DNA of 47,153 nt from contig JBDRWD010000006.1 of the NCBI GenBank assembly GCA_039802205.1, positions 1 to 47,153 of the forward strand, in the 5' to 3' direction. A program made the translations under genes and the position numbers. The notes under the pieces were generated by a model. The model did no database searches. It saw only the letters and a program-made list of their open reading frames with translations, and was not told where the DNA came from. The DNA is from a candidate division WOR-3 bacterium. Lineage in GTDB: Bacteria > Hydrothermota > Tepidihabitantia > SM23-42 > JAOAFX01. This document shows positions 1-47,153 of this stretch, piece after piece. Positions within the stretch are counted from its first letter, which is position 1. The number at the start of each line of letters is the position of its first letter.

Positions 1-181
1 ATGTGAAGAGAATGGGTTGATTCTTGATGCGATTAGGGCATATGAAGAATCATTAAAATTAAAGCCAAATGAACCTTTAATTCTTAAGTCCCTTTCATTG
101 CTCTATAACAAATATGGACTTGTCGAAATTGGAAATAGGTATCTGGATCGGTATGAGGAACTTACCGGAAAGGAAAAGTGA
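1..181 (+). CDS. C-terminal end of a TPR-like protein (partial)
   Basis: An open frame runs in from the window edge, in the phase starting at base 2, and ends with TGA at 179-181, giving 59 visible residues. The peptide contains AIRAYEESLKLKPNEPLIL followed by a second helical stretch, which is the usual spacing of a TPR motif (large residue, A-x-x-x-Y, KPN turn). Its stop overlaps the GTG start of the next gene (178-181, GTGA), so the two are probably translationally coupled and belong to one operon. The N-terminal part and any fused domain lie outside the window. Confidence 0.7.
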   Translation, partial: CEENGLILDAIRAYEESLKLKPNEPLILKSLSLLYNKYGLVEIGNRYLDRYEELTGKEK

Positions 182-3057
182 AAAACGATTACAAATACAT
201 AAATCTTCAGTTCTCCCTTGATAAGAGGGGATTAAAGGATTCTTTTTTAATAATCTGTTTTCTCTTTTTATTATCTCCTGCCAATGAAATTGATCCAAAT
301 ATCAAAATTGCAGATTCATTGTTCTATGCGGAAGACTTTTCAAAGGCAGAGAGTATTTATAAAGAGATATTAAATTTTGCGCAAGGGATTGATAAAGGAT
401 TGTGTCTTAAAGGGCTTGGTAATATTGTTCTTTCTTTCGGAGACCTAAGTCTTGCAGTAGATTATTACAATCAGGCACTGAATATATTCAAAGAAAATGA
501 TTATTATCCAGGTCAGGCGAAGATTTATTTAAATCTCGGTTCAATCGCCTTTTATCAGGGAGATTTAAAAGGCGCAGAGAATTTCTTTAATAATGCCTTA
601 AAAAATCAGGATTTGATAAAAGAAAAAACGCCGGATGATTTAATGGATGAAATAACCATCCGCATGATGCTGGCAAGGGTCGCCTTATCGAAAAATGAAT
701 ACAATAGTTCAAAGAACAATCTTTTAACCGCAATAGATAAAGCAAAGTCAATAGATTATAAAAAGGGTATTATTGATGGTTATTATTTCCTTGCGAGTTT
801 ATATATCCAACTGGCAGAAGCCGATAGTGCCCTGAAATATTTTAATCAGTCCTGTTCACTTGCACTGGAATTGGGTTATCAAAAAAGTGCGGCAGATGCC
901 TATCGGGAGATGGGTAATATTCATCGCAGGCTCGGTGATTATGACATTGCCTATGAGAATCTATTAAAATCTTTGACCTTACTGGCAGGCATCAAACAGG
1001 AAAAAGAGATTGCACTCGGTGAAGGCGAATTGTTGAACAATTTGGGCACTCTTTATCTTGATATGGGAAAGTATCGTCAGGCTTTGGAGAAGTTCTTATC
1101 AGCATTAGAAATTTTTGATAAAACAGGCAATATTTCCTGGAAGATTGAGGCATTGCAGAATTTAGGCTATACTTACATTTTACTTTCGTCAACAGATAAT
1201 ACATATTTTGATTCCGCATTATATTTTTATGAACTGACAAGACCTTTGTTAAAAGACAAGAAGGATGAGGCACTATTTTATAATAATCTCGGTATTCTTT
1301 ATGAAAAAAAGAAGGATTTTAAACTTGCGCAGGCGAATTACCAAAAGGCATTAAATTTATATAAATTCCTTCAGGATAGTATTGGACAGGCAAAGGTCTA
1401 TTGTAATTTGGGTAACATATTTGTCCTTTCCGGTGATTACAACAAGGGAATAAAATCATATCAGGATGGGTATAATATAATTGAAAATATGAATCGAAAA
1501 GATTGGCAGGCATCAGTTCTATCAAACCTCGGTTTTGCCCAGCACAAGGCAGGGCAGATTGACGAGGCAATAAATTCTTTGACCAAAGCGGTGGAACTTG
1601 TTGAAAACCTGCGCGGCAGGATTGTCAGTCAGGAATTTCGTTCAGCATTCTTTGAAAATAAGATTGTATTATACGAAGAACTCATAAATTTATATTATAA
1701 AATGGGGAATGCAAAAAAGGCATTTGAATATGCAGAAGGCGCCAAATCACGGGCATTTCTGGATTTGATTTCAAATGTGGATATTGCGCAAAAACCCAAT
1801 CTTGACCCAAAGATAAAAGCTTTAATTGAGCAGGAGCAAGTTCTGGAAAAGAAAATTGAATTTCTGGCCGGTATGCCCGAACAGTCAGATGCAATAATTG
1901 AACATAACCGTATAATAAAAGAGCTTTCAGAAAAATTTCCTGATTATGAAGTCTTGAGGTCATCAAAGCCGCTTGATATCAGAAGACTTCAGGCCATTTT
2001 AGATAATCAAACCGCAGTTCTTGAATATTTTATAGGATTGGAAAATGGCTATATCTTCGCGATTACCCATCAGAGGATGGGAATTAAAAAGATGGATATA
2101 AATCCCGCTGAAATCTATGAGAATGTTGATCGTTACCGCAGAGTAATCAGGCGCAGGGTAAACTATGAGGATAATGAACTCGCCGAGATTTCAATGTGGT
2201 TTTATACCAACTTGATCGCCCCGGTAATGCCAGAAATAAGGGATAAGAAAAGACTTTGTATTATTCCTTATGGCATTTTGCATAACCTTCCATTTGCTAC
2301 GATTATGGTAGATAAGGATTCAAAAAAACTTTTGATTGATGATTATGATATATTTTATGCACCCTCGGCGACGGTTTATGAGATTGCACATAATAAAAAT
2401 AAATTGAGAAAAAATAAGTTTGCAATATTTGCCAAATCTGATTTTTCGGAACACCCAGATTGGTTTGATATGCCATTGCCCGGAACAATTGCCGAAAAAG
2501 ACTCGATCTTAAAAACCGGGGGTTTACCAAATATCACAATTTTTGAAGATAAAGATAATTCATCACCCCCGCCTTCAGAGACCAACGCAAAAAAATATCT
2601 AAAGGACTATGACATAATCCATTTTGCTACCCACGGAAAGCTTGCACCAGGCGATTCCGCACTTGAATCAAAGATAATCCTTTCTAAAGATGACGAGAAC
2701 GACGGTGAATTAAGGGTCCGTGAGATATTTAATATGGAGATAGATGCCTATCTTGTTACTCTCTCGGCGTGTGAAACAGGACAATTGCGGGGTTTTTCTG
2801 AAGGTGCATACATTGGTGATGAACTTACTGGCTTAAGTCGTGCCTTTATCTATGCCGGCACCCCATCGGTAATTGCATCTCTATGGAAGGTAAGTGATGT
2901 ATCAACTGCGCTATTGATGGCACAGTTTTATAAGAACTTAAGGGGTGCGGACAAAACAAAGGCGCTATGCGATGCCCAGAGATGGTTGATGAAAAAGGAA
3001 TACTTTGATAAACCATTCTTCTGGGCACCGTTTGTGGTTATCGGTGATTGGCAATAA
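178..3057 (+). CDS. Exported TPR-CHAT caspase-like protein (CHAT paralogue 1)
   Basis: This 959-aa protein has a basic and then hydrophobic stretch around residues 17-35 (SFLIICFLFLLSPA) that looks like a signal peptide or anchor. A long array of TPRs spans about residues 40-490. A linker follows, then a C-terminal CHAT domain (about 650-959). The caspase-like dyad is visible: His819 in HFATHG and Cys865 in LSACETG. The chain ends with FFWAPFVVIGDWQ, a C-terminus shared with the CHAT genes at 8010 and 15515. CHAT proteins are clan CD cysteine peptidases regulated through TPRs, as in HetF or the type III-E CRISPR protease; the substrate here is unknown. GTG at 178 overlaps the previous stop and has GGAAAGGA upstream. 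No other standard in-frame start precedes the hydrophobic stretch. Codons about 12-22 lie in a repeat-like sequence, so the N-terminus may have been altered. Confidence 0.88.
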   Translation: MKNDYKYINLQFSLDKRGLKDSFLIICFLFLLSPANEIDPNIKIADSLFYAEDFSKAESIYKEILNFAQGIDKGLCLKGLGNIVLSFGDLSLAVDYYNQALNIFKENDYYPGQAKIYLNLGSIAFYQGDLKGAENFFNNALKNQDLIKEKTPDDLMDEITIRMMLARVALSKNEYNSSKNNLLTAIDKAKSIDYKKGIIDGYYFLASLYIQLAEADSALKYFNQSCSLALELGYQKSAADAYREMGNIHRRLGDYDIAYENLLKSLTLLAGIKQEKEIALGEGELLNNLGTLYLDMGKYRQALEKFLSALEIFDKTGNISWKIEALQNLGYTYILLSSTDNTYFDSALYFYELTRPLLKDKKDEALFYNNLGILYEKKKDFKLAQANYQKALNLYKFLQDSIGQAKVYCNLGNIFVLSGDYNKGIKSYQDGYNIIENMNRKDWQASVLSNLGFAQHKAGQIDEAINSLTKAVELVENLRGRIVSQEFRSAFFENKIVLYEELINLYYKMGNAKKAFEYAEGAKSRAFLDLISNVDIAQKPNLDPKIKALIEQEQVLEKKIEFLAGMPEQSDAIIEHNRIIKELSEKFPDYEVLRSSKPLDIRRLQAILDNQTAVLEYFIGLENGYIFAITHQRMGIKKMDINPAEIYENVDRYRRVIRRRVNYEDNELAEISMWFYTNLIAPVMPEIRDKKRLCIIPYGILHNLPFATIMVDKDSKKLLIDDYDIFYAPSATVYEIAHNKNKLRKNKFAIFAKSDFSEHPDWFDMPLPGTIAEKDSILKTGGLPNITIFEDKDNSSPPPSETNAKKYLKDYDIIHFATHGKLAPGDSALESKIILSKDDENDGELRVREIFNMEIDAYLVTLSACETGQLRGFSEGAYIGDELTGLSRAFIYAGTPSVIASLWKVSDVSTALLMAQFYKNLRGADKTKALCDAQRWLMKKEYFDKPFFWAPFVVIGDWQ
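211..240 (+). repeat. Repeat family copy A (TCTCC...GGATTAAAGG)
   Basis: The segment TTCTCCCTTG followed by ATAAGAGGGGATTAAAGG resembles two other stretches, at 5665-5695 and 12617-12645. They share a TCTCC arm, a purine-rich return arm and GGATT(AA). This copy lies inside the 5' coding end of the first CHAT gene and encodes about ten N-terminal residues. The similarity was judged by eye. Confidence 0.45.
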
Positions 3058-3073
3058 AAACAAAGGAGGTATA

Positions 3074-3769
3074 ATGAAAGCCATAACCAAAATAATAGCA
3101 ATCTTATTGATTGCTGGTCTCATTATCCCCGGGCTTGTTTATGCCCAAAAAGGTGGTAAGGGTGTCGAGGAGAAGACCGGGTCAGCGCCATTAACAGTAG
3201 AAAAACTTAAATATAAAAATATCCAGGATGAGTTTGATCCGACCTATGATTTTCTTGCCGATATTGGTGAGATGATTGATAATGCACGGCATCAAAAGGA
3301 TGGTTTTGACTTACTTGCTGCTACTCAATTGCTAATGCTTGCAGAGAAGATGTCGGGAAAGAAGAGTTCAGTGATCACAAGCGAGGCATTACTTAATGAG
3401 GTTGGCGAACTAGCAAAAGACCAGAAGAATGCAAAGCTCGCCAAGCTGGTTGCAGAATTTTATACAAATGCAGGGAATAAGACTAAGGCAGATGAGTTTA
3501 CAAAACTTGCCAAAGATTATGAGGCACTTGCGGGCACAACCCGTGGTTATTGCTGGGTTCGAGTTAATAATTATTCATCGTGGACGGTAGATGTTTATAT
3601 TGATGGTTGGTATAAGGGGACGCTCTCACCGGGGTATTATTCTTACTTCAAAATCTGGGAAGGTTATACAAAGCTCTATGCGGAAGGTACTTATACTGAT
3701 TACTACTGGGGTCCGATTTATCGTGACATCGGTGAAGGCGAAACATTTACCTGGAATCTCTGGGATTAA
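3074..3769 (+). CDS. Secreted protein of unknown function with C-terminal beta-rich domain
   Basis: This 231-aa protein starts at ATG 3074. The ideal AAAGGAGG at 3062-3069 decides the start, because the open frame itself extends further upstream into the previous gene. Residues 1-24 form a clear signal peptide (KAITKIIAILLIAGLIIPG, then VYAQ). The middle (about 45-165) is alanine/lysine-rich and helical. The last 60-70 residues are rich in Tyr, Trp and Gly, with a pattern VYIDGWYKGTLSPG and a closing GETFTWNLW. That looks like a small beta-sandwich or PEGA-like surface domain. It follows the CHAT gene by 16 nt and is probably cotranscribed. I do not recognise the family. Confidence 0.8.
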   Translation: MKAITKIIAILLIAGLIIPGLVYAQKGGKGVEEKTGSAPLTVEKLKYKNIQDEFDPTYDFLADIGEMIDNARHQKDGFDLLAATQLLMLAEKMSGKKSSVITSEALLNEVGELAKDQKNAKLAKLVAEFYTNAGNKTKADEFTKLAKDYEALAGTTRGYCWVRVNNYSSWTVDVYIDGWYKGTLSPGYYSYFKIWEGYTKLYAEGTYTDYYWGPIYRDIGEGETFTWNLWD

Positions 3770-3779
3770 ATCAAACAGC

Positions 3780-3806
3780 GGGGGCACGGTAGAACCCCGT
3801 GCCCCC
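3780..3806. repeat. GC-rich perfect hairpin just upstream of the M48 gene
   Basis: GGGGGCACGG at 3780-3789 is perfectly complementary to CCGTGCCCCC at 3797-3806, with a 7-nt loop. It lies in an otherwise AT-rich intergenic gap and ends at base 3806, directly against the AGGAGG ribosome binding site (3807-3812) of the next gene. There is no U-tract, so it is not a typical intrinsic terminator. It may be a dispersed palindromic repeat, an mRNA stabiliser or a translational brake on the protease gene. Confidence 0.75.
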
Positions 3807-3816
3807 AGGAGGAATT

Positions 3817-5538
3817 ATGAATAAAGTTGTTCATCTTATTTTTTTTATCCTAATATTCTCAAATGCCCAACAAATTGGTCCAGGTCCTTCGTTTATCATT
3901 AAAGCAAGCGAGGATGCTGCAAAACAAATAGAAAAAGCAACTGGCTTAATAAATGATACGATTCTTGTTAATCGTATAAAACCTATTGCCCAAAATGTTA
4001 TGCGAGCATCAGATTTGAGAACAGTTTTTGAATGCAAGATATTAAATACTGATGCCATAAATGCCTTTGCCTTGCCTGCAGGGCCTATTTATGTAACATT
4101 AGGATTGATCACAGTCATTGATTCATTAAAAACGGAGGAAAGCCAGTCAATGCTCGCAGGTATTCTGGGACATGAACTTGCCCATATCTACCTGCGCCAT
4201 TCAGTTGCGATGTTGCGACTGGAGAATTTTATCAAGGTCGGAACTTCCTATATCCCTGAAGATGTTGCACAAATTTTACAGAGAGGCTATAGCCGTGAGC
4301 AAGAATTTGAAGCCGATGAATACGGCGTAATCTATGCAATGCGGGCAGGCTACGATTTTGAATCAATTATAAAGTTTTACAAAAAAATGCGTGAATTATA
4401 TGGCGAAACCCCACCTGGGGATGAAAAATATAACGACCATCCCCGTGCCACCGAGCGTATTGCAAGACTATACGAAGTTCGAGCACAGATTGAGCGGGAT
4501 TTTGACCAGTGGTATTTTGGTGTGGAGGCATTGAAAGAAGGTCGGTACAACGATGCAATAAAGTATTTTAAATTATTCACCACCACTTTTTCCAACAGTG
4601 CCTGGGGCTGGACGAATTTAGGGACTGCCTATTTATTTGAAGCGATGTCAAAAATGGAAAATCCCCCTGTGTTATTTATGACTGTTTATTACACCGAACC
4701 ATCTTTTCGGTTAAGGGGTGAGCCTGATGAATTATTGTATGCGGAAGAGGCTTTTAAAAAGGCGTCTGAAATGGATACCACTTATAATATTGTTTATTAC
4801 TCTAACATGGGAATAATCTATGCCTTACGCAAGAAATATGATCAGGCGATTGAGTATACCAAAAAGGCCCTGGAAGGTAAACAGGCAGAACATTTTTTCT
4901 ATAATAATTTAGCAAATATCTTATTTCTTAAGAAAGAATATTTAGAAGCAATTGAGTTGTATAAAAAAGCGATAGACATTAATCCTGATTGGCCGATGCC
5001 TAAATACAATCTTGCTATTACCTATGAAACTATTGATAGAAAAGATCTTGCAATAGAAATGTGGAAAGAACTACTTGATGTTTCGGGTTATAATAAAGAG
5101 GCAGTAAAGCACCTTTCAAAACTAAATAAGAAGTTTAAATCTTCAAAAGATAAAATCCAGCCTGAAACTCAAATTGGCGGTATTAGTATCGGAATGTCCG
5201 AAGATAATGTTCGGAAAAACTTAGGAGAACCCGATGATCAAACTGTGCTTGAGAAAATGACTGCTTTGGAATATTCAACAAAAAATCTTGTAATATTTAT
5301 CAGGGAAGGTAAAGTGAGCGGCATTCTTGCACGTGTAGGTTTTTCAGAAAAGACAGCAAAGAATATCGGTATCGGTTCGTCTATCAACGATGTTCGTAAT
5401 GTCTATGGCCTACCTGATGACATTGTCCAGCAAAAGAATGGTGAGCAATGGGTCTATGGCAAATACGGTCTGCTCTTTAATATCTATGAAGGCACAGTCA
5501 GTCAATTTCAGATTATTGAGGCATCAAAAGATGGTTAA
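3817..5538 (+). CDS. Secreted M48-family metalloprotease with TPRs and two BamE-like modules
   Basis: The start is ATG 3817, placed 4 nt after AGGAGG; a GTG further up lies inside the hairpin. The product has 573 aa. Residues 1-18 are a signal peptide. The peptidase domain (about 35-225) has the zinc motif HELAH at 119-123 and the third ligand Glu in EFEADEYG (163-170), as in M48 BepA/YfgC and LoiP proteins. TPRs follow (about 235-445). The C-terminus (about 455-573) has two SmpA/OmlA/BamE-like units, each beginning with a GISIGMSEDNVRKNLGEP or IGIGSSINDVRNVYGLP type signature. BepA-type proteins are periplasmic quality-control proteases of outer-membrane assembly. The BamE-like tail is unusual for that family. 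Its position among the CHAT genes suggests a shared role in the envelope. Confidence 0.9.
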   Translation: MNKVVHLIFFILIFSNAQQIGPGPSFIIKASEDAAKQIEKATGLINDTILVNRIKPIAQNVMRASDLRTVFECKILNTDAINAFALPAGPIYVTLGLITVIDSLKTEESQSMLAGILGHELAHIYLRHSVAMLRLENFIKVGTSYIPEDVAQILQRGYSREQEFEADEYGVIYAMRAGYDFESIIKFYKKMRELYGETPPGDEKYNDHPRATERIARLYEVRAQIERDFDQWYFGVEALKEGRYNDAIKYFKLFTTTFSNSAWGWTNLGTAYLFEAMSKMENPPVLFMTVYYTEPSFRLRGEPDELLYAEEAFKKASEMDTTYNIVYYSNMGIIYALRKKYDQAIEYTKKALEGKQAEHFFYNNLANILFLKKEYLEAIELYKKAIDINPDWPMPKYNLAITYETIDRKDLAIEMWKELLDVSGYNKEAVKHLSKLNKKFKSSKDKIQPETQIGGISIGMSEDNVRKNLGEPDDQTVLEKMTALEYSTKNLVIFIREGKVSGILARVGFSEKTAKNIGIGSSINDVRNVYGLPDDIVQQKNGEQWVYGKYGLLFNIYEGTVSQFQIIEASKDG

Positions 5539-5572
5539 TGGGTTAGGGTTGAGATGCTGGCAAGTATAGGGA

Positions 5573-5695
5573 AAGGCTTCAGCCTTGCTTTTTGGAAGAG
5601 CAGAGTCCACTCCGTCGGAGTAAGGTTTTATTTCCATAAAAATGGAAAATTTAAGAGACTCTCGCTCTCCTTTCCCTTGAAGGGAGAGGATTAAG
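5573..5695. repeat. Mosaic of four short hairpins in an intergenic gap
   Basis: The gap 5539-5716 holds four inverted repeats in a row. AAGGC-TTCA-GCCTT is at 5573-5586 and ACTCC-GTC-GGAGT at 5609-5621. TTTCCAT-AAAA-ATGGAAA is at 5631-5648. The last, at about 5665-5688, is an imperfect palindrome (CTCTCC...CCCTTGAAGGG...AGAG) followed by GATTAAGG. The first resembles the GCAAGGC-TTTC-GCCTTGC hairpin at 37081. The last is copy B of the repeat also seen at 211 and 12617. These look like REP-type elements. No T-tract follows any of them, so none reads as a clear terminator. Confidence 0.7.
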
Positions 5696-5716
5696 GTGAG
5701 GGTGAAAGGAGATATG

Positions 5717-7687
5717 ATGTCTACTCGACAGTATTTTATCTTTTTTGCGTTAACTGTTGCATTTGGCTGGTCTACCAAAGTTGATATTGCCCAGGAATAT
5801 TTTCTCAAGGGCACTGAGTTCTACACTGCCCAAGAATATACAAAGGCGGTTGAACAGTACTATAATGCAGTTAAACTTGAGCCTACAAATGGGTTGTATA
5901 GATTATCCCTCGCTGGTGCCTATGGAAAGAATAAACAATATGCTGAAGCCTTACCCCATTTGAAAAAGGCTGTTTTGTTTGATACGACACTCATTGATGC
6001 CTATTATCTTATAGAAGATTTTTACGCAAAACTCGGTAAAGAAGATTCTGCCATTGCGTATTTTAATGAAGAAAAAAATCTCCATCCGCAGAGGGCAGTT
6101 ATTTATATTAATCTCGGGCATCTCTATTATAGAAAAAAAGATTTCAATAAAGCCGTCCAGGAGTTTTATCAGGCACAGACCTTTGAACCGAATAATCCGG
6201 TAATACAATGCGGTCTTGGGGTGGTAATGCTTGCCCAGGGTGATGACAGCACTGCTGAAGAATTCTTCTTAAATGCAATAAGACTTGATTCGCTATATCC
6301 TGAGGCACATTTGTATTACAGTATAATCTTGGAAAGAAAAGGAATGATTAAAGAAGCAGAAAAGGAGCGCAACCTTGCCTATCAGTTAAAGCCCGAGTTG
6401 AAAGAGGTTGATTTGAGTGGTGTTCTGCCGATCCGGGGAGAAAAGGCAGATATCCCGTTTATTGTATCAACCCTTGATATAATTGTCCAGAAACTTATCA
6501 GACCTGAAGAGCGGCTTGCAGAAATGGTGAGGAAGCCTTTTGATTTGAACTTGGGGACCGGGTTGACAACAATCAATAAAGAAAAGTGGTTATCTATCAA
6601 ATCAAGGCCAGCAATGGAAACGAAATGGTTTGGATTCAATCTCGCATTTGATTTTCTTGTCAATCAAGACAGTATCCGCACTAAAGAGTGGGATTATAAA
6701 AAGATATTCCAGAGTGTGAGGATTGGACATCCAAATCTGCCGTTCTATGTCGGAACCGGCGCAATAAGCAATTATACACTCGGCTATGGATTGATCGTGC
6801 GTGATTATTTCAACCAGGCAGATGAAAATAACCGAAAGATGGGCGGGGTCTTTACCCTGCAAACAAAGGATAATGCAATTGGTATTACCGGAATGGTAAA
6901 CAATCTTTCACCAATGGAGGTTACAATCGGCAGGGCGTATCTTGGGAAATGGGCACAATCTTTAGAAGACCTTCTACAGAGAATGGAATTGGGATTCACC
7001 TATGCCCAGGATAATGAATATGAATATAAGGTTTTGGGTGGTGATTTACTATTTTATCTCACTTCCCGCGGTTCATTCCATTTTCTTATTGCCAGTGAAT
7101 TTGCCAAGACACTCGAACACGGTTATGGCAATGTGTCAGGATTATTTGTGCAATTAGGTGGAATGAGAAAATCAGATGTTTCTTTATCGTTATATGGTGC
7201 AGGATTGATTTTAGGGAAAGATTTTGAACCAGCGCCATTCGATGCATTCTACGAAAAAAAGCGAAAACAATATGGCGCAGATCTTGTGAATGTGGTTTTG
7301 AGTAAATATGATAAAAATACAAATGGATTTTACGGTTCCGGTAGTTTGAATCTCGGTGTAGTTTTAAAACTCTCAGCCGACTATCAGAGTGTATCTGGTG
7401 TTGATTCAAGCGGGCTTTTTTCCGCACGGATTGCTGTGGCAGATGATGAAAATATTCCGATAATTTTGCGTGGGGTATTCTACAAATATAACTTTGACGA
7501 CTTCAATACCCTGACTAAAATGGATGAGAATACCTATCTCGCCGGAATTGCGGGTTTAAAATTCTTTAAAGGACTCTTCTCAATAAATCTGCTCTATGAA
7601 AGAACTTATGTCTGGAATGAAGAGATGGGGAATTACGAAACTCAAGAAAGGATTTCACCCCATATTCTGTTTAACAAAAGTTTTTAA
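5717..7687 (+). CDS. TPR protein with predicted outer-membrane beta-barrel-like C-terminus
   Basis: I chose ATG 5717 (656 aa) because AAAGGAG at 5705-5711 is at a good distance from it. ATG 5714 is close behind, and GTG 5696 lies in repeat sequence. Residues 1-20 are a signal peptide (QYFIFFALTVAFGWS). About six TPRs cover residues 20-235. The remaining 400 residues alternate hydrophobic and polar residues, with many aromatic and Gly positions (FDLNLGTGLTTINKE, FGFNLAFDFLV, GLFSINLLYERTYVW), as in beta-barrel outer-membrane proteins. The chain ends in Phe (NKSF), also common for barrels. TPR-barrel proteins can act in surface assembly or export, but I cannot name the family. The next gene starts 2 nt downstream. 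Confidence 0.8.
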   Translation: MSTRQYFIFFALTVAFGWSTKVDIAQEYFLKGTEFYTAQEYTKAVEQYYNAVKLEPTNGLYRLSLAGAYGKNKQYAEALPHLKKAVLFDTTLIDAYYLIEDFYAKLGKEDSAIAYFNEEKNLHPQRAVIYINLGHLYYRKKDFNKAVQEFYQAQTFEPNNPVIQCGLGVVMLAQGDDSTAEEFFLNAIRLDSLYPEAHLYYSIILERKGMIKEAEKERNLAYQLKPELKEVDLSGVLPIRGEKADIPFIVSTLDIIVQKLIRPEERLAEMVRKPFDLNLGTGLTTINKEKWLSIKSRPAMETKWFGFNLAFDFLVNQDSIRTKEWDYKKIFQSVRIGHPNLPFYVGTGAISNYTLGYGLIVRDYFNQADENNRKMGGVFTLQTKDNAIGITGMVNNLSPMEVTIGRAYLGKWAQSLEDLLQRMELGFTYAQDNEYEYKVLGGDLLFYLTSRGSFHFLIASEFAKTLEHGYGNVSGLFVQLGGMRKSDVSLSLYGAGLILGKDFEPAPFDAFYEKKRKQYGADLVNVVLSKYDKNTNGFYGSGSLNLGVVLKLSADYQSVSGVDSSGLFSARIAVADDENIPIILRGVFYKYNFDDFNTLTKMDENTYLAGIAGLKFFKGLFSINLLYERTYVWNEEMGNYETQERISPHILFNKSF

Positions 7688-7689
7688 CG

Positions 7690-8013
7690 ATGTATCCTCT
7701 GTGTAAGAATTGCAACAAAGAACTTTCACATAGTGGAAAGCATATATCAATCCTTTTGATAAATGGCAATGAAGAGACATTCGTCCTTTGGTATTGTTCC
7801 AATTGTAAGAAATATTTTATCCTCGGCTATGAAGATGTCTTTATATCCGCCGATGAAGAAAAAGAATGGTTTTATGGAGAGTATAGTGAAGAAGATTTTA
7901 AGAGATTGGAAGAAATTATAAATAAATGCCCCGACCCATCTGATAAATTCTGCCGCTGTGATGCACATAAATATTTCTATAGATTCATTTATGGAAAGGA
8001 TATGGAAGAATGA
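7690..8013 (+). CDS. Small zinc-ribbon-like protein
   Basis: This 107-aa protein has Cys pairs CKNC near the N-terminus and CSNC in the middle, plus a C-terminal group PDPSDKFCRCDAH. The arrangement suggests one zinc ribbon formed by the two CxxC knuckles, with a further Cys/His cluster. It has no signal peptide, unlike most of its neighbours, so it is probably cytoplasmic. It is packed between the previous stop (2-nt gap) and the next ATG (ATGA overlap at 8010-8013), which implies translational coupling to the giant CHAT gene. Function unknown; a regulator, adaptor or assembly factor are possibilities. Confidence 0.75.
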   Translation: MYPLCKNCNKELSHSGKHISILLINGNEETFVLWYCSNCKKYFILGYEDVFISADEEKEWFYGEYSEEDFKRLEEIINKCPDPSDKFCRCDAHKYFYRFIYGKDMEE

Positions 8014-11000
8014 AGAGAATCTCTCTAATGGTTAAGAGAAGGGGAATATTCACTTTTGGTTTACTATTCCTCGGAATAATACTTTGCATCCCTCTTTTCG
8101 GCGAAGATTCGAAGAATGAGCCAGATTATCTAAAAAGACTCTCTTACTGGCTGGAGCAGGCAAAATATGCGGAAAAGTGGTTATATATTGATATGAATGG
8201 AAATGTTCTGGATGAAAAAAAATTTGAAAATGTTTATGGTAGTTTTGATAGTGGCTATGTAAAGGTATATAAGAATGGGAAATGGGGGCTCTGTGATACA
8301 GCAGGTAAAATAATAATAGAACCAAAATTTGATGATATTGAATCTTTTAGAGAAGGGTTGGCTCGAATAAAAATCGGTGATAAATATGGTTTTGTTGATA
8401 TGTCGGGTAAGATAGTAATAGAACCAAAATTTGATGCAGCAACATATTTTAGCGAAGGTCTTGCAGGAGTCTTGATTGGAAATAAATGTGGGTTTATTGA
8501 TAAAACAGGTAGATTAGTAATAGAGACAAAATTTGATGAAGTGTATAATTTCAGAGAAACTCTTGCCCTTGTTCGTATTGACACACTTTATGGTTTTATA
8601 GATAGGAATGGAGAGTGGGTAATAAAGCCAGTATATGATGATTGTTATTATTTCAGTGAAGGCTTGGCAGCAGGAAAAAAGAAAGACAAATGGGGTTATA
8701 TTGATAAGGAAGGTAGGGTTGTGATTGATTTTAAGTTTGATAATGCATACCCATTTTCTGAAAATAGGGCACTTGTATTGATGGATCAAAAATATTTCTT
8801 TGTAAATAAAGAAGGAAAACCTGTTATAGAGACGCAAGATTACGAAACAATGGGTATTTACTTCAATGAGGGTTTGAACTTTATCCAGATTGATGAAAAG
8901 TGGGGATTCATTGATACTACTGGGAAAATCATAATTGAACCGAAATTTGATAGTGTTATCAATTTTTCAGAGGGTTTGGCGGTTGTAAAGATAAAAGATA
9001 AATTAGGGTATATAGATAAGACTGGTAAAATTGTGATTGAACCAGAATACCATTACGCTTATAATTTTAAAAGTAAAATTGCATTAGTAAAAATTGATAA
9101 TCGCAGAGTTATTTGTGATAGCATCGCAGACATTCTTGAACATATACCGAAGGACGAATCCAATCAGGCTGTTAAACTAATTCTACAATCGTTGAATGAA
9201 GGTGATAACGCTTACACATTGTTATCTGATTTGTTATTTATTGGGTGGGATCTGACATACTTTATTGGAAAGAATATACATTACGGTAACAATGATTTAG
9301 GAAACGGGATATTTTCACTAATCAAAAATTATAAATCAATTAAAGACAAAATTCATAAACGTCTTCAAACTGAGTCCCTCAACCGAGCAATTGATATTGA
9401 TTCTGCTCTACAGACATATGAATACAATTTGAATGTGTTATGTTATCAATTAAGTTCAATGATAAAATCGGTTTTTGGTTCCGGCGCAGTTCAAATTCTC
9501 TTTGACCTTGCCATGAATATGGAACTTCCCGAAGGATTGAGAGAACATTTTTGTGAGTTAATTGCGGAATTTCATAATAAAGACGATTTTGAAAAATTAT
9601 TAAATATTGTTAAGGGATTTGAGAATAAAAGCCGATTCATAAATGTCCTCTGTAAAACAGGTGATGAAAGGGCAATTGATTATATTTTACCATATCTTGA
9701 AACGAATGAAAGGGATATTGCCTGGGGTTTAAGATATATTCCTTCGCGACGCTCCATAGAAATATTGATTAAAATATTGGAGCATCAGATAGCAATCGGT
9801 GCCGAAGCAACTGGAAAGGTGGATGGCACAGCATATGACGGCGCAATCTTATCATTGGGTGTCATTGGAGATGAGGGTGCAGTACCGGTTTTGAAAAGGG
9901 CACTCGCTGATTCAAATCAGATTCAGGCAAGAAGGCTCGCTGCCTGGTCTTTATGGATGCTTGAAGACAAAAGCGGCATACCGGTGATGGTGAAAGATGG
10001 ACACTGGGATGATTTAAAAGTAATGGCAGACCCCTATATCGTGCCTTATGTAGTTTCATTACTTGAAACCAGTGATGAAGATACGAAAATCTCAATTATT
10101 AAATTATTGAATGAAATAGGTAGCACTGATGCAATACAGACACTAATTAAATTTTACGAAAATCCTGAAGTACCAGATAGTATAAAAGATTATATTGCAA
10201 TCCTACTCGCACAAAATGGCGAGGAAAAGGGATTGCCAAGAATTTGTTCAATCCTCAGTGATACATTAAAACAAGACATTTTTAGAATGGTGAATTGGAG
10301 AGATGCACTTTATGCATTATCTTTTATTGATAAAAATGAAACATTTAAGCCCATGTTGTACAATCTTCTAAACTATATAGAAAATAATCCGGGAGTCCCT
10401 CCATTGTATAAAAGAATATATAAAGCCCTTGCGGTTATAAACCTCATACTTGCAGGAGAAAAGATTGATGTAAAAAAGACCATAGGGATTTCTGAGACAG
10501 AAATTTTGTTAGAATATCCAAAATTTTCAAAAAAATTAAAGAAATATCTTAAACCTTCAGTAGCCGAATTTATAGAGATTTTGTCCAAAAAACCAGATTA
10601 TCACGAAAGCATTTTACATTCATTGCCGGAAATATTCACACCAACGGATATTGCCGGTATCGAAGCGGAATTCACAAAATATCATTTCTCTGAAGAGATA
10701 AGGGCAGATTTTTATTTGAAATTAGCGTTTTTATTTCAGTCAAAAAAGGATTACGCAAAAGAAGAAAAATATGCCCGATTGGCATTGGAGAATGCCTATA
10801 GAACGAATAGCCCCTACTGGATATTACAATCATTATGGCTTCTTGCCGATGCCTGTATGTATAATGCAAAATACACCGATGCTGAGAAACTTCTGAAAGA
10901 GGCAGTAGAGATATGTAGCCACCTGTCCGATGATGAAAGACATGATTTTGATATAAAATTCCCTGATGCCTATACTTATTATCTACTGGGGGAATTAAAT

Positions 11001-12605
11001 TTAAAACGCAAGAATTATAAAGAGGCGATTAAGAATTTTGAGAGTGCCCGTAATGAAATTAATTATCGTGCGTCTATTAAACTTGTGGAATTTATGTCCC
11101 AGAGAGAGCCAAGGGATAGGTTAAAGGCGATGATCGCTTCAGGTGTTGGGGTCTGTCATACGGAACTGGGCAAAGGTGCATTCAAAGAAGCGGTTGAGGG
11201 GTTTGAAAAGGTTGGTGCGACCAATATTCGTGAGCAGGAGAGCAGGGACCGGGCATATTATGGTTTGATTCGTTCTGCGGTTGCGGATGGCAATTATGAA
11301 GAGGCACAACGATTGACTGAAAAGTTGATATTAATAAAGATGAATGAAGACTTTGAAAGAATGGAGGTCAACCCGGTGAATCCCGAGCGTAAAAAAGAAA
11401 TGGAAGAATTAAAAAAGCGAAAAAAAGAGATAGAAGAAATGAAACGGGAACTTCAGAAAGAAGAAAAGCAGGGCGTAGTAGCAGATACAATAATCCAGAA
11501 AAAAACCCGGGAGTTCAAGAAGTATATCCATAAATTAAAGACGGAGAATCCCAAGTTATTTACGATTGTGAATGCCGAGCCATCAAATTTAAAAGAACTG
11601 CAGGATATGGGGATAATTCCTGAGAATATGGCGATTTTGCAGTATCTGCTTGGTGAGGAAGAGTTGTATATCTTTATCGTGAAGGCGTATGATTTATTTA
11701 TCAAAAAAGTTTCGGTAAAGCAGACAAAGATCGCGGGATTGATAGATGAGTATCGCACGCTGATAAAAAATCGTGCTCCAATGGATGATATAGATGAGTA
11801 CGCAAATGAGTTATACAAGTATCTTATTGAGCCGGTAGAGTCTGAAATTTCCGGGGTTGAGATTATTGGTATTATTCCGAATCAGCAGTTGTATTATCTG
11901 CCCTTTTCGGCACTAAAAAAGGCGAAAGAAAAAAGTTTCCTTGGAGAGAAATACAAGATTTTCTATATCAATTCTACGAGTCTGTTAGGGATTGTGGCAC
12001 AGCAAGCGGGTTGTGATATTGCAAGTGCATCCTTTATTGCCTTTGCGAATGCGGATGGTTCTTTGCCTGAGGCGGAGACAGAAGTAAAAAATATTTCTAA
12101 TTTATATTCTGATATATTGGCATTGTATCGAGATAAGGCGGTAAAGGATAGCGTTTTCAAAACTTCGGGTTGTCAGATATTGCACTTTGCGACCCATGGT
12201 GTTGCGGTGCCTTATGATCCGACCTCTTCGTATTTGGTTTTGGCGCCGAGGGGTGAGAAGGGGCAATTAAAGGTAGAAGAGATCTGGGGATTGGACTTAA
12301 AGGATTGTCCGTTGGTAGTGTTATCGGCGTGTGAGACTGCGGAAGGAAAACTTATTGCGGGTGATGAGGTAGTGAGTCTGGCATTTGGTTTTATCTATGC
12401 GGGTAGTTCAAGTTGTCTTGCGACTTTATGGGAGGTTGCGAGTCAATCAACTGCGGAGCTGATGCAGGAGTTTCATAAGAATTTGAAAAATGGTAAGAGC
12501 AGGATACGGGCATTACAGGATGCGCAGATTTCTCTGCTCAAAAATCCCAAGACTTCCCATCCCTTCTTCTGGGCACCGTTTGTATTGATAGGGGATTGGC
12601 GATGA
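8010..12605 (+). CDS. Giant exported WG-repeat/HEAT/TPR/CHAT protein (CHAT paralogue 2)
   Basis: A 1531-aa fusion. A basic start and the hydrophobic stretch FTFGLLFLGIILCIPLFG (about 14-32) form a signal peptide or anchor. Eight WG-type repeats follow (about 85-370; KWGLCD, KYGFVD, KWGYID and similar, each with an IIEPKFD-type strand). Next come HEAT-like repeats (about 510-755, with DEGAVPVLKRALAD as a typical unit) and TPR-like helices (about 895-1110). A charged coiled coil (about 1124-1177) precedes the C-terminal CHAT domain. Dyad residues are His1396 (HFATHG) and Cys1441 (LSACETA). The C-terminus FFWAPFVLIGDWR matches the other two CHAT proteins. WG repeats are thought to form beta-propeller-like binding surfaces, so this reads as sensor modules upstream of a cysteine protease. 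ATG 8010 overlaps the preceding stop. Confidence 0.9.
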   Translation: MKRISLMVKRRGIFTFGLLFLGIILCIPLFGEDSKNEPDYLKRLSYWLEQAKYAEKWLYIDMNGNVLDEKKFENVYGSFDSGYVKVYKNGKWGLCDTAGKIIIEPKFDDIESFREGLARIKIGDKYGFVDMSGKIVIEPKFDAATYFSEGLAGVLIGNKCGFIDKTGRLVIETKFDEVYNFRETLALVRIDTLYGFIDRNGEWVIKPVYDDCYYFSEGLAAGKKKDKWGYIDKEGRVVIDFKFDNAYPFSENRALVLMDQKYFFVNKEGKPVIETQDYETMGIYFNEGLNFIQIDEKWGFIDTTGKIIIEPKFDSVINFSEGLAVVKIKDKLGYIDKTGKIVIEPEYHYAYNFKSKIALVKIDNRRVICDSIADILEHIPKDESNQAVKLILQSLNEGDNAYTLLSDLLFIGWDLTYFIGKNIHYGNNDLGNGIFSLIKNYKSIKDKIHKRLQTESLNRAIDIDSALQTYEYNLNVLCYQLSSMIKSVFGSGAVQILFDLAMNMELPEGLREHFCELIAEFHNKDDFEKLLNIVKGFENKSRFINVLCKTGDERAIDYILPYLETNERDIAWGLRYIPSRRSIEILIKILEHQIAIGAEATGKVDGTAYDGAILSLGVIGDEGAVPVLKRALADSNQIQARRLAAWSLWMLEDKSGIPVMVKDGHWDDLKVMADPYIVPYVVSLLETSDEDTKISIIKLLNEIGSTDAIQTLIKFYENPEVPDSIKDYIAILLAQNGEEKGLPRICSILSDTLKQDIFRMVNWRDALYALSFIDKNETFKPMLYNLLNYIENNPGVPPLYKRIYKALAVINLILAGEKIDVKKTIGISETEILLEYPKFSKKLKKYLKPSVAEFIEILSKKPDYHESILHSLPEIFTPTDIAGIEAEFTKYHFSEEIRADFYLKLAFLFQSKKDYAKEEKYARLALENAYRTNSPYWILQSLWLLADACMYNAKYTDAEKLLKEAVEICSHLSDDERHDFDIKFPDAYTYYLLGELNLKRKNYKEAIKNFESARNEINYRASIKLVEFMSQREPRDRLKAMIASGVGVCHTELGKGAFKEAVEGFEKVGATNIREQESRDRAYYGLIRSAVADGNYEEAQRLTEKLILIKMNEDFERMEVNPVNPERKKEMEELKKRKKEIEEMKRELQKEEKQGVVADTIIQKKTREFKKYIHKLKTENPKLFTIVNAEPSNLKELQDMGIIPENMAILQYLLGEEELYIFIVKAYDLFIKKVSVKQTKIAGLIDEYRTLIKNRAPMDDIDEYANELYKYLIEPVESEISGVEIIGIIPNQQLYYLPFSALKKAKEKSFLGEKYKIFYINSTSLLGIVAQQAGCDIASASFIAFANADGSLPEAETEVKNISNLYSDILALYRDKAVKDSVFKTSGCQILHFATHGVAVPYDPTSSYLVLAPRGEKGQLKVEEIWGLDLKDCPLVVLSACETAEGKLIAGDEVVSLAFGFIYAGSSSCLATLWEVASQSTAELMQEFHKNLKNGKSRIRALQDAQISLLKNPKTSHPFFWAPFVLIGDWR

Positions 12606-12616
12606 TTTTCGTTCAA

Positions 12617-12645
12617 AAGATCTCCTATCCCACAAAGGGAGAGGG
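12617..12645 (+). repeat. Repeat family copy C
   Basis: TCTCCTATCCC, a short loop and AAAGGGAGAGGGATT make an imperfect palindrome resembling copy B at 5665-5695 (TCTCCTTTCCC...AAGGGAGAGGATT). It lies in the 65-nt gap before the next gene and ends about 15 nt before that gene's Shine-Dalgarno. Identified by eye. Confidence 0.5.
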
Positions 12646-12670
12646 ATTTTATATATCCTAGGAGGTATCT

Positions 12671-13852
12671 ATGAAAAGATATAAACGATCTCCAAACTTT
12701 TCGGGTTTATCCCGGATGATGCTTTTGGTGGTTTTGGTTTCCGCTGCAGGGTTATTATTTGCCCAGACACTTCCAAATTTACCAGAGCTTATTCCATATC
12801 GTAAAGGTGATAAGTGGGGATTCTGTGATAGGAATGAGAAGATAGTAATAGAATGTAAGTATGATGGTGCATTGAGTTTTTCCGAAGGACTCGCAGGTGT
12901 TAAACTAAATGATAAATGGGGCTTTATAGATAAAACGGGTAAAGAGGCGGTCCTCCCAAAATATGATTTGGTAAGGAATTTCTCTGAGGGATTGGCGGCT
13001 ATAAAATCGGATGGCAAATGGGGATATGTAGATAAAACCGGAAAAATGATAATTCCACCCCGATATGATGGAGCCTGGAATTTTTCCGAAGGTCTGGCGG
13101 TGATTGAATTGAATGGGAAATGTGGCTATATCGATAAAAGAGGTAAAGAGGTGATACCAATAAAATACGATCGTGCTTTTCCTTTTTCCGAAGGTAAAGC
13201 AGTGGTTGCAGTTGGGGACCTAAGTGCCAGATATGGTTATGTTGATAAGACAGGTAAGGAGGTAATTTCCTTAAGATATAATAATGCCTTGCCTTTTTCC
13301 AAGGGGCGTGCATTAGTGCAATTGAATAATAAATGGGGATATATCGATGCCAATGAAAATGAGCAGTGGGAAGGTGTATCTTCCAGTTATAACATATTTG
13401 ATGTGGTGAGCTATGGAAAATATGCCGAAAGGTTCAGGGTGGAACTTGATATTCAAACGCTTTATAATGTTGCAAAATGGGAACAGATTGAGAAGTTCAT
13501 AAATTCAAATAAAGACTTTTTTTATAATTTGGGTATAATTAGTATTGAATCAAAAGGCGATGTTAGATATTTGCAGAACTTGTTGAATGAAAAATTAAAA
13601 TTTCTTGGATTTATTATCGAGACTGATGGGATCTTTGGAGTTGAGCTGTATGCCGCTTTAGAGATGTTGATAAAGATGAGAAAATTAGGTTTAGAAAATG
13701 TTAAAAATGTGGAAGAGTTACAAAAAGAATTGAACACGAGAATAAGCGAACAGGGAGCGCAAGATACCCTAAAAATAGATGGAATATTTACGAGCAAAAC
13801 TATGGAGATAATAGAAGATCTTTCAAAAATACAGGATGATAAAACAAAATGA
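12671..13852 (+). CDS. Secreted WG-repeat protein with two peptidoglycan-binding-like motifs
   Basis: This 393-aa protein starts at ATG 12671, 5 nt after TAGGAGG. A signal peptide ends near LLFAQT (about residue 34). Six WG repeats cover about residues 45-235 (KWGFCD, KWGFID, KWGYVD, KCGYID, RYGYVD, KWGYID). After a linker, about 297-335 shows the PG_binding_1-like pattern: DVRYLQNLLNEKL, then DGIFG and helix residues. A second, weaker copy is at about 346-390 (VEELQKELN, then DGIFTSKTMEII). Such domains usually bind peptidoglycan, which would hold the WG sensor in the periplasm. The first WG unit is almost identical to that of the next gene, so the two are duplicates. The domain call is by motif only. 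Confidence 0.82.
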   Translation: MKRYKRSPNFSGLSRMMLLVVLVSAAGLLFAQTLPNLPELIPYRKGDKWGFCDRNEKIVIECKYDGALSFSEGLAGVKLNDKWGFIDKTGKEAVLPKYDLVRNFSEGLAAIKSDGKWGYVDKTGKMIIPPRYDGAWNFSEGLAVIELNGKCGYIDKRGKEVIPIKYDRAFPFSEGKAVVAVGDLSARYGYVDKTGKEVISLRYNNALPFSKGRALVQLNNKWGYIDANENEQWEGVSSSYNIFDVVSYGKYAERFRVELDIQTLYNVAKWEQIEKFINSNKDFFYNLGIISIESKGDVRYLQNLLNEKLKFLGFIIETDGIFGVELYAALEMLIKMRKLGLENVKNVEELQKELNTRISEQGAQDTLKIDGIFTSKTMEIIEDLSKIQDDKTK

Positions 13853-13895
13853 TTATTAAACCTGAAGCAATTAATTTGAAAATAAGGAGGAAGTT

Positions 13896-15506
13896 ATGAA
13901 AATTCTAAAACAAATTTCTTTTTTTTCGAGTTTATCCCGAGTGGTTAATTCAATGTTTTTTATTACCCATGCCGGCATCTTATTTGCTCAAACCATTGTT
14001 TCGCAACCACCCGAACTTATTCCTTATCGCAAAGGCGATAAATGGGGATTCTGTGATAGGAATAAGAAGATAGTGATTGAATGCAAATATGATAATGTCT
14101 GGAAATTTGATGAAAAAACGGGTCTGGCAATGGTGGAAAGAAATGAAAAATTTGGATACATTGATAAATTGGGAAAAGAAGTTGTGCAATTGAAATATGA
14201 TGAAGTAGGTTGGTTCGCCGAGGGATTGTTTGTGGCACGATTACAGGATAAATTTGGTTTCGTGAATAGTGAAGGGCAGGAGGTCATTCCGCCTCAATAT
14301 GAGGAGGCGATTGGATTTTCTGATGGTCTTGCCGCTGTGAAACTCAATGGCCGCTGGGGCTATATTGATAAAACGGGTAAGGTTGTAATTCCTTTTAATT
14401 TTGATATTGCAGAGAGTTTCATCAAGGGTGTGGCACGGGTTAATATTAACGGAAATTACACTTATATAAACAGGGATGGAAATTCAATTCTGCCAGATGA
14501 CTGCTGGGAGGATCGTCATCGTAATTCTTATTTTGGTGATTATATAATCGTTTACAAAGAAATGGTTGATGAATATGGATATAGAGAGATAAAATATGGA
14601 TTGTTCAATAAACAAGGGCATAAAGTTTTACCTTGTGAATTTGACCTTATTGAATCAATTTCCGAAGGTAGGATAATTTTTTTCAAGGAATACATGTTGG
14701 GAATTGCGGATACAAACGGAAAGATAATCCTTGAACCCAAATATAATGATGATGACCATTATATTGCTGAAGAAGAATATAAATTTTCTGATGGTATGAT
14801 GCGGATATGGCAGGATGGAAAATATGGGTTTATAAATAGAATGGGAAAAGAGACCATTCCGCCTAAATATGATGATGCACACCATTTTTTTGAGGGATTG
14901 GCCGCGGTGAAGTTAAATGATAGATGGGGCTTTGTAGATACCACGGGTAAAGAAGTGATTCCGTTGAAATACGATTTTGTTCATAATTTCTCTCAAGGAT
15001 TGGCACCAATCGGCAAAGGTAAAAAATATGGATTGATTAACAAAAAAGGTGAAGAAATCGCCAAACCGATATATGAAGAGATTGGCTTGGTTGGCAATGT
15101 AATCGCATTAAAACAAAACAAATGGGGTTTTATTGATAAAACAGGCAAAATTGTGCAAAATTTTCAATATGATGATATAAAAATATATGAAGATGGATAT
15201 GCGGGAGTATTAAAGAGTGGTCTATGGGGGATTGTTGATGGAAATGGGAAGGAAATTGTATCGCCGAAATACGAACAACTGCCGGGTGTGGAAGATGGAT
15301 ATTTATATACCGACCAGAAATTATTTTATGAAAATATTGCGCGTGTTTCAAAAAATGAACTCTGGGGCTTTATTGATATTATGGGTAAAGAAATTGTCCC
15401 TCCTAAATATGAATCTGCTCATGACTTCAGTCAGGGGCTTGCCGAAGTAGTTTTTGAAGGTAAGAGTGGTTTTATTGATGCCCTGGGCACTGAGTACTGG
15501 AAATAG
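13896..15506 (+). CDS. Secreted WG-repeat protein
   Basis: A 536-aa protein from ATG 13896, preceded by a strong AAGGAGGA site. A hydrophobic signal region (about 14-32, ending AGILFAQT) is followed almost entirely by WG-type repeats, about 14 by eye (KWGFCD, KFGYID, RWGYID, KYGFIN, RWGFVD, KYGLIN, LWGFID and others). Some have lost the Trp-Gly pair (NYTYIN, MLGIAD). No catalytic domain is present, and the protein ends one repeat after LWGFIDIMGKE. It probably works as a binding or scaffold protein beside the CHAT proteins. The next gene begins 8 nt after its stop. Confidence 0.85.
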   Translation: MKILKQISFFSSLSRVVNSMFFITHAGILFAQTIVSQPPELIPYRKGDKWGFCDRNKKIVIECKYDNVWKFDEKTGLAMVERNEKFGYIDKLGKEVVQLKYDEVGWFAEGLFVARLQDKFGFVNSEGQEVIPPQYEEAIGFSDGLAAVKLNGRWGYIDKTGKVVIPFNFDIAESFIKGVARVNINGNYTYINRDGNSILPDDCWEDRHRNSYFGDYIIVYKEMVDEYGYREIKYGLFNKQGHKVLPCEFDLIESISEGRIIFFKEYMLGIADTNGKIILEPKYNDDDHYIAEEEYKFSDGMMRIWQDGKYGFINRMGKETIPPKYDDAHHFFEGLAAVKLNDRWGFVDTTGKEVIPLKYDFVHNFSQGLAPIGKGKKYGLINKKGEEIAKPIYEEIGLVGNVIALKQNKWGFIDKTGKIVQNFQYDDIKIYEDGYAGVLKSGLWGIVDGNGKEIVSPKYEQLPGVEDGYLYTDQKLFYENIARVSKNELWGFIDIMGKEIVPPKYESAHDFSQGLAEVVFEGKSGFIDALGTEYWK

Positions 15507-15514
15507 TAATTTTT

Positions 15515-18500
15515 ATGTTAAACTTCTTGTTTTTGCTGTTATTTAGTCAGGCAAATCTAAAAGAAAAAGCCGATAGCCTTGATAAAATAGTTGCCGAGCA
15601 GATAAAATCCGGCGATTTTGAAAATGCCCTTAAAACTGCTGAAGAATTGCTCACGGTGTATGAAAAAATAGGTGAGAAGAAAAATATCTCGGATTGCCTG
15701 GCAACGATTGGTTTTATCTATGGAAAGCTCAATGATTTTGATAAGGCATCAGAATTGTATAATCAGTCACTGGAGATTAAAAATGCAATTGCTGATTCAG
15801 CTGGAATCCTCGAGGTTCTATTCTTGAGTGGTGTTTTATACAAAGATTTCAAAAGATTCAAAGAATCCGCTTCTAATTTCGAAACGGCACTTTTGCTTGC
15901 TGAGAAATTAAAACAAATCTCTTTAAAAAAATCCATTGTCTTTGGTTTGGCACAAGATTATTTTGAAATTGGTGAGATATTTCTAAAAGAAGAAGAAAAG
16001 GATTCCGCCGAATACTATTATCTAAAGGCGATAGATAATGCAAAAATCGTAAATGATACTATCACATTAATTCAGGTATACCATTCGCTCGGTGCAACTT
16101 ATGTCTATCTTTTTAATGACTCACACCGAGGTCGTAAGGCATACCTTAATGCATTACAATTGTATCATATTATCAAAGACCGAGAAGGTGAGGTTGATCT
16201 TCTCAATGATTTATGCGAATCATATTTTGTAATACCAGATCATAGCATTGCCTCGGGTATTGAGTATGGTAAGAAGGCTTTATCCCTTGCCGATTCAATA
16301 GATTATTTAGATGGTTATTCGACAGCATCAGAAAACCTCGGTGATTTGCACCGGATTTTAGATAATTTCTATCAATCTGCCGAATATTATAATCAATGCC
16401 TTGAGACATTGAAAAAAATAAATGACAATTGGACCATGGCACGCATTTTATATAAAATTTCAAGATTGTATTTTGAGTATATGCCAGCAGATACAACCTT
16501 GAAAATATGTCGCATCGGTCAAAATGTTGCTCAGGAATCAAATAATCAGGATTATTTAAAACTGATTCTTGGCATTGAATATCTTGTTCATAGCCGAAGA
16601 TATGATTATGATAATGCAATCAAGACGAAAGAGAAATTGCTTGATATTTATCGTTCTGAAGATAATACAAAAGAATTAGTAAATACGCTTATTGACTTAG
16701 CAAATGCCTACTTGAATAAAGATGATTATAAAAAATTTAAGACCTTGTATACCCAAACGGAAACCCTTATTCAAGAAATAAATTATATTGAAGGTGAAGT
16801 AAAAATACTGATGTTAAAGGGCGAGTATTATTTAAAGAATGAAAAAACAGATTCACTTATTGCTTTGGCAGATATTATTTTTCCGAAATTATCAAAAGTT
16901 GAAGATAAAGAGTTGATTTCTGATGTTTACAACTGGCTAAGCTCGGTTGCATTTGTGATTGGGGATTTTAAAAAATCAATAGAATTATTGGAAAATGGTT
17001 TAAAGATTATTGATGGGGCAATATCAGCAATTAATACCCGAGACCAGATTGCAATTATTAAAAAGCAGAGTTTATATTCGGCAAAATCTTATCTTCTTTT
17101 AAATACAGGTGTTCTTTATCAAAGCATTGGTTTTTTGCAGAAGGCAGAAGAATTTTATAAGAAGGCAATAAAAATAGCCAGAGAAGAGACAGGGGAAAAA
17201 GATTTTACAAAATTCCATACCAACCTTGCCCTGGTTTATCTACAAACCGGCGACTACGAGCAATTCAATAACTATTTAAATGATGTAGAAATGGAGAATT
17301 TTAAAAATCAAAATACTGAGGGGCAGGCGTTCGTGCTACAATTGCGCAGTATTGAAATGATAAAAAAAGGTCAGTGGAAAAAGGCAATTGAATTCCTTAA
17401 AAGGGTAGATAGTTTAAAAAGCAAGCCGAATCTTTTGTATCCATTCCTCCTCGGCATTGCCTATCGCGGCGATGGTGATTATAAAAATTCTTTATTAATG
17501 TTTAACAGGGCACTAAAATCACCAGAAACGTCATACTCGCCACAATTGCAAGGGATTATTATGACCGAAATCGGAAGTGTATCCCTTGCCCTGAACGATT
17601 TGAATAATGCAAGATGGTTTTTTGAATCGGCGCGTAAAAGTTTTGATATAATAGACACAACATATAATACAGTTGAACTGGAAATGGGGTGGGCAGCCCT
17701 TGCCCTTAAAAACAAAGATACAATTAACGCCATTCCCCATTATAAAAAGGCAATCCAGATTGTGGAACGGGTTTCCGCAAATTTATCAAATGATTTAATG
17801 AAGGTCGCGCTTGCCAGTAGTGGTGTGAGCGCCTATGAAAAGCTCATTGAGATTATGCTTGCCCGAAAGGATTATGCCGAGGCATTCAATTACTCAGAGC
17901 GAAGCCGTGGTCGGGCATTCCTGGATTTGCTTGGGACCGCCGAATTAAAGTTGAAACCCGACAATAGGCTTTATATGAATGAAATAAAAGAGAAAGAGAC
18001 GAAACTTGCCTTTTTAAGTGGTGATTTAAAGATTGGAGAAAAGAAGATTTCAGGACCAGAAATAAAGGATATTCAATCAAAGATTATAGAGATAAGAAAA
18101 GAGATAGAGAGGACTAGACCGGAGATTGCTTCTTTTGTTTCGGTTCAGGCAGTGGGTTTAAAAGAACTTCAGAATTTAATAAAAAACGAAATTATAATTG
18201 AATATTATTTTATTGGCGAAGAAGGTTATGTATTCTTAATCAGCAATTCAAATATTGAAGTTTTTAATCTCACAAAAAGATACTCTGAAATTTCAAATCT
18301 TTGTGAATATTTTCGGTCTTCTTTGATGAAAACACAACCACCTTTTGATCAAGAATTTTATGAACCAGCAAATGAATTATACAACATTCTGATTGCACCG
18401 ATAATCGATAGAATCACCAATCATAAAACATATGTTGTTCCTTATGGTGTGCTCCATTATCTGCCGTTTAATGCCCTTTATGATGGAAAAAATTTTCTTA

Positions 18501-19177
18501 TTGAGAACACAGAAGTCTGTTATCTACCCAGTGCCAGTGCATTAAAATTTCTTCGGAGTGAACCCGATAAAAAAGAAGACAAAAAACAATTCTTGGGCAT
18601 TGCCAATCCGGACCTTGGTGATACAGCATTATCGCTCAAATTTGCAGAAGAAGAAGTAAAAACGATTGCCCCGCTTTTTATTGCCAGCAAGGTTTTCTAC
18701 AAAGGTGAGGCATCAGAAGGTAAAGTTGTATCATACGGCAAAGATTATGATATCATCCATTTTGCCTGTCATGGTATATTCAATGAGAGTAAACCACTTT
18801 ATTCGGCGTTGTTATTGTCAAAAGATAGAGAAAATGATGGTAGACTTCAGGCTTACGAACTTTTTGGAATTGAATTGAAAGAGGCAGATTTAATTGTCCT
18901 CAGTGCCTGCCAGACCGCGCTTGCCCGTTTGACAAAAGGTGAGGATTTGATTGGATTATCAAGGGGATTTTTCTATGCCGGAACTCCATCGCTTGTGGCA
19001 AGTTTATGGAAGGTAGATGACCAATCCACCGGATATTTGATGTCACAATTTTATAAAAATTTGAATAGGGGAATGGATAAGGCGGTAGCATTAAAGAATG
19101 CACAAATTGTAACGAAAGAAAAATTCCCCCACCCCTTCTTCTGGGCACCGTTTATATTGATAGGGGACTGGCGATGA
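15515..19177 (+). CDS. Exported TPR-CHAT caspase-like protein (CHAT paralogue 3)
   Basis: A 1220-aa protein beginning MLNFLFLLLFSQA, a short signal-peptide-like segment. There is no good Shine-Dalgarno; the start lies 8 nt after the previous stop. TPR-like helices fill residues 15-800 (for example FGKLNDFDKASELYNQSLEI-type units), grouped in at least two arrays. A linker helix region (about 800-880) leads into the CHAT domain (about 890-1220). The dyad is His1086 (HFACHG) and Cys1132 (LSACQTA). It ends FFWAPFILIGDWR, almost the same as paralogue 2, and the similarity of the two genes appears to continue slightly past the stop codon. Expected activity: cysteine endopeptidase with TPR-controlled access; target unknown. 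Confidence 0.88.
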   Translation: MLNFLFLLLFSQANLKEKADSLDKIVAEQIKSGDFENALKTAEELLTVYEKIGEKKNISDCLATIGFIYGKLNDFDKASELYNQSLEIKNAIADSAGILEVLFLSGVLYKDFKRFKESASNFETALLLAEKLKQISLKKSIVFGLAQDYFEIGEIFLKEEEKDSAEYYYLKAIDNAKIVNDTITLIQVYHSLGATYVYLFNDSHRGRKAYLNALQLYHIIKDREGEVDLLNDLCESYFVIPDHSIASGIEYGKKALSLADSIDYLDGYSTASENLGDLHRILDNFYQSAEYYNQCLETLKKINDNWTMARILYKISRLYFEYMPADTTLKICRIGQNVAQESNNQDYLKLILGIEYLVHSRRYDYDNAIKTKEKLLDIYRSEDNTKELVNTLIDLANAYLNKDDYKKFKTLYTQTETLIQEINYIEGEVKILMLKGEYYLKNEKTDSLIALADIIFPKLSKVEDKELISDVYNWLSSVAFVIGDFKKSIELLENGLKIIDGAISAINTRDQIAIIKKQSLYSAKSYLLLNTGVLYQSIGFLQKAEEFYKKAIKIAREETGEKDFTKFHTNLALVYLQTGDYEQFNNYLNDVEMENFKNQNTEGQAFVLQLRSIEMIKKGQWKKAIEFLKRVDSLKSKPNLLYPFLLGIAYRGDGDYKNSLLMFNRALKSPETSYSPQLQGIIMTEIGSVSLALNDLNNARWFFESARKSFDIIDTTYNTVELEMGWAALALKNKDTINAIPHYKKAIQIVERVSANLSNDLMKVALASSGVSAYEKLIEIMLARKDYAEAFNYSERSRGRAFLDLLGTAELKLKPDNRLYMNEIKEKETKLAFLSGDLKIGEKKISGPEIKDIQSKIIEIRKEIERTRPEIASFVSVQAVGLKELQNLIKNEIIIEYYFIGEEGYVFLISNSNIEVFNLTKRYSEISNLCEYFRSSLMKTQPPFDQEFYEPANELYNILIAPIIDRITNHKTYVVPYGVLHYLPFNALYDGKNFLIENTEVCYLPSASALKFLRSEPDKKEDKKQFLGIANPDLGDTALSLKFAEEEVKTIAPLFIASKVFYKGEASEGKVVSYGKDYDIIHFACHGIFNESKPLYSALLLSKDRENDGRLQAYELFGIELKEADLIVLSACQTALARLTKGEDLIGLSRGFFYAGTPSLVASLWKVDDQSTGYLMSQFYKNLNRGMDKAVALKNAQIVTKEKFPHPFFWAPFILIGDWR

Positions 19178-19347
19178 GATTTTCCCAAAATTCCTTTTTT
19201 CTATTTGTCGTTAACCGCTATACCGGTAAAATTATTCAAAAAATTAAACTTGATAGTGCCCCGGAGACGATGATTGTAAAAGGTAAAAAACTCTATGTTC
19301 GGACATACAATCGCGATTATATCTTTGCAATAAAAGAGGGAATGTAG
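19174..19347 (+). CDS. Mini-ORF resembling one terminal blade of a PQQ-type beta-propeller (possible remnant)
   Basis: A 57-aa frame starts at an ATG that overlaps the CHAT stop (ATGA, 19174-19177) and ends at TAG 19345-19347. The peptide contains NRYTGKIIQKIKL, then KGKKLYVRTYNRDYIFAIKEG. This is the strand pattern of the closing blade in PQQ/YVTN-type beta-propellers. One blade cannot fold as a propeller, so this is either a remnant of a deleted gene joined to the CHAT 3' end or a small coupled peptide. No stop interrupts the frame. Confidence 0.45.
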   Translation: MRFSQNSFFLFVVNRYTGKIIQKIKLDSAPETMIVKGKKLYVRTYNRDYIFAIKEGM

Positions 19348-19439
19348 TATCTTGATAAAATGCTGCCATTTCATGATTGTTTTTTGCAAGATAATTACCA
19401 ATTGGTAAGTTTTCTTGACAGGAATAAAGGGAGACAATA

Positions 19440-20009
19440 TTGATTGATGAAAAATCTCCACCTCCCCAAATTAATGCAGTAAGGAGACCTTCAAATGATA
19501 TTGTGCCTGACCAGGGGGCTAATCTAAAGAAAGATATTATTTTCCGAATGGAAGCAAAGGCAAATTATTTGATTTTTACGAATCTCGGTGGCATCATCTT
19601 GGGGGGGATATTGTTATTTATTCTCTTGTCTTTACGCAATTTATATACCACTGCCATTTTTCTTATCGGGTTTGTCATACTGGTACTTTATATGGTGATA
19701 GATTTTCTTATCTGGTTGCAAAGGGGAATCAGGGCTATTGAGATAGATAAAAGCGGAATAAATTTCTACCGGGGGAAAGAAAGAAGACTGGTTAGGATTA
19801 ATAAAGAACAAATAACTGGTATTGATTTTTTTACAAAACTGGGTCGGCGCATAGTTACAATTATGATTGGAGGCAAGGTAATAAAGCCTACAGCATATAT
19901 CACCCTTTTTAGTGGACCACGAATAAGGATTGCAGATGATTCTTTCAATGATGGCGATTTTTCTGCGTTTGTTGAACTACTAAAGAAATTTCAATCCGAC
20001 CTTAATTAA
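19440..20009 (+). CDS. Two-TM membrane protein with PH-like cytoplasmic domain
   Basis: This 189-aa protein starts at TTG 19440, supported by AAAGGGAG at 19426-19433 with a 6-nt spacer. A hydrophilic N-terminal tail of about 45 residues precedes two hydrophobic segments (LGGIILGGILLFILLSL, about 50-66; TAIFLIGFVILVLYMVIDFL, about 70-90). The soluble C-terminal part (about 97-189) has the strand pattern IEIDKSGINFYRG...RINKEQITGIDF typical of bacterial PH-like (bPH/YcxB-type) domains. It is separated from the CHAT genes by a 92-bp gap and may end that transcript. Function not known. Confidence 0.7.
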   Translation: MIDEKSPPPQINAVRRPSNDIVPDQGANLKKDIIFRMEAKANYLIFTNLGGIILGGILLFILLSLRNLYTTAIFLIGFVILVLYMVIDFLIWLQRGIRAIEIDKSGINFYRGKERRLVRINKEQITGIDFFTKLGRRIVTIMIGGKVIKPTAYITLFSGPRIRIADDSFNDGDFSAFVELLKKFQSDLN

Positions 20010-20082
20010 AATTTTTGTGATAAAAGCAAAGTGATTCTTTTTTTATCAGCAGTAATAAAAATTGTATCCATTCCTATTTCCC

Positions 20083-20106
20083 AAAATCAAATTTTTGCTT
20101 GATTTT
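20083..20106. promoter_or_regulatory. Perfect inverted repeat overlapping the -35 of the tolC-like operon
   Basis: AAAATCAA at 20083-20090 and TTGATTTT at 20099-20106 are exact reverse complements separated by 8 nt. The right arm contains the -35 hexamer (20099-20104) of the efflux promoter, so a bound dimeric regulator would block RNA polymerase. The AT-only composition also allows a chance palindrome. Confidence 0.4.
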
Positions 20107-20126
20107 TGTGAAAAGATGGATATAAT
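20099..20126 (+). promoter_or_regulatory. Promoter of the efflux operon (leaderless)
   Basis: TTGATT at 20099-20104, a 16-nt spacer and TATAAT at 20121-20126. The predicted start of transcription, 7 nt after the -10, falls on the A of ATG 20133, so the mRNA would have no leader. No Shine-Dalgarno is present. The stretch TTTGCTTGATTTTT (20094-20107) recurs exactly at 37301-37314, at another promoter. Confidence 0.7.
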
Positions 20127-20132
20127 TTGTCG

Positions 20133-21374
20133 ATGTTTTTCGCCATTATTTTCCTCATGCAAATTGATACAATTTCCCTGCAGGAAGCAATTGATATTGC
20201 TTTAAACCGGAGCCCCACGTACCTGGAATCCCAAGCGACACTGGCAAAGACTAAGATTCAATTTTTAAGGGCTCTTTCTTATCTTTTGCCCACTAATTCT
20301 ACAACCGGTTCTTGGACTGAGAGTGAATATCAAAAAATCCAAAGCACTTACTACGCTGGATCAATCAATTTTACTTTTCCTCTCTTTGATCTTGATGTAA
20401 TAAGCGCAATATTTACTGCTCATGGACAAAAGCAAGGAGCAACCATTAAATATCAGCAAGATGTCGGCAATTTGGTGCTTAATATCAAAAAAGCATATTA
20501 CAATATCATTACTGCTAATGAGTTAGTAAAGGCTGCAGATAAAGCAATGCTAAGGGCATTAGAGAATAAAAAACTTGCGGAGATAAAATACAAACTGGGT
20601 TCAGCATCGAGATTGGAGTTGCTTCAGGCCGAGGTTTTCTATTTTCAAACCTTGCAGAATAATTCACGGGCCAAGGCTTTTGAAGCACAAGCGCAGCAGG
20701 AATTAAAGGCACTGTTAAACATTGACCGAGATATCTACCCGACGGATACTTTTGTTACCCCGGATACATTTGTATTACCCGATCTGGATTCGCTAAAAAA
20801 GCTCCTTCAGACTGTCAATTGGAACATCCGATTGGCAAAGCAAATGTATAACTTATCACGAACAAACCTTTGGTTTGCGATATTAGCATTTCTACCAAAA
20901 ATTTCGCTATTTTATGGCTATAATACCAAAGTGGATTCGTTTTCTCTGGATTTTGATTATCTGGAAAGGAATACAACAAAGAATTATGGAGTGAATATCA
21001 GTTTCCCGATTTTTGAGATTAAATCTTTGATTTTTAACTATCTGGAAGCAAAAAAGGATTTGCAGATAAAAAAATTCAATTTAGAGAAAACTACCCTTGA
21101 GTCCGAGAAAGCACTGCTTACGAGCTATTATGGTTTTCAGGAAGCGATTGACAAGTTAAGATTCTCACGCAAAAGCCTGGAAGTGGCAAGTGAGGCAAGC
21201 GCAATTGCCTATGAGCAGTACAATTTAGGGGTAATTTCTTTTTTGGATTTATTAAAAACAGAAGAGGATTATTACAATGCGCGGGTTAATTATCTTCAAG
21301 CACTTAATGATTATTATCTGCAGCAGGCAAATTTTTCTTATTTATTGGGAATGATCACTTTGGGGGCACAATGA
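20133..21374 (+). CDS. TolC-like outer-membrane efflux protein
   Basis: A 413-aa protein with a short hydrophobic N-terminus (MFFAIIFLMQI) as a probable signal. The typical TolC-family pattern follows: SLQEAIDIALNRSPTYLESQA near the N-terminus, then long alternating coiled-coil helices in two internal repeats (for example KAADKAMLRALENKKLAEIKY and SRKSLEVASEASAIAYEQYN). Family length is usually 400-480 aa. It forms the outer-membrane channel of tripartite exporters. ATG 20133 is preferred because the promoter places transcription there; TTG 20127 is the alternative. Its stop overlaps the next ATG (ATGA at 21371-21374), so it is coupled to the adaptor gene. Confidence 0.9.
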   Translation: MFFAIIFLMQIDTISLQEAIDIALNRSPTYLESQATLAKTKIQFLRALSYLLPTNSTTGSWTESEYQKIQSTYYAGSINFTFPLFDLDVISAIFTAHGQKQGATIKYQQDVGNLVLNIKKAYYNIITANELVKAADKAMLRALENKKLAEIKYKLGSASRLELLQAEVFYFQTLQNNSRAKAFEAQAQQELKALLNIDRDIYPTDTFVTPDTFVLPDLDSLKKLLQTVNWNIRLAKQMYNLSRTNLWFAILAFLPKISLFYGYNTKVDSFSLDFDYLERNTTKNYGVNISFPIFEIKSLIFNYLEAKKDLQIKKFNLEKTTLESEKALLTSYYGFQEAIDKLRFSRKSLEVASEASAIAYEQYNLGVISFLDLLKTEEDYYNARVNYLQALNDYYLQQANFSYLLGMITLGAQ

Positions 21375-22462
21375 AGAAAATATTTATTATTGGTGGGATA
21401 GTAATCATCTTTATATTGATTGTTATTCTCAATCTCCGTTCGGGTACCGCGGGTGAGAAGGTGGAGGTGGTGGTGGCAAAAAAAGGCGAAATTATCTCCA
21501 AGGTGAGTGCCGACGGAGAGTTAAAGGCAAAGGTCCAGGTTGATATTTCGGCGGAGACGATCGGTCGGATAAAGCGCATTTATTATAAAGAAGGTGACTT
21601 TGTAAAAAAGGGTAGTTTGTTGATTGAATTAGACGACATCCAGGCCCGAGCAAATTATAAGTTAGCCGAGGTGCGACTGAGACAGGCGGAGCAGGTTTTC
21701 CAGCGGAGTAAAAGCCTTTACGAAAAAGGTTTGATCAGTAAAGAGAACTTTGAAAATGTTGAGTTGAATTACGAATCTGCCCGGGCAACTTATGAGCAGG
21801 CATTGGATACCTATAAAAAGACCAAAATTTATGCTCCTATTGCCGGAAAGATTATGAAATTAAATATTGAAGAGGGTGAAACCGCCGTGATGGGAACACT
21901 GAATTATCCCGGGACCGTTCTGGCAACGATTGCCGATATGTCCAAAATGATTGCGGTGGTAAAGATTGATGAAACCGAGATCCCTCAAGTTAAATTAGGT
22001 CAGGAAGCCGAAGTAATTCCAGATGCTTTGCCGGATTCGGTTTTTGAAGGAAAAGTAATTAAAGTGGGATTGATGCCTATTACTTCAATCGCAACAAGCA
22101 CGGAAAAGATAACTGATTTTGAAGTGGAGATAGAGCTTGTTGATTTTTCAGAGAGTTTACGCCCCGGAATGAATGTGAAGGCGGAAATAGTAACCGGCAA
22201 AAAGAGCGAGGTAATAATTGTTCCAATCCAAGCAGTAGGCAAAAGAAAGATAAAAGATAAGCTGACCGAATCAATATTTGTGGTTGCAAATAAGAAGGCT
22301 ATTCTCAAAGAAGTCCAAACCGGCTTGTCAAGTGATAAGGAAATCGAGATAATCTCCGGTATTAACGAAGGAGATACGATTGTCGTGGGACCTTACCGGG
22401 TGCTTTCAAAGTTAAAGGAAGGAACAAAGGTGGACTTCAAAGAGACAGAATTGGAAAAATGA
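21371..22462 (+). CDS. Periplasmic adaptor (MacA/HlyD-type membrane fusion protein)
   Basis: A 363-aa protein with one N-terminal membrane anchor (IFIIGGIVIIFILIVILNL, about 4-22). A lipoyl/barrel-sandwich half follows (VSADGELKAKVQVDISAETIG, GRIKRIYYKEGDFVKKGSLL), then an alpha-hairpin (about 90-140) and the second lipoyl half (IYAPIAGKIMKLNIEEGE). The beta-barrel and membrane-proximal domains complete it (to 363). It links the ABC transporter in the inner membrane to the TolC-like channel. The hairpin is short, consistent with a MacA/HlyD-type adaptor. It lies directly between its presumed partners in the operon. Confidence 0.92.
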   Translation: MKKIFIIGGIVIIFILIVILNLRSGTAGEKVEVVVAKKGEIISKVSADGELKAKVQVDISAETIGRIKRIYYKEGDFVKKGSLLIELDDIQARANYKLAEVRLRQAEQVFQRSKSLYEKGLISKENFENVELNYESARATYEQALDTYKKTKIYAPIAGKIMKLNIEEGETAVMGTLNYPGTVLATIADMSKMIAVVKIDETEIPQVKLGQEAEVIPDALPDSVFEGKVIKVGLMPITSIATSTEKITDFEVEIELVDFSESLRPGMNVKAEIVTGKKSEVIIVPIQAVGKRKIKDKLTESIFVVANKKAILKEVQTGLSSDKEIEIISGINEGDTIVVGPYRVLSKLKEGTKVDFKETELEK

Positions 22463-22519
22463 GAAAAGAAAACTCCCACCTATTCATCAGGGGTGTCTGG
22501 CACTATCCATTTGACTCTT

Positions 22520-23191
22520 ATGCTCCTCTGTCGTGCAGTAAATATCTATAAAGTATATAATCTGGGCAAGGTTGAGGTTGTAGCCTTGCGGGGGATAAGC
22601 TTGGAGATTGCAGTGAATGAATATATTTCCATAATGGGTCCTTCCGGCTCCGGGAAATCAACATTGATGCATATTCTGGGTTGTCTGGATACACCCACTC
22701 GAGGCGAATATTACTTTGCCGACAAAAAGGTTTCGGATTATACTGATGCCGAATTGGCGAAGATTCGGAATCGGTTTATCGGCTTTGTTTTTCAAAATTT
22801 TAATCTCATACCCCGGCTTTCCGCTATAGAAAATGTTGCCCTGCCTTTGGTTTATGCTGGAGTCAAAAAAAGGGAACGCACAGAACGCGCCGCAGCGATT
22901 TTGGAAAAAGTGGGACTTGCCGACCGAATGAACCACCGACCGAATGAATTATCGGGCGGTGAATGTCAACGCGTGGCAATCGCCCGGGCATTAATCAATA
23001 ATCCTAAAATCCTCTTCGCGGATGAACCAACCGGTAATCTTGACACCAGGACGGGAAAAGAAATTATGGAGCTATTTGATGAGTTGCACAAAGAGGGACA
23101 TACCGTGGTGTTAGTCACCCATGATCCGAACATTGCTCAGCACGCGCAGAGGATTCTCAAAATTATTGATGGGAAGATCATTCCCGAATAA
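22520..23191 (+). CDS. ABC transporter ATP-binding protein, MacB/LolD type
   Basis: A 223-aa ATPase with Walker A GPSGSGKST, Q-loop VFQNFNLIPRLS, signature LSGGE, Walker B ILFADEPTGNLD and switch His in VTHD. The DEPTGNLD form and the length are those of the LolD/MacB/FtsE group. I place the start at ATG 22520 because it fits the family's usual N-terminus. An upstream GTG at 22493 would add nine residues; neither has a convincing ribosome binding site. It energises the permease encoded 3 nt downstream. The short gap before it contains GTGTCTGGCAC, an imperfect palindrome that may be another dispersed repeat. Confidence 0.9.
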   Translation: MLLCRAVNIYKVYNLGKVEVVALRGISLEIAVNEYISIMGPSGSGKSTLMHILGCLDTPTRGEYYFADKKVSDYTDAELAKIRNRFIGFVFQNFNLIPRLSAIENVALPLVYAGVKKRERTERAAAILEKVGLADRMNHRPNELSGGECQRVAIARALINNPKILFADEPTGNLDTRTGKEIMELFDELHKEGHTVVLVTHDPNIAQHAQRILKIIDGKIIPE

Positions 23192-23194
23192 GCT

Positions 23195-24433
23195 ATGAGG
23201 GACATTTTTGACATCGCATTGCAGACCTTTAAAGCACATAAACTCCGTTCTTTTCTCACAGCGCTGGGTATTATCATCGGAGTAACGACCGTTATTGTAA
23301 TTCTCTCTCTCATTGAAGGACTGAATCAATCAGTGGCAAAACAGATAAGGTCAATTGGCTCAGATTTGATATTTGTTACCAAGTATTCAATGGTCCAGAT
23401 GGGGCCAGCTAATATTGAAGAGATCGCTCAGCGCCCGGATTTGACCCCGGAGGATGCCCTGGCTATTAAACAATTACCCTCGGTGGAGACAGCAATCCCC
23501 ACAATTGAGCAGAACTTTACCAAATTAAAGTATCGGGATAAAGAGATTGCCAGAACTTCCATTGAGGGTTCAAGTGAAGATTTTTCTAAATCGCACAATT
23601 ACATTGTCGAGGTGGGACGTGATATTAATGCAGAAGATATTTTATATAAAAGAAATGTGGGAATCATTGGTGCTTATGTGGCGAAAAATCTTTTTGGTGA
23701 TGAATCACCCATTGGTAAGGATTTAAATATTGGGGCACACCGCATTAGGATTATTGGTGTATACAAAGAAAAAGGTTCATTTCTTGGGCAGAGTATGGAC
23801 AATCTTATCGTTATCCCATATTCATTTTATGAAAAAATCTTTCCCCGGCGTAGAACAACCTTATTTGAGAAGGCTTTCGGCGGATATACAATAAGTGTCG
23901 TGCCGAAACCCAAAAAAGTGGAGGAGGCAATGGATGAAATAAGGGAATTGATGCGGCGCCGGCATGGATTGCGTCTTGATCAACCCGATGATTTTGAATT
24001 AGGAACCCAGCAAATGTTATTTGAATTATATCAGAATATAACCCGGGTAGGTTTTGTAGCGATTGTTGCGATCGCAGTGATCTCACTGATCGTGGGCGGA
24101 ATCGGGATAATGAACATCATGTTGGTCTCCGTCGCCGAAAGAACAAGAGAGATCGGCATCCGCAAGGCTGTGGGCGCTTCTAATCAGCATATTTTATTTC
24201 AGTTTCTTGCTGAATCATCGGCCCTGGCCCTTGTTGGAGGTATTATTGGTATTTTTCTGGGTGTGCTCCTTGCCTGGTTGATTTCCATTGTTTCGCCGCT
24301 TAAAGCCGCGGTTAGTCTGTGGATGATTCTTTTAGGATTTGGATTTTCCTCGGGAGTAGGAATCTTCTTTGGTATGTACCCGGCGCGTAAGGCCGCAGCT
24401 CTCAATCCCATTGAGGCATTGCGCTATGAATGA
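23195..24433 (+). CDS. ABC transporter permease, MacB type (FtsX-like)
   Basis: A 412-aa protein with one N-terminal TM helix (FLTALGIIIGVTTVIVILSL). A periplasmic MacB-PCD-like domain of about 215 residues follows, then three C-terminal TM helices (VAIVAIAVISLIVGGIGIMN; ALVGGIIGIFLGVLLAWLI; WMILLGFGFSSGVGIFFGMY). The MLVSVAERTREIGIRKAVGA segment is the coupling helix region conserved in MacB/FtsX permeases, and the chain ends PARKAAALNPIEALRYE as is usual. With the three upstream genes it forms a full tripartite exporter of a macrolide, peptide or lipid type; the substrate cannot be read from sequence. It is the last gene of the unit. Confidence 0.92.
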   Translation: MRDIFDIALQTFKAHKLRSFLTALGIIIGVTTVIVILSLIEGLNQSVAKQIRSIGSDLIFVTKYSMVQMGPANIEEIAQRPDLTPEDALAIKQLPSVETAIPTIEQNFTKLKYRDKEIARTSIEGSSEDFSKSHNYIVEVGRDINAEDILYKRNVGIIGAYVAKNLFGDESPIGKDLNIGAHRIRIIGVYKEKGSFLGQSMDNLIVIPYSFYEKIFPRRRTTLFEKAFGGYTISVVPKPKKVEEAMDEIRELMRRRHGLRLDQPDDFELGTQQMLFELYQNITRVGFVAIVAIAVISLIVGGIGIMNIMLVSVAERTREIGIRKAVGASNQHILFQFLAESSALALVGGIIGIFLGVLLAWLISIVSPLKAAVSLWMILLGFGFSSGVGIFFGMYPARKAAALNPIEALRYE

Positions 24434-24499
24434 AAAAGACAAAATCAAAGGGAGTTTTCGTAAACAATACCCTTCTGAGACCACACCCCAGGATATAAA

Positions 24500-24527
24500 T
24501 TGACTAACAGCAATTTCTGATTATAAT
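24500..24527 (+). promoter_or_regulatory. Promoter of the diguanylate cyclase gene (leaderless)
   Basis: TTGACT at 24500-24505, a 16-nt spacer and TATAAT at 24522-24527. Six bases then lead to ATG 24534, so transcription should begin at the start codon. The geometry is the same as at 20099-20133. No Shine-Dalgarno precedes the gene. Confidence 0.75.
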
Positions 24528-24533
24528 TAACCG

Positions 24534-27500
24534 ATGCGAGAGATATATTACGATGAGCTAACTGGTGTCTATAACCGGCGTTTTCTTTATCACTGGGTAG
24601 ATAATGAAATAAAAAGGGCAAACCGGTTTGCCACTAAGTTTGGTATTATTGTTATTGATCTTGATAATTTTCGAGATATCAACAATAATTATGGACATCT
24701 GGAGGGGGATAGAATTTTGATCGAGTTCAGCAATTTTTTAAAAAATACAGTCCGCGAGGTGGACAATGTAGTCAGATATGGCGGTGACGAGTTTGTGGTG
24801 CTTGTTCCTAACACTGATGCCCGCGGTCTTTTTGAATTAGCACAAAGAATTTTGGCTAATTTGAATCAGACCGAGATCGGCGGGCACCTGATTCACTGCA
24901 GCATTGGTTGTGCTTTGTATCCTGACGATGGTACTCATGTTGAAGATTTAATCAATCAAGCAGATAAATTAATGTATCAGGCAAAAAAGGAGGGGAAAAA
25001 TCGGATTGGATTAAAAGCCGAGATAACCAAGAAGATTGAGTTGCCTGCAAAAATTGTGATTGGCCGTGAGCGAGAGTTGGATTTGATTGCTCAACGTTGG
25101 AATGATTTTCCTACAATATTTTTGTGTGGAACTGCTGGTGTTGGCAAAACACGTCTGGCACTGGAGGTGCGAAACCTCTTTACATCGCATCTTTTCCTGC
25201 GGGCAAATTCCTATGCAGCCCTTGCTCTGGTTCCGTATCATCCTTTCTGCAATATGTTCAGGGATTTTGTAAATAGCGATTTTATATTAATTCAACGTGT
25301 ATTAAAGCAATTGCCGGAAGTACACCGAGAGGAATTGATAAAACTGCTACCCGAGGATACAATTGTTTCTATAAAAAGCGAAGGGCTTGATAAGTATCGC
25401 TTGTTTGAGAGTATAAAATTATTCTTTATTAAACTTGCCGAATTTATTGCACCAAGGGTTGTTTTGCTGCTTGTTGATGATTTACACTGGACCGATCGCA
25501 CCAGTTGCGAACTTTTAGATTTCTTAATTCGCAGCATGCCTCAGAATCTGCATATTCTGGGGACATATCGTATTGAAGAGATTAAAGATGCCCCCATCAA
25601 TGAATTTTTGGGGATTTGGGCGCGGGAAAATTTCTATACCAAAATTGATGTTCCTCCTTTAAATGAATTCCAGGTGGAAAAGTTACTGGAAATAATAATG
25701 GGAAGTGTTTCCCGGCAATTGAGCGAGTTTATTTATAGAATGAGTGGTGGTAATCCTTTTTACATTGAAGAAATACTCCGGGAACTTGAGCGTCAGGGTC
25801 ATATTTTTTACAATGGCAAAGAATGGGTACTTACGGTGGAAAAGGAAATACAGGTACCTACCAGCATTGAGGCGACAATTTTACGAAAAATACAATTTCT
25901 GGATGAAGAAACAAAATCATTCTTAGAAGTTAGCGCAGTATTTGGTCAGGAGTTTAATTACGAAATTATTGCCCTCTGCCTTGGGAAGAATGTTGGCGAA
26001 ACTATGGATGCACTGGACCGGTTGCTGCGGCTGGGTTTCATTAAAGAACGGGGTGATGATACCTTTTTCTTCAGCGAAGATATTGTGCGGCAGATTATTT
26101 ATAAAAATATTCCCCAAAGTGATTTGGTAAAATATCATCGTCAGGTGGGCGAGGCAATGGAAAAATATTTTCGCGGCCGTATCCATGGTTATTATGAGCA
26201 ACTTGCGGCGCACTTCATCCAGGCGCGAGATTCGGCTAAGGCGTTGTTCTATTCCAAGCAGGCGGCTTTTAAATGCAAAGAAAACTATGCTCATAAAGCG
26301 GCGGTGGAATTTTTTGAAACGGCGTCTAAATTTGAAAAGAATGCTGATGAGTTGTACAAGATAAAAATGAATCTCGCGGAGATTTATTATTTGATGGGAG
26401 AAAATGAAAAGGCAATAGCCAATCTTAATGCCTGTTTAAAAACCAATCCCCGGGATTATAAAATATATCACAAGCTCTCTCAAATCTACGAAACGATGGG
26501 TGATTATCGCAACGCATTGCATTATACTAATAAGGGGTTGAAGATTGCTACTGAGCCCAGTGCCGTTTATCAATTCAAAGGCAATATCGCCTGGATCTAT
26601 ACCCGTCTTGGGCAGTATCAGAAGGCAAAAAAAGAATGCGAATATTTGCTTAAGAAAAAAAAATTGATACCAGGGGACGAACTGGCAGTAATATATATAA
26701 CATTGGGGGTTGCTTTTTTGTATTTAGGCGATCTTGAGAAGGCAATTTTTTATCTTAATAAAGGGTTGCAAATCCGGCAAAAACTTGGGGATAAAAAAGG
26801 AATGGCAGCGTGTTATTTAGATCTGGCAGTGGTTTATCAACAACAACTGAATCTTTCCCGAAGTGAGGAGTATTACCACCACGCATTGAAGCTCTATGAG
26901 GAAATTGGTTATCAATCAGGAATTGTGGTAACACTTCTGGATTTGGGTAGTTTATATTTTCACTATAGCTTGCTCAAAGCCGAAGATTATTTAGTAAAAG
27001 CCCTAAATATCGCAAAATTAATTAACGCAAAAAGGGACATGGTATTTATTTACGACAACTTGGGTATGATCTATCTGCGTCGCCTGATGGTGGATAAGGC
27101 ATGGGAAAATTTTCAACAGGCATTGAAATATGCACGGGAGACAAATTTTACTGAAGGCTATTGTTTTATCAATGTTCATCTCAGCGAATTTTACCGGGAA
27201 ACGGGTAGAAGAAAACAGGGATTAGGATATTTAAAAAGAGCTTATGCATATGCGAAAAGTTTGAAATTAAAACAATACATCTTTGATTGTCAGTTTGAAG
27301 AAATGGAATATTGGTTGGCGTCTTCAAATCTTACCCGGGCTAAATCATTAGCCAAAAGGCTCCTTGCCGATTTAGCCCAAAATCCTGATATCAATCGGCG
27401 TGTTTATGGATATATATATAATGGCCGAGTATTATCCGCCTCCCGTGAATTTAAACGGGCTCAGGAATATTTTGACCGGGCTCTCAATATCACTGTGAAA

Positions 27501-27692
27501 TTGCCCGAGAATGCAATTACTGCAGAAATATACTACTATATGGGATTAAACTTTAAAAGGCAGAATCGGTATGCTGAAGCACTTGATTTCTTTTTAAAAG
27601 CCAACGAAATATTTATGAAGTCAGGCAATTTAATATATCTGGACAAGATTGAAAATGAGGTGGTGGGAGTTGACATCTCTAAAGCGCAGTAA
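24534..27692 (+). CDS. Diguanylate cyclase-STAND ATPase-TPR fusion protein
   Basis: A 1052-aa soluble protein. Residues 1-165 are a GGDEF domain with intact active site GGDEF at 83-87. An inhibitory I-site RxxD (REVD, 74-77) lies exactly five residues before it, so it should make c-di-GMP with product feedback. An AAA_16/STAND-type ATPase follows: VIGRERELDLI, Walker A GTAGVGKT at 199-206 and Walker B-like LLLVDDLHWTD near 320. The C-terminal half (about 560-1050) is TPRs. No receiver or membrane sensor is present, so input probably comes through the TPR/ATPase part, as in MalT-type switches. The stop overlaps the end of convergent mfd by 14 nt. Confidence 0.92.
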   Translation: MREIYYDELTGVYNRRFLYHWVDNEIKRANRFATKFGIIVIDLDNFRDINNNYGHLEGDRILIEFSNFLKNTVREVDNVVRYGGDEFVVLVPNTDARGLFELAQRILANLNQTEIGGHLIHCSIGCALYPDDGTHVEDLINQADKLMYQAKKEGKNRIGLKAEITKKIELPAKIVIGRERELDLIAQRWNDFPTIFLCGTAGVGKTRLALEVRNLFTSHLFLRANSYAALALVPYHPFCNMFRDFVNSDFILIQRVLKQLPEVHREELIKLLPEDTIVSIKSEGLDKYRLFESIKLFFIKLAEFIAPRVVLLLVDDLHWTDRTSCELLDFLIRSMPQNLHILGTYRIEEIKDAPINEFLGIWARENFYTKIDVPPLNEFQVEKLLEIIMGSVSRQLSEFIYRMSGGNPFYIEEILRELERQGHIFYNGKEWVLTVEKEIQVPTSIEATILRKIQFLDEETKSFLEVSAVFGQEFNYEIIALCLGKNVGETMDALDRLLRLGFIKERGDDTFFFSEDIVRQIIYKNIPQSDLVKYHRQVGEAMEKYFRGRIHGYYEQLAAHFIQARDSAKALFYSKQAAFKCKENYAHKAAVEFFETASKFEKNADELYKIKMNLAEIYYLMGENEKAIANLNACLKTNPRDYKIYHKLSQIYETMGDYRNALHYTNKGLKIATEPSAVYQFKGNIAWIYTRLGQYQKAKKECEYLLKKKKLIPGDELAVIYITLGVAFLYLGDLEKAIFYLNKGLQIRQKLGDKKGMAACYLDLAVVYQQQLNLSRSEEYYHHALKLYEEIGYQSGIVVTLLDLGSLYFHYSLLKAEDYLVKALNIAKLINAKRDMVFIYDNLGMIYLRRLMVDKAWENFQQALKYARETNFTEGYCFINVHLSEFYRETGRRKQGLGYLKRAYAYAKSLKLKQYIFDCQFEEMEYWLASSNLTRAKSLAKRLLADLAQNPDINRRVYGYIYNGRVLSASREFKRAQEYFDRALNITVKLPENAITAEIYYYMGLNFKRQNRYAEALDFFLKANEIFMKSGNLIYLDKIENEVVGVDISKAQ

Positions 27693-30495
27693 TGTTTAAT
27701 TCTTGTATCAAGTTGCCGGCGCGGAAGAAACGGATAGTATCTTTTACTTGCATTACCTCATGGGCATTTAGACTTATTGCCTTAAGCCTAATTTTTGCGA
27801 TTGTAAAAAGGTTTTCAACGGTTTCTGGATATTTGCCGAAACGATCGATGAGCTCTTCCTTTAAAGTTTTTAATTCGGGAATCGATTGCACCTCCATGAT
27901 CCGTTTATAGAGTGCAGTTCTCTCATAAGCACTGGAGATGTAATCAGCCGGAATATAGCCCGGAATTTTTAAATTAAGTATCGGCTCCCAAACGTATTCC
28001 TTCCCCTGTAATTCACTAAGGACCTGGTTAAGAATTTTAACATAATGATGATAGCCGACCGCTGATATATAACCGGATTGTTCCTTTCCTAAGATATTAC
28101 CCACCCCTCTTATCTCCATATCGCGAATTGCCAGGCGGAAACCAGAGCCCAAGGTGGTATAAGTAATAAGTGCACTCAACCGTTTTTGGGCTTCTTCAGT
28201 TATCTTGGTGGGGATGATGAAATAGGCATAACCCTGAACCTCTGAGCGTCCCACACGACCCCGAAGTTGGTGCAAATCAGCCAGTCCAAATTTATCGGCT
28301 TCATTTACAATAATCGTATTAACATTAGGCATATCAATGCCGGATTCAATAATGGCAGTAGCCAAAAGCAGGTCATATTTACCTTCAATGAATTCAAGCA
28401 TCTTTCGCTCACTTATTGAGGACCTGATTCTTCCATGCAGCAAACAGATGCGTAAATCAGGCAGGATTTTTTTTAACCGATCTCTTATTGTTTCAATCGT
28501 CTGAATGCGATTGTGCACAAAGAATATTTGCCCCCGGCGGTTCAATTCGAATAAGATTATTTTTCTTATCTCCTCTTCATCAAATGGGATGATTCTGGTT
28601 ACTATTTCTTTACGTCCCAGTGGAGGAGTATAAAGGACAGTGATATCTTTGATTCCAGCCAGACTCATGTAAAGAGTCCGGGGGATGGGTGTTGCTGAGA
28701 GATAGAGGACATCAATCCCTAGCTTAATTTTTTTAATTTTTTCCTTCTGGAGCACACCGAAGCGGTGTTCATCGTCAACGATTAACAGCCCTAAATCTTT
28801 GAATACTACATCCGGAGCAAGCAGACGGTGGGTACCAATGACAATATCAATTTTACCTTCGGCAAGTTCCTTGAGAATTTTTTTAAGTTCGTGTTTTTTT
28901 TGAAACCGCGAGACCATCGCCACCCGGGCCGGGAAATTTTTTAATCTTTGGACAAAGGTGTTGTAATGCTGGAATGCGAGAATGGTGGTCGGACAGAGAA
29001 TCATAGTTTGCTTAGAATCGAGAGCAGCTTTAAATGCCGCTCTGAGGGCAATTTCCGTTTTTCCAAAACCTACATCTCCGCAGATCAGACGCTCAGTAGG
29101 GTGCGGTGACTCCATATCGTTTTTTACATCAGCGATCGCCTTTTTCTGGTCAGGAGTTTCTTCAAATGGAAAACTGGCTTCGAGTTCGGTCATCTCGGCA
29201 CTATCAGGGGAAAAGGCAAAACCCGGGACTAATCGCCGTCGGGCGTATAAATTTATCAATTCTCTTGCCAGCAATTCCGTAGCTTTTTTTACTCGTTGTC
29301 GGGTTTTAAGCCATAATTCACCGCCCATTTTTGAGAGTTTAGGGGGACGATCATTGGACCCCACATACCTTTCAAGCTGATTCATTTTTGCGACCGGTAG
29401 ATAGAGTTTGTCACCATCGGCATAATCAATGCGCAAGCATTCTACCTTTTTACCTTCAAAATCAATCGGTACCAATCCCTGAAATTGGCCGATGCCGAAA
29501 TCATTATGGACTACATAGTCGCCGATCTTTAATCCCTTAAGATCATCAATGAAAAGCCCCTGGAATTTTGTTTTCTTTCTGGGAAGATGCCCGTAAATAT
29601 CGGATTCAGAAAGATAGACTATTTTTTTATTGAGGTCAATGAAGCCTTCTTTTATTGGTAGGATACATGCGTCGATCTGGCCGATTACGGATTCTAAATG
29701 TGGGATTACAGATTCTGGTAAGAGAAACTTGTAGGTGTATAATTGGCTATTCATATCCATATGTAACTGGCGTAGATTCCCATAGTATTTGGGGGCGGAA
29801 CTCAACGCAAGATTAAATTCCGATGGCGACTGTAATATCAATTGCTGCACAGCATCATTAAGTTTTTTTTCGGAGATAACCAGCGCAGTGTGTTTCATTG
29901 TATCCCAGATTCTCGTGTGTATTTCCGGTGAGACGAGTTTCAACGAAAATTGTTTTATTGATTCTACGGAGCGTTGTGTCTGGGGATTAAATTTACGCAA
30001 AGAGGCAATTATATCGCCTTCCAATTCAATTCGGAGAGGTTCTGAGTCATATAGCCAACAATCAATGATACCACCTCTAACTGAGTATTCGCCTTCCTCC
30101 TCGACCAGTTCTTCGCGCTGTAATCCGCTTGCCGAAAGTTTGGTGAGAAATAAATCACGATTGATGGTCATACCGATGTGAAGTTCGTATCGTTCCTTCA
30201 CATTGACAATTTTGTTCAAATATTCTTCGCTGGTTATAATAATGTGTGCGGATTCAAAAAATGGGCTTGCGGCGTCTATTATTGCGGTGTCGGGAAAGAG
30301 GGCAGCAATTTCCGGACCAAATCTTTCAATATTGTTGGGGTTAGTCACATAGAGTATTTGATTGAATATTTTCGCAAGTTCAATTATAAAAATTGACAAC
30401 GAAGAACCCGCAAACCCGGAAACCGTGGTAAACTTTTTGTTTTTCAGGGTTGCCAATATTGCCTCAGTTTCCGAGAAGAATCTATTATCCTGCAT
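27679..30495 (-). CDS. mfd: Transcription-repair coupling factor Mfd
   Basis: A 938-aa DNA translocase that releases stalled RNA polymerase and recruits UvrA. A reduced UvrB-like N-terminal part (about 1-290) precedes the CarD/RNAP-interaction domain (about 315-390, [19 protein letters not shown]). The RecG-like motor has Walker [14 protein letters not shown]-like box VDDEHRFG, motif [12 protein letters not shown] and motif [12 protein letters not shown]-terminal D7 domain follows. Enterobacterial Mfd is about 1150 aa, so the N-terminal region is about 200 residues shorter here. The start is ATG 30495 without Shine-Dalgarno, close behind a promoter. It is transcribed divergently from the cyclase gene. 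Confidence 0.95.
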
Positions 30496-30505
30496 AGAAT
30501 AGAAT

Positions 30506-30533
30506 ATTTTATTCTTACTTTATTAAAAGTCAA
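30506..30533 (-). promoter_or_regulatory. Promoter of mfd (near-leaderless)
   Basis: Read on the minus strand: TTGACT (30533-30528), a 16-nt spacer and TAAAAT (30511-30506). Ten bases remain to the ATG, so the predicted leader is about 4 nt. No ribosome binding site is visible. Confidence 0.6.
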
Positions 30534-30585
30534 TCCGGCGACCAAAATGGATTTGAGGGTTTTGTAATTTCAAAAGATATGACTC

Positions 30586-30614
30586 TTGATTTTTTGACAG
30601 ATTCTGGATAAAAT
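30586..30614 (+). promoter_or_regulatory. Promoter of the nucleotide cyclase gene
   Basis: TTGATT at 30586-30591, a 17-nt spacer and TAAAAT at 30609-30614. The expected transcript start near 30621 leaves a leader of about 12 nt carrying AGGAG (30623-30627), 5 nt before ATG 30633. A second -35-like TTGACA at 30594-30599 has no -10 at the right distance. Confidence 0.55.
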
Positions 30615-30632
30615 CCAAAAGCAGGAGCACGG

Positions 30633-33338
30633 ATGGCAAAATCCAAAGAAGATTTTGCGACGGCGCTGGCGAGTTTTCTGCCGCGTAAAATTATTTTATC
30701 AAAAATTTATGATCCCCAGCACGAAATTAGTGAAAGATTAAAGGTCGTCCTTCTTTTTGCTGATATTTCAGGCTTCACTGCGATGAGTGAGAGACTTACG
30801 CGTTTGGGGAAGGCGGGGGCAGAAGAGGTTAACAGTATAATTAATCGTTTTTTTGATCCACTCATTAAGATTGTGTATAAGTGGAATGGTGATATCTATC
30901 GTTTTGGTGGCGACGCTTTTTTAGTATTCTTTCTGGCAAAAGAAGGCACTTCTTTAGCAAGCGAATGGGCAATATGTGCGGCGCAGGAGATCCTCACGTT
31001 TGTAAAAACACATGCCCAGACCACCACTCGCGTTGGGAAATTCCGCATTAAAGTCCATTTAGCCCTTACCAAGGGTGAAGTATATTTTCAGGATTTGACA
31101 AATAATTTCTTTCTGGGCGGAAAAGCGATCAATTATTTAATGAGAATAATTGATTTGGCTGGCCCTGGGCAGATAGTGGTTAGTGCGGAGATTAAAAATG
31201 ACCTTAATAATGTCGTTTTTAAACCGAAAAAAGGTGGGTGGCAATATGTTCGGACGAAAAGACGAATTTTGGAGCCCGTGGTTCATCCTGAAATAGAAGT
31301 GTCAGGGATTAGAAAAATAACTCCGGCACTGGAAAATTATCTTCCGCAATGGTTATTAAAAAGAATTGCCCATAAGCCAAGTTTTGGTCCCCAAGATGGG
31401 GAACATAGAAAAATTGCTATTGTATTTCTTCATTTTTCAGGGATCGACTATGAACATAATTTGAGGGACGCCCGGACCAAACTAACGAAGCTTTATAAAA
31501 TTGTCCACACCACTGCCGAAAGATATGATGGCTGGATAAATGCAATTGATAGTTATAAAGATAGCGAAAGATTTCTGGTGGTTTTTGGTTTTCCAAATGC
31601 CTATGAGGATGACGAAAAGAGAGCAGTGCTTTTTTGTTATGAAATTTTACATCATCCGGAATTGAAAAATTTCAATCTTCGGGCAGGAGTAAACTCGGGA
31701 TCCATATTTGCTGCACCGGTAGGTAATTATTTAAGAAGGGAATATGCCACACTGGGAGATGCAGTTAATTTATCAGCAAGATTAGGCGCTAAGGCTAAGG
31801 ATAGAACGATTGTGGTGAGTGAGCCGATATTTAATAAGACTTATAACCTTTTTGAATATATTCCCTTAGGTGCAAAGGAATACAAGGGCAAGAAGAAAAA
31901 GATAAGGACCTATCAACTTGTGGCAAAAAAAACTATTGAGGCGAAGACACTGGGCAGATGGCTTAGGGAGAGTGCGCAGATTGTTGGGCGCGCACGCGAA
32001 ATCGCCATCATCAAAAATGTCATTGCACACTGCCGTTCCGGTAAGGGGCAGATTCTGTGTATTACCGGTGAGCCAGGGGTTGGAAAATCAAGGCTGGTGC
32101 AAGAAGGAATAAAATATGCGGAAAATGCTAACTACCAGATATTGAGAGGGAATTGTTTTTCCTATGAAAGTGTCTCTTCCTACCATCCCTGGATTGATGT
32201 TCTTAACGAATTTTTCCACATTCTGCCTGAAGATCCCATGGAGTTGAGGATCGCCAAAGTCCAGAAACAAATAGAAATTATGGATAAAGGCTTGGTAAAT
32301 TGGTTACCATTGCTAGGTGAAATTCTGGGAATAGATTTTCCTCAGAACAAGCTTACTAAACATTTCGATTCTAAACTTAAGAAGCAGCGAGTTTTTGATA
32401 TTATATTTGAGTTGCTGAAGTCGTTGGCCCAACAGAAACCTCTTCAAGTGGTGATTGAGGATTTACATTGGGCGGATAATCCATCAATTGAATTGATTAA
32501 TTATATTGCCAGGAATATTCAGGATATACCAATTCTACTCACGCTTGTCTATCGGCCTTTAAAAAACAAAGAAGAGTTTATGGAAAAAGAGTGGAGTCGA
32601 ATCATTAACTTAAATGAACTTGATAAGGATGCCAGTCTTCAATTGGTGAGAAATCTTTTGAATATAAAGGAAATTCCTGAAGATTTGCAGAAAATAATAA
32701 TTAATAAATCACAGGGCAATCCGTTTTACATTGAAGAGTTGATAAAATCCCTTATTGAACAGGGTTATATCGTAGAAGGTAGGGGAGGCTGGCGCTTCCG
32801 AGGCGACATAAAAAAGCTGGTACTTCCCGATTCTGTTGAAGCCGTGATTCTTTCGCGGATCGATCGGCTTGACCTCGATGATCGGGATGTTTTACAGGTA
32901 GCCTCGGTGCTGGGTCGCGAGTTTGATGAGTTTTTGCTCAAGGGAATTTATGGTTCACAGAGATTTTTGAAAAAATCACTTAGCAATCTGGAGCGGTTTG
33001 ATCTGATAAGACAACAAAAAGGTGGTCGTCAGGTAAAATATTTCTTTAAACATATCCTGACTCAAGAAGTGGCTTACGGGACATTGTCATTTGCCCGGAA
33101 AAAAGAATTACATAATAGAATCGGTGAATTTGTGGAGCAGATGTTAAAGGAGCGTAAAGAAGAGTTTCTGGGGTTGCTTTCTTATCATTTCTACCAGGCA
33201 GAGAATTATGAAAAAGCTTTAATTTATTCTTTTGAGGCAGGGGAGAAGGCAAGAAAGGTTTATGCGAATGCCGAGGCGATTGAATTTTTCACCCGCGCAA
33301 TTGCTTCCTTTGAAAAATTGGAAGGAAGACTAAAATAA
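30633..33338 (+). CDS. Tandem class III nucleotide cyclase-STAND ATPase
   Basis: A 901-aa soluble protein with the layout of mammalian soluble adenylyl cyclase. Cyclase domain 1 (about 35-220) has both metal-binding Asp residues: Asp44 in FADISGF and Asp94 in GGDAF. Its base-recognition motif is altered (GGKAIN instead of GDAVN). Domain 2 (about 255-425) has lost the first metal Asp (FLHFSGI) but keeps LGDAVNLSARLG, with the Asn and Arg needed for catalysis. The two halves would therefore form one active site between them. The ATPase has Walker A GEPGVGKS (479-486) and Walker B VVIEDLHWAD. It probably makes cAMP; the base preference is inferred. The chain stops where TPRs would be expected, and these are in the next gene. 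Confidence 0.9.
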   Translation: MAKSKEDFATALASFLPRKIILSKIYDPQHEISERLKVVLLFADISGFTAMSERLTRLGKAGAEEVNSIINRFFDPLIKIVYKWNGDIYRFGGDAFLVFFLAKEGTSLASEWAICAAQEILTFVKTHAQTTTRVGKFRIKVHLALTKGEVYFQDLTNNFFLGGKAINYLMRIIDLAGPGQIVVSAEIKNDLNNVVFKPKKGGWQYVRTKRRILEPVVHPEIEVSGIRKITPALENYLPQWLLKRIAHKPSFGPQDGEHRKIAIVFLHFSGIDYEHNLRDARTKLTKLYKIVHTTAERYDGWINAIDSYKDSERFLVVFGFPNAYEDDEKRAVLFCYEILHHPELKNFNLRAGVNSGSIFAAPVGNYLRREYATLGDAVNLSARLGAKAKDRTIVVSEPIFNKTYNLFEYIPLGAKEYKGKKKKIRTYQLVAKKTIEAKTLGRWLRESAQIVGRAREIAIIKNVIAHCRSGKGQILCITGEPGVGKSRLVQEGIKYAENANYQILRGNCFSYESVSSYHPWIDVLNEFFHILPEDPMELRIAKVQKQIEIMDKGLVNWLPLLGEILGIDFPQNKLTKHFDSKLKKQRVFDIIFELLKSLAQQKPLQVVIEDLHWADNPSIELINYIARNIQDIPILLTLVYRPLKNKEEFMEKEWSRIINLNELDKDASLQLVRNLLNIKEIPEDLQKIIINKSQGNPFYIEELIKSLIEQGYIVEGRGGWRFRGDIKKLVLPDSVEAVILSRIDRLDLDDRDVLQVASVLGREFDEFLLKGIYGSQRFLKKSLSNLERFDLIRQQKGGRQVKYFFKHILTQEVAYGTLSFARKKELHNRIGEFVEQMLKERKEEFLGLLSYHFYQAENYEKALIYSFEAGEKARKVYANAEAIEFFTRAIASFEKLEGRLK

Positions 33339-33357
33339 AATTTGGAATTTGAAAAAA

Positions 33358-34806
33358 ATGACGACTGCTGGGAACAGTTCGCAATTAAACCAATGGAGGA
33401 AGATATTTATCAAAGCACTGCTAAGGAGAGCGGAGCTATTCAATCGTATTGGTTCTAACGAAAAGGCACTAAACGATTTGGAGAGGGGTCTCAAATTTCT
33501 TCAAAGGATTGGGCAGCGAGAATATGCGGCTGACTTTCACCTTTATTTTGGTCATGTTTATGCTTCTTTGGGTCGGTATCAGGACATGTTATTTACAATT
33601 CGAAAGGCACTATCAATCTATACCAAGATTAATGACCTGGAAGGACAAGCCCGATGTTTAAATTATCTTGGTTATGTTTATGAAATTAAAGGTGCATATG
33701 GTCGGGCATTAAAATATTATGACCAATCAATGAGAATAAAACAAAAAATTGGCGACCGTGCAGGTGTGGGAATTACTTTGAACAATTACGGTTATCTGTT
33801 CCTCAATCAGGGTGATTATCAAAAGGCACTCACCTATTTTAGCAGGGCATTGGAAATAAAAAATGCACTTGGGGAATTACCCGGTGCAGCAAATACCCTT
33901 AATAATATGGGGATTGGTTATGGTCAGTTGGGAAATTACTCAAAGGCAATGAGGTATATTTCCAAGGCTTTAAAGATCTACCAAAGGATTGGAGACCGGG
34001 AAGGGGAGGCATACGCATTGCACAATCTGAGTCAGGGATTGAGAAAAATTGGTAATCATCGGCACGCAACCGAGTATGACCGGAGAGCATTGGAAATCTT
34101 TAAGACAATCGGTGATCCTTCGGGTGTTGCCGCCTGTTTGAGAGGTATTGGTTTGGATAGTTTGGTGTTTGGTGAACTTGGTAAGGCACGTAAATACTTT
34201 ATGAAGTCCCATCATCTCGATACCAAGATCGGAGATAAATACAGTGCCATCCTCGATCTTAAATACATTGCCGAAGTTTTGGTTACCCAAGGGGCATTGG
34301 TCCAGGCAAAAAATTATCTCCAACGTGCGGAAGAGATGGCAAAGCAAATTGGTACGCCCAAAAATTTGCTTCAAATTTATACGCTGAAAGGAGAGATAGC
34401 ATATAGCTTGAATGATTTTAAAAGCGCAAAGATTCATGCTCGAAAAGCCCTGGCTATTGCTGAGAGATTGGGCATAAGCGCCGACAGGGGAGAAATTTTT
34501 TTATTACTGGCGCGGGTTTATGCTCGGCAGGCAAGCCGGAAACTGGGCAAGGCTGATAGGGAGTGGCAAAATGCGCAAAAGAAATTCAAGGAGGCGATAA
34601 AAATATTCAAAAGAGCGCATCAGTCTTTGGAACTGGCGCGTGCCTACTACTACTTGGGTGAAGCCCGGATAAAAAGAGGGATGAACGGTAGAGCATATTT
34701 AATGCGCGCCCGGAAGATCTTCGAGAAAAATGGTGTGCAGAGCTGGCTGAATAAAGTAACTGAACTTTTAAAAATTATTAGGCCACTGCTACACCAAGGG
34801 CGATAG
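33358..34806 (+). CDS. TPR protein, likely partner or detached C-terminus of the cyclase
   Basis: About 482 aa from ATG 33358 (TTG 33349 is possible); no good Shine-Dalgarno. The whole protein is TPRs of the long MalT/LGN-like type, with repeated signatures such as LNYLGYVYEIKGAYGRALKYY and LNNYGYLFLNQGDYQKAL. It begins within 20 nt of the cyclase-ATPase stop, in another frame. In the related gene at 24534 the ATPase and TPR parts are fused. It therefore either acts with the cyclase as a separate subunit or was split from it by a frame change. The 3' end overlaps the convergent ptb gene by 29 nt. Confidence 0.85.
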   Translation: MTTAGNSSQLNQWRKIFIKALLRRAELFNRIGSNEKALNDLERGLKFLQRIGQREYAADFHLYFGHVYASLGRYQDMLFTIRKALSIYTKINDLEGQARCLNYLGYVYEIKGAYGRALKYYDQSMRIKQKIGDRAGVGITLNNYGYLFLNQGDYQKALTYFSRALEIKNALGELPGAANTLNNMGIGYGQLGNYSKAMRYISKALKIYQRIGDREGEAYALHNLSQGLRKIGNHRHATEYDRRALEIFKTIGDPSGVAACLRGIGLDSLVFGELGKARKYFMKSHHLDTKIGDKYSAILDLKYIAEVLVTQGALVQAKNYLQRAEEMAKQIGTPKNLLQIYTLKGEIAYSLNDFKSAKIHARKALAIAERLGISADRGEIFLLLARVYARQASRKLGKADREWQNAQKKFKEAIKIFKRAHQSLELARAYYYLGEARIKRGMNGRAYLMRARKIFEKNGVQSWLNKVTELLKIIRPLLHQGR

Positions 34807-35671
34807 AGTGGAGTTTTGTTGTAGCATCGTCGGCACGGGAGAGCAGGACCACTGGTTTGCTCGCCCCGACCACAATTCCGGCGGCTTTAGCCTGGGCAAA
34901 GTAGATGAGCCCTTTTGCCCAGATATTGCCGGCGGCGATATTCGGCATCAGAATGAAATCGACATCACCCGCAATTACACTCTGAATTTTTTTATGCTCA
35001 GCGGCTTCTTGGGAAATAGCCACATCAAAACCGAACGGACCTTCAATGATCGCACCGGCGAATTCGCCCTTTTTATTCATTTCCACAATTTTTTGGGCAT
35101 CCCCGGTTTCCGGCATATCAGGGTGGATGGTTTCGCTTGCTGCCACAAGCGCAATCTTGGGATTTTTAATTCCGAGGTTATTCAGAAGCCAGATGCCATT
35201 ATTGATGATATTGATGCGGGTTTCTAAATCCAGTTTTGGATTCATCCCACCATCGGACATGAAAAGCAGTTTATGATAGCGGGGAATTTCCAGGACTGCT
35301 ACATGACTGAGAATTTTGCCGGTTCGTAAGCCATATTCTTTATCGAGTACACCTTTTAAAAATGCACTCGTAGAAATCATCCCTTTCATCATAAAGTCGC
35401 CTTTTTCTTTGACGATTTGAAGTGCGATTTTCAAGGCTTCCGAATCTCCAGGCACATCTATTATCTCGACGCTCTGAAGGGGAATATGAATTTTCTTACC
35501 CAATTCCTGTATTGCATTTTTATCACCCACCAGATAAACCTGCGCAAGTAATTCTTGTTGTATTGCCAGATTGATCCCCTCAAGTACCGGTTCATCTTCA
35601 GCCTTAACGACAACGCAAATCTTTTTACCTCTGTGCTTGGCTTGATTTAATAGTTCCTTGAAGCTTTTCAT
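34778..35671 (-). CDS. ptb: Phosphate butyryl/acetyltransferase family protein
   Basis: A 297-aa protein matching the Pta/Ptb fold over its length: FMMKGMISTSAFLKGVLD, a ASETIHPDMPETGDAQ-like central segment and GPFGFDVAIS followed by DFILMPNIAAGNIWAKGL. Such enzymes transfer acyl groups between CoA and phosphate. Length is typical of Ptb and of the single-domain phosphate acyltransferases. ATG 35671 is preceded by GGGAGGT at a good distance. It follows hisC by 39 nt in the same direction and is probably cotranscribed. No acetate or butyrate kinase gene is adjacent, so the physiological acyl group is open. Confidence 0.88.
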   Translation of the reverse strand: MKSFKELLNQAKHRGKKICVVVKAEDEPVLEGINLAIQQELLAQVYLVGDKNAIQELGKKIHIPLQSVEIIDVPGDSEALKIALQIVKEKGDFMMKGMISTSAFLKGVLDKEYGLRTGKILSHVAVLEIPRYHKLLFMSDGGMNPKLDLETRINIINNGIWLLNNLGIKNPKIALVAASETIHPDMPETGDAQKIVEMNKKGEFAGAIIEGPFGFDVAISQEAAEHKKIQSVIAGDVDFILMPNIAAGNIWAKGLIYFAQAKAAGIVVGASKPVVLLSRADDATTKLHSIALGVAVA

Positions 35672-35710
35672 TCTATTTTTACCTCCCTAAATTTCATTTG
35701 CTACAAAAAA

Positions 35711-36796
35711 CTACAAAATTTTTTTCAAGGCTTTGATGAGACGTTCATTCTGTTTTTCGGTTCCAATGGTAATTCTTAAGGCATTGGGAAAACCATACTC
35801 CTTTATCGGCCGGGTAATGATACCCTGTTTAAGCAATTTTTCATAGACCACCAGGCTGTCACATTCAAAATTTACAAAGATGAAATTACCGTATGTCGGA
35901 ATGTAAAAAAGTCCTAATTTTTTGTAGGCATCGTAAAGATATTCTTTCCCATGATTATTTACTTTTTTTGATCTGTTTACGAACTCTTCATCTTCAAGGG
36001 CCGCGATACCGGCTGCCTGTGAGACTCGGTTGACATTAAAGTTAATCCTTAATTTCATTAAGTTGGCGATGATCTCTTTTGCGGCAATTCCATAGCCGAG
36101 GCGAATTCCAGCCAAACCGTAGATTTTAGAAAAGGTTCTTAAAATCAGAATATTTTTTTTTCTCTTAAGAATACTGATGGAGTCCGGATAATCAGGTTCG
36201 TCAATGTATTCACGGTACGCTTCATCAAGCACCACGAGAATATTTTCGGGGATCTTTTCAAAAAATTCCTCTAATTCTTGTTTGGTAATTATTGACCCGG
36301 TTGGATTGTTCGGATTATCGATAAAAATGACCTTGGTATTTTTTTTAATGGCAGCGAGCATCGCCTTGACATCATGGCGGTAGTTATTCATTGGAGTTTC
36401 TATTAGTTGTGCTCCCGAAATATTCACCGCGATTTTATACCAGATAAAAGCACCCTTACCGACAATTGCACTATCTTCTGGCCCCAGGTAAGCAAGGGCG
36501 ACCAGCGGGATGATTTCTACTGAGCCGTTGCCGACGATGATCTCTTCAGGGTGAACCTGCAATTTTCGTGCCAGGGTATTTTTAAAATAAAAACAATTAT
36601 CATCGGGATATAGGAAAGTTTCTTTGATTGCCTTGCGCATTGCTTTCAAAGCCAAGGGAGAAGTACCTAGGGGATTTTCGTTGGATGCAAGTTTGATTAT
36701 TTCGGTTTTTAAATTTAATTCACGAACTACTTCTTCAATTGGCTTACCGGGCTTATAGGGTTGAATTCGGGCAATAAATTCCTTAGGCTCTATCAC
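35711..36796 (-). CDS. hisC: Histidinol-phosphate aminotransferase (HisC-type, PLP)
   Basis: A 361-aa fold-type I aminotransferase. Features: KLASNENPLGTSPLALKAM near the N-terminus, NPNNPTG at 161-167, DEAYREY around 191-197 and the PLP lysine Lys224 in RTFSKIYGLAGIRLGYG. HisC converts histidinol phosphate and 2-oxoglutarate in histidine synthesis; related enzymes also act on aromatic amino acids. No other his gene is near, so a broader or aromatic role is possible. The start is GTG 36796, preceded by AGAGAGGAGG on the minus strand. Confidence 0.88.
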   Translation of the reverse strand: MIEPKEFIARIQPYKPGKPIEEVVRELNLKTEIIKLASNENPLGTSPLALKAMRKAIKETFLYPDDNCFYFKNTLARKLQVHPEEIIVGNGSVEIIPLVALAYLGPEDSAIVGKGAFIWYKIAVNISGAQLIETPMNNYRHDVKAMLAAIKKNTKVIFIDNPNNPTGSIITKQELEEFFEKIPENILVVLDEAYREYIDEPDYPDSISILKRKKNILILRTFSKIYGLAGIRLGYGIAAKEIIANLMKLRINFNVNRVSQAAGIAALEDEEFVNRSKKVNNHGKEYLYDAYKKLGLFYIPTYGNFIFVNFECDSLVVYEKLLKQGIITRPIKEYGFPNALRITIGTEKQNERLIKALKKIL

Positions 36797-37305
36797 TCAA
36801 CCTCCTCTCTACCTTATATAAGTTTATAGGGAATGTAACTATAAATCTTTTGCAAGAATCTTTTTTTTTCTTGCACCAGATCAGAATAAATAAAAATATC
36901 TCTCCAGTCGTGTACTTTCGCGTCGGACTAAATGCAGGATCGATTGACACGCCTAATTATATATAAATTTGCGATAAAGTCAACCATCCGATTATCTGAG
37001 CCCTCTCCATATTTTTTTATCCTATGAAGGATGAAACTCAAGGGCAAGATTTGTAAGGGTAATCAATGATTTAGCGTGGAGCAAGGCTTTCGCCTTGCAT
37101 AAATAAAAAATGCCAATTTGGAGTCATCGGATGGTAACCGGTAAATGGTAGTCGCAGGCTTTAGCCTGCGGATAAATGTCTTTAAACCCCAGGGTATTTC
37201 GCGTCCTGAAGGGTGTGACTACCTCTAATAATCCAGTGCGTATGAAAATAATTTGACAAAAAGAGGAGAGGACTTAGTTTGATTATCATCGAGCGTGAAA
37301 TTTGC
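36797..37305. other. Intergenic region without a convincing gene
   Basis: About 500 bp between divergently oriented hisC and the gene at 37354. No open frame of note is present. Bases 36851-36875 form a perfect 8-bp inverted repeat, TGCAAGAA...TTCTTGCA, around a T-rich loop, in the hisC leader or promoter zone. I found no clear -35/-10 pair for hisC. Bases 37081-37217 hold three hairpins, listed separately. The stretch 36880-37070 shows nothing I can name. Confidence 0.6.
37081..37217. repeat. Cluster of three tetraloop hairpins (REP-like)
   Basis: GCAAGGC-TTTC-GCCTTGC is at 37081-37098 and CGCAGGC-TTTA-GCCTGCG at 37153-37170; both are perfect 7-bp stems. CGCGTCC-TGAA-GGGTGTG at 37200-37217 is a 7-bp stem if G-U pairs are allowed. 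The first resembles AAGGC-TTCA-GCCTT at 5573. Similar arm composition and constant tetraloop size suggest one family of palindromic repeats. Confidence 0.7.
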
Positions 37306-37333
37306 TTGATTTTTATTGAAAATTATGCATAAT
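37306..37333 (+). promoter_or_regulatory. Promoter of the small secreted-protein gene
   Basis: TTGATT at 37306-37311, a 16-nt spacer and CATAAT at 37328-37333, predicting a start near 37340. AAGGAG (37343-37348) follows, with a 5-nt spacer to ATG 37354. The -35 sits within TTTGCTTGATTTTT, which is also present at the efflux promoter (20094-20107). Confidence 0.6.
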
Positions 37334-37353
37334 ATTTACAAAAAGGAGTGTGG

Positions 37354-37800
37354 ATGAGGAGATTACGGACTCTTTTAAAATCAGCTGGTCCGGTAGTTTT
37401 TGTTTTGTTCTTTTCGGGCTGGGGAGCGAATCTTGATGAATTCATTGCTATTCGTAAAGGTGATTTTGCTTCCTCCCAGTTGAATCAGTATGCTTATGCC
37501 GCCTGGCAGGTTGCTTTGGTTCAGTTTGATGTTTTTATTTACAGTTTTTATGATCAGTCGGATTCCGCGATCGTGGTGGAATTATACGGAATGAAGGAAA
37601 AACCGGATGAGGCGTATAAAGCAATTGAGCACTTCCGCTTGCTTTTCAAAAATGAATTTGTCCCCTTGTTCAAGAATAATTATCACATTGAGATTGATGA
37701 ACTCAGGGAGGTTAAATTTGTCTATCGAAACCGGAATGAAGAGGGGAGACGAGAGATATATCGTTGGGAAAGGGGCAAGTATCGCTATCCTCTAAAATAA
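37354..37800 (+). CDS. Small exported protein of unknown function
   Basis: A 148-aa protein starting at ATG 37354; the GTG at 37348 overlaps the ribosome binding site and is rejected. A signal peptide (about 1-26, SAGPVVFVLFFSGWGAN) is followed by a compact alpha/beta domain with FDVFIYSFYDQSDSAIVVELYG and a basic, Tyr/Arg-rich C-terminus. It is monocistronic, with its own promoter. It ends 11 nt from the end of convergent lptB. I do not recognise the family. Confidence 0.75.
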   Translation: MRRLRTLLKSAGPVVFVLFFSGWGANLDEFIAIRKGDFASSQLNQYAYAAWQVALVQFDVFIYSFYDQSDSAIVVELYGMKEKPDEAYKAIEHFRLLFKNEFVPLFKNNYHIEIDELREVKFVYRNRNEEGRREIYRWERGKYRYPLK

Positions 37801-37811
37801 AAGGTGGAATT

Positions 37812-38528
37812 TTAAATTTTGAACTTCCAGCCTAAATATAATTCTCGGGCCTTAGGATCATTGATGAGGGTCTGGGCATCACCGGATAAGAGAATTTTGG
37901 ATTCATATATAAGATAAGCCCGGTCGGTTATTTCAAGGGTTTCCCGGACATTGTGGTCTGAGATTAAAACTCCGATGCCTTTTTTCTTTAGCCCCAAGAT
38001 TATCTCCTGAAGTTCAGCGCGGGCAATCGGGTCAATACCAGTGAAGGGCTCATCAAGTAATAAATACTTAGGTTGACTAATTAATGCCCGGGCAATCTCA
38101 ACTCTTCTTCTCTCACCACCCGATAGGGTATATGCCTTTTGGTCTTTGAGATTGATAAGATTGAATTCCGCTAACATTTTTAACGCCAATTCTTCTGCTT
38201 GAGCAGCTTTAATCCCATGGATTTCATAGATTGCTACCAAGTTGTCAAGCACACTCATTTTGCGAAAGACGCTCGATTCTTGACACAAAAAAGAGATACC
38301 CATTCTTGCCCTTTTGAACATCGGTAAGTGGGTTATAACCTTGCCATCAAGAAAGATGTCACCTCCATCCGGCAAGATCAATCCCACAATCATATTAAAG
38401 GTGGTCGTTTTGCCTGCTCCATTAGGACCGAGTAAGCCTACAATCTCACCGGGGTTGATTTTTATATCCACCTGATTTACGACTGTTCTTTTGCCAAAGA
38501 TTTTGGTTAAGGATTTAGTCTCCAACAT
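37812..38528 (-). CDS. lptB: LPS export ABC transporter ATP-binding protein LptB
   Basis: A 238-aa ATPase: Walker A LLGPNGAGKTTT, Q-loop SFLCQESSVFRKMSV, signature TLSGGERRRVEIARAL, Walker B YLLLDEPFTGIDP and switch His in ISDHNVRETL. The LCQE segment and FTGIDP are characteristic of LptB. It powers lipopolysaccharide extraction from the inner membrane with LptF/G, which are not in this window. Its start overlaps the lptA end by 14 nt, placing it last in pyrG-lpxL-lptC-lptA-lptB. Confidence 0.95.
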   Translation of the reverse strand: MLETKSLTKIFGKRTVVNQVDIKINPGEIVGLLGPNGAGKTTTFNMIVGLILPDGGDIFLDGKVITHLPMFKRARMGISFLCQESSVFRKMSVLDNLVAIYEIHGIKAAQAEELALKMLAEFNLINLKDQKAYTLSGGERRRVEIARALISQPKYLLLDEPFTGIDPIARAELQEIILGLKKKGIGVLISDHNVRETLEITDRAYLIYESKILLSGDAQTLINDPKARELYLGWKFKI

Positions 38529-39402
38529 TTTCTTTTAAATAAAGTTTTCCCCGGGAGTTTCCGGTAATTTCTACCCAGAATGCCCGTCCTTCACGGAAGA
38601 GGATATTGATATTTTCTCCCTCCACAACATTATGAGTACCATCAGCGGTCCAATAACTGGCAATTCCCGATTGGACTTTAAAATAACTGATGGTATTATC
38701 CTTCAGGACAAATTCGCCACTTATTCCCTTTAATTCGTTTTTTTTCTCCAACGCGCGCGGATGAACCATAAATCCTTTACCATTTTTAAGATCGTAAGCG
38801 ATAGTATCACAAAAGATGATGATGCTATCAATCAAAGCGGTCACCGAGTCATAACCATAACAATAATTTTCTTTGGTTTTCAAGAAGAATTCACGGGCGG
38901 TGATGACAATCGGTGGTTTATCGTTTCGACTCAATGCAATTTCCGCATCACTGGTGAGACTACCAATTTCGCTATTTAAATCGTACCAACCTTTTTGACC
39001 TTTGGCGATTATTTTATTTTTCATGTCTTCCAGCACAATATTTTGGAACATCTCTACAAAACGCCTATTTCCGTGATACTCTAAGGAGTCAGCAGCAATT
39101 ACTTGATTTTCAAAGAGCAATTTCACACTTCCTTTCAGAATGCTGAAGTGTTCTTTAAAGAAATAAACTGCGGTGTCAGCCTGGATCTTTCCGGCTTTAT
39201 CTTTTATCTGAACATCTTTTTTTAATACCACCATTCCCTTTGTTTCATTTAATTGGGCTTCACCACAGATAATTTCGGTGGTATCCTGGATAATTTCTAC
39301 ATTACCCGAGAGATGCACAATTCTTTCGCCCTGCTGGTTAATAATTTCCACCCGCTGGGCTCGGAATGGTGTGGTATTCAAGAGCAAGATGAAAATTATC
39401 AT
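38515..39402 (-). CDS. lptA: LptA/OstA-like periplasmic LPS transport protein
   Basis: A 295-aa protein with a short signal segment (MIIFILLLNTTPFRAQ). Repeated OstA beta-jellyroll strands follow: VEIINQQGERIVHLSGNVEI, ETKGMVVLKKDVQIKDKAGK, FFKEHFSILKGSVKLLFENQ and so on. It is longer than enterobacterial LptA (about 185 aa) and may include extra jellyroll turns of the LptD N-terminal type. It bridges inner and outer membranes in LPS export. ATG overlaps the lptC stop (ATGA), and its 3' end overlaps lptB. Confidence 0.88.
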   Translation of the reverse strand: MIIFILLLNTTPFRAQRVEIINQQGERIVHLSGNVEIIQDTTEIICGEAQLNETKGMVVLKKDVQIKDKAGKIQADTAVYFFKEHFSILKGSVKLLFENQVIAADSLEYHGNRRFVEMFQNIVLEDMKNKIIAKGQKGWYDLNSEIGSLTSDAEIALSRNDKPPIVITAREFFLKTKENYCYGYDSVTALIDSIIIFCDTIAYDLKNGKGFMVHPRALEKKNELKGISGEFVLKDNTISYFKVQSGIASYWTADGTHNVVEGENINILFREGRAFWVEITGNSRGKLYLKENVGD

Positions 39403-39926
39403 TTTATTTTGGGAAAGGTGATGGGTGAAGCACCTTGAATATCCCCGAGGATTTCAATTTTCTTTAAATCCGGAGTAGTTCGTAAACCATTGCCTTCCAC
39501 CGTGGTGCTGTCTTTTTTGATGATTTTTACCCGGGCATCGGTGATAATAACTTGAATGGCATTATCCCAGAACAGCGAATCAGTAAAGAGATAAGTTGAA
39601 TCTTCAGTTATCAGTAATACACTATCTCGAACAATGATGTTGTGGGTTTTGGTGTTCAACTCGCCTTTATTACCATAAAGCCAGGCATATTCCTTTTCCT
39701 GTTCGTCAAAGAATTTTATCTTAACAGTATCAACATTTATCAATTCTTCAAATACTGATGCGGTAACTGCAGTCAGTATCCATTTTTTCTTTCCTTCGTT
39801 GGTTTCGGTAAGGGTAAATTTCTCCAGAGTGATGCGAGGGAGATGTTTTTCCATGGTTTGTTTTATCGTTTCTTCTTCACACGCAAGAAGGATGAACAAA
39901 ATAAAAGGCAAGATTTTTTTAACCAT
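39399..39926 (-). CDS. lptC: LptC-like LPS export protein, predicted lipoprotein
   Basis: A 175-aa protein with MVKKILPFILFILLAC: a lipobox LLAC with Cys16 followed by Glu-Glu. Family strands follow (RITLEKFTLTETNEGKKKWI, TVKIKFFDEQEKEYAWLYG, VEGNGLRTTPDLKKIEILG). LptC normally spans the inner membrane by one helix and passes LPS to LptA. Here a lipid anchor seems to replace the helix. It overlaps lpxL by 8 nt and lptA by 4 nt. Confidence 0.85.
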   Translation of the reverse strand: MVKKILPFILFILLACEEETIKQTMEKHLPRITLEKFTLTETNEGKKKWILTAVTASVFEELINVDTVKIKFFDEQEKEYAWLYGNKGELNTKTHNIIVRDSVLLITEDSTYLFTDSLFWDNAIQVIITDARVKIIKKDSTTVEGNGLRTTPDLKKIEILGDIQGASPITFPKIK

Positions 39927-40578
39927 AAAAATAATGCCTCCGGGATTTATAAAACCACCAGTAATCAGCAGAGCGCTCTCTCAGAAGTTGTTTTAAATCA
40001 CAGCCAATTTCTAAGATATGTGTGCCATTTTCGTGATATACTGCAAAAGGAATTAAAGGAACACAGCACAGATGGGCGAGCCTTTTAATCTTTTCCAATT
40101 TTGCAAAAGGATTATCGCCATCAACAAGAACCGAAAAGATTCCCGCTTTTTTTATAAAATCAACAATCTTAAATATTTCATCGGGGTAAAAGATTTTTAT
40201 CTTCGGGGAATTCCGCAAATAATAAAAAATCCGGTCAAGAAATTTGCCTACCCACCAAGGATTAGTTTGGGTGTAACGTTCAACCAGGATTCCGATTTCT
40301 CTATCATGAAGATGGGTTTTAAGAATCTTCGGCATCAATTCCCAGGTACCAAAGTGGATGGAATATAGTATCGCACCTTTCTTGAGCAGGGCGGTGTCTC
40401 CTCTAACTATGACTTTTTTAGCGGGCAGGAGCATCAAACTGATATTTTCGGCAGTGGCTTTGAGATTGAGATTTATGTTATCTTTTAAACGCCTTTTTAA
40501 CCACCGCTGGCGGGGAATATTCAGCCCGTAGAGGGTTAACAAAATCAAAAAAATGAATGTTTTTAAAAAACTTCGCAC
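39919..40578 (-). CDS. LpxL/HtrB-like lipid A acyltransferase (short)
   Basis: A 219-aa protein beginning with GTG and the hydrophobic segment FLKTFIFLILLTLYG. The catalytic HX4E motif is His75-FGTW-Glu80. Further family features include GILVERYTQ and FSVLVDGDNPFAKLE. LpxL/HtrB proteins add secondary acyl chains to lipid A precursors. Usual length is about 290-310 aa, so this is a reduced form lacking part of the N-terminal region. Its position 4 nt after pyrG and directly before lptC supports an LPS role. Confidence 0.8.
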   Translation of the reverse strand: MRSFLKTFIFLILLTLYGLNIPRQRWLKRRLKDNINLNLKATAENISLMLLPAKKVIVRGDTALLKKGAILYSIHFGTWELMPKILKTHLHDREIGILVERYTQTNPWWVGKFLDRIFYYLRNSPKIKIFYPDEIFKIVDFIKKAGIFSVLVDGDNPFAKLEKIKRLAHLCCVPLIPFAVYHENGTHILEIGCDLKQLLRERSADYWWFYKSRRHYFYG

Positions 40579-40582
40579 TGCT

Positions 40583-43556
<2,974 letters not shown>

Positions 43557-43561
43557 AAATT

Positions 43562-43589
43562 ATTATATGGAAATATGGCAAAAAATCAA
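43562..43589 (-). promoter_or_regulatory. Promoter of the NtrC-type gene (leaderless)
   Basis: On the minus strand: TTGATT (43589-43584), a 16-nt spacer and TATAAT (43567-43562), then 5 nt to ATG 43556. No ribosome binding site is visible. The promoter fills the 34-nt gap between this gene and the upstream receptor gene. Confidence 0.75.
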
Positions 43590-43590
43590 T

Positions 43591-46020
43591 TTAAAAGTTA
43601 TTTTCCATATCTTCAGAATCTCCTTCCATTTCATATTTTTTAGGCTCCGGACGATAATTGTTAAAATTGTAATTAATACCCATTATCAGCGTGGGTGATT
43701 TTCTTTTGTGTTCCTGATGGATATAAAAATTGGGACCTTCAGAGGTATTCTCAAATTTGCCCGTGCTGAATATATCCCGCACCTGGATGGTGAGACTTAA
43801 AGAACGCGGAATGATTTCTTGTCTTAGCCCACCATTGACCACAAAAAATGCATTTCTTTCACCCTGGGCGATGATTTCTGGTCCTTGATACATGGTCGTT
43901 ATTTGTAATCTTGTACCCTTGGCTAAAAGAATTGAGTTCATATTGCGCAGGCTCCAGGTTTGATTTTGTCTGGAGAATGGGTTATTGTCGATTGTACCTT
44001 CAATACGCTGGTTAAAGATACTTGCTGAGAGATTGATATTTAACCATTTGAGGACTTTCAAGTCCAATGTGGGCTCCACCCCATAGGTCCGTTCCCTGCC
44101 GCTGTTTTCCACAGTCGATAATATCGTATCACCACTATAAAGGCGGTCAATATTTCCAATCTTATTTTCGGTCAATCGGTAATATCCATCAAGTGCAAAC
44201 AAAAAACCACTCCACTGCTTTTGGTAACCGAGTTCAAAGGTATTGACAAATTCCGGTAATAAAGCAGGATTTCCTCTGTGTATTGAATAGGGATCGCGTC
44301 TGATTTCAAACGGTTCCAGGTCAAAGTTTCTCGGTCTGTTCACACGTCGAGTATAACTGAACATGATTTGGTCAAATGGAGAAAATCTCCAAGATAAGTG
44401 CAGGGTGGGGAATATATCAAGTCTTCTGATATTTACATTCTGGGCGGTGTTGGTTAATTCAAGAAATCGATAGGTGTATTCGCCCCGGACGCCGAGTTGA
44501 TAACCGAAATTTTTGATTTCGCCACTACAGGTGGAATAAAATGCATAAACATTATGGATAAAATCAGCAAGATGGCTGAATTCTGGTTTGTAGACATATT
44601 CTTGGGTTAGTGTATCATAAAGATATACATCCTGCCCACCATTGGATAGATCGATCGTTGTTTGCGCCCCAGCTTCTATTTTTCCATTTGTTGCACCAAA
44701 TAGATTCGCAGGTTGTGTATAATCAAGATTGAAAAGTAATCTTTTCATCGGACCTTTTTCTATAGACCGCCAGCCATTGTAAATTTGGGAATTTTGGGTT
44801 TTTAGTTCATTTGTTGATTTGTCTTCACCATTGTTGATATGAATAGAGAAGCGGGTAGATAGTTTTTGGTCCTTTTTAAAATTTACAAGATAGTCTGAAT
44901 TTATTCCATACATTAGCCCCCCGCGTTCAGTCTGGTTATTTCGTAGAAAGATTGTTGTATCTCCTGGGATTGACCATTTGATAAATTCCTGGGTAGAGGA
45001 ACGTTCCATACCTCTTTTCCTCAATTCAATGTTTATGCTTGCTTTGGCTTTTGAAGTTATTATATACTCGGTGCCGAATTTAAACCCATAAAATTTTCTT
45101 AACCAGGAACTGCTTCCCTGGGTTAATGAATAAAATGTAGTATCCCGGGTTTTCGTTTCTCTATTTTCAATCTCTGTTCCCGGAAACCTGAAGTTGTTGT
45201 AATCAACACCAAAAAATGTTCGAAATTTTTTGTAACGATAATTCAATAAAAAATCACCAGAATATTTTTGCTCAAGGCCAAGATTTAGATTTGCAATACC
45301 ATTTATGCCTGATTGAATGTTCTTTTTTGTTATTACATTTATTATCCCGGCAATCCCTTCGGGGTCATAACGGGCAGATGGATTTGTTATTATTTCTATT
45401 CGGTCAATCGAGCTTGCTGGGATCTGCTGGAGGGCATCTCTTGGTTCAAGGAGTGATGGTCTGTTATCGATCAAAACTCTGAAATTCGTGCTGCCACGCA
45501 GACTTACATTTCCTTCAACATCAACCGATATTGAAGGAACATTCTCAAGTACATCAACCGCGGTGCCAGATTGACTTGTGTAGTGCTCTTTTACATTAAT
45601 AACTTTCTTGTCGATTTTGAATTCAATCGGTGGCTTTTCGGCGGTGACCTCAACACCTTCAATTGTTATCGGTTTCTGTTCAAGTTTAATAACTCCAAGG
45701 TTTAAAAATGGGTTATCATCGGTTATATTAATTGTATCAATCTTTGTTTCAAAACCGACAAAAGTTATTTCAATAATGTAATCACCGGGATTAATACCGG
45801 TTAGGAAAAATCTACCGGTTTCATTTGTGGCGGTACCGTTTAACTGTTTATGGTTTTTGTCATATATGATTACATTTGCCAATTCAATCGGCTGTTCAGT
45901 AGTTGCTTCCACGACAATGCCGGTTATTTTTCCTGGGCCATTATTCAATCTCTCTTGGGCATATAAAACATACCCTGCAAAAAAAGTCGCGATTGTAAAA
46001 AAAAGTAATTTTTTGACCAT
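43591..46020 (-). CDS. TonB-dependent-receptor-like outer-membrane protein
   Basis: About 809 aa from ATG 46020, which gives a clean signal peptide (VKKLLFFTIATFFAGYVLYAQ); a TTG at 46035 would add five residues. A CarboxypepD_reg-like domain (about 28-105, KITGIVVEATTEQPIELANV) is followed by a plug domain (about 120-220, with SGTAVDVLENVPSISVDVEG and RPSLLEPRDALQQIPASSID). The remainder is a large beta-barrel with many aromatic strands (to 809). The plug-barrel type resembles the OMP_b-brl_3 receptors common in Bacteroidota-like groups. No TonB or ExbBD gene is near. The ligand is unknown. Confidence 0.9.
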   Translation of the reverse strand: MVKKLLFFTIATFFAGYVLYAQERLNNGPGKITGIVVEATTEQPIELANVIIYDKNHKQLNGTATNETGRFFLTGINPGDYIIEITFVGFETKIDTINITDDNPFLNLGVIKLEQKPITIEGVEVTAEKPPIEFKIDKKVINVKEHYTSQSGTAVDVLENVPSISVDVEGNVSLRGSTNFRVLIDNRPSLLEPRDALQQIPASSIDRIEIITNPSARYDPEGIAGIINVITKKNIQSGINGIANLNLGLEQKYSGDFLLNYRYKKFRTFFGVDYNNFRFPGTEIENRETKTRDTTFYSLTQGSSSWLRKFYGFKFGTEYIITSKAKASINIELRKRGMERSSTQEFIKWSIPGDTTIFLRNNQTERGGLMYGINSDYLVNFKKDQKLSTRFSIHINNGEDKSTNELKTQNSQIYNGWRSIEKGPMKRLLFNLDYTQPANLFGATNGKIEAGAQTTIDLSNGGQDVYLYDTLTQEYVYKPEFSHLADFIHNVYAFYSTCSGEIKNFGYQLGVRGEYTYRFLELTNTAQNVNIRRLDIFPTLHLSWRFSPFDQIMFSYTRRVNRPRNFDLEPFEIRRDPYSIHRGNPALLPEFVNTFELGYQKQWSGFLFALDGYYRLTENKIGNIDRLYSGDTILSTVENSGRERTYGVEPTLDLKVLKWLNINLSASIFNQRIEGTIDNNPFSRQNQTWSLRNMNSILLAKGTRLQITTMYQGPEIIAQGERNAFFVVNGGLRQEIIPRSLSLTIQVRDIFSTGKFENTSEGPNFYIHQEHKRKSPTLIMGINYNFNNYRPEPKKYEMEGDSEDMENNF

Positions 46021-46051
46021 ATAAATATGACGCAATAACGTATGTTAAAGT

Positions 46052-47153
46052 TTATTTATAGTGTGAAAAGTCATTTAGCCACTTCTTTGCCAGTTCGGCT
46101 TCATTTATTCTATTTGCCCTTATGAGATAATTGATATTGTTAATTAGCATTTTCTTTACTGCTTCAATATTGAATTTTAGGCGGGGATCATTTATAAATC
46201 TTGGATGATTAATCTTCAATTTTGAGAAATCAAAGGATGCGGGTTGAATGTCTTTCGTAATGAGATAATTCAAACCATACGGAATGCGATAATAATCAGG
46301 CTTCACAGAATTCAAATCATAGTCAGGGAAGGGGAGGGCAAAATATACTCCGGTTGTTTCTTTGATTTCTACAAATCTTTCCAGCATCTTTATATACTTT
46401 TGCTGTATAATGCGTGGATCATACGGTTTATTGTATTCAAAATTATAAAGTTCAGCTAAATAATCGTTTATTTCCTGTTGGGCAGAATTATAGAATTCAG
46501 GGTATTCATTTTTCAAATATTTTATATACCAGGTTCTTCTAAGGAGTTCCTTGTCAATTATTACAAAGTCCTTATATATATTTTTTACTTTACGCAAATA
46601 AATGGTGGGAGAATATATGTCCCAATACGAACAAATCAAAAGGCTTTTTTTTGGTAATTGGGAAATATGGGCGAGACAATAATCAAGGGCAAAGGTATTG
46701 TCTTTTAAAGTGCAGGAAGGGTAATTGACCAGGGCGAATATCAAAATCAACGGTATAGCAATAAACCATTTTAGATATTTTTTAAAGGCATAAAGCCCGT
46801 AAGCGCTTGAGAATAGGAGCGTAATAAAACCGGGGATATGATAAGATTCAATATCAGGGATTGCGTAATTTATGGTATATAAGAAATTTAGAAAGAAAAT
46901 TGTTAAAAATAACCAGAATTTTTTTCTATCATTTCGGAATAAATAGTAGAAACCCACAAATACAAAAGCTATAAAAAAATATAAAAGATTGGCAGACTGA
47001 AAAATTATCCCTTGCTTTGCATTGTTTAGGATTTCTTTTAATGAAAGAGAAAACATCCATACCTGATATTGTTTACCTGTGATATGCCAGAAAAGACGCT
47101 GTAGGTTAAAAGTGTTGCACCAGGCAATTTCTGCGCCCGCAAGGGTTCTGACC
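46052..47153 (-). CDS. DUF2723/TMEM260-like membrane protein (partial, 5' end outside window)
   Basis: The frame remains open to the window edge, so the ATG at 47056 is internal. The upstream residues read RTLAGAEIAWCNTFNLQRLF, then WHITGKQYQVWMFS, matching conserved features of the DUF2723 (TMEM260/protein O-mannosyltransferase-like) family. At least 366 aa are visible: several TM helices (for example LLYFFIAFVFVGFYYLF, FWLFLTIFFLNFLYTINYAI), then a soluble C-terminal part with SLLICSYWDIYSPTIYLR and FVIIDKELLRRTWYIKYL. These proteins are GT-C-like glycosyltransferase candidates of the inner membrane. It ends 31 nt before the receptor start, on the same strand. Confidence 0.85.
   Translation of the reverse strand, partial: VRTLAGAEIAWCNTFNLQRLFWHITGKQYQVWMFSLSLKEILNNAKQGIIFQSANLLYFFIAFVFVGFYYLFRNDRKKFWLFLTIFFLNFLYTINYAIPDIESYHIPGFITLLFSSAYGLYAFKKYLKWFIAIPLILIFALVNYPSCTLKDNTFALDYCLAHISQLPKKSLLICSYWDIYSPTIYLRKVKNIYKDFVIIDKELLRRTWYIKYLKNEYPEFYNSAQQEINDYLAELYNFEYNKPYDPRIIQQKYIKMLERFVEIKETTGVYFALPFPDYDLNSVKPDYYRIPYGLNYLITKDIQPASFDFSKLKINHPRFINDPRLKFNIEAVKKMLINNINYLIRANRINEAELAKKWLNDFSHYK

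Follow-up and report, generated by a model that had tools for sequence, protein, structure and literature searches.

The conserved unit at this WOR-3 locus consists of four genes, encoding in order an MtxA-like protein, a TPR-CHAT protein (CHAT1), a small exported-type protein (sm1) and a protein that joins TPRs to a predicted beta-barrel (TPR-barrel). A survey of 147 WOR-3 genomes found this core in nine, with a distant family among them. The locus opens a stretch of 47,153 nucleotides from genome G000 (hereafter the window). The first-pass annotation had described it as a candidate envelope proteolysis and surveillance system of CHAT, WG-repeat and M48 proteins; that set is not a conserved unit, and the surveillance role is not supported.

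Gene content and conservation of the locus

The genes form a co-directional run with three CHAT domains, an M48-TPR protein, a TPR protein with a predicted beta-barrel, and WG proteins, most bearing exported-type N-termini (Table 1). The run begins upstream of the window, whose opening 181 bases are the 3′ end of the MtxA-like gene. Because the contig end cuts this gene, the partner was invisible to the first-pass annotation, which also did not single out sm1.

Table 1. Features of the locus, with positions in the window
Feature	Position	Strand	Evidence or remark
MtxA-like exported protein, C-terminus (TPR end)	1..181	+	Profile A4, matches G000:C6:5-178, E 2.9e-21
CHAT1, exported-type TPR-CHAT peptidase family	178..3057	+	PF12770, E 5.9e-57
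sm1, 231-aa exported-type protein	3074..3769	+	Full length in 8 CHAT1 genomes only
Strong RNA hairpin without U tract	3779..3807	+	Just 3′ of sm1 stop
M48 metallopeptidase with TPRs	about 3799/3817..5538	+	Peptidase_M48 and TPR matches
TPR domain and predicted outer-membrane beta-barrel, C-terminal Phe	5696..7687	+	TPR match at N-terminus
107-aa cysteine-containing protein without signal sequence	7690..8013	+	Genus-level accessory; missing from this place in G002
CHAT2: 7 WG repeats, HEAT, TPR and CHAT	8010..12605	+	PF12770, E 3.5e-59
WG-repeat protein A, exported-type N-terminus	12671..13852	+	WG repeats
WG-repeat protein B (WG_B), weaker exported-type N-terminus	13896..15506	+	WG repeats
CHAT3: TPR-CHAT	15515..19177	+	PF12770, E 1.7e-69
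Predicted membrane protein, hydrophobic segments, no signal peptide	19440..20009	+	Present in 13 genomes
TolC, HlyD, ABC and MacB-type exporter genes	20127..24433	+	3′ of locus in G000 and G002, not G001

Full-length sm1 (eight genomes) and full-length TPR-barrel (seven genomes) are confined to genomes with CHAT1. In family f2, CHAT1, sm1 and TPR-barrel occur together in the same 2 of 23 genomes, and they behave as a block, since in four f2 genomes without them the MtxA-like gene adjoins the genes that follow TPR-barrel in G024. Conservation of the neighborhood among relatives, named beforehand as the test of the earlier proposal, was thus found for CHAT1.

The M48 and WG proteins, previously taken as integral parts, fared differently. 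The M48 gene is present at the locus only in G000–G003 and G008, five genomes of one order whose M48 proteins share 59–74% identity outside the near-identical pair G000/G001, and it is missing between sm1 and TPR-barrel in G024 and G073; it is an add-on of that order. Its product has the Peptidase_M48 and TPR matches expected from its first description as BepA-like, but at 84 bits against the 570 required by the NCBIfam equivalog M48_BAM_BepA, membership of the BepA group is ruled out. It resembles this outer-membrane assembly protease in combining M48 with TPRs behind an exported-type N-terminus, and differs in its extra C-terminal region and its place outside the conserved core. Both separate WG-repeat proteins recognized earlier are present, and CHAT2 itself has seven WG repeats and a HEAT region. 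WG repeats are found in 51 of the 147 genomes and, among the loci read, lie beside CHAT in family f1 only; G008 has the full core and zero WG repeats. Both observations rule out WG proteins as integral sensors. Of the 13 genomes with the predicted membrane protein from the end of the run, 4 have it next to a CHAT gene or a gene derived from one. The TolC/HlyD/ABC/MacB-type exporter genes are not part of the core. The extra CHAT genes, M48, WG proteins and MacB-type exporter are best explained as lineage-specific additions.

CHAT1 and its proposed MtxA-like partner

All three CHAT proteins match PF12770 with 194–235 bits (cut-off 24), and theirs are the only CHAT domains of the genome. Their His/Cys motifs are intact, as first noted: HFATHG/SACET in CHAT1 and CHAT2, HFACHG/SACQT in CHAT3. 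H819 and C865 of CHAT1 are invariant in eight aligned orthologues from families far apart, and the CHAT1 clade, spanning nine genomes, is monophyletic (support 100/99). By family and dyad, CHAT1 would be a caspase-like peptidase that cuts proteins. Seven of the nine genomes have a second CHAT gene, of a different family, at this locus. G008 has a CHAT2 relative without WG and a CHAT3 relative at the matching place, while in G002 the CHAT3 orthologue retains its TPRs but no longer has a CHAT domain. Recent tandem duplication was ruled out as the origin of the three proteins, which fall in separate old clades of the tree.

The MtxA-like gene, with its stop codon TGA at 179–181, overlaps the CHAT1 gene, with its GTG start at 178, by 4 nt. 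This gene lies directly 5′ of CHAT1 in every genome whose contig extends that far, with an overlap of 4 nt or 1 nt everywhere but in G002, where a short gap separates the two. The protein is about 316 aa long in relatives, and positions 18–310 of 317 in profile A4 (seven sequences) match residues 17–301 of the magnetotaxis protein MtxA (PDB 4z29) with E 3.8e-6; the Pfam MtxA Ig-like and C-terminal domains score 19.7 and 16.4 bits, below their cut-offs of 26 and 27. The two proteins are alike in size, signal sequence, beta, Ig-like and TPR regions and this near full-length match, but the genomic partner of Magnetospirillum MtxA is a CHASE2-cyclase (PMC4439547), whereas that of the WOR-3 protein is a CHAT peptidase, and the WOR-3 host is not known as magnetotactic. 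No CHASE2-cyclase gene lies next to the MtxA-like gene at this locus, although one adjoins the MtxA-like gene of G139 (L101). Magnetospirillum cells lacking mtxA showed no visible phenotype (PMC4439547). The gene arrangement suggests that the MtxA-like protein contacts CHAT1.

An MtxA-like gene also stands beside a TPR-CHAT gene in all 12 cyanobacterial plasmids viewed, nine of which carry a filamentous-haemagglutinin (TPS) gene alongside the pair; in one, an ShlB-type transporter gene overlaps the CHAT gene. These loci resemble the WOR-3 locus: the MtxA-like/CHAT pair lies next to a gene for an exported protein and, on one plasmid, also a gene for an outer-membrane barrel. They differ in their mostly convergent gene order, in the adjoining kinase and NB-ARC genes, and in having TPS/ShlB in place of sm1 and TPR-barrel, neither of which was seen beside the pairs in the plasmids viewed. 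Conversely, none of the locus genes of the window matched PF05860, PF03865 or POTRA of two-partner secretion (TPS). We found no open-access literature linking CHAT with FecR, CHASE2 or cyanobacterial haemagglutinins.

sm1, TPR-barrel and predicted export

We consider sm1 a previously undescribed small exported protein. Its predicted structure comprises a helical domain and a C-terminal seven-strand beta sandwich. For sm1 no PDB fold match was obtained at E ≤ 0.001; the weaker hits, with E 5.4e-3 at best, were to generic beta sandwiches. The sequence is up to 95% conserved, showing no diversification in the alignment. The sm1 alignment yielded no conserved cleavage site; a conserved arginine between the domains was considered and set aside, as it does not fall in a single alignment column across all sequences. 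Codon usage gives no clue to whether sm1 is highly expressed, as ribosomal genes are also without codon bias. A hairpin directly follows sm1 in all eight genomes that have it, with a sequence that differs between them and z of −3.2 to −7.3; none of 14 other junctions exceeds −1.7 in strength. In G000 its pattern has a single match in the genome, which rules out a dispersed REP-like repeat as its source. A sigma-70 consensus at 3048–3075 overlaps the ribosome-binding site and start of sm1 and was treated as chance.

The TPR-barrel protein bears out its earlier description, with a TPR N-terminus and a predicted barrel; the TPR half is well modeled and the barrel half has low confidence. In comparison with Slam and other TPR-barrel exporters it reaches 27.5 bits for TPR_Slam (cut-off 35.2).

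Export was judged by a heuristic of N-terminal hydrophobicity, with TolC and LptA of the window as exported references and Mfd, HisC and PyrG as cytoplasmic ones. The CHAT, M48, TPR-barrel, sm1 and WG proteins have hydrophobic exported-type N-termini (WG_B weakest, 1.88) of the short type seen on TolC and LptA, and the known cytoplasmic proteins score below them. Signal peptides, earlier assigned to nearly all members, are supported by this heuristic for these proteins and not for the 107-aa protein or the terminal membrane protein. From these N-termini, export of the locus proteins is strongly indicated. The same heuristic places an exported-type N-terminus on 9/9 CHAT1 orthologues, so CHAT1 is not predicted to be cytoplasmic. 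Signal sequences are found on most WOR-3 CHAT proteins and on the named cyanobacterial ones; predicted exported TPR-CHATs are the rule in the phylum and are present in cyanobacteria too. For this reason the premise that known CHAT proteases are cytoplasmic fails, and HetF itself is a divisome membrane protein with a single TM segment (PMC8406250).

Proposed function and alternatives

We tentatively propose, as a possibility somewhat short of an even chance, a four-gene envelope protease module in which an MtxA-type partner and TPRs control CHAT for limited cleavage of a co-encoded exported protein. The exported partner would have a beta domain, an Ig-like domain and TPR, and the peptidase would be translated from the next, overlapping gene. 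Most likely the MtxA-like protein and TPRs would keep the peptidase inactive or place it; a periplasmic or outer-membrane cue would lead it to cleave, in a limited way, an exported protein encoded with it. The best candidate is sm1, as substrate or effector, which might then be released, activated or displayed, with TPR-barrel as a putative docking site or portal. In cyanobacteria the partner is a TPS exoprotein, so the step with a co-encoded substrate is proposed by analogy.

A close characterized parallel is Craspase (Csx29/Csx30, type III-E CRISPR), which shares TPR and CHAT, the His/Cys dyad and a peptidase gene adjoining a dedicated partner or substrate gene; the TPR-CHAT Csx29 makes a single cut in the neighboring gene's product (PMC10028731). 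The WOR-3 CHAT proteins differ in being of exported type. Membership of the Csx29/Craspase family was rejected (NF041237, 40 bits versus the NCBIfam cut-off of 300), the PDB match reaches only E 0.016, and the Pfam search of window genes returned no Cas family. HetF of heterocyst-forming cyanobacteria likewise combines CHAT and TPR and is membrane-associated, and the portion of the source consulted describes no comparable partner genes for it (PMC8406250).

Several other readings were weighed against limited cleavage. Exported TPR-CHATs could work chiefly as platforms to which an MtxA-type sensor binds, cutting proteins hardly or not at all. CHASE2-cyclase genes beside MtxA in Magnetospirillum (PMC4439547) and beside its relative in G139 favor this, as do the cyanobacterial kinase and NB-ARC neighbors and the G002 orthologue stripped of its CHAT domain; a pure scaffold, however, need not keep the His and Cys that are invariant in CHAT1 orthologues of distant families, and we think this reading unlikely. 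In envelope quality control, as first suggested, CHAT and M48 would break down damaged proteins of the outer membrane and WG proteins would act as sensors. Peptidases of the caspase fold typically make limited cuts, which argues against this reading, as do the absence of M48 between sm1 and TPR-barrel in G024 and G073, the M48 protein's distance from the BepA cut-off and the dispensability of WG in G008. Even with several exported-type peptidases in a single run and an M48 gene conserved in five genomes of one order, it appears distinctly unlikely.

Least probable, in our judgment, is a conflict or defense role in which an exported CHAT effector cleaves sm1 as a toxin or pore-former against invaders or neighbors. 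Patchy gain and loss of the module as a block and the plasmid location of the cyanobacterial copies are consistent with it, and CHAT domains do occur in defense systems, in Csx29 and in DGR loci (PMC10907252). Yet sm1 is highly conserved without diversification, no immunity-like gene was recognized, and PADLOC returned only generic TPR models with weak BovA/WGR_XIII matches at the locus, the BovA-like ones in CHAT proteins, no specific defense system, and nothing in sm1.

A broader extension of the limited-cleavage module, which we regard as doubtful, is that MtxA-type proteins are dedicated envelope partners of exported TPR-CHATs, the pair forming an unrecognized processing system for surface-exported proteins in Gram-negatives that would serve TPS in cyanobacteria and sm1/TPR-barrel in WOR-3. 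CRISPR is the setting in which characterized CHAT proteases of bacteria are best known; those that are exported are common and unstudied, and WOR-3 is a candidate phylum known mainly from sequence. The locus offers a compact testable set of peptidase, MtxA-related partner, dedicated candidate substrate and outer-membrane protein. MtxA has a crystal structure, and if the MtxA-CHAT link is true, MtxA-type proteins would gain their first partner, a hint that the surface of bacteria is a site of caspase-like processing.

A conserved core around CHAT1

The module lies on a contig of 75,948 bases in a 2.65-Mb genome; the window takes up the first 47,153 of them. CHAT, M48, TPR, and WG domains were found as the first-pass annotation described, and the three CHAT domains, the only ones genome-wide, all keep the His and Cys motifs claimed for them. 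An outer membrane in the source cell is indicated by genes for LptA, LptC, and a receptor-type outer-membrane barrel, also in the window.

Features of the window and of loci viewed in other genomes
Feature	Positions	Description
CHAT1	178-3057
sm1	3074-3769	small exported-type protein
sm1 hairpin	3779-3807
M48	3817-5538	M48 protease
TPR-barrel	5696-7687	TPR, predicted outer-membrane beta-barrel
Small protein	7690-8013
CHAT2	8010-12605	WG, HEAT, TPR, CHAT
WG proteins	12671-13852, 13896-15506
CHAT3	15515-19177
Small membrane protein	19440-20009	predicted
Signaling genes	24534-34806	GGDEF-AAA-TPR, cyclase-AAA, TPR, with a TRCF/Mfd-like gene between them
L032, uncultured Bacteroidales	2990-5815	941-aa WG-repeat protein
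L051, G009	4897-9594	CHAT protein
L072, G016	10351-10914	187-aa exported-type protein
L096, Acaryochloris plasmid pMB04	1212-8217	two exported-type TPR-CHAT proteins
L101, G139	5793-8469	CHASE2-cyclase, MtxA-like genes
L105, G002	2161-3870	CHAT3 orthologue

CHAT occurs in 38 of the 147 WOR-3 genomes compared, and CHAT1 orthologues form a single clade (support 100/99) in nine: G000 (the window's genome) to G003, of one family, G008 and G024 of family f2, and G073, G074, and G076 of family f16, which is related to the other families only at phylum level. Wherever the contig extends far enough, an MtxA-like gene lies immediately 5' of CHAT1 (its final 181 bases fall in the window), with its stop overlapping the CHAT1 start by 4 nt in G000, G001, G003, G008, and G024 and by 1 nt in f16; a short gap separates the two in G002. 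Immediately 3' of CHAT1, sm1 is full length in eight genomes, each with CHAT1 (the G076 contig stops within CHAT1), and seven genomes, each with CHAT1 and sm1, have a full-length TPR-barrel, barrel-only relatives of which exist elsewhere. Among the 23 f2 genomes searched, CHAT1, sm1, and TPR-barrel all occur in the same two; for two independent 2-of-23 sets, kinship ignored, the arithmetic chance of coincidence is 1/253. In G017, G018, G022, and G023, the MtxA-like gene instead adjoins genes that G024 has 3' of its TPR-barrel, so that CHAT1, sm1, and TPR-barrel behave as a block in gain or loss. The neighborhood is thus conserved in G000-G003, G008, G024, and f16; the module is real, conserved, and probably located in the envelope, and its core is MtxA-like, CHAT1, sm1, and TPR-barrel, unlike the three-CHAT, WG, and M48 set first proposed.

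The four MtxA-like loci without CHAT (L098 in G018, L099 in G017, L100 in G023, L102 in G022) have an adjacent gene for a lipoprotein-like protein of about 357 aa, and three add a response-regulator gene and a gene for about 320 aa; all of these recur in G024, 3' of the TPR-barrel.

The WG and M48 proteins, previously counted as parts of the system, are additions to this core, since M48 stands between sm1 and TPR-barrel only in G000-G003 and G008, and G008, with the full core, has WG repeats nowhere in its genome and a CHAT2 relative without the WG part. Of the 147 genomes, 51 encode WG repeats; among the CHAT loci read, these flank or are fused to CHAT in family f1 only. A second CHAT gene, of differing families, is present at the locus in G000, G001, G002, G003, G008, G074, and G076. 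The G002 CHAT3 orthologue has kept its TPRs and lost its CHAT domain; a membrane-protein gene and then TolC-HlyD-ABC-MacB genes follow it as in the window, an arrangement absent from G001. The signaling genes just downstream in the window are neighbors that might belong to the module. Elsewhere, the G009 CHAT protein has an N-terminus resembling a Ser/Thr protein kinase and no signal sequence, and the Bacteroidales protein resembles the WG part of CHAT2, with no CHAT motif found in it.

Probable export and cyanobacterial counterparts

Export was judged solely from N-terminal hydrophobicity (10-residue Kyte-Doolittle window), which is 3.51 for CHAT1, 3.36 for CHAT2, and 2.58 for CHAT3, compared with 2.60 and 2.54 for the exported TolC and LptA and 2.18, 1.91, and 0.56 for the cytoplasmic PyrG, Mfd, and HisC; CHAT3 and TolC share a short, uncharged N-terminus type. 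The near-universal signal peptides of the first-pass annotation appear to hold for the CHAT proteins but not for the small proteins 3' of TPR-barrel and CHAT3, in which this measure found no secreted-type N-terminus. Overall, these N-termini strongly suggest export of the module proteins.

Of the 317 positions in a profile built from seven upstream proteins, 18-310 matched crystallized MtxA (4z29; E 3.8e-6). In MtxA, a signal peptide is combined with a beta region, an Ig-like domain, and TPRs, and a CHASE2-cyclase gene lies 3' of the MtxA gene (PMC4439547); in G139, an MtxA-like gene likewise adjoins a CHASE2-cyclase gene, with the cyclase gene coming first. The G139 protein weakly matches DUF928 (E 5.2e-5), a hint of possible kinship between MtxA and DUF928.

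With the G008 MtxA-like protein as query, 41 plasmid records matched, nearly all cyanobacterial. Twelve neighborhoods were viewed, one (plasmid record H42) picked with its nearby CHAT already known and eleven without such knowledge. A TPR-CHAT gene lies next to the MtxA-like gene or two genes off in 12/12, which are not 12 independent events because the plasmids are related to each other. The pair is convergent in 11 of the 12, with ends overlapping in most, and a filamentous-haemagglutinin (TPS) gene is beside or near the CHAT gene in nine; the Fischerella CHAT gene also overlaps a gene for a ShlB-type transporter. Without a functional link, the presence of the pair in two phyla, in differing gene orders, is difficult to account for. 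Most CHAT proteins at these and other cyanobacterial loci begin with a signal sequence, which overturns the premise that known CHAT proteins are cytoplasmic; exported CHAT proteins as such are not new. On pMB04, both TPR-CHAT genes lie after a CHASE2 gene, and ahead of each stands one of two copies (72% identical) of an undescribed exported-type protein of about 260 aa.

sm1 and a possible mechanism

The predicted sm1 structure combines a helical domain and a seven-strand beta sandwich (pLDDT about 80-90 in both), with weak PDB matches. Its C-terminal domain also occurs without the rest of sm1; the G016 protein, from a genome without CHAT, has two in tandem. Directly 3' of the sm1 stop, 8/8 genomes have a strong hairpin, differing in sequence (z -3.2 to -7.3; -1.7 or weaker at 14 other junctions), with no U tract; its pattern has a single match in the G000 genome. 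The hairpin points to protection of the mRNA 3' end or to attenuation, either of which would yield more sm1 than downstream products. In codon usage, even ribosomal genes lack the bias that would mark high expression.

Csx29, which cuts a neighboring gene's protein once via H615 and C658 (PMC10028731), offers a model for CHAT1 by analogy. For the module itself, the gene set, its coupling, the dyad, and the conservation are shown directly, and its substrate, trigger, and purpose are inferred. The most likely activity of CHAT1, by analogy with Csx29, is limited cleavage of a co-encoded exported protein, for which sm1 would be the leading candidate; the MtxA-like protein would be a putative partner, and the TPR-barrel a possible docking site or portal at the outer membrane.
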